From assembly GCA_004123355.1 (NCBI GenBank), contig SCHM01000001.1:5014001-5078000 (forward strand): 64,000 nt of DNA, given 5' to 3'. Shown in pieces: positions 1 through 64,000 of this stretch (the first letter of the stretch is position 1; the number at the start of each line of letters is the position of its first letter). The position numbers were made by a program, and so were the translations under genes. The stretch is from Amphirosellinia nigrospora (taxonomy: Eukaryota > Ascomycota > Sordariomycetes > Xylariales > Xylariaceae). The notes beneath the pieces were generated by a model. That model was not told where the DNA came from and did not search any database. It worked only from the letters and a program-made list of their open reading frames with translations.

Positions 1-167
1 GAGGTGGTGGCGGCATGGCTGGTGGAATTGACCCTGAAATCCTATTCAGTATGATGAACGGAGGTGGCGGGTTCGGAGGTGGTGGCGGCGGTGGTTTCCC
101 CGGTGGTGCGTACGGCGGTGGCCGCCCGCGACCGCAGGGTTTCCCAGGCGGGTTCCATTTCGGTTGA
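1..167 (+). CDS. C-terminal end of a DnaJ-type co-chaperone (partial)
   Basis: Only the last 55 codons are inside the window, read from base 3 to a TGA at 165-167. The residues are a glycine/phenylalanine-rich tail with an internal DPEILFSMMNGG segment and a final GGFHFG. Gly/Phe-rich tails with a DPE-x-LF core are typical of Hsp40 proteins, and this one looks most like the end of fungal DnaJ/TPR co-chaperones of the DNAJC7/TTC2 type, which pass clients between Hsp70 and Hsp90. The J domain and any TPRs lie upstream of the window, so the assignment rests on the tail alone. The frame stays open for another 101 codons after the TGA (see findings). Confidence 0.5.
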   Translation, partial: GGGGMAGGIDPEILFSMMNGGGGFGGGGGGGFPGGAYGGGRPRPQGFPGGFHFG

Positions 168-1276
168 CAATCAGAGCCGAGCGAGAACGAGTACGAAGAT
201 CAAGACCGGGAGGACGAAAACTCAGACGATGATGACTACGATGGCGATAGGGGTAGGCATGGCGGGCGAGCTCCATATAGCTTTACTCGCGGCGCGGACG
301 TAGAGAAGACAGTGGCTCGGTTCCGATGGGGTGTAATGGCGATGGCGGGTTCCTTCATCTTCCTACCCTCGAGCTCGCGACGACGCTCCTTGTGTTGTAT
401 ATTGGTGTTATGTTTGCGAAATCGTCGGGCATTACACTGGGCATCCTGTAACGATTGGACTCCTGGGAATTAGACTCTCCATCATTGCAGGCGTTAGATA
501 GAGGACGGGTTTCCACATTCTCGCGTAGGGAAAGCGACAAGACTTGTGCGCAGAGAGCACCGCGAAGCAAAGGTGATTCCTTGGCTTTGATATAGTTCAA
601 AAATCTGCATATAGAATTGACAGGAATATTGTGATTCTAAGTACTAGCTACCAACCTATCCGTGCCACCGCTGTTTGACGTCATACATAACATGGCATAC
701 CAGTAGGACGGGAATACTACCTGGGTCTCACTTTGGGTAGACGCTTGAAAATCGGTAGCCAGACAAGATGGGTGTCGGAAAGATCACACGATATAAAATT
801 ACCTCGTTATAATCCGAAGTCCGACTGTCCCCGGGTTATAAAGTGGGAAATATCGGCGATTAAGGTTGGCGGGGGAGAAGCTCCATCACGAGCGTAGCTA
901 AAGCTACCTAGCTAAGCCAAAGTCTCGGACTAGCCAAGACCCTGACCATCTAACCTAGTTAACTGCGACAACTATAACGACTACGACAACTACGACAATC
1001 ATTCTCTTATATATAGTCGCCGTTCAGCCGCCCTCGAACTCTGTCTCCGATCGCCGAATCGTGTCACGGAACCCACCCATACTTATTAAGGTTACCTAAG
1101 TACCTATATACTGCTACCCGTCGACTCCGAGCAACCATTGAACGCCTACGCAGGCCCTCGCTACATTGCGTCTTGACTTCACTGTCTTGCCCGACAGGGA
1201 CCACAATACAAATAGCAACAAGAGAAGGCAGTAAGGAATCAAAGGAGAAGATAAAACAGAGGACTAGCAGAGAACC
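168..1276. other. Intergenic region; 3' flank of DnaJ-like gene and 5' flank of MFS gene
   Basis: I see no convincing gene here. Bases 168-470 form an acidic open frame continuing from the upstream stop codon. Bases 900-1000 hold AGCTA/CTAGC and (CGACAACTA)-like short direct repeats. The last ~150 bases before 1277 are probably the 5' leader of the transporter. Confidence 0.5.
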
Positions 1277-3157
1277 ATGGCGCCCTCCCGAATACCGGGA
1301 GCGACGAAGTCCCGTCTACTGCCCTTCAGCCCCTCGACGACGCCCCTCCAGGCGGCGACGTACCTGCTGGGCATCTCGCTCTTCAGCATCTCGTTCCTCG
1401 TCTTCCTCAACAGCGCCGTGAGCTTTGTCATCACGGACCTGCTGGGCGTGAAGAAGGGTGTGGGCGACATCGTCGGCACGCTCGGGTTCGCCGATGAGCT
1501 CGTCGCCCTCGTCGCATGCCCCCTGGGGCCTGCTGAGCGATCGCCTGGGCGTGCGCTGGGTCGCTGTCATCGGCTATACCGTCATCGCTGCGAGCTTGGT
1601 CGTCTTCGTTCAGTGCCGGAACGTCTATCCCGCCTCATCCTCGCGCGCATCATGTTTGCTGTGGGCGCTACGGCTGCTGCCACTATGGTCACTGCTGTAT
1701 TGCCCGTGCTGACGGGCGATGACGACGTGGAGGACAGCAACGACGATGCTGGGATTGGTGCGGGGGTTGTCGGTGGCGAGGAGGCGAGAGCTGAGCTTGA
1801 CGCTGATGCCGGCAACGCGAATGCGAACAACAGGCGAAAAATATCCCATGTCTCCCGTGGTAGTATTGCCGTCAGCATGGAGAGCGACGTCACGATCACC
1901 CCGAGCGACTCTTGTCCGAGAACGAAGGCGCCGCGCGGCGTGGAAGTAGCGCTAGCCAAATTTTCTACCCTTCAGCCCATGGCGATTCCTCCGCAGTAGC
2001 AGCAGCAGACACAAAGGGTAGGAAACCCTCGGCGCTCGCAGGGTTCGTGGGGCTGTTCACGGGCTGCGGCGCACTCGTGGCTCTGATTCTGTTTCTACCA
2101 CTGCCCGCGCATTTCTCCAAGAAAGAAGGCGTCACCCCCCCCGGGCCATTACAGATAGTTTCTACGTCGTGGCCACCGTCGCGCTCGCCGTCGCTATATT
2201 TGTGTTCTTTGGCCTACGCGGGCTCAAAGGCGAGGAGGCTAAGGGCTGGCGGATGCTCCTCGGTCTCAAAGACCGGGACTCTTCATCCACAGCATCCTCC
2301 TCATCCTCTTCGCGAACCCACGCCGCGAAGCCCCTACCCTACCACCACCTCCTAATCTCCTCCTCCGCCTCGGCGCAACGGACCCGCATATTGCTCTAGG
2401 CTATCTCGGCGGCTTCGTCGCGCGTGCCAGCACGGTCGCCATCTCGCTGTTCGTACCACTTTACGTCAACGCGTACTTCATGTCGCACGGCTTCTGCCAG
2501 GGGTCACCCAACGACCCGTCCCCGGACCTCAAGCGCGAGTGTCGCGCCGCCTACGTGCTGGCTGCTACCTTGGGCGGCGCCGCGCAGCTGATCGCCCTGC
2601 TCTGCGCCCCCGTCTTCGGGTACGCCAATGCGCGCCGGTACCGCGGTGTGAATCTCGGCGTCCTTGTCGCCACGTCGCTGGGCGTCGTGGGCTACGTCGT
2701 GTTCCCGCAGCTCGCGAGCCCTGAGTTCAAGGATGTCGACGGACGCGGCGGGTCCGCCGCGGTCTTCCTCGTCGTCGCCCTGCTTGGCGTCAGCCAAATC
2801 GGCGCCATTGTGTGCAGCCTGGGGTCCCTCGGCCGCGGCGTTCTGGGCGAGGATGTAGTCATCGGGTCCGCGCCCGCATCGAATGTGGGCGATTCCGAGG
2901 AGAGCGACGCACTCCTAGGAAACGGGACGAGGGGGAAGGATAGGAGGGTTTCCCGCGTCCAGCTCAAGGGCTCCATCGCCGGCGTCTACTCGTGGTGCGG
3001 CGGCGCTGCCATCCTCCTGCTCACGAAGCTCGGCGGATACCTTTTCGATAAACTGTCGAACGGGGCCCCGTTCTATATGATGGCTATCTTTAATGCCGTT
3101 TTGCTTGTTGCTAGTGTTGGTGTTGATTTGGGGCATATTGTAAAAGAAAGAAGGTAG
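1277..3157 (+). CDS. Major facilitator superfamily transporter, frame broken at five places
   Basis: This is a polytopic membrane carrier of the MFS type, probably 12 membrane segments and about 628 residues once frames are joined; no intron is seen. The N-terminal half has a hydrophobic helix (LLGISLFSISFLVFLNSAVS) and an MFS motif A-like loop (GLLSDRLGVRW, near residue 80). A long acidic, low-complexity cytoplasmic loop separates the two halves. The C-terminal half has several more helices and ends in IVKERR. Frame breaks lie near 1510 (two bases missing), 1631 (CCCC to CCC), 1901 (C5 to C4), 2134-2142 (C9 to C8) and about 2340 (one base). The six missing bases restore a length divisible by three, and no in-frame stop is needed otherwise. 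The substrate is unknown. The gene is visibly more GC-rich than its flanks. A true pseudogene is possible but less likely than sequence error. Confidence 0.8.
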
Positions 3158-4406
3158 GGTTTTGGTTGGGTATATATGTGTATAGTATAGTATAAGTGGC
3201 TTTATATTAAAAGGATTGGGTTTTTATCTATTTAGGGTTTTGGTTATGACGGATCTCTTGTGTCTGTATTCAATCTATAAATGAACTTGGTTCATGTCGC
3301 GTCATTGTTGTAGATATGAATTAGTCATTATAGGTTGTGCAGTGTTAGTCTTGTTGAAGACTCATTCTCGAATCGGTAAGGTATCATCAGTATGTGTATG
3401 GCCTTCGCGATCATTTGGGCTTCTCAACTTCTCACAAACTTTTGGTCACTATTCACGATAAGTTACTAATTTTAAGGTTGTGAGATATGTCTCAATTGGT
3501 ACGAGCACGGTTACAACGAGGAAAAGATCTAGGGCTGGACGTCGGTGCCTAGCATGGAAGATGGCCGGCTGGCGGTTGTTTCCTCGAGATAGTGAGATCG
3601 AGGGGCTCTGTGATCGTCCATGGTGGGCAAAGCTCGTGATAATTGGGTTTGAGGCCTTGCTAATGTATATGTAGATCTCGTGATCCTTCTCTTGTCATAG
3701 CGAACTCTACTGAATATCCTGGAACCTCTAATTAGGCCTATTTAGAAACTAAATTTCTACTATGGTTATGTGTTGGCCACATTGTTAAACTTTCTCGATG
3801 AGATAAAGCCATCTCGCATAGCGAGCCTTGCACATATACTCGCGGAGAAGTAGTGCTAGGAGATAGGCTTCACATTTGCCCTGAACACTATATAGAACTA
3901 GAGAAAAGCATCTTTGATCTGATATCTAGCCGCTAGTAATGATGTTCAAGTCGCGTTTAGTTACTAGTGTAAGAGAGAAAGATCTATGATGACTTATTGA
4001 TAACACATATTGATATAAACTCGTATTGTGAGGAATAAGTCGTAGTATGAATTGTAATTCGCTCGTTGTTTGAGGGTTAAAACCTTCAGCTATTTGGCAG
4101 GCGTAGCTTTGGATGTAGGCATACTATGCAAGGTCAGTTAACTATATCCCCTTATGGACTGATGCATGTTCAGTCTGATTCAAAAGCGTAAGCCAAAGAG
4201 ATACTTTGATGCGATAGGCTGACTATTCCACGTGATTATCTACAAGCCCAAAATGTAACATAACTGAATACCTGGGGCTGAATGCATAACCATGGCTCTA
4301 TAGACGAGTGCACTCTGCCTTGAGAGGTCATCAATCTGTTTCAACTGTAGTATACTATGGTATTTTTGACAATTTCTAAGTAAACTACACGAAGAGTTCT
4401 GCTAGG
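3158..4406. other. AT-rich intergenic region
   Basis: No supported gene. The stretch is A/T-rich with many stops in all frames. A 64-codon open frame at 3480-3674 has no recognisable domain and was not called. Confidence 0.5.
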
Positions 4407-7400
4407 ATGCGACTGTTTCGCCGGAGACGCAGAGCTGGGGCTCAGAGTGACAACATGTCCCAGCCCAACCGGAAAGCCTTCCCTTCAGGCATCAAGGAAC
4501 TCCATTGTCCGCCAGAAGGGAGCACCGTTGAGTAAGTATACGGCTCGTAGCAGAGCAAAACTATTGGTGTTATAAGCATAAATTGATTATGTTGTGTGTT
4601 ATAGTATTGTTTTTATCCACGGCCTCACCGGCGACCGGGAACATACATGGACCGCGAAGAACGCGTCCGAACCTTGGCCCAAGACACTCCTCGCCCCGAA
4701 GATCCCCACCGCACGTATCCTTACTTTCGGCTACGATGCCTACGTTGCCGATTGGAAGAGTGTTGTCTCGCAAAATCGAATTGGGAACCACTCGTCCAAT
4801 CTGCTAACCTCTCTTGCACATTACCGGGAAGAAAGGAAAGGCACCGTGAGTAGGCCGTAAGTTGATATGCCAAATAGTGGCGAAGCATACTGATGCATAC
4901 TGTAGAACGAGCATCCGATTATATTTGTCTGTCATAGTTTGGGTGGATTAGTTTGTAAAGATGTATGACCAGTCATCTAATTAACTTGATCGAGGCTAAA
5001 GGATCTAACTAGGCTCTGAATACGGCGCGAGAGCAAACAGAGAAGCCCTTGAAGCGTATTTTACACTCGGTTCGAGGCATCGTCTTCCTTGGAACACCAC
5101 ATCATGGCTCTGGTCTTGCTACGTGGGCCGAGAAGTTATCCTTGTATATTGGCGTTATCAAGCAGACGAATAAAAAGATCCTCGAGGTCCTCTGCGCGGA
5201 TTCCGAGGTACTTGAACGAGTTCAACGTGGTTTCCACACCATGATTCATGCTCGGAGTGAAGAGAGACTTGAACCGATCAGAATCCGCTGTTTTTATGAG
5301 GAACTGCCTCTTATGACATTCGGCTTTGTGTGTTATAAGGACGTTATTCGGGTTGCACGCGCTTACTTAATATAGGTTGTACCTAAACACTCGGCGATTA
5401 TTCCTGGATACGTCCCCATCGGAATCCATAGCAACCACATGGACATGTGCCGATTCGAAACAGCAGATGACTCGGGGTTCAAATCTATCTATGGGGAACT
5501 TTGCGAGTGGATTAGAGAGATGGATGTAACGGCGAGGTCCCAAGGAGTCACACCTGCCTCTCACACTATAGGTGCATCGCAGAACGCGCTCGTAGGACCA
5601 GATAGAAAGGAGGGCTCCGTGCCGCAGTGTAAGTCGAAATTCTTAGAATAGCTTTACTTACACTAAGAACAATAGTTGTTGTACCGCATCCCTACAATCC
5701 CCAGTTTATCGGTCGCTCAGAGCTCCTTGAACAGCTGAAATCTAAGCTGGGCCACCAAGAACCTCATACACACAACCAAACGCACCATCGAATTGCGCTT
5801 TGTGGTCTCGGCGGTATTGGGTAAAGACGTTCAAACTAATAATTCGGTGATATAATATTGTTCTAATACGTAGTAGAAAAACGCAAATTGCAATTGCTTA
5901 CGTCTTCTGGCTGCATAGCTCGTTTTCGGATATATCGATCTTTTGGGTCCATGCCAGCAATATTGATCGGTTTCGCCAAGCGTATACAGAAATCGCCGAG
6001 AAATGCCAGGCTCCGGGTTACAATGATCCGAAGGTAGATGTGCTGTCATTGTTGAAAAAATGGCTAGAGCAAAAGGATCGGGGTCGCTGGCTTATGGTTA
6101 TTGACAATGCGGATGACGCGCAATTATTCTGCGGCCGGCTGGGCCTACAAATTCCAGTGGTGACACGGACCTCGGACGGTATATTCCCGAATGCGCTCAC
6201 GGCGCCGTTCTTATCACAACTAGAAATAAACAAGTCGGCTTACGGTTGACTAAAGGAAGAGGGATGAGTCTTCTCGAGGTTGAGAAGATGAGCGATGTTG
6301 AGTGTTGCGATCTGCTTCGCACCTCACTTGACAATGGCCTTGTCGGCACGGGAGAATTATCGACACTGGCTTGCCGGCTCGAGCAATTGCCACTTGCACT
6401 CGCGCAGGCATCCGCATTCATTCAAGAGAACAGTATAACCGTCGAGCGCTATCTCGAACTGCTTGACCGGGATGACCAGAGTTTCACCAGTCTGCTTAAT
6501 GAGGAGTTTGCTACAGTAGGGCGAGATTCGGATACACCCCATGCCGTTGCTGCCACCTGGATCCTCTCATTCGAGCGGATCGAACGGCAAAACCCACTCG
6601 CAAGCGAACTTCTTCTACTTATGAGCTTGTTTGACCGGCAAGCTATCCCAATAGAATTTCTTTCCAAGTTTGACCAAGTTTATCACAACAGGCCGCCGAC
6701 AGTGGATTTACAGCTTATCAAGGCACTGGGTGTTCTAAAAGCGCATTCTCTTATAACCGAAGAAACAGATCAAAGCTTAAACCTGCACCGTCTCGTACAG
6801 TTGGTTACGCAAAAATGGCTCGCTACAAAAGGAACTTTGCGTCAGTTTGCAAAGAAAGCTATCTTAACAGTCTCTCACTGTTACCCGTACGGAGAATTTG
6901 AAACCCGGCAAAAGTGTACTGCATACCTTCCGCATGTGCAAGCAGTACTGAAACTTGATGGCGTTAGATCAAAGGATGAGAATATTGCAAGAGCATCGAT
7001 TCTTCACAAGGCTGCTGGCCTTTTTTTCTTTCGGGGCCAGTGGGACCTCGCTGAGAATTTCTTAACGCGAGCGACGGATATACGAAGAGAGGCGTTAGGA
7101 CCAGATCACCACGATACGCTAATTAGCATGAATAACCTGGCATTGATATACCGAGACCAAGGGCGGTGGAAAGAAGCCGAATTACTACAAGTACAAGTTA
7201 TGAAAGCAAAAAGCAACGCTTGGACCAGATCATCCCGATACGCTAATTGGCATAAATAACCTGGCGTTAATATACCAGGACCAAGGGCAGTGGAAAGAAG
7301 CCGAATTACTACAAGTACAAGTTGTGGAAGCAGAAAAAGCAACGCTTGGACCAGATCATCCCCAAACGCTAAATAGCATAGGTAACCTAGCGTCGACGTA

Positions 7401-7806
7401 CCAGGACCAAGGGCGGTGGAAAGAAGCCGAATTACTACAAGTACAAGTTATGGAAGCACAAAAAGCAACGCTTGGACCAGATCATCCCCAAACGCTAAAT
7501 AGCATAGGTAACCTAGCGTCGACGTACCAGGATCAAGGGCGGTGGAAAGAAGCCGAATTACTACAAGTACAAGTTATGGAAGCACGCAAAGCAACGCTTG
7601 GACCAGATCATCCTAATACGCTAATTAGCATGAATAACTTGGCGTATACGTGGAAGTCTCAAGATCGCATCAAAGATGCTATCCAGCTTATGGAAAACTG
7701 CGTCGAAGCACGAGCACGAGTTCTGGGCCAAGATCATCCGGACACAGTTAGTTCTCTCTCCAGATTAAAAAAATGGCGAGCAAAAGAGTCGGCTGCTGTT
7801 CCTTGA
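4407..7806 (+). CDS. NLR-type protein: alpha/beta-hydrolase (SesB-like) - NB-ARC - TPR
   Basis: This is a fungal NOD-like receptor of the class linked to heterokaryon incompatibility and programmed cell death. Seven exons are inferred: 4407-4531, 4605-4845, 4906-4962, 5013-5327, 5376-5628, 5676-5820 and 5877-7806. The product is about 1022 residues. Residues ~40-310 are a SesB/DUF676-type hydrolase: VFIHGLTGD, nucleophile motif CHSLGG (Ser ~133), GTPHHGSG and a late His in IHSNHMDM. NB-ARC follows, with Walker A GLGGIGKT (Lys ~380, split by the sixth intron), Walker B LMVIDNADD, VLITTRNK, LPLALAQ and a terminal HRLVQL motif. The C-terminus is a TPR array. Two frame breaks occur: one base missing near 6135-6140 and two bases near 7206 in the first repeat. 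Together they restore the frame to the stop. Expected role: ligand sensing by TPRs, nucleotide-driven assembly, and output by the hydrolase domain. Confidence 0.85.
7098..7725 (+). repeat. Tandem 126-bp TPR-encoding units
   Basis: The landmark GGACCAGAT recurs at 7098, 7222, 7348, 7474 and 7600, and a diverged copy sits at 7726. Spacing is 124, 126, 126, 126 and 126 bases. Each unit encodes 42 residues of the NB-ARC-associated TPR type (LGPDHP, NLA-YQDQGRWKEAELLQVQV). Adjacent units are nearly identical at the DNA level, synonymous sites included. The first unit is two bases short in its poly-A stretch, which breaks the frame. Confidence 0.95.
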
Positions 7807-9550
7807 AGCCTTCTTGGTGCTGGCTCAATGGTTGACTTGCTATTCGGTCTGATTTGTGGGCTGGTGTTGGCGCTGGTATATCATTAATCTCCTATAGGAG
7901 TTGCAATGCTTTGATTCAAATACACAAGGGGTAGCCGAAAGCAATAGTAGTTTAAGGGTTATTTAATTTCTACTTAGTCGGCCGCCTATACCCATTGCTT
8001 TAAATATATTTGAATAGTCTATCTTAACGTTTTATCATGTGTATATCCAACTAAAGTCAAGCCTAAGTCAAAGTCAAGCTCGTGGCATGAGCGGCGGCGC
8101 GCTTTTGCGAAAGGCTAGGATCAGTGGGCAGGTACTACCACCGTATGGGAAGGAACTGTGTGTACGGACTACATAAGGAAATTCTGGGCGTCCCCCCTGT
8201 AGAAGACCTCCGTCTCTTCTACATATCAATATACTCTGTCAAATCCCTTTTCTGGATCTAGCTGAAACGGCTATCATCTTAGATTCGATCCCGAGTCTGG
8301 GGTAGCATTAGGTAGTCGGACGGGCCGGTCTGGAGGATAGTTCGACTAATACCTAAGTGGTGGGTAACTATACCGCGGTGATGGCTCTAAGACACTGCTA
8401 TCTAGCGGCATGTAGACGGGGGAAATCGTGCTGCTGCGAGTCCAAGGCTTCTAAGTCAGAGAGATGCAGGTAAATGCATAGGAAATGTATTTATGTGATT
8501 GATATATAGCTAGTTTTTCTGTATCTGATCCTAGCTCTTATATACGTTGTCACGTTATAGTCGAACGAAGAGACTTAACGCACTCCTAGACTGATAGTGT
8601 CCTTACAATATATACTCGCTTGGTTAAGCTTGATGCTATAGGCATATTCTTGACATCCCATAAGTGGCTTGTATGAAAAGCCTCAACGACTTGCGCTACT
8701 CTATGAAACCCGAATTGGTGTTGAAACCTGTCTCGGCGAGACTCAGTTACTTGCCTTTTCCCGCAAGTAATTAGCACCCCGCTCCCTACATTTATCCATA
8801 AACACTATAGTCGGACTCTAATTGCGCACATTGAGCTTATACAAAGTAAATAAAGAAAATAAGAAGGGCTGCGATGAAAGGCCCTGAAAGCCGGCTAGCA
8901 TCTAGCTTTCCAGGAAGTTTCTCCTGTTAGTTCACCAAGACTTTTTCAGTACGCTAGCCCCCCTGTGTGAGCTTTGAGGTCGTCGCTAACTTAGTAGGAT
9001 TAGAAACGGCCTCAATCCGAGATTGTGGGTGGTCTCTGGTAGTTGGGGTCAGCCGGGGACCGAGGTGACTGTTGTCATGACTAAGTATTTTCGTTACACA
9101 CGTCGAGACAGCGATGTCAGACTACCAAGTAATGGCGACCACCACACAGGGTGCCATGCTATTCTCTGTTTGCATTAGGTAGGCATGCCTATATAAGAAT
9201 CGTGGACAACTTGAGCTGATTAGAAATTGTGGATTTGAAGTTACTTTTCTACTCTTTCTATCGTACAGGAAAGTGTCTGTTTAGACCTAATTGAACACAC
9301 ACACACCCCTACTCCTCCCCCTTTTCCTCCCCCCTAAAACACCACTCCTGCCTCATCCACCACACACGGCTTCTTTCTAGTTATTATGTCTATCAAATGT
9401 TTAGTCATGCCGTCATTACTTTATGATGTTAGGATACCGCCGACTAAGAACTCGTATGAGCTCGTCTCTCGCATCGTGATAGCAGGGAAAAAGGTGGCAT
9501 TCCCAAGTCCAGTCCGTCGCCGTCCGCTTATCAGCTCCGGCGACTCGTCA
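7807..9550. other. Intergenic region without recognisable genes
   Basis: No open frame here has a recognisable domain or coding-like composition. A CA run followed by a pyrimidine-rich tract lies at about 9294-9360. Confidence 0.5.
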
Positions 9551-10008
9551 TCATATGGCCTTGGCGTGATCCCAGTAGGGGTCCCAGGCGGCGATCTCGT
9601 GCTCGGGATCCGACCATCGGCTACTATACGACGACGGTATCGAGCTGTCCGAGTTCGCGCGGTGCAACGTCGCCTTGGAAATATCTCTCGCGTGCTCGTC
9701 GTCGATGTCGTAGTAGTGGTATTTGTCATTCGCTGCCGCCACCCTCGCGATCCCGGTGCGCGGTGACAGAGGGCCAGGGAGGCGTCGCTGGAATACCCGG
9801 ACCGTGTTCTTCTTGGATATTGTCGGTGCTGTCTCTTAGTTACGGACGATAGGTCACTACATTCTAGTCCACACGTAGCGGTCGGCTTGGTGCCGCCAAC
9901 GTGGGCAGCATCAGCCTCGGCACATATCCGTTTCAGCTCCTTATATGTGGTGGTTAAAGGCGCGACCTTGGTGCTGGTGGTCGCCGCAGCAGTCTCGGGT
10001 TTATCCAT
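9551..10008 (-). CDS. Small orphan protein of unknown function
   Basis: The frame starts MDKPETAAATTSTK at 10008 and ends in DPYWDHAKAI before a stop at 9551. A single frame does not span it. Removing a 44-bp GT-AG intron (9829-9872, with a CTAA-type branch site) joins exon 1 (9873-10008) to exon 2 (9551-9828) as 137 codons. The second exon is rich in Ser, Arg, Tyr and Asp, with the motif YHYYDIDDEHARDISK. There is no signal peptide, membrane segment or known domain. The donor (GTGGAC) is weak, so the exact junction is uncertain. I do not recognise the family. Confidence 0.5.
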
Positions 10009-12003
10009 TCGCAGTCGGTCATTTTAGGCCCATTGGCCCAAGAGCTAGTCGTGGGAGTGTTGGAGGCGGCTGTGCGAGGAGGATTCCAGTATGGCCCGAT
10101 CCCCAAGGTCCCCGTATATTCCGTGCCGCGACCTATAAGTTGTGGGATCCTGTTCTTCGCATGTGCATTTCTATCCTGTCTGCTCTCGGGTCTCTGTACT
10201 GGTGCAAGTGAGGCCGCGGTATTGTGGTGTGTGTGCATGATGGCTCCTTCTCGTGGGTGCGAGGCGCGGAGGAGTTGGAGCCGCTCCAAGAAATGCCCGC
10301 GCGATCGGTTATGATATTCACGACACAACTTCAAGTTCGGTGGGCAACTGTGATGTCGACGTGGGTATTTAGTCTCGCGGGGGCCTTTCATCTTGAATGA
10401 GAGAAGGGGTTGTGGTATTTTATATGGTCTTTACACAGAGGAATGGTGACTCGAACTCGATTTACTTTATGCTCAGGGGGGCGAGCATTCAGCTATATCG
10501 GACGTATGGTGTGAGTATAAGGTTCATGAGGTATGTGGGAGGCAGTGCTTTCTCCCGAGAAAGGAGCAAACTAGCCATGGCGATTCCTTGCTTCTGCTAT
10601 CGTCAACGCCACTAAGGTCAGTTCAAACTCTTTTTCCCCTCTCTTAGCTAATTCAATAATAGGGAGCTGGGCAGGCACTCGCCGTCACGACATCTACTGG
10701 ACAACCTAGGCCTCCCGAACTTCTTCAAATAAACATGTCTCTACGATTTAATAGCATCTTCTTTAAGATCCAAGTTTGAGAAACCACATGAACGGCGATT
10801 CGGTAAAGGGTCGAAACATGTTATGATTCACAATGACTAATTTCTCACTAGGATTGGAGTTGTTGTTATCTGATGGCTAATTTGACTTCGCAGACGCATG
10901 TTGCTCTGGAACCTGATAGAATATGATAACATCCTATGCATCGTTGCGCATCACAAGGTATGGGGTAGAGCTGTGAGCGTAAAGGAACAACTATTCGGTA
11001 AACACGGTTAGACAAGACCTGAGTGAGTATGAGGACGCATGAATATTGCTTTTATTTTATTTTTTGGCTTAACAGCAAGCAATGGAGCTACTGCCGTGGC
11101 CCTTTAAAATTACTCCCGCCTTCTCCGAACCCTATCTCTGTTAACCTTAGCATTGAGAGTAATAAACGCCAGGCTGGGGTGAATGCACGTCAGACTTCTG
11201 CACTCGGGTCTCGCAATCTGCCAGACAACTACCACCGTCATATGGCAGGCGACTCTATAAAATATCCAGGTGGCACATAACCATGCCAACACACGCCATC
11301 ATCCCTGTCTGATCTGTGTTGTTTTCCTCCAAATTTTGCAAGTATTAAAAGTTGTATATATATGCATGTGGGGGTGCCAAGATGGCATCTCTGTTGTAGA
11401 TGCCGAAGTTCCCCGTAGAGGTTGATACCGACAGGTCCGTAGATGTTGTTGAAACGGGGATGCTTATGAAAACGCAGTAATAAAGTCGCGATGGGGGTAT
11501 ACACACATGCTAAGGGGTATAAGATATCATGAAAGTGGCTGCCGATAGATCTTCGAAGCCGAGCGCACGAGAGTCACCACAGGCTCAAGGTCATCGAAGA
11601 TTTCTGGCCCACAACGAAGCGAACCGCAGTAACACCAGCTGCCGAACTTCGTGATCTCGTAGAATATCGAAGTAGATTAGAATGATATAACTCCAAACCG
11701 GTCCCAACTCTGAAGGCTATGTTCCGTATCAGGGTCAGGATGATGCTAAAAAATGGATGAACATTCGAGATAAAACGTTTAGGTGCGTCTTGGCGTCGCC
11801 ATAAAAAATGCTGCGGGGAATTCTGTTCCGTCCGCAATGTCGAAGACGTGATATATAAGATCAAAAATGCCGGATGATAGTAAAAAGCAAGAATAACGCC
11901 ACGTCGGTCAAATGGTAAGAGTCCAGAACCGATCTGGCCAGCCTTCAACCATGCATATCGTTTCAAACCGGTTATTGCCCAAACGCCACCCATGCATGAT
12001 AAA
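10009..12003. other. Intergenic region, including the 3' flank of the Stb3-like gene
   Basis: Several open frames of 60-150 codons overlap on both strands, but none has a domain or persuasive composition. The part next to 12003 is presumably the 3' UTR of the minus-strand gene. Confidence 0.45.
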
Positions 12004-13103
12004 TTATACAGATTTAAGTTGTAGAAGTGCTTGGATTGCCTCGCGCTCTTGAGCATCGGAGGAAGCGGCCAAGGCGTCCAAGTCGATGTTATCGAGTTTA
12101 GGCTCTCGAAGCATGCGTGTGTTTGTTGGAAAGGATCGGTAGCCTCCATTATTATATACATGATGAGAGGGATAGCCTGCACCGCGGCGGGCCTCAGCTG
12201 GGCTAGAGTAAGAACCAGCTCGCAGAGCAGCGGCTCCAACAGCTCCCCAGTCTTCATCATCTGTCTCGTCTTCAGAGTTATCGTTCATGTCGATGTCAGC
12301 AGCGTCGGGGGCCTCGGAACAGGAGGCTGAGCCGGGCCTATCGAGGGAGTCGAGCGACATCTTATCCGCCTCATGTTCCAGGATGCTTGCATCTCGACCA
12401 TCGTGGGAAAAGGAGGCCGAGTTGCCGTTACTAACGGTGCGAGCATTGAGTCGTGGCCGGCTCGCGTTCCAGGACACGTTTCTGCCGATGGGAATGCTGG
12501 CTGGATAGGGACCTCGACGGCGCTCGCGGGATAGCGATCGAACAGCGGCAGGGCGTACAGTTTGGCCCCTTCGCTTTGCATCCCACCGGCCCCAACCAAC
12601 TTTCTCAAACTCGACTCCTCCACTCAGGCCACTGCCTTCCGCACCGTGTCCTTGCCCACGCTGTAATGCCGAAACCACCAGCCTTCGTGCTTTGTTTGGA
12701 GCGATGCGGCAAAGCCGGGTACCGATGTTGTCAGGTAACCCATAATATGACGGATGGCCAGAGGCCCGTGGTTTAGGAGGATCTCTGGAAGGTGAAATTT
12801 GGCAAGCAGAGTGGCGGTGATGTCTCCATGGGCCTCGAAGGACGACGATGTGGCCGGAACGGATTCGGAGTCATCGTGGAGGTCGAGATCCGACTCGACA
12901 GAGCTCAGTCTAGCCCTCTGCAGCTGAGCCTTGAGTCCGTGCGGAGGGAGCGCCGGCGAGATAGAATTAGGGGGAGTCGGAAGAGGGTGAGCGCCTGTCA
13001 CAGGGCCATTCCTGGCGGCTGCTACACCAGTTAAGGTGTCTCGGCCGGCCTGGGAAGCCGTAGGGATATCGCGCGCAGCAGTAGCAGATGCCATGGTTGC
13101 CAT
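12004..13103 (-). CDS. STB3: Stb3-like Sin3-binding protein, one frame break
   Basis: The protein matches the Stb3/putative Sin3-binding family. In yeast, Stb3 binds the Sin3-Rpd3 histone deacetylase complex and rRNA-processing-element promoters, repressing ribosome-biogenesis genes when growth signalling is low. The conserved core is visible as ITATLLAKFHLPEILLNHGP, AIRHIMGYLTTSVPGF, then NKARRLVVSALQ and VEFEKVGWGRWDAKRRG. The rest is Ser/Asp-rich and probably disordered, with an acidic patch (NSEDETDDEDWG). The core spans a one-base frame break near 12710, best explained as TTTT read as TTT on the coding strand. With it, the gene is one exon of 366 residues. The start at 13103 is the first of two nearby ATGs. 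Confidence 0.85.
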
Positions 13104-16100
13104 GATGAAAATTTGAGACTTCGTGATGTGTCTGCCAGATCAAGCGACACAGGATCAGCACTTGTAAGGAGCGAGAAGGGGGTGGTGCGGCGTCGGCGTG
13201 GTCGGGTTGTGCTGGGGAGACGGGACAAATGGATGGTAGATCGCGGATGACGGGATGACGGGATGACGATTGAGTCACTCACAGTACAGGTCCGAAGTAG
13301 GCACTAATAAACAGTGGCGGTGATCGGCAAGTCTTCGGTCTCGACTAAAGATACGACGACAAAGATCGGTGGAGGCAGGCTGGCAACGCTGACGCGACTA
13401 TCTGGACTGTGACAAGGGTGCTCTTTTGTTCGACTGGTTTGGTGTTGGTGTGTTTTTTGTTGTTGTTGATGATGGAAGAAAAGGACCAGACAGGGAAGTG
13501 AGCGGCGAGGGTCATTTTACTTGGATGGATGACCAACTCACACACACACCTGGACACTGGCACACACCCAGCGCCCAGTAGCACCGTCCTTGTGCATGTG
13601 TTGTGTCGGGCTTGCTCAATGGTTCAAATTGTGCTAGCCGTCTATCTTGCATGGGAACATTGAGCCAGGTTAGGCATGGTGGATTGGACCGGATTGGACT
13701 GGATTGGGATTGGGATTGGGATGCATGCAGTACTGGCTTGTACCTATTGGCCTGCGTCCCGGTGCGTACTATACATGGGCATTACATCACTATCTCGTGA
13801 AAGGGGGTGTATGCATGGCTCTTTCTTGTCTGGATAACTTGGATAGAGTATGCCTGGCAGGTATCACGCTGGGCGACATGGGTATATGATTGGCTATTCA
13901 GGCTGTACATTGCATGACAGTCTGGCATAACCAGGGGTCTCTCTAGCGGTCGTGGAGGGTGTGTCCATACTCACGACTCCCCACGACTGCCCACGACTCT
14001 GGCGCATTGGATGGCATGCGTTCGTTATTTGCCCTTGCTAGCCCTCCCTCCATCTACAACTAGTCAGTCACATCAGCTACTGTAGGTGCAGCATACCAGT
14101 TGGGAGAAACATACATTCCTCTGCGAGGGAGAGAGGCAAATGGCGATTTGAAACGTAATGATTGTTGAGGGTGAAATGCCACTCGGAGACATTTGCTGAA
14201 GAGTCAGCTCTGCTATGACAAGATCAGTCGGTCAAGGTTTTGTCATTTGTCACACCAGACATAACTTGTATATACCTGGTATACCTAACATACTTGACAG
14301 TAGTCTACTGTACGGGTAACAACTTACTTGCATAGGTGAGCTTATTGATACTTCCGGCTTAGAAGCAACCTTGAACTGGACCAGCTGATCCTAGCCGCTA
14401 CTGAGGAAGATGCTAATAATAGGCAAATCTCCCACACGAAAAGTCGACAATAACCAAAGCCCACCAAGCAACGAATTATCGGCTTACTGGTGGTAAATTG
14501 ACCTGAGCCGACGCGGGTTCCAGCACTCCAACCCCTCTTGAGAATGACCGGAGTCTTCATTTGCCGACTCGTTCGGTGGCTGATGGAGGAAACAGGCCAG
14601 ATGTCTCCGGTAGGCACTGGATGGCCTGGAAGGGTCGCGTGGCCTTATCATCTGGATGGAGGGGAAGGAGAGTCTTACAAAGAGCCCACGATAAGTGATA
14701 CCAAACTGGTACGATCTACTGCTACACTGTAATCAATCATCACGTAACCTGGTTAGGTTTTCATTTGATATGAAACACGCCGCAAAAGAATGCGCGATAT
14801 GTACGTGGCTCGGCAACTTGCAGCTTTGTCGTGTGCCTACCGCTCATTGCCACTATTTGTTGCTGGCTTGGATAAACCACACAGATTGGACACTATGGAA
14901 GATGCGCGCTGGGTCGCTTTGCCGACAGGGGAAATGAAACCTCTTGTCCTCTTATGGAGATGGCTTGATGAATCCGTCTATAAGTAGGTAGGTAGCCTTG
15001 CCTCCCAGGTCTGGGTGACGGTTCTGGTCCGGAGATTCGTGGGGGTAGATTTAGAAGACCTTACATCTTGCATTTGGACCTGTTGCTTCCTGAGCGCGCG
15101 GTCTCAGAAGCGGGAAGCTAACTGAGTTAACTTGAATGCCAGCGCCTGCGGCCAAGATTTACCAACTGTTGTAGCATCCATGACGGAACTGCGTTTTCGG
15201 ACTGCGACGGGTAGTGGTATAAAATAATAGTCGGCACAGACGCGACTACCCGGCCGTTGCAATACCTCTTGTCGTTTTAATTCATCTATTATTCCCCTCC
15301 ATGGCAGTTATAGATAGCACCCGACGAATGCATACTCATTGGGGGCTCGTCGTCGATGCGCCAAGTGCCGCATTTCCCGTCTGCCAACGATAAGAAAGAA
15401 CGCGACATGTGCCTCGGCCTCTCAAGTCTTGTGGCTCATGGCGTATTGCAGGTGGAAACCTCACGTCGGGCAAAATCCTTCATGATTGGCCTGAGACTTG
15501 CTTCCATTGGTGCAGTTAGGCATTATAGACCTCAGGTGACAACGTCATACAATCAACCAGTACGAGAAGACGCTCGTCTGTTTTATCTAAATTCTGGGAA
15601 GTTTATGACCGATTAGGCGCTCCTGTCTGAGTTAAATAAGCTACTCGCTACGAACGAACTGGAGGACTGTATTCACCATAATGGTTTATTGAGGCAGGTG
15701 TTAATTGGATGACAAGAAGCATGTCTCGGTCGCGTGATTTATTTGCTGCACTTACACAAATACAAGGATAATTCACCCATAGTAGGCTCGAGGATGATGC
15801 ATCCGTGTAGCTTGTGCCTAGTTGTCCTCGGGTTTACTACCCCGCTATGATAGAGCATCACAACAGCATCCACAACCCATTGCCATTTTCCCCACGTTGT
15901 TGAATAGGGCGCATTTTCCGATAGGACATTCGGACCTCCACGGGGACACAGCGCATGACTGCTTGGCTATAAGTGGATGCGGATAGTATCGAGGAAACAT
16001 GGATGGGGAGATTGGTTGAGAACGAATGTTAGAAGCATACCTTCCCTTCCGAATAACCCAATAGTTTCTTCTTTTCTTCGCCGTATTTCCCACTAGCCCC

Positions 16101-16328
16101 GACCTCCCGATGATTGGTATTACGTCTCCCTAAGGACGCCTCAAGAATGCGAGCCGCTTAAGTCGCAGAGCCACTTTATATAATGCTAGCTAATGGAGTA
16201 TGGGACTTTTGTGGTACGACGCCGAGGACTATCCGTGGAGTTGGAGTGACGACTTCCTATCGCGCGTGAAGCGTGCTGTAGTAATTGGTTAAGAAGACCA
16301 CATAAGTCGTGTAAGCGATTCGCAAAGT
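13104..16328. other. Long intergenic region
   Basis: More than 3 kb without a supportable gene. Small open frames (up to about 91 codons) occur on both strands with no domains. Just upstream of 13103 is the presumed promoter and 5' leader of the Stb3-like gene. A short tandem repeat lies near 13680-13724. Confidence 0.45.
13680..13724. repeat. Short GGATTGG/GGGATT tandem repeat
   Basis: Imperfect copies of GGATTGGAC pass into perfect GGGATT hexamers. The tract is intergenic, and no function is visible. Confidence 0.8.
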
Positions 16329-18570
16329 TCAACCTCCAAAAACATACTGTCGACAGGCCTGCGAATATGTTAATATTTTCTTCCTGGCCATGTGAGAGAA
16401 TATAGGGAATTCTAACCGCCTTAAGAACGCTGAGTTTCTGTTGTGATTGCATGAACACATGCCTATACTGTTGAATACTTTCATCCAACACGACTTCTTT
16501 CGTTGTGCGACCTTCGCAGATGGCCTTCATCTTCAACTCCATCTCTTTGCGTAGAAAGGGCTTACCAAGGCTCGTCTCGAAATTCATCCGATCAAAGCCC
16601 TCGATGAGAGCTACACCTAGCTGGGTTGGGATGAATTCCATAACGCCTCCATGTCCGTTGGCTGTAGTCCCCCTCCTCGGCCGCCTCGAGCCCGCCCCCA
16701 CGGCCGCCTCTAGCCGATTGACCACCTTCTAGGCCATTGGCCTCATCATCTGCACGATTTGTTCTAGGTACAGTCCGAACGTAGTCTCTCTCCTGAATCT
16801 TCTGTATATGCTCAGCCATAGTGGCATCCGTTCCGATGCCATTGGCGTCCATAAGAGCTATAAGATCTGCCTCGGTGAGATAATTAGGAGGCGCAGTCTT
16901 CCCTTCTGTCATCAATGCTTCTGTGGGTTCAAACATCTCCCCAACTGTAAATTTGGGTAGCTGGACGCTACCTGTCCACTTATCATACACGTAGACTTCG
17001 AGGTAGTTTTGTTCTAAAACGACGACTCCGTGGGCGTGGAAAGACTCTTCTCCATACAAAATATCGACGTCAGTGGCGACACCCTTGGCGTCTTCTGAGC
17101 AGCATGCTAGAAAGCGTCGGACTACAAATTCGTATACCTTCTTCTCTTGGTCGTTGAGCACTGACGGCGCGGCGAAGGCGATGGGATGAATTGGCGGATG
17201 TGCTTTATCATCGTTTCGTCCTTGTCGCGGTTGTTGAAACCCGCCGTCAACTAGATTCTGAGCAAAGCCCCCCCAAGCCTGGGACGGTGTCTGCTTCTGA
17301 ACTAATGACCGGAGATCCATGCCGGGGTCAAATCGATCAGTCTCTGTTCTCGGATAACTAATAAAGCCTTTATTGTAAAGCCATTCAGCGGTTTCCATCG
17401 CTTGGTGGCCAGTCATCCGCAGAAATCTTGTAGCCATTTTTTGCAGCTCGACCGTTGTCAGTGGTAGGGGCTTCCACTTTTTTGTTGGTTTCTCTTGGAC
17501 TTTAGTGACTTTGGCTTTTTTGGCCGTCAAGCATCGTTCATAGAGTATGATGACTGATGCTCGGTCAAAGAGTCGGTGGCGAGCCCAGCTGAAATTTACG
17601 TCAATGCCTTCGCGCTTATGCATAACCTTGATGCTCCAAAATGGCTCGGGCTTGAAATTCCTGACTCGAAAATAACGATCGACGACAAAACCCAATGTTG
17701 GAAACTGGCATGATCCTACCAAAAAATGAGTGAAGGGTTCTACCAAATTCGAGGTTAGGGTCATACCATAGCTTAACATCAAACTTTGGAACGGACCGCC
17801 AAGTGTTCGTAGGCTGTTGGTTAGGAAGCGAGTGAACGCATATCCTATTCTGAGGTCTAGTTCAATACGGGATGCAACCGCATTGACCTGCTTATGGTCA
17901 AGATTGATAAGATTCTTCGAAGCCGTTATGACATGCCTAGTGTACCTTAGCAATGATAGGAGCCGAAGGTAGAAAGGCTTATATAACTAACGCTCTCTCA
18001 ATGTTACTAAACCTGGCCCTCTTGATATCGAGTGTCCGGTTCCCCTTCCTCGCCGCCTCGCAGATTTCGTGACCAATATACTCACCCTCTCGATCACAAT
18101 CCGTCCATATACATAAAGCATTAGCATAGCGTGCCTGCTTTTCGATGTTGTCCGCAATCTTTTTCTTGTCCTAAAAACAAGCAATATGAGATTATGGTCT
18201 ACCGCAAGCTTACGTGACAGTTTGATGTACCTACCGCTGCGACGACGATATTCACCGGAGCGTCGAACAAGCGATCTGGTGGCGGGTATTCCCACTTCTT
18301 ATATTCCGGAGGGAACACGGTAGCAGTAAGATGACCGACAACTGAAGTCATCGTGACTTGGCACTTCCCCAAGGACGGCCAAAGTCATAATCGAAGACAT
18401 AATTCTTGATATACTTCTCAGGAGTATTATGCTAAATAACAAATAACATGAGCACATGTTTCCTTCCAATCGACGGATTGAATACGGACAATTTGCACCT
18501 CACCGCCAGAGAGATGCCCGGCTACAGCTTTCGCGATAGAAGGCTTTTCAGCCACGCAAAGTACTCTCAT
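16329..18570 (-). CDS. TOP3: DNA topoisomerase III (type IA)
   Basis: This is the type IA topoisomerase that works with the RecQ helicase and Rmi1 to dissolve recombination intermediates. Six exons are inferred: 18490-18570, 18235-18431, 17992-18170, 17767-17936, 16417-17715 and 16329-16358, giving about 652 residues. The Toprim domain starts MRVLCVAEKPSIAK and contains WTDCDREGEYIG. The catalytic tyrosine is in FISYPRTETDRF (Tyr ~330). GIGTDATMAEHI and FIPTQLGVALIEG follow. The C-terminus is short (final residues ACRQYVFGG), as in fungal Top3, without the zinc fingers of animal TOP3A. Frame breaks: one base near 18362 in the conserved GRPWGSCQVTM stretch, and two G's in the Gly/Arg-rich linker near 16670-16710. 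An in-frame ATG 32 codons upstream (18664-18666) would add a basic N-terminal extension. Confidence 0.93.
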
Positions 18571-19368
18571 GATAGAATTGAATCGCGATAGCGCACTTGA
18601 AACGCTAACTGATGCGACCAGCCGAGCCCTTGAAATTCGACATGGAGGATGAAACGAGTAAATCATGAGTTGGCCTGGCGAGGCTCACACGAAGAAAAAT
18701 ACAGAAGATAAGTGGCCAGCATTCCGCTACTTCTACGTAGCTGGTAAGGTGAAATTTCCGTGTGAGTTTATGTGGTATCCGGTACTGCTAAACAAGGGTC
18801 ATGCAACACTCCTGTGTCCCTCGACTTGTGACAGAGCAGTTAGAAAACTTCAATCAATAGATGCCACTTGGCATTGGATTGATAGGCTCGGTGTACTGTG
18901 AAACTATTAGTGTAGCCGAAGAACACAGGTGCGAGGTACCTGACATCCGAAGAGCTCTCTGTAGGTACTCTCTGTTATGACCGTCTCGAAATACAGCGGA
19001 GGTGGCAGTACAACCGTGAATCCCTGCGCCAATCTACGGGTTACCACCACTCCACTATTAATGATGAGCCTTACCTACCTACCTAGGTACCTAGGTAGAT
19101 TTAAGTCAGGTTAGTGGGTTGGGTTGGGTAGGTACCTAATGAAGTCAGCTAAAAATACCTAGAGACATGGTCTGTGCCTCCCATTCAGCTACCTACCTGT
19201 TAGTACCTACGTATTCATGACGTCTCTCTTTTCGTACATATAAGCAGTCGAAGAAGCCTCGACTTTGCACACGGGCACTCGTTTGTTGATAGCTGAAGCA
19301 TTGTGGTCGCCAGGACGCACCTTGAATTGACCTTCCTATCAACCTCAAAAAAAAAAATTTCGTGCAGA
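18571..19368. promoter_or_regulatory. Divergent promoter region between TOP3 and the DUF1295 gene
   Basis: About 800 bases separate the two divergent starts. The region holds the possible N-terminal extension of TOP3 (18571-18666) and a cluster of ACCTACCTAGGTAC-type repeats at about 19075-19135 and 19185-19210. An A-run lies just before the ATG at 19369. No specific factor site was assigned. Confidence 0.4.
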
Positions 19369-20600
19369 ATGGCTCTCCCAGCTATCAAGTCTCTCGGGGA
19401 CTGCGCAGATTATTCCAAGGTTGTTGAGCCGTTTCTCCCCCAGCTGTACGAGCTCCCTTCCAATGTTCTTAACACGGCAAGAAACGGCGAGTCGCTACTC
19501 AACCTGTACATGAACACAAATCCCCTCGTCTCAGGCTTTGCTTTTTCCATATTTCTAGGTTGCATTTTTTGGGTTGCCTCTGAGGTCAATCGTAATTATT
19601 CCCAGGTGGACCGGTTTTGGAGTTTGCTGCCTGCTTTCTACAATGCTCACTTTGCAGCCTGGACGCACCTTAATGACCTACCGAGCCAAAGGGTAGACTT
19701 GATTCTGTTTTGGAGTGTTATCTGGAGCGTATGTCCACTGCATCTAATTCGCCATTTCGTCTGCAGCCTGACACTGACCTTCTCAAGGCTCGGTTGACAT
19801 TCAATTACTGGCGCAAAGGCGGCTATGAGATTGGCTCCGAAGACTACAGATGGTTTGTATAGCTCTTATATATTGTTCTGTCTCGTAAAGGTTCTAATTA
19901 CTCGGAAGGGAAATCATTCGAGGTTACTGCCACCAGCGATTTTTTCATTTTCAACGCAACCTTCATCTCCTTCATACAAAGCATTTTACTTTTTCTTCTT
20001 GCTGCGCCGACCTACGTGGTCTTGCTAGCCTCAAATATCGAGCCGAAAGTGGGAACCGCCGATTTGCTCTTTGCCGGTACGGAACTGGCTCTTGTCATAT
20101 CGGAGTGGTTTAGCGATCAGCAGCAATGGGTTTGTTCCTTCAACTATTCAAGATGGTGAAATGGCATTAACACCATTTACAGATTTTCAACTTGCGAAGA
20201 AACAGTACCAAAAGACAGCTAAGGTGCCACGGGTTCTGGGTATACCTTGGAAGATCTTAACCGGGGTTTCATTACATCAGGTCTTTGGGCATACTGCAGG
20301 CACCCGAATTTCACGGCTGAGCAAACAATTTGGTTCGTACTTTATCAATGGAGCTGCTACGCTGGTAATGTCCCATACAGCTGGGCGGGCTCGGGTCCCT
20401 TGTTCCTCGTTATGTTATTCCAAGGATCAACGTGGCTCACTGAGCTGATTACGGCGGGGAAATACACCGAGTATAAAGTTTATCAAAAACAGGTGGGTGT
20501 CTTTCTGCCAAGCTTGCGGCCTTACAAGGCACCGGAAGCCACCCCAAAGATCATTCGGACCAGCGACCTTGCCAAGCGAGAGAAGGCGAAGCAAAGATAG
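19369..20600 (+). CDS. DUF1295 / steroid 5-alpha-reductase-like membrane enzyme, four frame breaks
   Basis: This is a multi-pass membrane protein of the DUF1295 family, related to 5-alpha-reductase and isoprenylcysteine methyltransferase folds. Exons are 19369-19728, 19788-19852, 19909-20129 and 20183-20600, giving about 355 residues. Diagnostic parts are QVDRFWSLLP, RLTFNYWRKGGY, the run of helices around ATFISFIQSILLFLLAAPTY, and the C-terminal cofactor-type motif GLWAYCRHPNFTAEQ. Single bases are missing near 19926 (G), 19938 (T7 to T6), 20183 (A) and 20228 (G4 to G3). They bring exons 2-3 and exon 4 back to whole codons. Family members are predicted NAD(P)H-dependent reductases of lipids or sterols in the ER, but the substrate of the fungal clade is not known. 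Confidence 0.8.
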
Positions 20601-21628
20601 GAGAAATCTCCGTCGAGACGATAGCCTTACCAGCTATTTCTACTCTGAAGCTAATTACCGCCGCACCTTGTTACACACCGCGGCAGGGCTTTGGACGATA
20701 AGCTGAATATGGTTACCATATTATGAGAATCACAGAAATGTGATAGCTGGGTATTGGAAGGTATGAAAGGGATAATCCCGTTGGGTATATTTCTTTCACC
20801 GCTAGGGATAGTGAATAATATACATAGAATAAGATAGAAGCTATCTTAAAATTATCAACCACGATAATCATGCCGACAACGTAAATGGGGCGAAGCCTCT
20901 ATTGGCATCGAAGGATAAGTTCTTTGGAAAGTCACGGGTTACGCGCTACTAACACTTGTCCAGGCCGCCGGGACATACTCTCTGTGTTACATGCCGGTTC
21001 GAGACCAACTCAAATCTTGGCATAGGTATACACTGTGTCAATACGATACTCGCCAAACAGTCCAATGACATGAAAAACCTCCATATTCTTTCGATCTTAG
21101 TAAGACACCACACACGATCACAGCCAGCTTCGAACTGTAGACAAGCCATACCTCACATCACTCCAATCAAATCTTTTTGTAGAAAAGCGGTCATGAGATA
21201 GCCGATCAATTATGCTGTGCTAGTTATCTACTCCAGTAATTATCGTCTTACATTGTGGCAAACTGCATGTCGACGATCGGTCACGTTTTAGACTAGCAAT
21301 TCTGACTCTGAGCAGGAGTATAAGCGTCGGCCAGGAATCGGTGTATCAGACCTGCGCGACCCACGCCGGGTTCGGCCAGGATCATCGGTGTAGCACCTAG
21401 TGTAATGGGTGGGCCGGGACCCTTCATGCAGTTGATCCGTCAATCGCCTTGATTTATGATATATAGCTGCACTTCTTCACGTCTGGTAGATAATTATGTT
21501 GATTCCATTCTCTTCTCGGTTTGAAAATTCCCTCATTTTCACTGAGTAGTACGAAGCTTGAAGCCCTGTATTGGACTAAATTTCACGCACAAACCTCGTT
21601 CTTGACACGCGACCTCCTATATTCAACA
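20601..21628. other. Intergenic region
   Basis: No gene is supported. Open frames of 66-81 codons near 20950-21200 on both strands are mutual shadows without domains. Confidence 0.45.
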
Positions 21629-22027
21629 ATGTCGACACCTGCGACTTCAACCACCTCTCACACAAAGACCACCATGAAATCGGCGCCTATACAACCCTCA
21701 GAGGCATCTACCAGTTATTTCCCTAAAGGTGCAACAGCGTTAACAGTAGTCTCCGCGCCCTCTGTTGCTACAACCCCAGGGACACCACTCAGCGGCATCT
21801 CTCCAAACTACCCACTGTCACCTATGGATCGCGAGTACACGAAGCCGTTACAAGATATTGACGTTGCCCACCAACTTTCAAAGCAGCCAACATACTGGTC
21901 TGTTCAGGGCTGGGTCCAGCGCACCGCCAGTTCGGAGGCGCGGCCAGCCGTTGAGGATCCAGAAGCAAGAACACGGAAATTCGAAGAAACGAAGAGAGAC
22001 CTGCTCGCTTCAGTTAGCCGATTTTAA
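21629..22027 (+). CDS. Small conserved-looking protein of unknown function
   Basis: An uninterrupted 132-codon frame starts MSTPATSTTSH at 21629. An in-frame ATG at 21521 would add 36 residues, but the later start has better context and composition. The first 60 residues are Ser/Thr/Pro-rich and probably disordered. The C-terminal half is more ordered: DIDVAHQLSKQPTYWSVQGW, then charged residues ending in LLASVSRF. There is no signal peptide or membrane segment. I believe short proteins with a PTYWSVQGW-like core occur in other Sordariomycetes, but I cannot name a function. Confidence 0.6.
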   Translation: MSTPATSTTSHTKTTMKSAPIQPSEASTSYFPKGATALTVVSAPSVATTPGTPLSGISPNYPLSPMDREYTKPLQDIDVAHQLSKQPTYWSVQGWVQRTASSEARPAVEDPEARTRKFEETKRDLLASVSRF

Positions 22028-22312
22028 CTAGCTTCCCTTCACTGCAATCCATCTTGGCTGTTTGGATCATAGGCTCACAAGTACGACTTTACGAAAATGC
22101 AACTGGATCAGCATCTCTTCCTTTTCTAAGCGGCGGGGGATACCCAAAGGAGATTCAATATCAGCCAAATTCTTAGAACGGCATTAGTTAATAACCATAA
22201 AATTTACGGCGTTGGAAGCTTTCTACGTCCAATAACTATGATATAATTATTGACAACCTAGCTCCTCGCTATATACTTCTTGTCGGCACGGACTCCTAAA
22301 TTTTAGTGTACA

Positions 22313-23074
22313 CTACTCAATTCTCGCCGCCAGGTTTATGCCGTAAGCGACTGTAGAGATCAAAGTGACCATGTTGAACAGCGAAGAGAAACCATGTAGC
22401 TGGCCAAACTTCCTGTTTAGCGCTTTCATGTCCTTGGACTCGCCCTGGCTCGCCAAGTCCTCCTCGTCAGGAAATCCGCCAGGTGCGCTCCTGCGTTTCT
22501 CTTTCTTCGTCGGCTTCTTATCTTTAGTCTCTGGAGCACGCATTTTGGTCAGCATCTGTGCAATCAGCTAGCACAACAGGACGCCAAAGATACAGCACGG
22601 AAATAGTAGTCAGTAGAACCACGCATACCTTGTTTTTTCGCTGTGCTGTGACGTTGTTGGTCTGTGGTAGAAAGAAGACCAGTTTACCAACCCGGTCGCA
22701 AACGCCGCTGTCAGCGGCACCAGCACACCCCAACGATTTGCTGGATGCAGTACCCCATAACCCCTGAGGCAGCGCTGCAAAACGACCAGCCCTTCCAGGA
22801 TAAGTCAGAGCTAATACTACGGGATACCGGGGATATAGGTGGGGAAGACCGCTCGCTGGAGAATTCCGAACTGTGGACGCTCCAAGACCTTGAAGGAGGT
22901 TACTGAGTTGACGAATGTCTGAATATTGTCAGTAAAATATCACCAATTTTGAAGGGGAAATTTTTAGTAAGCGAGATTCGTGTTAGTAGATACGGGAACC
23001 AAGGTTTTCACTGACATGAAAGAACTGTGTGCCGAGCAATGCGCCATAGCTTTAAGTTTCGAGGTCGTTAGCAT
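22313..23074 (-). CDS. TMEM205-like (DUF4149) membrane protein, several frame breaks
   Basis: Exons are 23016-23074, 22629-22918 and 22313-22555, giving about 198 residues after frame repair. Residues 1-20 end in SYGALLGTQFFH, followed by TFVNSVTSFKVLERPQFG, both typical of the TMEM205-like domain. Further hydrophobic helices follow (VLALTYPGRAG, VLVPLTAAFATGLVNW, LVFFLPQTNNV), then a basic linker (KDKKPTKKEKRRS) and a final helix near FNMVTLISTVAYGINL. Breaks occur near 23053 (A4 to A3), 22843, 22726 and 22685. The inferred missing bases bring each exon to whole codons. The family is widespread in eukaryotes and predicted to have four membrane spans; its function in fungi is not established. 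Confidence 0.75.
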
Positions 23075-23569
23075 CCCAACTGGACCAGTGTGAAGTGGGG
23101 GTTAGGAAAGCATCATACGATAAGACGTGATACGGAGCTGGAGATAGTAATAGCGATCTCTCAGGCATTTTGAAATTCGTAGCTTAGATTTCTAGGTTAA
23201 GAGAACAATTTACGAATATAGCTCAGCGAGTTGGGCGAAGTTGAGGTTTCAAATGGTAAGATCCCGATCACAAGCTTGGGCCAACGCACAGCCAACGCAC
23301 ACAGCGAATTAACCCCACCACTGATAGATAATGTCACGTGCTGTCGCGCCTGCCTGGTCGGGTCCTCCCTTATATCGCGACAACTTGATGCGCGTTCCAG
23401 GCAGCTATCAAGGTGGAGCAATAGTTCTATATGAAGTGAGATCCTAAAATAATATAATAAATTCCCTTTTATCCCCTACCATCAATTAACACCAATGCTA
23501 CATTGTCGTTCGCATTCTTTCCACCCCCCTTGATTCCCACCATAGCATCCGCCAACCCCTCCACCCACG
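23075..23569. promoter_or_regulatory. Divergent promoter between the TMEM205-like gene and Ku80
   Basis: Nearly 500 bases separate the two start codons. The region contains a near-direct repeat, CCAACGCACA, at 23280-23301, and a C/T-rich leader (23515-23568) just before the Ku80 ATG. No specific regulator site was assigned. Confidence 0.4.
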
Positions 23570-26008
23570 ATGGCGGACAAGGAAGCTACCGTCTATATCC
23601 TCGACCTGGGGTCGTCAATGGCCGACTGTCACAATGGTCGCACCGAGTCGGATCTGGACTGGAGTATGCGTTATGTATGGGACAAGATTTCCACCACTGT
23701 TGCAGCCTCGCGGAAGACTTGGAATGTAGGTGTCGTGGGAGTGAGAACAGATGAGACCGACAATCCACTAGGAGAGGATGAGGGTGGCGAGGGATACGAG
23801 CATATATCGGTTCTTCAAGAGCTCGGCCCAATGACGATGAGCAGTCTCGGAGCCCTCCGCGATCATGTGAAGACTAGCGACACTCAGACTGGTGATTGCA
23901 TCTCCGCCATTGTTTTGGCCATTGAGATGATAGAGAAACTCACCAAAAAACTGAAGTACAACCGCAGAATCATTCTTGTCACAGACGGCGAGGCATCCAT
24001 GGACAGTAGTGACATCGACGATATAGCGGGAAAGATAAAGAGGTCCAGTATACAGCTTACAGTATTGTCAGTTTTCTGATGCTTCCCAGCATAGCATTCA
24101 TGCTAATTTCATATATAGAGGTGTGGACTTCGACGACGCTGAGTTCGGCTTTAAGGAAGAGGATAAATCGAGCACCAAGGAACACAACGAAAAGATTTTA
24201 AGAGATCTTGTTGAGAAATGCGATGGTTTGTATGGAAGTATGGCTGAAGCGGTCGCTGAACTTGAGACCCCAAGAGTCAAGCCCGTCAAACCCTACAAAA
24301 CATACGACGGCCTACTCACCCTCGGAGACCCTAACGTGCATGAGGATGCTATGAGCATTAATGTCGAGCGGTACTTCAAAACACATAAGGCAGCCGTTCC
24401 ACCCGCCAGCAGGGTTGTGCTAAAAACCGACTCCAATGGTGATGCTTCCGGTGTTGCAGAAACTACTGACGGTGATGAGATGCAAGGTGTTGAACCCACG
24501 CCAAGCTTCTCGGCAGTGAAAGATGCTCGAACTTATAAAGTCAATGATCCTAGTGTTGCCGGTGGAAAACGAGATGTTGATTTCGCTGAATTAGCCAAAG
24601 GATATGAATACGGAAGGACAGCAGTGCACATTAGTGAGTCGGAATTCAACATCACCAAGATTGAAACCACCAAGAGCTTCAGTATTGTAGGCTTCATTTA
24701 TCAAGAGAAGGTGCGAAATCAAGTCCCAACAGAGAAGCTTGTACTAACCCTCCAGTATGAGCCATTCTTGAATATGGGTGAGACGTGCATGACAATAGCC
24801 CAGAAGTTCAATGACGCGGCGGCCTTAAAATTATCGTCGCTCATTCACTCGCTCCACGAGTTGGAGTCTTATGCTGTCGCACGCATTGTGACTAAGGACG
24901 GCAAAGACCCTACTCTTCTCCTTTTGGCACCTCACCTTGAACCTGACTTCGAATGTCTCTACGATGTGCCGCTTCCATTCGCGGAAGATGTCAGGAATTA
25001 TCCTTTTCCGCCTCTCGACAAAATCATTACTGTGCAAGGGAATACGATTACTGAAAACCATCGAAACCTCCCTTCTCAGGAACTCCAAGAAGCCATGAAC
25101 GATTATGTAGACGCCATGGATATATCTTCCTGGGAACGGGACGATGAAGGGTGGGTCCATTACTTCCAGAAGTCCGTCTACATAGAGCTAAAGTTGATAG
25201 TAACCACACAATGGAATACGCTCCTGTTGAAGACCTCTTCAGTCCATCGCTTCACCGCATCAACCAAGTTATTCGGCATCGCGCAACGTATCCAAATCAA
25301 CCAGTTCCTCCAATCCCAGCTATTCTTCTTAAATATGCAAATCCGCCTGAAGACCTGGCAGCAAAAGCCAAGTCGGATCTTGAAGATCTTATAGACAAAG
25401 CTAGCGTTAAAAAAGGTAATAACAACCTAATACTAGATCATCCCAATAATAATGACTAATATCCAATAGTACCCCCAAGACAACGGGTAAGAAGGATAAA
25501 GGCGAGAAACCCAAACCGATATCGGGTCTTGATATCGACGCCCTACTTAAACAACCTGAGAACAAGCGAGTAAAGATCAACCCGAGAAGGCAATATCCGA
25601 TTTCAAACAGAAATTAGACGCTGCCAATGATCATGCCGAAACGGAGGATGCCATGAAGCAAATGGGTGCCATTATCCGCGATATCGTTACCAAAAGTTTC
25701 GGCGATCAAGACTACGATCGTGCTATTGAACATATCGGCGTTATGAGAGAAGGAGCGATCGGCTTTGAGTACCACGACTTATTCAATTCATTCATAAAGG
25801 ACTTCAAAAATCGCCTCTTATCGGGTGAATTTGATGGTGATCGTAGGTTCTGTGGTGGAAAATCAAGCGTGTTAAGCTAGGCTTAATCGATAACACGGCA
25901 GCTGAGAATTCCAAGGTAACAGCAGAAGAGGCAGCTGAGGTGAGGACCCTATTTGCATGCCATACTTAAGCATGATGCTAATACGGCCTGTAGTTCCTTA
26001 AGAAGTAA
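23570..26008 (+). CDS. KU80: Ku80 subunit of the Ku DNA end-binding heterodimer
   Basis: Ku80 pairs with Ku70, binds DNA double-strand ends and starts non-homologous end joining; it also acts at telomeres. Five exons are inferred: 23570-24066, 24119-25150, 25201-25415, 25470-25939 and 25994-26008, for about 743 residues. The N-terminal vWA-like domain starts MADKEATVYILDLGSSM and contains RRIILVTDGEASMDSSD. The Ku core includes KSFSIVGFI and MGETCMTIAQ. The linker MEYAPVEDLFSPSLHRINQ leads to the C-terminal arm and a helical C-terminal domain (MKQMGAIIRDIV, YDRAIEHIGVMREGA, LLSGEFDGDRR, VLWWKIKRVKLGLID), ending EEAAEFLKK. The last exon codes only four residues. Single bases are missing near 25473 (C6 to C5), 25582 (C4 to C3) and 25848 (G3 to G2). 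In Neurospora the orthologue is mus-52. Confidence 0.93.
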
Positions 26009-27286
26009 CACTTGTGGTGTAAATTGTAGTAAGTATTGGCGTTTGGGTTTGAGTACGTGCCAGTGTGTATGAGAGTGTCAGGTGTTTACGGATATCTTTG
26101 GACTTGGGAATTTGTATTAACGAACCGGAAGCTATAAGACGGATTCGGCCTGAGGCGGAAGATAAAATTAGGTTCGTTCTAGATAGTTACAGACAGAGAC
26201 TTGGGTGTCTATTGTCTATGCGCCTCGCGCCTATAAGCAATCCCTAACCCCAGTTGACCTGGCTTTTACTGCATTATTAACGAGAAAAGGCGCGAGTCAG
26301 GTCTCTCCGCCGCAAATGTGTTCAACAGGCAGTGCCTTCTTCGTTGGAGACTGCTTTTTACGAGTAATCTGGTATTGAACGGAGTGACCTACGACACATA
26401 ACTACGTGCGATGGCACTTGATACGGGGTAACCCATAGTTCGGGATCATACATTCTTTTAATTCGCGCAGCCCGTATCTTCCGTGGCTAAGGATATATAA
26501 CAAGCTGACAGACTTTCACGATTAATTTGGACCCCTACCTAAACCTATATTACGTCGAGATTCTTGATTATTCAACAATCCGAAGCTCTGACTGCTAAAT
26601 ATGATCCCTTGACAATATCCTTTACACTCAGTCTGTGGGTTAGTATATATACCGAACTCGAGGCTTTCATAATATTGTATTGATTTTGCTACGCCGTCCG
26701 CGCTGTTATTATTCCATTATACATATCATGTATAGGGGTAGGTGGATGAGGATATCAATGCATGTGGCGCGGATACTTACGTTTTTACTTACGTACCGGC
26801 TCTCAATGTACATAGGTAATTATATTAGACGCTACAAATCTGACGTTTTATTTATACCGTCTTCTAGTGGTCGAGTGGTAGGTAGGTAGGCAGGCAGGTA
26901 CGGGTGGGTATTCTAGGCAGGTAGAGCTGATTCTGATTCATCTTGGTGACACACCGCTCCGCAGCTGATTGCAAAAGCGCAATTATCTAACCTACTTCCT
27001 TCCAACCACATTTCGCATCGCAAACAATCTTGAAAGCGTCAGGTACGTTTGAACAACCTTCACAACGTTTTGAAGACCCAACTGAAACCGGCCGGCTGCA
27101 TTTTAGTCACCGTTCTCACCGTTATCTATCTTCTTTTCCCAGGCATCGGCTTGGGCATGAATGCTGGTTCTAAATAACTCCCGCGCTGGCCAGGCTACTA
27201 AACCACTCGTTACATCTAGTTGCTACGTCGCAGGTGACTGTTGCACGACATAATTTTCGATAAGTGCAATAGCGTTATCGAGAAGA
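26009..27286. other. AT-rich intergenic region with TAGG-type repeats
   Basis: No gene is supported. GGTAGGTAGGTAGGCAGGCAG-type repeats occur at about 26878-26926. The final part is presumably the leader of the Gfd2-like gene. Confidence 0.5.
26876..26926. repeat. TAGG/CAGG microsatellite
   Basis: The tract carries three TAGG units (GGTAGGTAGGTAGG), then CAGGCAGG, and degenerate copies to 26926. It is one of several such tracts in the window's intergenic DNA. Confidence 0.85.
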
Positions 27287-29294
27287 ATGGCACCTGACGC
27301 GCGCCCACATTGGGATCCTAAGAATAGCGATGATGATATTAACATCGCGATGATCCCAAAAATGGAAGCCCTGATCCACCCCCTTTGTAAGTAAAACAAT
27401 TGCTATATGTCATAACTAGCATCTAACTGACGACTATTGCTCAGCTTCATTATCTGTGTCGGCGCAGGAAGAGAGTACTGAAAGCCAAACCACGGTGCCG
27501 CCGCCTACAATCCCCTCGGCCGCCAATCCCTTTGCGCCATTGCGTTTGGTATTTGGTGAAGTATCCGAGAGGGATTCTACCTTCGTGCCTTTCAAGCTTA
27601 TGCGGGAATACCCTCACATGTATGTAGGCGGGTTGAACCGGGGACCAGTATGTAGGTTGCAAGGGGTGTATGTTATACATTCGTTAACACCAACTGCAGG
27701 CTACCGAGTTTTTCAAGGCGACGTTACTCAGGGATCGCGTCTGGGATTTGTAGGTGACGCGAACCCAAACCACACCATGCACGAGCTGAGGAGATGCTTA
27801 CTCGCGACTGTAGTTTCTCTCTCAGTGACCCTACCGCGATGAGACATTCGCTATTGCTTGTCCCCACCGTTCAATTCGATAAATATCTGACTATCGCGAA
27901 CCAAGAGCTTGATGTACAATTCTCCATCCCTCGAGGCAGAGCTGGAAGAGGATTCGCCCTTACATTTGGAGAATATGATACACCACGCCCGCGTTACCTC
28001 GGGCGAATTAATAGCGCCGCCGCCCTCGAGGCACTCAAGGCGCGGGCACACGAGATCCCGGCTGATGACCTTCACCTTCTTACTCCTGCTTGTTATCAGA
28101 TGTACATCGATAAAATAGATAAGATATATGACTCGATGAAGGCAAATAACAAAAAGAAAAACCAAGACGTGGCCATACAGAAAAGGATAAAGAGACAGAA
28201 AGATAGTGGCCGCATGCTCAAACGCGTTCAGCGATACCTTGGGCTTCGTCCAGCTGCCTCGCATGTGTCAAACAGTAGTGAGTCTTTCTTACTTCTCTCG
28301 ATGGCGAAGCTTACAAAAATGATAGGTGACCAAGGCGTGGTCAGTACGAATTGGAATGCCTTGAAACCCCCACCGTTCAAAGCCAGAGAATCCGTTCGCT
28401 TTGTTTGTGTCGATGTTGAGGCATACGAGAAAGACACTAGACTTGTCACTGAGGTTGGGCTGGCTGTATTAGACACTGATGATTCCATGGATATATGCCC
28501 TGGCGAGAGAGGTGAAAACTGGTTCCCTATTATCCAAGCTCACCACTTCAGAGTCAAGGAGCGCAGCTACATGGTCAATTCCGAATTTGTCAAAGGCTGT
28601 CCCGAAGCCTTCGATTTTGGGTAACATCATATTCCCATCAAAAGTGTGGAATTTTGCTAATGAATAATAGCGAAAGTGAGATGGTTTCCATTAAGGACAT
28701 CAACAAGATCGTCGGCAAAATCCTTGGCGACAAGGAATCTGAAGACCAAAGGCCTGTGATTATTGTCGGGCATGATATCGGACAGGATCTCAATTACCTC
28801 CTTAAAATCGGGTATAACCCCTGGCGTGCCCCGCAGATTTTCGATGAAGTCGACACCAAAACCATGTTTCAACGCATACAACAAAGTCCGAATGGTCGTG
28901 GACTAGCAACGGTGTGTGCTGAATTGGGCATTTCTGGGTGCCATTATCACAATGCCGGGAATGATGCGGTGTATACCCTCCGGGCAATGATTGCTATAGC
29001 CATCAAGCGAACAATTGAAGGCTCGGGCGGGGAAAGAGATACATCTACATCAATGTAAGCACTAAAGACATGTCGTGGGAAACAATACGATGAAAGCTGG
29101 CTGATGGTACCGGTAGTGACGAATGGTCAGACGGAGATGTGGACGACGGCGGGCGTCCACAGAGGTCCTCACCACCGGCCGAGAAAGAACGCAACAACAG
29201 TAAGCTAGAGTTTCCAGTGTTGTATTCTGACCCTATTAACACAGCATCTAGATGGATACCAAAAGAGTCAATGGTGAGGCGAGAGCTTTTGTAA
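27287..29294 (+). CDS. Gfd2/YDR514C-like DEDDh RNase H-fold protein
   Basis: Six exons are inferred: 27287-27386, 27445-27647, 27700-27749, 27814-28620, 28671-29054 and 29117-29294. They give 573 residues with no frame break. Residues ~105-290 form a region found in fungal Gfd2-like proteins, with VQFDKYLTIANQELDVQF and a basic stretch KKKNQDVAIQKRIKRQKD. The C-terminal domain has an exonuclease-type RNase H fold: FVCVDVEAYE (Asp ~318, Glu ~320), GHDIGQDLNYL (Asp ~426) and HNAGNDAVYTLRAM (His ~480, Asp ~485). All DEDDh acidic and His positions are present, so nuclease activity is plausible. Yeast Gfd2 was linked genetically to Dbp5 and mRNA export. The last exon is acidic and low-complexity; an alternative intron near 29203 would shorten the C-terminus, so the end is less certain. 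Confidence 0.85.
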
Positions 29295-29849
29295 TCGCCC
29301 CAAAAAATGGTCATCTTGATCTGCTCGAATTCGTTTCAGCATGGCAGTAACTAATACAGAGGTGAGTGTATGAGAGGCGATAGCTGAAACACAGTTATCT
29401 GCAAAAGCGGCGTGTGCTTGTGAAGAAACATTGTCAGGCCCTCGACTTAAGCTTCTTTATGCGTCCATTGACTAGGCCTGGGGCAACTTTGCGTGAGATT
29501 TGCATCATCGCCACTTTTGATGCAGAATTATTCCACAGCGCTTTTCAAGGAACAAAATGCTGGCAGAGAGTTGAATGTATTTGCACATTGAAAAAGAAAA
29601 GTTATACAGCCAGGCAAAAGCCTAGTACCCCGACAATATCCATAGTCGTAAACTCATCCGTTTAACCCGCTGGAAACGCCATTGCTCCGTGAAATGCTCC
29701 GATCCTGTACAATGTATTGATGTATAATTCCCCCAACTCCTCCTCAGTCATGTCACGCCTGGATCAATAGGCCATTACGCTCGCAGCGGGTCGATACGCG
29801 CGGTTCCTCTTCCAAGATGTGATGGTATACGGATTCGTTCCCCGATTAA
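29295..29849. other. Intergenic region between convergent genes
   Basis: This holds the 3' flanks of the Gfd2-like gene and the minus-strand Pam18 gene. A frame at 29414-29665 has no domain and is not called. Confidence 0.45.
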
Positions 29850-30245
29850 CTAGCTAGCGCTCTTCTCGAGAAATTCTTTCGCCTCGTTGACTTTAGTTGC
29901 AAGGTAGGGGCTGCCACCTCGATCGGGGTGGTTAAGAAGCATTAGAGTTCGGTGGGCTTTCCGGACCTTGTCCTTGGTAATAGCACGCTCGCTGTTGGTG
30001 TTTGTTAGTGTATACGTTGCATAGTCTTCCTCTAACCCCTCTGGATGAAAAAGCGGGCTGCTCGTACTTGAGGGATAATATTAGCGATGCTTCTTTCCTG
30101 GTCATCCGCTGTTCGAAGCCCCCTTGAAGAAGGCCTTGCCCATTGCGCCGACACCACCGCGCGAGCGCCGCCAGGCTGTCAGACCGGCACGTCCTAAGAA
30201 TGCTGCAACAGCAGCGCCACCTCCAATTGCAAGTAGAGAGACCAT
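29850..30245 (-). CDS. PAM18: Mitochondrial import motor J-protein Pam18/Tim14
   Basis: Pam18 is the inner-membrane J-protein that stimulates mitochondrial Hsp70 in the presequence translocase-associated motor, in partnership with Pam16 and Tim44. Exons are 30068-30245 and 29850-29991, split by a 76-bp intron. The product is about 106 residues. An N-terminal membrane helix ([19 protein letters not shown]) is followed by [15 protein letters not shown] and a short J domain with [24 protein letters not shown], the HPD motif in [20 protein letters not shown], and a final EFLEKSAS. One G is missing near 30122 (G6 to G5) between FFKG and the J domain. Without it the frame stops a few codons later. 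As this protein is essential in yeast, the break is probably a sequence error. Confidence 0.92.
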
Positions 30246-30636
30246 TCTCTTTTTTTGTCTACCGTATCGCTGTTTGTTGGGCCCGTTCGCAGTGGCGATC
30301 GTTGTGAGGGTTAATGGATTAAGCCGATGGTTGTGGTGCTATTCCAGAACCCGGGACAATTTTCCATTGCGCCGGTCGCATAGGGTGCCCCACTGCATCG
30401 CTCTCGGGCTTATCTAATCTGCTTCCTAGCAGATTTACTGCACCTGGGCAGGGTCTAGGCTTGAAAGCTGTATCGATAAGCTCCCAGATGGAAATTTTGG
30501 ATGTAGCAGCGGCTTCTTCACCCCTCCGCCCTGTACATTTGCTACAACCCAGAAGCTCAGGTTTAACTTGGGCTACAAATCACGACCCCGACCGACGCGA
30601 TCGAGACGCTGAAGACAGAGCACCCATACTGTCAAG
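30246..30636. promoter_or_regulatory. Divergent promoter between Pam18 and RLP24
   Basis: About 390 bases separate the two divergent ATGs of these housekeeping genes. No motif was assigned with confidence. Confidence 0.4.
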
Positions 30637-32352
30637 ATGAGGTAGGTCAATTAGATTATTCTCTTACCGGCAAATGTGCGCGCTGCGCGATCCTGGCAAA
30701 ACAAATCGTCACGCCGAGAGTCCGCATCAGGACGCGATACCTATACTCGGTGGTAGATTTTGGGAATGCACGCAGGCTCCAAGTTTAAACGAACGATCAA
30801 AAGCTGCTGTTTTGACTACGAACCCGAAAGAGCTCTATTCCATTGTCTACCACGCCGGAATCCTTACCATAGCTATAGAAATTTTGGTTGCTGATCGAGT
30901 TCAACAACAGGGTCGAAACGTGCTACTTCTGCTCTCGACCTGCATATCCAGGTACGGACTTCTTTCCTTTTTGTCCAATATATCCCCAATATCAAAAGAC
31001 TCATTCTTGAGAAAGCACTTTCTCTTGAATGCAATGCGCGTCTAGATCTCTCGAGAAAAGCTGTCGTAGAGACAAAGTACTAACTTGTGCGTCACAGGAA
31101 AGGGTATACAGTTCGTCAGAAACGATGGGAAGGCCTTTCGGTTCTGCAGGTACGGTCTACTTCATCCTTACAACTCGAACTCTCTTGTTACCCACGAAGA
31201 CAATGCTTGGCCAGCGGGCTAGAGTGCAGCACCCGAGTTGGGATTGCTGCAAGATTCACATCACGTTCAGGTGAATACTTGGGTCTTGCGAACTGTCGAA
31301 GCACGTATCTGAGGCCGCACGATTTACCGATACCGGCCCACACAGCAAATCTGGGCCATACGTTCACCAAATCGTATTGTCATGGATGACAGGCCAAATA
31401 GGTCGCGCCTCCGGCTTGTGACTTCGATTTTGATTTGCTCGCTATTCAAGGCAATATTGCGAAAGAAAGACTCCAAATAACTGTCTCGGCGAGGCCTTAA
31501 TGCAAAGATTCACAAGCCAGCACCGTTGAGTTTTGCAATGCGGCCACTTTGGCTACCACTAGCCCAAGCACCAAACTGTTTTTCTTCTAACCTGCGAACG
31601 ATCACTAATATTTGTTTGTGATGGGCAATTCACTAACATGAAATACAGGTCAAAATGCCACAAGAACTTTAAGATGAAGAGAAACCCAAGGAAGTTGGGT
31701 TGGACAAAGGCCTATAGAAAGGCTGCCGGAAAAGAGATGACTGGTACGTGGTGACCGTCGTAATAATCGCTTCCTTGATAGTTGTTCAGATGGCTGATAT
31801 GATTTTAGTGGATTCTACTCTTCAATTTGCGCAACGACGAAATGTCCCGTGCGCTACGACCGAACGCTTTGGGAGAAGACCATGCAAGCCATGGGACGCA
31901 TCCAAGAGATTAGGTAAGGCTTTCGAACCTTGTACCCCCCTTCTCAGAGGGCAGTTTCCATGAGCAGGAGCTTCCTACTTCCAACTACTCTTGGGCAGTC
32001 CTATTGCCAGGAAGCCATCTTCTAAAAAATGCGATTGCTAACTCAACTTCAAGGCAAAAACGAGAGCGTGCTCATTACAAGCGAAGAATGGCAGGCAAGC
32101 GTGCGCGCGAGCTCGCCGCCGACAAGAAGCTTGTGGAGACCCACAGCCACTTACTTCCCGGATGCGCGGAAGCGAGCGGAGGCGTTTATTGGAGGAGGGC
32201 GTGGACCCCGAACGAATCGACCAAATGGAAGAGACTCTGCCTACCGAGAAGGCCAAGGTGCATGGCAAGCAGAAGCTACGCCAGAAGCTCCGGGTCGATG
32301 GTGGAGTCGAGTTTGTGGAGAGGACAACGGCATGGATGTGGACTCGGACTAA
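30637..32352 (+). CDS. RLP24: Ribosome biogenesis protein RLP24
   Basis: RLP24 is the nucleolar placeholder for ribosomal protein L24 on pre-60S particles; its release in the cytoplasm by the AAA-ATPase Drg1 starts final 60S maturation. Six exons are inferred: 30637-30641 (only ATGAG), 30911-30951, 31098-31149, 31649-31743, 31809-31913 and 32054-32352, for about 199 residues. The zinc-binding TRASH-type N-terminus reads [20 protein letters not shown], then [20 protein letters not shown] with all four cysteines. [47 protein letters not shown] and the acidic tail DNGMDVDSD follow. Single bases are missing near 31849 (after RRNVP), about 32158-32185, and 32323. Three in total restores the frame. 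Three introns exceed 140 bp, one being 499 bp. Confidence 0.92.
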
Positions 32353-32994
32353 ACTCACTGTTGGTATTGTTACTCATTGGACTTCATGCGGCTGGGGGAA
32401 ATATCACGGCGTTCTTGTGTGTTTTGATTGCGGCATGTCATGGCGTTGGGATTGCTAAATCGTTACGGAGAGAAAAGCACACCTTTCGGGATCGGCCCCA
32501 TGACACCTTCAACAACAAGGTAATGACGATATTGTGCAATGTCGCTCATTCGATATGTTGCTATCACACTTCTCCTTCGTGGTAATATGTCACAATATAG
32601 TACTATTCTTAGAAATATGGACATCCATATTATGAGGTGCTCACTCCTCGAGAATGCCTCAGTTAAACTGTCTCTGTTCGTTATAGCTCGTTATTATATA
32701 GTATAGTGCCCATCGCCGCGCTGGATAGCCCCCAGTCGACAAAGAATCATGTATACATTAAGACCACCCCTTGTCCCCTTCTGCCTTGCAGAACCAGCAA
32801 AAGAAAGCAATTACAGTATTATTTAAACCTTGGGAACGCCTCTCACTCACCTACGCTGCTCCATATCATCATTAGCAGCAGCGTTAGGGGAAATTAGTAC
32901 CTTTGAACTCCTCTCCCCCACGTTCCCATCCCTGAAGGAGAACAACTCTGTCCCGAGCTGACGGCTTCTAACCAAGCCACGCATCCACGTACCA
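32353..32994. other. Intergenic region between convergent genes
   Basis: This contains the 3' flanks of RLP24 (plus) and of the DUF3602 gene (minus). No gene is seen. Confidence 0.45.
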
Positions 32995-33617
32995 CTACTC
33001 AGGCTCACGCTTCCGACCGCGCCCGGGTGCATGTAAGTGATACGTGCGAGGGGGCTGCGGGAGGCTCGCGCGGATCTCCTGCGCGATGCCCGCGTCGAGC
33101 GCCTCCTTGCGACGGCGGTCCTGCTCCTCTCTTGCGTTCCTCGCGCCCTCGCTTTCCGTTGCGTTCGCGCCGGCCCAGTTGCCGGCGCCGCCGCGCCCGG
33201 AGTACTTGGTTGCCGTGGATGTGGGTGGAAAAGATGCAATGGTGGTGGTGCTAGGGGTGGAAGGAGATGAGGCGGCGAAGTTCCCCGCGCCCCCGCCCCG
33301 AGCGCATGTAGGCCGCCGGCGCACGTGCCTCTGCTGGGTGCTGTGCCGTTGTCGTCTAGGGGGAGTTGTGTTGTTGGTGGCTTTTGCGCCTCTATGTCCT
33401 GTTTAGGGGGTGGTTAGTTTGACGGTTGGAGGTTTGATCCTTTTTTATTTCACCCGTGTTATATGCGTTGGGTGAGAGATGACACCGTATGTGTGGTGAG
33501 AATATGGGAACGAGACGAACGAACCTCGGTTCTATCCTTTGTCGCGGCGTCCTCGACGTCCTTTTGCGAGTAGAAGTTCCCCGCCCCCGCGGCCTGTTCG
33601 TAGATTGCGTCACTCAT
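32995..33617 (-). CDS. DUF3602 protein with GRGGAGN repeats
   Basis: Two exons (33525-33617 and 32995-33398) flank a 126-bp intron. The N-terminus reads MSDAIYEQAAGAGNFYSQKD. The second exon has GGGAGNFAASSPSTP and YSGRGGAGNWAGAN, then a charged helix GARNAREEQDRRRKEALDAG and an Arg/Pro-rich end. Repeats of the G-R-G-G-A-G-N type define the fungal DUF3602 family (Par32-like in yeast). Those proteins are short, disordered and phosphorylated; Par32 is tied to TORC1-controlled ammonium transport. The GC-rich stretch near 33290-33330 contains at least one frame break (net one missing base, perhaps four) within G runs, so the residues there are uncertain. Confidence 0.75.
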
Positions 33618-35512
33618 TTTCTACTCGTCGCTTTCCTTTCTTTATTGATTTTGTTCCTTCGATTGTATATTCAAGACTCTGACATTTAGTGGTGCTCTCT
33701 AAGGTCTGGGCTTGGAATTTCATACCAATTGTATCTAAAAGTATAAATGTCCAAGCAGCGTCATTGGTGAAACTAGGCATATGCGGCTGCCTCCTTGGTA
33801 TGCGACTACAATGCGCTGCGACTTACCCGGGAAGAGGCTTGGCTTGGTTTACTTAGGCACATGATGTGTCTGCACCCTGTAGATCTACATGTGATTCGGT
33901 GTATGAAATTCCCATGTCGCCTCTTCTTATCTTGATCTTATGCTACTAAGAAGTCGAACGTGGTCAACAATTTTACTTCTATGTAATATTCTGTAAATGC
34001 GAATTTTCCTATAGAAAACATTTATAGCTGGTAAGTGCCCGTATCATAGAAGCGCCCATGAGACTTGTTAGCTGCTATATAAGAGATGTTAAAATATCAT
34101 GTTTAGTGCAATAAGGATTTTGTATATCTGGCTCAGTCTTACTGATACCTAATCATTCACTTGCCTTGATATTGGTCTATTTCTCTTTCATTGAGGCGCG
34201 GCACTAGGAGGCATCCTATCATGTACTATGATGATAGCCTCGTGTGAAGTGTAAGAGGCAACATCTTGCCGTCTTTGATTTATGTATCTAGTCTAAGCTA
34301 TAAATAGAAGATTGGTAATAGCATCTCTCGTTAAATGGTCTGGGTTCACTGGCGTAGCAATGGCAGATCGTGACATTGCTTAGTGCTATTACGCTACTGC
34401 CTACAGCGTAGGCAGGCTACGATGTGTGCTGCCTCAGTTACCGGTGTAGTTACTAAGCAGCGGGAACTCTTTTGCGGCGATAAGCTACCTAGGCTAGCTA
34501 ACCGTAGGGCTAGTCGTCGATAGAGTGTTAGGGTTATGCGAATTCACTATCGAGATCCGAATGGAAAGCCCGAGCACCGACCGCGGATGCCGATAGGTTA
34601 CGGAAGTGTCACGACATATATACTATATACGTCGTAGAAGCACATGAAGTAGGTACCTCAGATATAGTGCACAGTACGAGTAAGGTTTACGAATCCGTGT
34701 GCTCTGTTTCACAAGTCATTGTCAAGGTGGCCTGTTACAGAAATATAGCCAGTGGAGAATATCTAAGTTAGATACCGGTAAGGATGGATTCCTACTCCTG
34801 CCCATTTCCAAGGCAGAGAAGACTGACAGGGAAGAAAAAAAAATAACTTAAGCAATGATGGATGAAAACGTGTTCGCTACCGACGTCATAGAGGGGCGCA
34901 GAGGTCCCACTGGCCCCGTTTAGAGACGGGTATCTCGTAGCCAAATCCCCATCCGAAAGGTGGTGAAGGGGGATGGTAAAGACGGTCGAGTACGCTAGTC
35001 GTCCTGCGCGTCGATGAGATCTCGTTGGGTTCCTGAATACGATCAACTCGTGTTGTGGACCGAAGCCACGAGTGCCGAGCCTAGCTTCGCGACGGAAAGT
35101 GTTCCGCGAGAGACGGGCGTGAGTCCTTTAGTTGGTGCGACACTTGTTGGTTCGAGGATGGATTTCTACTTAGGCCCAAAACGAGAGCAGATATAGGATT
35201 TAGTATACTATTATACGAGTAGGTGGATTTGACATCAAGTATACTTTTTTTCTCCAATAATTCTTTCCTGCCAACGCGTGTTACTAAGACTTACAAGCAG
35301 GATCGGTTAGACGGGACTGATGATCCTGTGTAGAGTAGTACTGTACCTGCATTAAAAGTGCTGGAATGGCGGCTCATTCTTGCTGACGACGTCCCACGAG
35401 GGACAGTCTCCCAGCACCCAGACGGTCGGGAGCATTTGGAGCGACGTCCATAACGTGGCTGATGCGTGACCACGTCAGCCACCAAAGCTGATGCTGGTGG
35501 TGGTGGTCAGAC

Positions 35513-35727
35513 TGCAGACCATCCCAATTCTGGCAAAGGCGCACGGTCTACTTGGTGTTTGACACGAGGCATCCCGACGCCTGATGGACGTAGCAGATCC
35601 GGGTGCGGCAGTACCCGGATGAGACGATACACAAGTGGAATTAACCGTTCGGGGTATCGGACATCATCTTGGGCACAGGGCTGTGAAATTTTGCTTTTTC
35701 TCTCCAACAGCGAGGTAAAGATGGTGG
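35513..35727 (+). pseudogene. Possible decayed coding fragment with RIP-like stops
   Basis: In one plus-strand frame, a protein-like segment (TVYLVFDTRHPDA, QIRVRQYPDETIHKWN, PFGVSDIILGTG) is cut by TGA (35582), TAG (35591), TAA (35642) and TGA. Each of these stops is one C-to-T change from CGA, CAG or CAA, the outcome expected of repeat-induced point mutation. The family is not recognised and the stretch is short, so chance is a real alternative. Confidence 0.2.
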
Positions 35728-38360
35728 GCTGACATGTCGACAGCTGTACCCCGGTGAACATAGTGTCGAGTAGCTTCGTTGCCTCGAAGCAGATCATACC
35801 TTGATCGCCTGCGCTAAAGGCGATCATCTTTAAAGCCTTATGGACTAGCACCGTTCAACTTCAGCTCTCGATCAAAAGACCCAGGTACTTTTGACAAGCT
35901 TAACAAATGAGTGGAGTAATTGAGTGACATCGTGGGATGACTATATAAACTCGACGTCCTACTGAGCTATATTTGTTAGCATTACCACCACTGATTTGCG
36001 GAGTCCTTGAAATGGCAAGATACTAGCACCAATGTTTAATGTCTGGTCCTATCTCGATAGTTAATAACATCTGCAGTGCCTATGCAGTAGAAACTGTTCG
36101 TGGGTCAACTTGTTAGTCGGCGACCTGCCAATCGTGCATAAGCCTTTTCGTAAATAAAAACTGACGACGCTAAGAGGGTAACCAGGTATACATAACTAAG
36201 GCCTGTATGTTGCTTTTTCACATAGGCCGCGATACTAAATGGGTTGGTAACATCAAAAGATAATGTTCTACTTCGATAATGACGGGCTTCTAGAGTTCCA
36301 CACCTTCATGAACCTGCGAAACTCACCTAGGTTAGCAAGAGGGTAGGCAGTCAACCCTGCTCGTAACTAAACGAACAACGCCCTGTGATTTTCCACATGC
36401 AGGGCCAAGGAAGCCTTCAGGCTTGTTGATGTATGGTAGGGACGAGCAGCTAACCTAAAAAATTAAAGAAAGATGGTGTGTATCCCCACAATGCAGCTGG
36501 TGTTATAAATCGATAGGGCCCAGATTTCTCGGCTATTCTGGGTGAAGGATCAATTGAAATTGAGATAGCGACGGAAGATATTTGAAAGTCTAGGAACTAT
36601 TGTATTTTTCACCTGGATGAATCGATTACTGGATGTAAAAATATGGAGCTGACAGTTAATCCTGATGGGCAGGGCGCGCGTACTATTCGAGGTAGACGGT
36701 GTCTAGCTACAAGTCCGGAGGCGAACTTGTGACGGAACAAAACATAGGCTGCTTCGCCGTTCGTATCGGGGTTGATAGAATTAGCAGAGGTGTGAGCACA
36801 ACAAAATATATATCAATCGGGACCTCGGGACTGCAGGTGGGCTGCGCTACTGTACAACAGTATATACCACACTTTGCAGCGTTCAATTAAGTCTCCCGTC
36901 GTTAAACTTTCTGCTACTTATTATATACATGTATTTTCAAATGTTCTGCCAATGAAGAATGATACTGAAATATTAGTTACACGAGAATTAGTTAACGATT
37001 TATTACCATCTAGTGGTTCAACGTTGACTTAAACATTATTCAACATATGTAGAAAACCTGAGACAACGGCTGACCGAACTGTTTACTCGGTACGGTAAAG
37101 TTCTGGCTACAATATGTTGTACAACCCTCGATCCTTCAAGCCTACGGCTTTCATGCACGTAACGCGAAGGAGGGTTATCTGTGTTGAAAGGGGTCATGTA
37201 CATGCCGATCACTCGAAGCGCTACCACGGCAGATGTGCGAGAATTATCGAGTCGTCTGCAAGACATGTACACTAAATCGCGATAGCAGTATGCTAGTGCT
37301 AGCCAGGTACCAGTGGGTATTTCCGATCCCAGCTGGCCATCTCGATCAACAGGTTTGGAAAGTCAATTTGGTTGCATACCATTTGTTGCATCGTTTAATG
37401 AAAGTGGAAGAAGCGCTCGCTTGCTGCCAAATCCGCGTCCTTACCTACCTTAGGTACCCGCTCGATCAATATAGCAGGTGAGTTGAGTATCCTGGGATAT
37501 AAATTCGGTATTACAAGTATACTACACTACACTACTAATGTACACATGCAGTCTTGCACTAATATGTACATGTGTCAGGGGAAGGTCCCGAGACCACCTC
37601 GCAGCAGGTAATTATAATGTAAAGGATCATTTGAGATTCGAGGGTACGCGTAACGACCGAAACTATTTAAACGTCAGCGAGGAGCTAGCCGGGGTGCGGA
37701 GGATGGACAGAGCACAGCTGCTCCTGCGGGGATAGCACCCATGATAGAGTCTGAACGGAAACCGGTGGCGATCCCTCAATTTTCCGAACTGCTATCTCGA
37801 TATCTAGTCTGGTCACGTTGGTCGAGCATAGTAAGTACAATGGCACACTACTAGAGCGAAATATCCAGCACCTGACATCTGCTTGCTACAGTACCTAAGT
37901 AGCATACACGAATTATAGATGAGTGTGTCTTGTAAGTCAGTTCTAAACTTCATACCCAGGTTCGGCTGACATGAAGTTACACCACGCTACCCACCTATCA
38001 CCCTTTCGAAAGGATAAAGCAGGAATTTGCGTTATCCAAAGAGGCGACAGTAAGCGGCTGGGAGATGGATTGTTAGCTCAAGCGCACATAACCGGAATCG
38101 TGTCTGGCTTAATGTGACCGGACTTTTCCAGGCTTGGCCAACCAACAGCCTTGCGGCCGGAGAACTTCAAGGTACAATGCAGCTACTAGCTTACGGTAGT
38201 GTATCATACTTAGCATTGCAAAGGAGTGTATACTTAGATGGATAGCACACTAAGCTAAAGGGCGCTCAGCCACGATGATACGGGAAAGAAACAACCGAGC
38301 TTGCATCGTTTCCTGGCTTAGGCTGCTCGCCAAAACTTCCAAGTTACTCTTGCGTATATG

Positions 38361-38380
38361 GCATGGCATGGCATGGCATG
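38361..38380. repeat. (GCATG)4 tandem repeat
   Basis: Four perfect copies of the pentamer GCATG. Intergenic. Confidence 0.9.
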
Positions 38381-40179
38381 ACAATCGAGTGCTGCTACTT
38401 AGAATCGGGAACGTGTAGCGGCGACGATAAAGTCGTCCGGCGTTGCGGAACCACGGCCCTAGACAGACAAGTGGTGGCTGTTTTAACCTATAGACGAGAA
38501 ATGAGGCATCATCAATCAGAATCATTGATTGCCTCCACGTTTTTCGTCGCATTGCATTGCATAAGAAAAAGTTGCGCTCCGATTCCAACGAATTCTACGT
38601 GTTATAGCTTAACGTGCAGACCTTACGGTAGGCGAGGCCTATTGGAGCGGGAGTTTTAACCACTTTGAGTCTAAAGCACGCCTGCAAACCTGAGGTATCT
38701 ATTTTACAGTGCCTAAGCCGTCTCTGACCAAGGCACAGTATACTTGCCAACTTAGTGTAGGTATTTACAGCATTACAGCCGAGAGGAGGGGCCCAAAAGA
38801 GAGGGGAGAATTGGAGGGTGTGGATAGACGTACTGTATCCAATACTGTGTCCATCCAAGCCTGCCAACCTGCAAGCTGCAAGTTGATGAGGGTGATTACA
38901 ACCGGCCGACGGTGCATTAAATGGACGGCACAAGAGACGCGCACTGTATCTACATCAGTGTGTAGATGGAAGGGAGCAATTGCGCAACAATTCTGGTTTG
39001 AGGATAATCCTAGACCAAGGTTTTCGAGATGTGGATAGGAAAACAAAATGAATAGGCAGAACTCTTATGGCGTTATGTTTGTATCACAGTCATCTCTTAG
39101 CTAGCTAGTTGGTGGTGACTCAGATCAGTTTGAGACGCTGGTGACTCTAAATATACCAGCGATTTCGGATGCTTGAAACATCATCAGACGTTCATAAAAT
39201 TATCTTTTCAGAGTAATCAGACAAACTTTTGGTTACCTACCAAATCAGGGAGAACTCGTCCATGGTCTACGGGTGTGTGTAATGGTGCTGATTAGATGAT
39301 TAGATAATATAGGATCATTGACAAAGCCCTAATAATAAAACGTCCGTGGTTTCCGGCGGTTTTGTCTTTATCAGCATATCGTATGTGTAGACAGCGCTCG
39401 CGGTTTATGTAATCAACCATTTCGGCGCCATTTAAGCCGTAACTTCGTAGCACATGTGTCCTCGACACCTAGCGGTGGGCGCCGAAGTAACACAGTTTAT
39501 ATATTTCTGGGGCCCAGGCTCGCAATGTTTAGGTAACAATGTCCCCTCCGCTACTACACTACAGTGTTCCATGTTCCATGTTCTATATAACTTATTGGAA
39601 GGCTCAACGAAACCTGGCGCCGAAGGTTAGTGTCAATCAAGCTGGCCCAACCTATGGGGAGAGGTTCTCCCTTTCCAATTGGCCGGGGATACTTCTTCAA
39701 TGCTATAGTGTTTGGTTCCTTGTCTCGGGCTATATCTCTTGGATAGATATTTTGTCATGCTGGCGGCGCCTCTTTTTTTTCTTCTTGCTGATGTCATCTA
39801 AAAATTGGTGAGCATAAAGTAACAGGTGATTCCAAAGGTACCTACTAACCTACCCATCCCTACGAAGATGACTCCTTTTAGTATGGGATTCCGACGGACT
39901 GGTAAATGGCTATCAACAGGGTCGGATGACAACTTCAATGGGAGGGAGGGTTTCCTGTAAAAGAGAGGTGCTACAAGGTTATTGCCGGAAGTGGCAGTGT
40001 TCAATTCGGTCGCCACGGTCTCCAATTATCAATTATGCTCCAAGGTACAACTTCTGGTCACGAGGAACAGCCATTCAGCAGCCGATTCCTCAGATGATTG
40101 AACCCGCTCCACAACGACACACACCATCCAGCCAACCGTCCGCGTGCTAGTCTAGGACAACTTGGGACGAGGTTCTGGT

Positions 40180-40212
40180 CATGGGCATGGGCGTGGGCGT
40201 GGGCGTGGGCTT
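40180..40212. repeat. GGGC(A/G)T hexamer repeat
   Basis: Five tandem hexamers of the form (A/G)TGGGC. Intergenic, no visible function. Confidence 0.9.
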
Positions 40213-40736
40213 GGTTCGGGTCTTAGTGTAGTGCAGGTCCTGGTTCTCCGGAGCGCAAGTAGGTACCTCGCTGCTTATTAGCCAGGCTCACCCAGGCCTG
40301 CCATCCATTCCGTACTCCGTGCTCCTGGCGGGTCTGCACTATTCTACAATCGACCTTGCGCGCTATCTTTAGAGCCACACAAAGCACGGGGAAGTTCCAG
40401 CCCAGTTGACCCAGTTGACCCATTCAACTGAACTACCTAATCCTAATCCACCTGAGTCCTATCATTCCCATGGATAAGTACATCACGGATTAGTCGCAAC
40501 TTAACCTATCACTGTGTACTTCTATACCTCCTTTGTATATACCACCACCACTCCTGACTGTCCACCTCTCTTGCTTGATTGACCTGACCTTTTTTTGTGT
40601 TGATCATATCTTTGTGCTTTTCTAATTCCAAAGTCTATTTTTGTTTCCCTCGATAAAAAAATAATTTTGTCAATCAGCAGACAGTGCCAGCTCTGGTGTT
40701 CCCTCTTACACACACCACATAGGTAACCCTTGTTCA

Positions 40737-40781
40737 CCCATCCACCACCACCAACCACTACCACTACCACCACCACTCCAT
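40737..40781. repeat. CCA/ACT triplet repeat
   Basis: A degenerate (CCA)n/(ACT)n tract in the probable 5' leader of the C2H2 gene. Confidence 0.8.
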
Positions 40782-40955
40782 ATTCGCCCACTCCAACCAG
40801 CAACGGCATATTTCTCGCTCTCCTCGGCTTCGCATTTGCTCTTGCTTGCTTCCCCATTTTGCTCACTACAATCTTGTTCTTGAGCTGTCGGAGTAGTACA
40901 CGGTGGCATCGTATTCTAGCTTGATTTTGTCGCACTCTTGCCTACGTGTTCGGCA

Positions 40956-42572
40956 ATGGCCTCTTCCAAGGTAACCACTTGCACCACCATGCCCGCCTAG
41001 CTTAGTTCTCGCTGGAGCTGGCCGTGCTGATCACTCGTGGCCAACATAGGAAATCCCAACGTCAACGAGGCCATTGATCCAACACCGTCAATCTATTTCC
41101 TCGGGCCCGACATCCGTCATGTCGTCCGCTCGCCCTCCGTCCCACTCACGTAACAATTCCCACTCCTTATCCGCTTTGTCCGGCGTTCACAATCCCACCC
41201 ACCGTGTCACTCGCCGGAAGAGCATGACAAGCCCTGCGGCCAATGCTGCTGCCGTAGTTGCCGCATTGCAAGAGGTTGGCGATAAGGTGACTGCACTTCC
41301 TATTGCCGTCACCACTCGTCGCGGCACCATATCCAAGCCCGCCAACGCTGCCCGGATTGCTGTCGTGGGAAGTTTACCGTCGCCGCCTGCCAGTTTACCA
41401 ACCCATCGATTCACAATGCACCCGAAGCCTGAAGGACAAGAAAGTGCGATTGATGACGATTCCAATGATATGTCCGCCGACGAAAGGGAGGGTAGCCTTC
41501 AAAGCACGAATCCGCCGCGCGAGCGATGGCCAGCCGTTGACCAAAGAGGGTAAGAGCAATCGCGTCGAGCTCCGCTGCGACAAGTGTGGAAAAGGATACA
41601 AGCACAGCAGTTGCTTGACAAAGCATTTGTTTGTGCCCATTTTCTTACCCACTACCCTTATCCTGTACCCGTACTCCCTTGGCCAGGCCGTTGGATGATG
41701 TATCGCCTCGAAAGGAAGGCCATGGACCGGCTAGCACACCACCCAACCCTAGTGTCTATGCGTGAGCTTGTGTGACGAATTGCTTGGCAGGTGGGAACAC
41801 CCCCGAATGGTCCTACACGTCCAAACTTCTCATCTCCAAGCATCAGCAAGTGCAATTGCTCGAAGCAGCGTCTGTTCTTGTTGCAATGAACAACAAGGAC
41901 TCCGCCACTCCACCGGACTCAGCCAAGGACTTTGCTAGCGAAGCGGGATCAGCTTCGCCAACTGCCTCGGGGTTTTCGGAACATCGTGAGGGGCGTAGCT
42001 CTGCGGATACCACCCCACCACCACGCGAGGGGTTTGGTGTGAGCAACACAATGACTTACCAGGACGCCTCGAACCGATACAGCAACGGGAGCAATTACTC
42101 ACGATCTTATCAATCGGCTGCGTCAGGCTCTTTCTTCCCGAATAGTTTACCCCACAGAAGCGGGTTCAGCCATAACCGTCATGGTAGTTCTGATCGTCGT
42201 CCTCCATCATCGGGATTGAACAACACTGGTCAAGAGGACCGTGACCTTGCCGCGGCTGTTGAGTTGCTTAGCTGCAGTATCGGCAGCAACGGAGGAAATC
42301 GAGATGCACGGCTGCCCGAGGACGCACCTCCAGTTCCTCCACTGCCTGCTCAGTATCTGGATCAAGCGGCTTTCAGTAGCACTAGTTTTATCAATAGCTA
42401 CACAACACAAATGCCGGAGAGCTTCACTCGAGGCGACCACCGCCGAAATGTCGACGTGAAGATGGAAGACAGTGACGGTAGCATGGTGGACGAAGATGAA
42501 GAGGAGCGACGCTCCAGGGCACGAAGCAGCGAGGAGGATGATGAGATGATGTTTGGCCGCATGGAAGAATAA
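40956..42572 (+). CDS. Single C2H2 zinc-finger protein, putative transcription regulator
   Basis: Three exons: 40956-40970 (MASSK), 41050-41628 and 41791-42572, about 459 residues. The first half is Ser/Ala/Pro-rich. One C2H2 finger is split by the second intron: LRCDKCGKGYKHSSCLTKHL joins WEH, giving C-x2-C-x12-H-x3-H. It is followed by a conserved block, EWSYTSKLLISKHQQVQLLE. The C-terminal half is Ser/Asn-rich and ends in an acidic region (DEDEEERRSRARSSEEDDE). A lone finger with this adjacent block is seen in a fungal family of predicted nuclear regulators; targets are unknown. Frame breaks are near 41490 (G run) and 41801 (in the ACACCCCC stretch). Each is two missing bases or one extra. 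Confidence 0.75.
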
Positions 42573-43540
42573 GCGCCGTGAGGCTGGAGCTTTTGCTCTC
42601 TGTGGCAGGAAATGAGGCATGGGTTTGAAGTTTCCTTTGTACCACAAATACTTATATCAAGGCGTGTAAATGGGTGGTTCGCTCCGCCGCCGGGACCTTA
42701 GCACCGAAGAGTGGCGGCCTTCAGAAGCGAAGGCTGATGAAAGCGATCTCCACGAGGTTAAAGTGAGGTTCGGAGGGAGCGTCGAGCGAACGCCGGAGAC
42801 GACGAAATTTTCAACTTGCACAACTGCCCCTAGGGAGGGGATACGCGAGTGTATGACTGCGTAGTAAACGCAAGACACTCATTTGTTTTATATGAAAGAA
42901 AGTTCAAATCAAATGAACCTTGGCCACTGACATTGGGATAATTCTTGACTTTGGGATAGCGGTTTGCGATTCGGACGCTGGTTCTTCCATAGTTGGGTTA
43001 AGCTGTGCCGGCGATGATCCGCACGACAATGTATAGTAAAGCACCATTGGAATGAGTAAGTCAAGCAAAGAAGAGTTAGTTGTGAATCCGTGAAGCTGTC
43101 GCCGCGAAAATTCTAGCAGTGCAAATGGCGAGATGGTTGTATATGCTAAACGCTCAGAGCCAAGAGTGTAGGAAGAGAGGAGAGAGCTGGGAATCCATAA
43201 TGGAGACGGCTTCCGAGCATCCTTAATGAGGAACTGCTACTCGGGGTTAACTCAGAGATCAACAGTGGGGGTTCGAGTGAAGATCCCCGATCGTTGGACA
43301 AACGACGTCACGTCACAGGTGGTGGAGGAGAGACGAGCTGGCGGGAGTTTGCAGGAAAGCTTTGACAGCTCAGCTCAGCATAGCGCAGTGAGTGAGTGCA
43401 GTACAGCACAGCGCGTAGCTCAGCTCTCCGAACCCACTGGTTGCCCCTCTCCCTCTGTTTGTCACACTGCCTACCTCAACACTAATAACACATCGAATCC
43501 CCAACACAATAAACCTTTACATCATCCACCAGTCTTTTAC

Positions 43541-43561
43541 TTTTTTTTTTTTTTTTTTTTT
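43541..43561. repeat. Poly-T tract of 21 bases followed by GCAG
   Basis: The tract is directly read from the sequence. Given the homopolymer errors seen elsewhere, its true length may differ. Confidence 0.9.
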
Positions 43562-43706
43562 GCAGATATAGTACTGTGCAGTTTTTAGCTCTTGTCGGGA
43601 AACCTACTTCTTTCCACTCGTCAGTGAAGCATCCATTTCCCTAGTACTTGTAACCCGTCTTGCATTTACAGAGGATCGATCCTCGTCGTTGTGACTTTAT
43701 CGCCAA

Positions 43707-43729
43707 ACAAAACAACAACAACAACAACA
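43707..43729 (+). promoter_or_regulatory. CAA-repeat leader immediately before the start codon
   Basis: AAACAAAA followed by (CAA) triplets leads straight into the ATG at 43730. CA-rich, unstructured leaders favour efficient scanning and initiation. This supports 43730 as the start over the upstream in-frame alternatives. Confidence 0.5.
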
Positions 43730-45039
43730 ATGCGCACGAGACGTCAGGACAAGGCTGTCGCAGAAGCCGAAGCCGCAGCCGCAGCGGTCGCCGCTCCTCC
43801 TGCTGGAAAAGAAGAACCGCCTTCCACGGTTATTTCCCCAGTTGCTGATAATGACAGCAAAGATGAGCAGGCATCGCCCGCTACCGTTACCATCTCTAAA
43901 ATCGAGGGACCTACCGTTCATCGCCGGGAGAGCACACCGCGATCCAAGTTACCGACGCCAGTACAATTTCCCCTTGTCGCTATTCTCAGTCTAGTCATCT
44001 CAGAACTGGGCTACTCAGTTTCGTGGCCTTTTACGCAGGGCGTCCTCGCCACGCATGCGCGACTCCCCGGGACTTGGGCCGAGGTCGCGGCTATAATGGG
44101 CTGGCGCTTGTATGTATCGCCCATGCCTCTCTTGCGCGAAGAAAGCTATTCGCGCATCGCGTCGCTATTTTCGCTATATGCTAACATGCCGGCTATGATA
44201 GATTGGAGCTTGGGCTTGGATGGTTCGGTAACTACGATGGTTATGACATCACTGCGCTGAATCTTTTATCTCAAGGTCCTGCTGTAAGCGACATCATTCC
44301 AGACGAGCGCATCATCTTGTGCCATGCGTACTCAACTCGATACTAACCTTGATTACGCGCAGCTCTACCTGCTCTACGCGCATTATGAAACTCCTCCACT
44401 TGCGCTCCTGCTGACTGTCGCCATTGAAACCCTCGCGACATACATTCCGTTCCGTCTGCTTCGCCCGCTCTCTCGTGCTCATGCACAGCCAACCACCGTT
44501 CCTAACGCCGATATCCTAACTGACGGGCCAATTGCGCTCCTCACCACGCTGCTTGCCGGTGCCATTTATAGCGTGTCCCTACTCCTCGCCTATTCAACTT
44601 TCCTTCCGACTTACCTTGTGGTGTACTTCGAGGGCTTGCCATCGTTGGTGCGTGCCCACGAGTCGAGTTACGTGGGCCTCTTACCTGTGACCCTCGCTCT
44701 CGGTTTTGCAGCCCGCGTTTTTATATTTACGCCCGCTGAAGCTACTGGACGTACACCAGCCGATGCCAAGAACGAGGCGTTTGACCCTGTCAAAGCTAGC
44801 CTGCGCGAGACGGTACGATGGAACTTCTTAGGCTGGTCCTCGCAAACCAAGGTAGCCTTGCAGCGCACAGCGTTGATCATGCTCGTCAGTGGTACCAATA
44901 CGTTTTACGGACGCGGCTTACTATCGTGGGCGTGGAAACTACCGGCGCCGCGGCTTGGAGCAGTGTCTGGGTTTTCGCTGCGGCAATCTCAGGTCTAGCT
45001 CTCAGCGCCGTTGGGGTGTTTAAGTCTATTACGACGTAG
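43730..45039 (+). CDS. Multi-pass membrane protein of unknown function
   Basis: Three exons: 43730-44109, 44202-44283 and 44363-45039, giving about 379 residues. The first 75 residues are Ala/Glu-rich and charged, with no signal peptide. Hydrophobic segments follow: FPLVAILSLVISELGYSVSW, LALLLTVAIETLATYIPF, LLTTLLAGAIYSVSLLLAY, GLLPVTLALGFAARVFIF and the final VWVFAAAISGLALSAVGVF, with GWFGNYDGYDITALNLL between the first two. One T is missing near 44903 (T5 to T4), after VSGTNTF; the frame then continues TIVGVETTGAAAWSSVWV. The architecture is typical of an uncharacterised Pezizomycotina membrane family. I cannot assign transport or enzymatic activity. Confidence 0.75.
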
Positions 45040-45623
45040 GGAACGTAATTTGTGTTATCTATAGGTTAGATTGAAAGAAAATTGATAATGCAGAGGTGTT
45101 ATTGAGGATTGCGATTTCAGATGTGGATGTTTAGTGTATAAGATTGACCTACTAACTTCCACAGAGGTTTGTACGTACCCATTAGAACTCATTTTATAAT
45201 GTCTATTTACCAAAGCCAGTTGATTATTATCTAGTTACTGGAACACTTTATTAAATGTACCGTTGGTCTTGTTTAGCCATGAGGTAGCTCAATGCACTTC
45301 CAGGCACACTCTTGACGCGATTGCCCTCTAAGGAAATAGAGGTTTCCTATCATAAAAGGGGTGCCGGGCAACCGCACAGTAAGATGCTGTTTATCAGGAT
45401 ATTGTAAACAGAAGTGGAAGCAAACACTACCTACCTAGGTACAATTGAAGGTGTTCAAGGATATCACATACCGCCCATATTCAGTGCATCTTCAGATAGT
45501 TGTTTACTTGCAACTATAGTTCAATCCCGAGAGCCCATCAGACGGCATCCTCAAGTTTAAGTACTTACAAAGCTCGCCTAACTCTTCCAGGATTCATTCA
45601 ATGTAGTACCTACCTCCGTTGAA
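45040..45623. other. Intergenic region
   Basis: No gene is seen. A CTACCTACCTAGGTAC motif lies at 45429-45441, and TACCTACCTCC sits shortly before the next start codon. Confidence 0.5.
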
Positions 45624-46634
45624 ATGGACACGTCAAGAACATCGACACCGAGCCTGGAGCCCGGCAATCATCCAAGCGTCAGCGTCGCTCGCGCATCAAG
45701 AACAAGAAGAATCCAGGAGGAGAAGGTGGTAAAGAGCCGAACAATGTAGAGGAATTGGTGGATCTGGGATGGAAGAAGGAAAAGAACGTCACTGCGAACA
45801 AAGTCTTCCTCTCCGGCATGGTGATCGTTGAGGGTCGGCTTCATGCTACAGACAAGCTGTGTTTGCGCGGCGATTGCATTGTCACGGAAAAGCTTGAGTG
45901 CGAGGGCAACTTCACTCTTTCTGGAACTATTTGGCTCTGGTATGTATTGGCTGTTTCTTTCTAGTATCTAGGCACTTGAGTAGTTGCCACATTGGTTTCT
46001 AAGTTGGCGCAGTTGACCTGGATTATGAAGATTGGATGACTGATATGACATTATATATAGGAACAAACCTGCCACGACCAAGAACTTAATCATATTAACC
46101 CGTGGGGTCATCAAGTAAGTAGCAGGAACCTGTGCAGTAATTTACTCTGCAGTTTCGTTCTAGCCTGTTAGGTGCTGGAAATAATTATTTGCATACTCGA
46201 CTAACAAGCGCGCCAGCGGCGATATGATTGTGAGCACCGGTGTCTACATCAAGGGCAACTGCACCATCAATGGCAAACTTACCGTTACCGGAACCGTGAG
46301 ACTCAATGGAACCTTGTGAGCATTACTATCCTCAGATATCTTTCGATACACTCTAGTCTTTTCTAGTTACTTGGTTTGTATACAGGTGGTGTTATGCTCC
46401 TTTCTTTTTGCCTACAACAGCCGCGAAATCCCAGCATCATCCCTTGGGGGCTTGTTTACTAATAATTTCTTGACATTTTGCAGGAAGTGCAAACGCCTTA
46501 TTACCACTGGCCCTATTACCAAATTTGGAAGCAGATCCAAGGTCATCGTGGAAGAAAAGGAGGCGGATGAGGATGAAGATGCTATCGTTGCAGAACAAGT
46601 CCGTTCATTATGTGAACATACTACCAGTACTTAA
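45624..46634 (+). CDS. Bactofilin-like (polymer-forming cytoskeletal) protein
   Basis: Four exons: 45624-45939, 46061-46114, 46217-46315 and 46484-46634, about 206 residues. The N-terminal ~60 residues are basic and disordered (SSKRQRRSRIKNKKN). A run of short beta-rich repeats follows: SGMVIVEGRLHATDKLCLRG, VTEKLECEGNFTLSGTIW, ITRG-like LTRGVINGDMIVS, GVYIKGNCTINGKLTVTGTV, RLNGTLKCKRLITTGPITKF. This hydrophobic-Gly periodicity is that of the bactofilin right-handed beta-helix, whose bacterial members polymerise without nucleotides. The tail is acidic (EEKEADEDEDAIV). One base is missing a few codons after the ATG (near 45632), or the true start lies in an upstream exon, so the N-terminus is uncertain. 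Three introns show the gene is settled in a eukaryotic genome. Confidence 0.75.
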
Positions 46635-47269
46635 GTTAGGAATATGGAGAGTGATACCCTAGACAGGCCCCAGATGGTTGCCATCTTAGAAGGTAGATCG
46701 CGTTGCTTTTAAGATTTGGTCTCAAAAGTCACATATTCGAGATACTTAAGTCAGATGTCCACCTACTTAGCTACCGTGATAGCACATCAGAATCTAAAAG
46801 GGAATTAAGGACAAATGTTAAAAACAATGCTACAGTCTAAGAAGCTCAATGCAGTGAAAATAATTGATTGATTTTGGAACTAAATAAACTACCTAATACA
46901 ACCTGCGAGGAAAGTTAGATAGAGGTAGGATAGAGGTTACCTAATGGGAAGGCGCACACTCACCCCACATTAGATACTACCCATTAGGTGCATGTGACTC
47001 ATTCAATCACAGAAGCCCCGATAGGCTGATAAATGAATTAAGATATCCGAGTTTTCATTAACACGCTCCTGTCTTACCCCAAAACACGTTGAACGTCAGG
47101 TCAAGATCGCGAGGTAAGGCATACCTACCCACCTCCTTCTATTCATCTAAATTGAGGCAGATTGCTACATCTTTGAAACTGTTCACCATATATTCCAACT
47201 AATCCGATGCCTATATTAATATGATATCTAGCTGCACTAGGGACGTCCTAAAAACTATGTTCAGCAACC
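46635..47269. other. Intergenic region
   Basis: No gene is seen. TACCTA/TAGGTA motifs occur at about 46923-46990 and 47140. The last part is the leader of the ING-family gene. Confidence 0.5.
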
Positions 47270-49893
47270 ATGGCTGCTGCAGTGGAAGCCAATGCCGCTA
47301 GAGGCCATGGGGAGCTTGATGGCGACATCTCACCAGGACATCCAGCTATTCGCCCAATGAGCGCCGCCAACACCGATCTCGAGCCACTCGTGATGCGCGC
47401 AGACCCAGACGCATCGGCTACCGTAACAGACTTCCTCGACTTCACCGAACATCTACCCTCCGACATCAGCCGCTCCCTTACCCTGATTGCGCAACTTGAC
47501 GGTTCCTACATCGAATCGTCTGCTGCTGTCAACGAACTCACCACGACCTGGGGAAAGCTGCCCGCCCTCACCCCTAATGAGCGCGTCGACCCTGTCAAGC
47601 TTCGTGCCGCCATATCGGATAAGCTGAACCACGCCCTCAGTTCCCGTGCCTACGCCCATGCTGAGGCATGTCGCATGCAGGATATCGTTAATAGACATTA
47701 TAACAGGATCCAGACCATCCTGGGCAAGCTTCACACGATGCACGACAATTTTCCTACAGTAGAAGAACAAGAACAAAGGAGCCCTGTACAGTCCAGATCG
47801 CCACAGATGACCCGCGGTCCCAAGATCACCCTTCGTCTGGATAGCAATGGAGAGAAGATGCGACCACGGCGAATCATCGTTCCGGGAGAGGTGCTCGGCC
47901 CTCACGAGATTGATTTTAATGTCTATAGCGACTCCAGTGGAGATAGTTCTGAAGACGAAATCTCCGTTTCTCCTCCCAGACGGCCCATCGCGGAAGGGCC
48001 TCGTATCAAACTGGTCAAGCCGCCTAAGACACCTAAGCAGCAGAGACCACCAAAACCGGCTCGTTCGGCGCGTTCCAATGGGCGGGAGAATGGACCTCCT
48101 CCTATCTCAACGAGCACTGCCCTTGCAAAACTCAAACCACCACCCGAGAATGCCGTCCCAGGTAGCGCAGATGCCCCATGGCTTCAACTTACTCAATATG
48201 AACTTGCCAAGCTCAGAAAGAGGATGAAGAAGAATTCCCAATGGATTCCAAGTGATACTATGATTGCGCGAGAGCTTAAGATTCTCGGCCGCGGAGTCGA
48301 AGCATTCAAGGAAGCCCAGAAAAAAAGCTGAGGAGGAGGGAAGACCATTCGAGCCCACTCTACCAGCACCAATAGTAGATGCTGAATCCGGTGTTCAGCA
48401 TCCCCTGAAGGCGCCATCAGTGCCGATGCTTTGACCGCCGATGAGGTACAGTTGAGCAATCGCGGAATGAAACTCAATGAGGCTAAGAAACTCAAACGAG
48501 AGACCTTGGCTCGCATGGCCGCTGAAGAAGCAGAAGAATCAGCAAGGAAAATGGCGGAAGCTGCGCGGATAATTATGAACCATGAGGCGTCGCCGTCTGT
48601 ATCTGGTAGCTCGCAGGGCAAGTCCCAGGACGCGGGACAGAGTCAGGGCAAAGCGTCGAGCAAGTCTAAATCGAAAAACGGAAGCGCGAATCTTTGTCTG
48701 AGACACCGGCTCCGTCAGAGAAGCCCCAGGGCACCGAAAATCTACCTGCGAATCAAACACCGGCACCAGCACCGGCAGCCGTTCAGCCAGACAAGCCGCA
48801 GATAAAACGCACCAAGACCGAGACGCCAGTCCCACCCCTCAGATCACTCCGCGTCCTCCATCGGCGCCCCCGCCGCCTACCGCTGTTGCTCCACCGCCTA
48901 CGGTCCCAGTTGAGACACCGGTTCCAGTTCCACAAGTGGGTAGAACTGGCCTTACATCCAAGACACCTGTTCCGGTTCCTGTACCGATTACCGTCCCGTC
49001 GGACTCCTCTATTGTAGCTGTGAGAACGGCCGCGTCCTCGGGCCAGACAAGCCCAGTGCCCCCGTCCACTGTCACCACCACCGTTCCTACGAAGCCCCCG
49101 GCAGAAACACCAGTTCCTCCTCCTATTAAAACATCCACTACCCCATTCTTCCTCCAGTTCGGGATCTTCCTAAAGAGAAACCCGACAGACTATGCAGCCA
49201 GCTACAACTAGTCTCAAACAGCCCATCAACTCCCGTGGTAATACGCCGGCACCTATCCCGGTACCTGAGCAGCCCCCGCAACCAGCTCCTGCCCGACGAC
49301 CTGTCTCACGAGGCAAAGCGGCTAGCCAGGAACCTCCACCCACATTTGCAGCTGACCGGCCCCGACGTGCCAGCACCGCTAGGAACACTCCAGCTCCCGA
49401 AATCCGTCAGCCTAGCAAGCGCGCCAAACGACCTGCCCCAGGCGTGGTGACGACCAATTCTGGTGGTACCAGTGCTGTGGGCAAACGTAAGGCAGCACCA
49501 CGCAAGAAGGCCCGAGGTAATACCAAGAAGGATAAGGGCGCTAATCAACACCCCGAACCTGAGGTGGAAGTGGAGGTAGACGATGATGGCAATCTCATAG
49601 ATCCAAACGAGCCGAGATATTGTTTATGCAACAGAGTCAGCTTTGGCACTATGATCCAGTGCGATAACATTGACGTAAGCGAAATCATCCAAGGAAACAT
49701 ACAAACAAACCATACGCATGAAAAACTAACAAGAATCGGCAAGCAGAATTGCGAGAAAGAGTGGTTTCACCTTGAGTGTGTCGGGCTCTCCGAAATACCA
49801 GCGCGCACGACAAAGTGGTATTGTCCTCAGTGTCGCATTCTGTTGAATATAGGCGAACGAGGAGAAGTTACATCCCGGGGAGTGAAGATGTGA
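47270..49893 (+). CDS. ING-family PHD-finger protein
   Basis: ING proteins tether histone acetyltransferase or deacetylase complexes to H3K4me3; yeast members are Pho23, Yng1 and Yng2. Exons are 47270-49674 and 49747-49893, about 852 residues after frame repair. Residues ~45-165 form the ING N-terminal helical domain ([51 protein letters not shown]). A long Pro/Ser/Lys-rich middle is probably disordered. The C-terminal PHD finger has [18 protein letters not shown], then after the intron [14 protein letters not shown] and WYCPQCR, which provides the full C4HC3 set. Frame breaks, all explainable as missing bases, lie near 48325 (A run), 48405 (C5 to C4), 48678 (A6 to A5), 48837 (C5 to C4) and twice in 49140-49195. 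The missing bases total seven, which restores the frame. Whether this is the Pho23 or Yng orthologue is not decided. Confidence 0.82.
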
Positions 49894-50632
49894 AGTACGT
49901 CACATCAGTCTATTGAATGGCTCTCACGAGAAGCCAATCCATGGTTATTTCCTAGTTATGCGGTCTTCTTCGTGTGCCTGTTATCTACGGGAAACACTCG
50001 GCGTCATGGATTATCAACATCTGGCAGCTCATGGTTGTTGTTGTTGGATCCGCCATTTATGGAGTTCTAGGCATGATGATTACGGTTGTCTTGCTTATTT
50101 GAGGCACCGGGAAAACTGTGGGCTATGATACATGTCCGGTGTTTGGTGAACGGAGTTCAAGGCAATTAATAAGTGGTCAATCCGGCCCAATGGGTGAAAG
50201 AGGTGGCCCGATTGTTCAGGTAGTACGGGTTGACTTGACGAATAATTGACAAGGTGATTTTGCCTCGCCACGGCTTGTACGAGTAAACTTCATAGGCAGC
50301 TGTAACACACAATGCGCATAACTTCCAAAGGATTTTGTTTAGTCTCTTACCCATCTGCGAATGGTCTACGTGCAAGCGAACGAAGTTGATGCTGAACACG
50401 GGTTGCATCGATTGGCACCCGGGACTTCTTAGCCCCGCAACCTGTGTTCTGTGATGCAACCGACCTCCCCAACACGTTCCTCAAGCATAAATGAGAATAA
50501 GCAGTCGCTTCATAATCTAGTTTTGAGTATATTATCTCGATTGATTACCATAGCCTGGATCAGCGAATACGTGTATTTTCTTACGTCACGGATATGCCTA
50601 TTTTGTCAAGCTCGGCTAGAAGTACGGTGAAC
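49894..50632. other. Intergenic region
   Basis: No gene is seen between the ING gene and the SnoaL-like gene. Open frames are short and without domains. Confidence 0.5.
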
Positions 50633-51314
50633 ATGGCCGACTACACAGCTAATTATCCGACGAACATCGAAGTCGATGAGAAATCCAAGAGTTTTATCTC
50701 GTCCTTTTACGCGGTCTCGGATGACCCGGCGAAGAACGAAGAATGGGTGGACTATTTCACCCCCCTTGCTTACGTTAGTATGGGGGACAAGAGGGCGTGG
50801 GGTGAAGAAGGTTTGAGGCCGCCCTTGATGTGATCTGTCGAGTGTTTACTAGCTAATACCTAGAAATAGAAATTCGGAAATTGCGCGAGGGCATGTGGGA
50901 GAATAGTAAGTCGCCTTGTTCCCATAATTCTACATTCTATCTTAATCATCGACCTTAAATATCAGCCATTCATCCGCGAGCCCTGCTAACCTCGATAATT
51001 CTATCTAGTCAAGTCTCGAAGGCATAAGCTGGAAAAGATATTCCCGGCTACGTTTGAAAGAAATGAAGTCGGACCCCACTGGGCATTTGAGTATATGCTA
51101 CACGGCACGGTCGACTATGAGATGAAGAACGGGGAGAAGATCTATGCGCAATGGGCTGGACATGCAAGTATTGTAGATGAGGGCGGGCTGAAGCTTGGGT
51201 TTTATGACGTTTATATTCGCATGTAAGTCGACGCACGCTATACTTATTCATTGGAAGTCCGTGTAGTTCTGGGTTGACTGAGAATTACATTGTATTAGCG
51301 TACCATCAGCATAG
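50633..51314 (+). CDS. NTF2/SnoaL-like fold protein
   Basis: Four exons: 50633-50810, 50864-50905, 51009-51222 and 51299-51314, giving 149 residues with no frame break. It starts MADYTANYPTNIEV; an in-frame ATG at 50594 would add 13 residues. The pattern is that of an NTF2-like alpha+beta cone: an N-terminal helix SKSFISSFYAVSDDPAKNEE, WVDYFTPLAYVSMGD, GMWENIKSRRHKLEKIFPA, and strands HWAFEYMLHGTVDYEMKNGE, YAQWAGHASIVDEGG and GFYDVYIRI. Such proteins in fungi are often small, soluble and of unknown substrate. The last exon codes only the final five residues. Confidence 0.75.
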
Positions 51315-53488
51315 AGCCTCACACCCGAGCGCTATTGGGCGAAGTGCAGTGAGTCGGTCGACTTTGGGGCTTAACTAACTAACTACCTAACCTAGCAAGT
51401 GGCAATAACATGACCTAGGTGAATCTCACATTAGATCTAAATCGTTATGATGTAGTAATCATACCTAGAAATGACTAGACGAGTTGATCTGAAGGCCACG
51501 GGGCGTGGGTATCAGCTGACTTCTGTCATTCTCTAAAGTTACGTAGACCTTCCTCTATGTAATTAACCCGCTGTTACCATATTGTCACTAGGAATCCTAA
51601 GGTGATTGCTAATTATGACCCTCCCATCCGTTGAGAATTAGTAAAACTACCCTACAACAGACGTTGCCGCGCTGAAAGGCGTGATGAATCATCCGGAGTC
51701 GAGAACGCAACTCGGTGTCATACCGGATGTACTTTGCCTACATGCGATGAAGTCATCGGTGTCTCGGGTCGAAGTCTCGAGCTTATCGTCAGTCGCTGCC
51801 CTCAACCTGTGCCTGAAACAGACCATTCGCCTGTTTATTATGCCGTTATTCCCCGGCTGACTCGTCGTCTTTTTCGCTCAAAGCAATTAGATAGATACCT
51901 CCCTACATACCTACCTAAGGTAAGGGCGGATAGAGGGAGCTACCCAGCTATCTTACGTACCTAGAGATACCTACATTACATGAATGAAAAGCGATGACGC
52001 AGTATATATAAGTATGGTAGTGTACACACTTGTACACTTCTGCCGGAATGCATTGCGTGAGGTACAAGGTACTTGGACTGAGGGAGCACAGCGGATAAGT
52101 CTCACATGAATCCGGGGAGATATTAGCTTTGGCCCAAGTGGCCAGGGTGGTCGGCTGGCTACGTCCTATCAGTGATCATTAGTTACCCCTCCATCTGCCT
52201 CTCGAACAATGTGCCCCTCATCCGTGTCACTTGGACGTCGACCTGGGTCCAGCGATTTGCCTGGTCCTATAGGTATCTGCATCATGCACCCAACGGTTGA
52301 TCTGCCTACATATATCTCTTTACTGCTGTGCTCGCATGTATGTACCTATGCTATACGTCCTTACACAACTCATATACGTCGGCCTCAGTTGATGGCGATG
52401 AGGTCTGTCTACAGTCTACACGTGTCGAACCGGATACCGAATGCCACTCTACTACTGTATGCATATCTAGATGGGCTAAACTTGAAGGAGCTGAGATGAT
52501 CACCAGGTTTAAATGTAGGTACTCGAGACAGCATGCAGGACTAGGCGATCTCAGCTCATCTGAGTGCATCCCACATGCCACCACTCCCACTTTACACTTT
52601 CCACTTTTCCACTATTCCACTATTTCCCTGAGTGCCTGAATTAGGCCTTGGAACAGGCTGCGCAGCCCTCCTTGTCGCTATCAGGCAGCGCCGAGGTACA
52701 TGAGGCGCGCTGGCCGCCCGGCCTTATCGTAGGTATCGCCGCGTCCCCACCTCCCCACCTCCCCACCTCCTCGACCCTTGATGTAGAACCCCCTGTCGAT
52801 ACCTAAAAGGGTACCTTGGCGGGCCTGTGGTGACCTGTCTGACCTGTCCCGGTGCAGGCGTCTGGTGCTCTATCCTTGGCTTAATCCCATCACAGGAAGG
52901 GCTACAGCTGTCTCAGTGCTATGTACCTGGTACTGCAGGTAGATACCTGCCCCGCCATACCTCTTATCCTCGTCCGCGTCCTCATCCTCGCTCGCCATTG
53001 ACGACACTTGATCTAGCCCTCTCTATCATATGCTTCTTCCTTCGACTCTCACTGTTCTCGTCCCTTCTTTGACCTAGCACATCCCATGTGAATAAACCTC
53101 TTTTTAGTTTTCATTGTCTGCTTCTATTAGATGAAATAAGTGTGAAAAGCCAGTTGAACCATCTCCGGTCACCCGCGAAACCGTGACAATATCATTCTCT
53201 GCCTGAACTGTATATCCGTCCTTTGTTCTTCCCCGCCGACCTTCTCGGACATCCTATCGGCGCTTTGATACGCGCGCTTGGTTTCGTCATTACGCCCCGA
53301 TCAACGACACGCCTTCTCGCGAACCCTATTATCGCCCCGTAGACCCACGATACTGCCACAGGTTGAGTCTCCTTGGTTGCCTCCTTCGACCGGCGCTCTG
53401 CGAGACTGACAACGACGAGCCTCGCTCCTAAGAGAGCTCTTCTGCTGGCGAGCAGGAAACTGCCCCAGCATACTGCCAGCATCGCTCT
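51315..53488. other. Long intergenic region with TACCTA motifs and CCCCACCT repeat
   Basis: No gene is supported. Features are ACTAACTAACTACCTAACCTAG at about 51375-51396, ACCTACCTAAGGTAAG at about 51908-51923, and a CTCCCCACCT triplicate at about 52746-52770. The end is probably the leader of the BCAS3-like gene. Confidence 0.5.
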
Positions 53489-56400
53489 ATGCCCGGTTCG
53501 TCAACCCACGATCCGTCTCCGACGTCGGACTCTTCTCTTCCCCGAGCCCGCCTCGCCAGAAACGAAAACAGAAGCTTACACGGAGCAATTCTCCAGGTTC
53601 TAAGAAGAAGGACAAAAATGCCAAAGATAGTGGTGGAGTTGTTGCGGCGGTGACGAAGCATAGGGCCAAGCTTGGGTATGTCCGCAGCCCCCTCTAGCCC
53701 CTATTCTAGTTGTTGGTCGCTAGCAGGGTCTCCTATTCTATAGGGGCCGGAACCTTACCGCTCCGTGCTTGATTCCAGTGTCTTTCAGCCATGGCCTATA
53801 CACGATAACGTCTGACATTGATTTTCTATAGTAATGGCAGTTCCGGCAAGGACGTCACGCCGCCCGATGAGTCACTCGTATTCCAGTCTCCAGAACTAGA
53901 GCCTACCGCGCCAGCCTCAATCCCGACCAACGGCAATCCTTCGGTATCACCCCTATTAAATGCCTTGTCAGCCACGTCGGCTTCTGCAAGCACGGCTCTC
54001 AGTGCCAATGACTGGTCGAGGGCGACTGGGCCTCTTGCTGGTTCTCCATCTAACCTGATCAGCATCATGGGAGACTCGCCGCCCACACAGCCGTCATCAT
54101 ATGAGGATTCAAGGGGTTTGCCGTATGCTTGGAGTTCTCATCAGCAGCAACAACAGCAGCAGCAACAGTGGCGGCATCATGGTAGTAACATTCCTTATTC
54201 TGCTTCCCCGCCTACTGGAGGTAGACGGCCTTTGAGTTATCAAATGGATCATTACCCGGCCAGTGAATTTCGCTCTCAAATGTCTACGCCTTCTAATGCA
54301 CGGCGAAGTTCTATGCACTCGCCTTTCCCGCCACCCCGACTTGGGGCCAATCCGCCTCTACCCCACCAACCTCAAGCTCACTTTTATGGTGCCCCAGACA
54401 TTGATTTCGACATACACCACAAGACAGGCTTAAAAGCTGGAGAAAGAGGTTTCTATTTTGGCTTTGATACACTCCCTCGGTTGGAAAACGGTCAGACGTC
54501 TGGTAACGACCACGTCGTTCTCGCAGGCTATGAAGGTGGTATGGACATATACAGCGTTAATAAGAGGGGGGTAGAGCCGCTCGCTACTCTAAAAGGGTTA
54601 CGAGGTGGCGTTTATAACGCGAGGATATTACCGTGGAACGGCACATCGGACCCGTTTGGAATATTCCCCTTAGTTGCTGTCGTGGTCCATGGGCCTGTGC
54701 CGCCGGCTAATGCCCCCGACATTGCGTTAGAATCGGCCGTGGACAATACCTCAAGCCCCGGTTAGAAGGTATCAATACTCCACAATCGGACACCAACCAG
54801 CGCCAAATAAATGTTGGGAAGGGCGTGCCAATTATTGAGGCTTACCAGACTTCAGTCGAGGTATACTCTTTGGCGACTAACCAACTAATTGATGTGTTGT
54901 TGCAAGCACCCAAAATACCATTCAAGGCATCGGTAGCGAGCCCGGTCTTTAGGAGCCCTCCCCCTGGTGCATTTCAAGTCTACGCCGAAGATAGAACCAT
55001 AGTGGTGGCTTCAGGTGCAACAGGGGAATGCTGGGTTTATCGACAGGTGATGTATGAACAAGATCCCGGCTATGGGTTCAACTGTGTTGGGAAGCTATGG
55101 ACAAGTTTGCAACAAAGCGTCAAGGGTGATTCAACACCAGAAGATGAAACCGCATCGACTCCGGTACCTTCACGAAAACGGCCACACGCGCCGATTCTTG
55201 CAATCAGCGGGAGATGGTTAGCCTACTGTCCACCGCCCTCTTCGTCTCAAATTGCCTTGAATGGCTCGATCCCAGTACCCGTGGAGGGGAAAGCACCAGG
55301 GTTGTCGACAGTCACTTCTCCTGTGCTGCCAATCGAGAGTTCGGAGGTTGAACAACCCATGATCGATGGTGTCATGAACCGGATTATGAGGGAGACGACA
55401 CAGGAATTCATACAAGGAGCGCGTTGGGTTGGTAAGCAGAGTATGCAGCTGTGGAACAACTATTGGAAACCTGGACAGCAACCGCCCGCTAGACAATCGA
55501 CTGTGGGTTCACCACCTTGGGGCCAAGGGTATGCCGGACGGTCAGAGGCTGCACAATTTCCACCAACCTATGGGGTCTCTGGTCAAGCTGTTACGAAGGA
55601 ACCGGGACTCATATCGATCATTGATATACACAGCCTAATGAGTTCTACTACTATCCATCCCACCACAACGTTTAAGCCGCCGCTTGGGTGTAGCTTTTTG
55701 TCCTTTTCTCCCACAGGATTGTCTCTGTTTACTGCAAGCATTAGGGGGGATGTGCAAACAGTCTGGGATCTGATGCGTATTCAGCATACAAAGTCATCCT
55801 CCTTACAGAACTCGCAGCCAAATAACGGACATGCAACCCGAGTCCGACAGGTTGCTCAGTTCTCGCGTATGACTGTCGCTCGCATTGTGGACATTGCATG
55901 GGCCAGACCAAACGGTGAAAGAGCTGCCATGGTCACGGAGAGGGGCACTGTACATATGTTAGATATGCCACCGAGCGCTTACACGTGGCCACCTCCACGT
56001 AGGCGCGTTGCCGCACCGGAGACGACTCGCGGGGGGTCTGAAAATGCCTCCTCGGCTGTTTCCATAGCTTCGAATGTTCTGAGCTCTGCGTACGGGGCCA
56101 CTCGACCGCTGCTTAACACGCATCGTCGGAGCACCTCTAATTCGCAAGGCACGTCGACTATAATGGACCACGCTAGTTATGGGGGGAAGGTCCTTGCCGC
56201 AGGAATTAGCCATTCTTTAGGCAATGCCGGAACCGCCATAAACCATCTGCGTCACACTGGCGAGAATCGGGTGAGCTTGCCTTTGAGAAACATGTTGGCT
56301 GGACCGTCATGTTCTACGTGGATCACAGGCAGGAAGCACCACACCTTGTTTGTGGTGGGTGATGGTCAGGTTAGAATGTTTCCAAGCAAAAGCCGTAGGC

Positions 56401-57086
56401 CAAGCGTTCGGAAAGACCGGCCACGCAATGCCCGTGGAACCAGATACAACGATTTCAAGTTACGGGACCTACCAAACGACCTGATTGCCCCATCAATCAA
56501 GCAGATGATAGATCCAATTGAAGATCTCGATCTTTCAAATCCAGACCACGACGGTGGCAATACATTAGTTCTTCATCCCCGACCACGCCTGACAGAACTA
56601 GACCGTAGTCCCGAGGCAGCGATACCCCAGGCGGAGATAGAGTCAAACGCGCCGTACCAACCGTTTCATACCGATAGGCGGGTAAGCCTTCATTTATGCA
56701 AAGACGAAAGTAGTGAGAATGGCCGGTCCTCTGTTATACGGCACGCACAGTCGGCGACTCTGGATGATATACAAATGCCCTACAAGCGTCGTGACAAAAA
56801 ATCTGTCACAAGCCAAGCATGGGCCTTCGGACAACCCATTAGCACCGTCAAATTGGATCTCGGCTTGCCAATCATCATAGACGAGGATGTCAGTAATAGT
56901 ATTGATGATCACCGAGCCTTGCCTGTATCAGCTATGGAACGAGTCTTGCAGGTTGGTGAGAATGACGAGCAGATTGTTGTCACAACGCGGCGCCGGCGAG
57001 GTGGTGGCCGGGCAGTCGGTGGCGATGAAGACGGATTCTTTGAAGACGATTGTGAAGTGCTCGATTTTGCTGACCAGCGAGTATGA
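53489..57086 (+). CDS. BCAS3-like WD40 protein
   Basis: Two exons (53489-53675 and 53832-57086) encode about 1147 residues. The N-terminal ~280 residues are Ser/Pro-rich with nine consecutive glutamines (54142-54168). WD40-type blades begin at GFYFGFDTLPRLENG and VVLAGYEGGMDIYSVNKRG, continuing with VEVYSLATNQLIDVLL and CSFLSFSPTGLSLFTASIRG, then DVQTVWDLMRIQH. A BCAS3-type segment follows EQPMIDGVMNRIM (TTQEFIQGARWVGKQSMQLW). The C-terminus is disordered and ends FADQRV. Animal BCAS3 binds phosphoinositides with PHAF1 and is recruited to autophagosome formation sites; a related role here is inference. Single bases are missing near 53541 (C5 to C4) and 54750 (C3 to C2), which together restore the frame. 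Confidence 0.82.
54142..54168 (+). repeat. CAG/CAA glutamine-codon tract
   Basis: Nine consecutive Gln codons (mixed CAG and CAA) lie in the disordered N-terminal part of the BCAS3-like protein. The mixed codons argue against recent slippage. Confidence 0.95.
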
Positions 57087-57712
57087 CACAAATAGTGTGA
57101 CAACCTGAGTTTTGTGTTTTTTGTTACAACTGACTTGAGTTTGCCCTTGTAACGTCACTTGATCTGAAGGTCAAAGTCCAGTAGCCCTACTCAAGTGCGG
57201 ATCGCTACAACGGCTTCGTCGTCCTTTCACCTACTGATTACACAATTAGTCTGGAGTTGGAGTAATGGTGTCGATTCCAACGCTACTCACCGACATTTGA
57301 CATGGCACATTATGCATGGTGTCGCTCGCATAATGAGCTAATTAGTCACAATACAATAGACACATTTGAAGTCAATCGTTGTTTACTTCTAGACTCGTGA
57401 AATTCGCCCTAACTGGCATAGGCATTATTTTGCTATCCTGATAATGCAGCGTCAAGATCTTTGGCAGCAAAATTGGAGATGTGAAGACAATGTCTTGTAG
57501 ATGAATTTATTTTGCCAATATATTAATTTTTTTGAGTACTTTCACGCCACCGGATGAACCGCCTCACAGTCTCTGAGGAGTTTTCCCATTACGTGGATGG
57601 CGAAGAGAGTCTATCTGCTATCATTTCCCCGTTTTATGAGCCAGTCAGTCAGCCCCCGAATGAGTCTGTCTCTCTATCTCACTTCCTTTCCCTCATCTCC
57701 CCGCTTTCTCGT
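57087..57712. other. Intergenic region between convergent genes
   Basis: This holds the 3' flanks of the BCAS3-like gene and DPM2. No gene is seen. Confidence 0.5.
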
Positions 57713-58241
57713 CTACGCCTTCTTCTTAGCGGCGACGGCCTTGGCCTTGGCCGCCTTCTTCCTGTTGCTCCGAATCATGACGACGCTCAGGAAGGAGCCG
57801 ACGACGGCGGAGCCCAGCAGGATCAGGATAACGGGTATGCGGATGGCCCACTCGCGCGGGGGAAAGATGCTGTGGAGAGGGTGGTCGAGGTCGACGAAGG
57901 GCTGGTTGGCTCTTGGTCAGTAAAGTTCCGCAACGCCTTAGGTGGAGGCGAGAAGGAAGGGGTGAGAGAGGGGGGGAGTTGGTATAGGCCGGCTTAGTTT
58001 GGTTTGTTACGTACCATTGCCAACGTCCAGATCGAGTAGTAGAGGAAGACGACGGTGGCGGCCACGAGCATGGCGAGGCCGACGAGAGTCCCGAGCTAAT
58101 GTGTGAGAGATCCGTGTTAGCTCCATGATGGCAAATTCGGTCTTTATGTAGACTGAGTGTGTAGTGTGTATGGTGATGCTGGACTTGTGATCGATAGATA
58201 GATAGGTCCAAGCATGACAGGTTAGATGCGCCACGTACCAT
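57713..58241 (-). CDS. DPM2: DPM2, regulatory subunit of dolichol-phosphate mannose synthase
   Basis: DPM2 is a small ER membrane protein that stabilises the catalytic Dpm1 subunit (with Dpm3) and so supports N-glycosylation, O-mannosylation and GPI anchors. Exons are 58239-58241 (only the ATG), 58015-58095 and 57713-57901, giving 90 residues with no frame break. The first membrane span reads LGTLVGLAMLVAATVVFLYY. The conserved luminal loop PFVDLDHPLH follows at the third exon. The second span is WAIRIPVILILLGSAVVGSF, ending in a basic tail MIRSNRKKAAKAKA with a KKKA-type C-terminus suited to ER retention. Splice sites are clean (donors GTACGT, acceptors TTAG and CCAG). The length agrees with the family. 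Confidence 0.9.
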
Positions 58242-58813
58242 TGTCGATTGAGTTCTGGTGAGGAATAGAATATGGTAAAGAGAATAATGGTGTTAAAACC
58301 TAGATAAGTTGAGTCGGATACTCGTTGAGGTTGCGATAGTCTAGATTATGGCTCGGGTTTCCTGTCGTGTGTTGTTGAGATGTGTTGCTGGCGGTTACCT
58401 ACTTGAGGCCAATGGGGTTGAGTGACGCTAATAAAAATGTCTAATTGACACGATACCTGCCAGACGCGACGGGGCCGGACGCTGAGGGGCAGGGGGGAGC
58501 TAACCTGTGTGATAAGTGCCTGCGTAGTGGGTCGTGACCTGTCGATCAGATGTGGGGCTAAGCAAAGTCTTGGCAGTCACCACGCCAATCACGCTAGAGC
58601 CGCAAGAGTGTTCTCCACTATATTTTACCAGCCTTGTTCAACATTCAGAACGCTGTGTTGCCTACCCCAAACCTTCAACTACAAACCGCGAACTGCTTCA
58701 CCAACGATCCAACCCCAATCGCAAATAAAGAAGCATCATCCCCCGTGTTATGAGCGTAATTAACACCGCGCACTAAGAGATCATAATGGCTGAGGTTCGC
58801 GACCACATCTCAT
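58242..58813. promoter_or_regulatory. Divergent promoter between DPM2 and CWC22
   Basis: About 570 bases separate the starts. The C/A-rich part at 58640-58745 is probably the CWC22 leader. An alternative ATG at 58786 ([11 protein letters not shown]) lies out of frame with the chosen start unless two bases are missing. Confidence 0.4.
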
Positions 58814-61625
58814 ATGCGCGAGCCATCGCCAAATGCCCAGCCCATCTCCCGCTCACCTCGGTCACCTCGCCGCGATGAACGCCCTCGGCATCGAGATGGA
58901 GGCGCCGACAAGTACAGACCTTCACGCGACCACGGACGCGGCCGATCCGGCGACAGAGATGGAGGCCCTCGCCAGCGCACCCCGCCGAAGCTCCCCACGG
59001 AGGAAGAGAAGCAAGCCGCGGCCAAAGCCGAGTACGAGAAGCTACTCAACATGCGATCAGGCGGCGTCTACATACCGCCTGCTAGATTGCGGGCGCTCCA
59101 GGCCCAAATCACCGAAAGACCTCGAAAGAATACCAGCGTTTAGCTTGGGATGCGCTGAAGAAATCTATCAACGGTACCCTTCCCTCCCACCAACCAGCCT
59201 TTATATATACTTACGTTGCCGTAGGGTTGATCAATAAAGTCAATACTGCCAACATCAAGCACATTGTGCCCGAGCTATTCCAAGAGAACCTCATCAGAGG
59301 CAGAGGTAAGATTTCCGACGTTCAGACAATCTCGCTTCTATCTATTCCAACACGCTCTCCTCCACACCCTTGCGAACTCTATAAATCCCACGTTCGGGAT
59401 AGCCGTAACCCCCCAAGTACTAACTTTGGCTTTCAGGGTTGTTTTGTCGTAGTAGTATAATGAAGGCTCAGGCCTCCTCCTTGCCTTTCACACCAGTCCT
59501 AGCCGCGATGGTCGCCATTGTGAACACCAAATACCTGGTGTGGGAGAACTTTTATCAAAACGACTAGTCATGCAATTCAGGAAGTCATTCCGGCGAAACG
59601 ATCGAGCTGTTGCGGGTTCTTCCACGACTTTTCTAGCACATCTCGCAAACCAGCAGGTGATTCACGAGATGGTTGTAGCGCAGATTCTTCTTTTGGTAAG
59701 CATTCTTAGAACCGTTTTCTTCTTGTTCTGGCAAGATGGTGTCCAGAAGCTCCCGAACCCTTCTCAAATTAATTAGTGATAACTAACTCAAAGTGTTACA
59801 GCTTCTACAAAAGCCCACGGATGACAGTGTTGAAATCGCTGTCGGTCTGATGAAGGCAGTCGGCCAGCATTTGGAGGAGATGAGCTCGCCTATAGCGCGA
59901 ATTATTTTCGATCAATTCAGGTCAATTTTGCATGAGGCTGATATCGACAAAAGAACCCAATATAGTAAGTAATTCTCAGAATACCCTCATAATTGTACCC
60001 AAATGGCTGATATGGTGTTATAGTGATTGAGGTGTTATTTCAAGTGCGTAAGGATGGATATAAAGACGATCCAGCCATCAAAGAGGAGCTCGATCTCGTC
60101 GAGGAAGAGGATCAAATTACACATCGGTAAGCTTTTAGTCTTTTTGGAATTGACTGATTACCTGTACACTAACATGATGCAAAGCATTGAATTAGATGCA
60201 AACCTAGATGTTGAGGACGGACTGAACATCTTCAAGTTCGACCCAAACTGGCAAGAAAACGAGGACGCCTACAAGCAGCTCCGCGCTGAAATCCTCGGCG
60301 AGGGTAGCGACGATGAGGACGATGAAGATGAAAGCTCAGAAGAGGAAGAAGATGAGGAAGAGAAGGCTGTAGAAATTAAAGATCAGTCCAATACTGATCT
60401 CGTCAACCTCAGGAAAACAATTTACCTGACGATTATGTCGTCTATGGACCCGGAGGAAAGCGTACATAAGCTTCTAAAAATCAACTTACCAGCCGGCCAG
60501 GAGCAAGAGCTGCCATCCATGGTTGTGGAATGTTGTGCACAGGACAAGGTTTTCACGAAATTTTTCGGGATCATCGGGGAACGTCTAGCTAAGCTCAATA
60601 GGCTATGGACAGATCTGTTCGAGCAGGCTTTCCAGGACAAGTACCAAACTATCCACCGCCACGACACGAACCAATTAAGAAACATCGCCAGGTTTTTTGG
60701 CCATTTATTTGGATCGGACGCTATCCCCTGGCACGCTCTATCAGTCATTCACCTAAATGAAGACGAGACGACTTCCGCTAGCCGAATATTCATCAAAATT
60801 CTATTTCAAGAAATATCTGAAGAACTGGGAATGCCAAAGCTACAAGCTCGCATGAGAGACGAGACAATGCAGCCCAGTTTCGAAGGTCTCTTTCCTCGTG
60901 ACAATGCTCGCAATATCCGTTTCTCGATCAACTACTTCACAAGCATTGGAATGGGTGCACTTACCGAAGAAATGCGAGAGTACCTGGCGAACATGCCTAA
61001 GCCAGCGCTCCCTGCACCGGTCGCGGAAGACGCAGATTCAGACTCTGTGTCCAGTTATTCGTCCTATACTGGGTCATCGTACTCATCACGATCCCGGTCA
61101 AAGACTCCACCACGTCGAGGCCGGTCATATTCTCGAACACCACCGAGAAACACGCGGCCAAGATCGTATAGCCGAAGCATGTCTGGTTCCCGGTCTCGCT
61201 CCTACGGCTCATCACGCAGCTCTCCACGGCGTCGACAGGACTCATATACGCGAAGCCCGCCTCGGCGCGCCAGACCCCAACGGCCCAGTCGAAGCATTTC
61301 TCGCTCCCGTTCGCGGTCTCGGTCATACAGTTCCTCGAGAAGTCCACCGCCACGAGCCAGACGAAATTCTAGCTCCCCGAGATATAGATCCCGCAGTCCG
61401 CTTCCTCGAGACACCGCTAGACCGCGACCTACGAGTCGAGGCCGCAGTTACACACGGTCTATGTCACGCTCGCGGTCACGGTCATTCACACCATCGCGGA
61501 GCCGCAGCCGTACTCCTACCCGCAACGACCGAAGTCCGACACCTAGGCGCACTCAGCCAAAGCGAGATTCATCGCATTCCATCAGCCCACCTCGAAAGAG
61601 GACAAAGTACAATAATCGCGCTTAG
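58814..61625 (+). CDS. CWC22: Pre-mRNA splicing factor CWC22
   Basis: CWC22 joins the spliceosome around activation, is needed for Prp2-driven remodelling, and in animals loads eIF4A3 of the exon junction complex. Six exons: 58814-59173, 59225-59305, 59437-59695, 59802-59964, 60024-60126 and 60185-61625, about 802 residues. The N-terminus is Arg/Ser/Pro-rich. [19 protein letters not shown] leads to the MIF4G domain ([50 protein letters not shown]). An acidic linker ([18 protein letters not shown]) separates it from the MA3 domain ([48 protein letters not shown]). The C-terminus is a long RS domain ([15 protein letters not shown] repeats). Single bases are missing near 59115 (A4 to A3) and 59532 (TT to T), which together restore the frame. 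An upstream start at 58786 is possible. Confidence 0.9.
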
Positions 61626-62489
61626 GGATATTGTATAACTTGTGCCATCCTGTGTATTTTTTATAAGACGACGAAGGTATTCTAGCAAAAGGATATTTTT
61701 TGCTTTGCGTTGTAATCAACTAGGGAGAGCCCACACTATAGTTTAGATCAAGGACAGATTGTTTGTACATCATTGATACCTGGAAGGCTAAAAAACCAAC
61801 ACAATAGCAATCCGAAAGCGCCTGAATTGAGATACTTATATGGTGTTCATTCCCACGTGCACTGTGTACTCGTCTCACAAATTTCCAATATTAATTATCA
61901 AGGTTCCTCAGGTAGTAGTGTTTACATGCAATTCTACAACAATTCAGTCCGACTCTGTCCGGTGCTAATAATTCAGTCCGGTTCTGTGCGGTGTTATTCT
62001 GGTGGTCAAATGCGACGTATAACTACAAATGAATGCTTTCAGTATTTAATTGGCTCATTCCTCCGATATTGACGTATTGTTTGGATTAGTACTGAGATGG
62101 CACTCAAAGGAGAACAGCATGGTCCGGTCATGTACGGTGTTAGTTTGATAGTTAAATATAGCATAAATATTCAATAGATTTCTCTCGAGCCTTTAATATA
62201 GTTTATCCACATGTCAGTTAAACGTCACATTCACATACCATTTCTCATCCGTTTCAAACAGCGTAGCCCAGATCGGCACTGGTTTCACTGACGTCACCAC
62301 CTCTCTCTCACTTGCTCGCTGTTTTCGTACCGCCGTTTCACAAGTCACGCTCGAGTTTGCGATACACCAAAGTGCTTCATACGAAGACGCAGACGTTGGT
62401 CGGCCGGAGCTAGAAAATATATACGTACATACACAGACTCTCCAGTTTGCAACCTCTGTTTTTTTTTTTCCTCGCAGGGGATAAACACA
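61626..62489. other. Intergenic region with a 29-bp duplication
   Basis: No gene is seen. A 29-bp tandem duplication lies at 61941-61998, with a weaker related copy near 62121-62145. The A/T-rich DNA gives way to a CT-rich leader before 62490. Confidence 0.5.
61941..61998. repeat. Two tandem copies of a 29-bp unit
   Basis: Both copies start AATTCAGTCCG and end with GCGGTG/CCGGTG plus TAAT/TATT; they differ at only a few positions. A third, truncated relative (GGTCCGGTCATGTACGGTGT) lies at about 62121-62140. No function is visible. Confidence 0.85.
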
Positions 62490-62960
62490 ATGCCGGCTCT
62501 CACACGCACGGAACTTCTAGCGGCCGCGAAGGCCTTCTGCGATAGCTTCATGCAGGGAAAGCCGCTCGACGAGATCCTGTCACATTTCGCATCGACATCC
62601 GAGTCAGGAGGAGAGGTCATCGTTGTCCACGAACACGGGGTCCCGCAGCTGGCGCCGTTCATCGGACGCGACTTCGTCGGTCTGGACGGCGCGAGGGAGT
62701 ACTTCGAGACGGTGGGGTCGTTGCTGAAGTTTGAGGGTCTCCGCTTTACGGAGTTTGTCGTCGATGCCGAGGGCGGCGGGGATGAGGGGGGCAAGGTCGC
62801 TGCTAGAGGGAAGGCTGGGATTACTTGGAACGAGACGGGCCAGAGCTGGGATGAGACATTCGTCTATGTTCTGCGGTTTGACGAGGGGGGGAAGGTGGTG
62901 AGGTGGGATGTCTGGGCTGATTCTGGCGCCGCGTACCTTGCTAGACGGGGAGAGCTGTGA
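62490..62960 (+). CDS. SnoaL/NTF2-like protein
   Basis: A single-exon, uninterrupted 156-codon frame is preceded by a T-rich leader and starts MPALTRTELLAAAKAFC. The layout is NTF2-like: an N-terminal helix pair (AKAFCDSFMQGKPLDEILSH), strand VIVVHEHGVPQLAPF, a helix around GLDGAREYFETVGSLL, and a curved sheet (LRFTEFVVDAEGG, KAGITWNETGQSWDETFVY, LRFDEGGKVVRWDVWADSG). The pairing of WDETFVYVLRF with VVRWDVW is typical of SnoaL-like proteins in ascomycetes. It is more GC-rich in coding positions than its flanks. Function and substrate are unknown; some relatives sit in secondary-metabolite clusters, but no such cluster is seen here. Confidence 0.85.
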   Translation: MPALTRTELLAAAKAFCDSFMQGKPLDEILSHFASTSESGGEVIVVHEHGVPQLAPFIGRDFVGLDGAREYFETVGSLLKFEGLRFTEFVVDAEGGGDEGGKVAARGKAGITWNETGQSWDETFVYVLRFDEGGKVVRWDVWADSGAAYLARRGEL

Positions 62961-64000
62961 AGAGAGGGTGCGGGAGAGAGTTTGGAAGTTATTTGAAGGG
63001 GAGGCGCAAAGAGAGTAGTCCATGTGGAATTGCTTCTGACATGAGGCCGTTTTGGAGTCGTATGGTATTTTCACTAAGTTAAATGTTGAAACAAGATTGT
63101 CCTGGTAGCTATAAGCCCATACGAGCAATAGTGAGGGGAAATTTTATATTGCTCCTTTTAGGTTTATTGCCGCAACTATCAATATAATATGAAAAAGCTC
63201 ATGTGGGACATCTTTACGTTCTCTGTTAAGGAAATATCATAGACAATGATCGCACAGGACTTGAATATTCGACCTGCATAATACGCCTAACGGCATCCAG
63301 CAGTAAAAATGTCCACCCCTGAACAACTTCTAGTACTACATAAAAAAGACATAATATGTAAGGTGTGACCAATTCTCGTGCTCAAACGATTTAAACGGAG
63401 TTTATATTCAGCTTATAATCTCTCCACGGTCTATAGGGTCTCTAGTTTCTTATTTATCTATACAGTTTAACCTCGCTTTTTCCCTCTGCTCACAGATAGA
63501 TCTCGAGACTTCTCCTTCCTCCGGTAGGGTCTCTGACTGTAGACCACCCAAGACGGGTTCGTATCTTATAATTTGCTCATAGCCAAAGGGCTTTATGTGA
63601 CCCATAGCTCTGTGACTTGTCCGTATGACATATGAGTAGAATGCCCGCGCTCTACTCCATTGGTATCCTAAGGAACATCGACAAATGATCATGTTCAGTT
63701 TCTACTAAGTGAGTTTTTTAATCGCCCCGTCGACACCGGTATTTTTAATTGCCACGTACGAGGCGAATACCTTCTGTGAGACTAACGATATTCCAACTCC
63801 TGACTATAAATCCTATATTACATGTCGCCACTACTGAGCCCGCCAGATTATACCGACTAAAGTAATTATTCTCCGAACCTGGAAAACGCTATGGTTAAGT
63901 AGTAATCGTGAATAGTTCGTTTGACTCACGATATTACGTCAAAATAATCACGAGATGCTCTCGACGTCTTAACTTGCGAGTTAGTTGATATTAACTTACA
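62961..64000. other. AT-rich end of window without recognised genes
   Basis: No open frame with a domain is seen. The window edge cuts this intergenic stretch. Confidence 0.5.

Follow-up and report, generated by a model that had tools for sequence, protein, structure and literature searches.

Deletion-type frame breaks are present in the window, the whole stretch of 64,000 nucleotides analyzed here, but they are not special to it. The window spans positions 5014001-5078000 of the 13.8 Mb contig C1, part of an assembly of 48.1 Mb and 11 contigs, and its gene content is what we take to be that of a filamentous ascomycete. We interpret the breaks, with a probability of roughly 97%, as consensus errors that persisted in a long-read assembly for want of sufficient correction. 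Two findings favor assembly error, namely that losses of this kind affect other contigs as well and that they turn up in untranslated RNA genes. The breaks are almost certainly an artefact of the sequence record, amounting to a data-quality warning rather than new biology.

A preliminary description of the window had likewise preferred assembly error over slippage of the ribosome or RNA polymerase. This preference is supported by the other contigs, by the untranslated 5S and rDNA genes and by the sites without runs, so that the interpretation was right in substance, although its count of broken genes and its emphasis on homopolymers were too strong.

Anchored frame jumps in window genes

To locate frame breaks, the three frames of the gene strands were searched separately against Pfam and PDB sequences, with stops written as X. 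A jump was regarded as anchored when one protein domain continued in another frame with overlapping DNA, such that an intron could not fit. On the gene strands scanned (most, not all, of those in the window), homology anchored intron-free jumps at four places in three genes. The Stb3 domain on the reverse strand is split at 12696-12708, with profile positions 1-42 and 39-83 lying in two frames. On the forward strand, the C-terminal (Ku_PK_bind) domain of Ku80 changes frame at 25847-25850, where the longest nearby run has two bases, and the splicing factor gene CWC22 does so twice, at 59122-59128 and 59528-59534. All four jumps are one base short modulo 3; by profile arithmetic the value is exactly -1 in three of them and +2, i.e. 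-1 modulo 3, in Ku80. None of the four sites has a run longer than three bases.

Frameshifts had been proposed in about 16 of the 22 window genes, a count that we could not reproduce on the strands scanned, where most of the listed genes had no match in a second frame. The MFS and NLR genes were matched in Pfam and PDB searches in one frame only, and nothing informative was matched in the BCAS3-like, TMEM205-like, bactofilin and membrane-protein stretches. The accompanying argument that exons and missing bases add up to a multiple of three in every gene carries no weight as evidence, since the missing bases had been inferred with that sum in view.

Five homopolymer runs had been named as sites of loss, and all have the lengths given for them. 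In the MFS transporter gene, the C8 run lies at 2135-2142 on the forward strand, and a codon hidden Markov model (HMM) placed a one-base loss at 2144, two bases past the run. Also on the forward strand is the T6 run of the DUF1295 gene (19940-19945); one match reads in a single frame across this run, which does not support a jump there, while the uninterrupted stretch matches from 19956 only, so that the evidence for a jump is mixed. In Ku80, the C5 run at 25472-25476 (forward strand) falls in the stretch that separates the Ku match from the Ku_PK_bind match. The five-base run at 30119-30123, read as C on the forward and G on the reverse strand, belongs to a Pam18-like gene on the reverse strand, for which a J-domain match was obtained in one frame. 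The C4 run at 53540-53543 on the forward strand lies at a locus with no Pfam match.

The HMM allowed introns and gave equal priors to loss and gain. Within the window, its final model called six losses and four gains; of the latter, two are doubtful calls in the RS-rich tail of CWC22. Two of the losses fall in the MFS gene, including the one at 2144, and another, at 59116, is near the first of the CWC22 junctions. Over 61 sequences, the last training round gave 15 losses and 8 gains, with approximately 65 kb of 250 kb called coding. Because the coding signal was weak and introns absorbed frame changes, these counts were dropped as evidence, and the model, too weak for counting, was used solely to back the MFS site and the first of the CWC22 sites. 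The homopolymer run-length spectrum of the window was also set aside: it was near random expectation and, with no related control genome, proves nothing.

Frame jumps across the genome

A whole-genome search with HSP70, Cpn60/TCP-1, actin and myosin head profiles identified 23 intron-free jumps at 15 of 35 loci on six contigs (C1, C4, C5, C6, C7 and C8), a count that leaves out 17 adjacent pairs not contiguous in the profile and 14 pairs with room for an intron. Seventeen of the jumps were exactly one base short and two exactly two bases short, none was exactly one base long, and four were ambiguous by multiples of three. The breaks are therefore spread over the genome and affect conserved and required genes. 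Five of ten Cpn60/TCP-1 loci and four of ten actin-family loci are broken. Eukaryotes need eight TCP-1 subunits and a mitochondrial Cpn60, and the ten Cpn60/TCP-1 loci found here presumably include no spare set.

Four further junctions were found among P450 matches, all one base short modulo 3; these pairs were picked from the table by eye and stand outside the main count. The sugar-transporter family showed no intron-free split in 11 matches, for which 9 of 272 candidates were scored, and 20 of the 35 loci in the four main families were also without an intron-free jump.

Runs of at least five bases were present at 5 of the 23 coding sites, compared with about 1.6 in random coding zones of the window (p = 0.02), and runs of at least four at eight sites (p = 0.16). 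The remaining 15 sites had runs of three or fewer. Together with the four anchored window sites, these show that the description of almost every jump as lying at a run was too strong, and that homopolymers account for only part of the losses.

Ordinary introns, or non-conserved linkers, could be mistaken for frameshifts, and this holds for some of the frame changes in the window. Three frame changes in CWC22 coincide with GT...AG introns on the forward strand (59306-59436, 59696-59801 and 59965-60023), with splice sites judged by eye. The same holds for a DEDDh_C gene that had not been listed, in which a GT...AG intron of 50 bases with a CTAAT branch site, likewise identified by eye, lies at 28621-28670. 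The frame changes of TOP3, DUF1295 and RLP24 leave room for introns as well. As a full explanation, introns are nevertheless refuted because 27 junctions, the 23 genome-wide and the four in the window, have no room for one, and we regard this reading as very improbable.

The intron at 28621-28670 is very short and splits the DEDDh_C domain in a way that mimics a frameshift.

Length variation in untranslated genes

RNA genes that are never translated served as a control. The 5S rRNA matches number 33 and are dispersed over seven contigs (C1, C4, C5, C6, C7, C9 and C10); 30 copies were aligned and three low-scoring copies left out. Of the 23 copies in which a run of five C is pure, 10 have it shortened by one base, and some copies that are otherwise identical along the gene differ by that one base. 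Counting columns within three longer gaps (2, 4 and 5 bases), shortening was seen in 4 of 41 copy-runs of length four, 5 of 79 of length three, none of 407 of length two and 8 of 1853 single bases. The sole insertion was one of two bases in one copy. Run-length dependence is thus clear in the 5S genes (10/23 at the C5 run versus 0/407 at runs of two) and weak at the 23 coding sites. The bias is one of single-base loss in general, stronger at the 5S C5 run, and not purely a homopolymer effect.

The 5S copies also fall into several sequence subtypes, which are separated by many substitutions and perhaps represent real families.

Three rDNA copies were compared and showed no substitutions in 2659 and 1752 aligned bases. 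Their differences consist of G/C run lengths and one four-base gap, the latter in the copy next to a contig edge; a long gap is also present next to masked sequence (N). Among the 58 tRNA matches listed, the 30 that were read, which are the best-scoring loci and contain few long runs, were nearly free of indels, with one copy one base shorter than its twin.

The missing base of this tRNA twin pair lies outside any run, which fits a general single-base loss.

The rDNA and ITS of the assembly are, in our judgment, Xylariales-like in appearance. The three 5.8S genes listed on contig C10, at 104, 43832 and 58339, have spacings of 43.7 and 14.5 kb, a pattern resembling that of an rDNA array whose units measure about 14.5 kb. 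On the reverse strand near 43.8 kb of the same contig, the 18S gene carries, ahead of its 3' end, intron-like insertions that show repeated motifs; from their appearance, we take these 18S insertions to be group I intron-like.

Origin of the frame breaks

The defect in the untranslated genes bears directly on whether the DNA might be correct and the reading frames restored by recoding, with the ribosome or RNA polymerase slipping on runs. Conserved genes do jump frame without stop-codon decay, and runs of at least five bases at 5 of the 23 sites are compatible with slippage. A slippery run would be expected at each site, however, and with no run longer than three bases at 15 of the 23 genome-wide sites and all four window sites, there is no homopolymer to slip on; nor did inspection by eye reveal a common motif around the 23 sites. 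Frameshifting should, moreover, stay within translated genes. Ribosomal slippage is ruled out as a general cause because untranslated 5S and rDNA genes, in near-identical copies, vary in the same manner, and we consider recoding highly unlikely.

A second possibility is that the losses are real mutations, accumulated one base at a time in a mutator strain deficient in mismatch repair, or in a genome undergoing decay. Mutator spectra are run-length dependent, and the 5S pattern resembles them in this respect. Such a history would, however, leave half of the Cpn60/TCP-1 loci and 40% of the actin-family loci broken in a living fungus. It also sits poorly with the balance of zero exact one-base gains against 19 exact losses and with rDNA copies that lack substitutions. 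We judge real mutation to be as improbable as recoding. Less probable still is that nuclear genes are truly short of single bases and are restored by genome-wide insertional RNA editing that also acts on 5S rRNA, since rDNA and 5S copies that are otherwise identical disagree with one another, which argues strongly against it.

Assembly error, in turn, has to accommodate several observations that point the other way: the HMM also called gains, the tRNAs are nearly clean, the sugar-transporter family gave no split, and 20 of the 35 loci are unbroken. The link to runs at coding sites is weaker than a pure homopolymer model of such error predicts. In the explanation that we propose, a long-read consensus left uncorrected, or insufficiently corrected, with accurate reads has dropped single bases, sometimes two, at places scattered widely over the genome. 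Loss becomes more likely as runs lengthen, most clearly at the 5S C5 run, but is also seen where runs measure only one to three bases. Such error accounts for the spread over contigs, the direction of the changes, the damage to required genes, the variation among 5S and rDNA copies and the effect of run length. In the organism itself the genes are presumably intact. Both the sequencing platform and the absence of short-read correction are inferred.

Comparison with other fungal assemblies

Short-indel damage in nanopore-only fungal assemblies is described in PMC7500977 (Drechmeria coniospora) and PMC9453082 (filamentous ascomycetes). The assemblies resemble the present one in that short indels break conserved genes while contiguity is high. 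Their indels are mostly in homopolymers, whereas many of the losses observed here lie outside long runs. According to PMC7500977, run lengths were corrected by short reads, and polishing added more insertions than deletions. This is the reverse of the balance found here, where losses dominate. PMC9453082 reports, for three genes at above 50x coverage, no indels outside runs. Low coverage or an older pipeline may perhaps lie behind the present assembly, although this is a guess.

Rosellinia necatrix, a species of Xylariales, offers a further comparison through its low-BUSCO nanopore assemblies. In PMC10796067, nine nanopore assemblies of this species at 35-52x have BUSCO scores of 68.2-82.5%, and an improved assembly with more data reaches 97%. 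In our reading, indels probably underlie the low scores.

Errors of this kind would mislead gene counts, pseudogene claims, analyses of 5S copy variation and recoding searches in this genome. Given an intron-free break at 15 of 35 loci in four conserved families, many gene models are likely to be truncated or to contain false introns. Split profile matches without room for an intron, combined with untranslated repeated genes as a control, can separate assembly error from recoding without recourse to reads.

Contig ends and repeats

Telomere arrays were considered as a run-length control and dropped, as the opening 6 kb of the 11 contigs contained no array of at least four units; one third of one contig is masked. 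At the start of contigs C1-C8, the G+C content over 6 kb is only 8-22%; such low values without telomere repeats are, we assume, what would be expected after repeat-induced point mutation. Within the window, near-identical tandem TPR repeats with TPR_10/TPR_12 matches are located at 7080-7680, at the end of the NLR-like gene.
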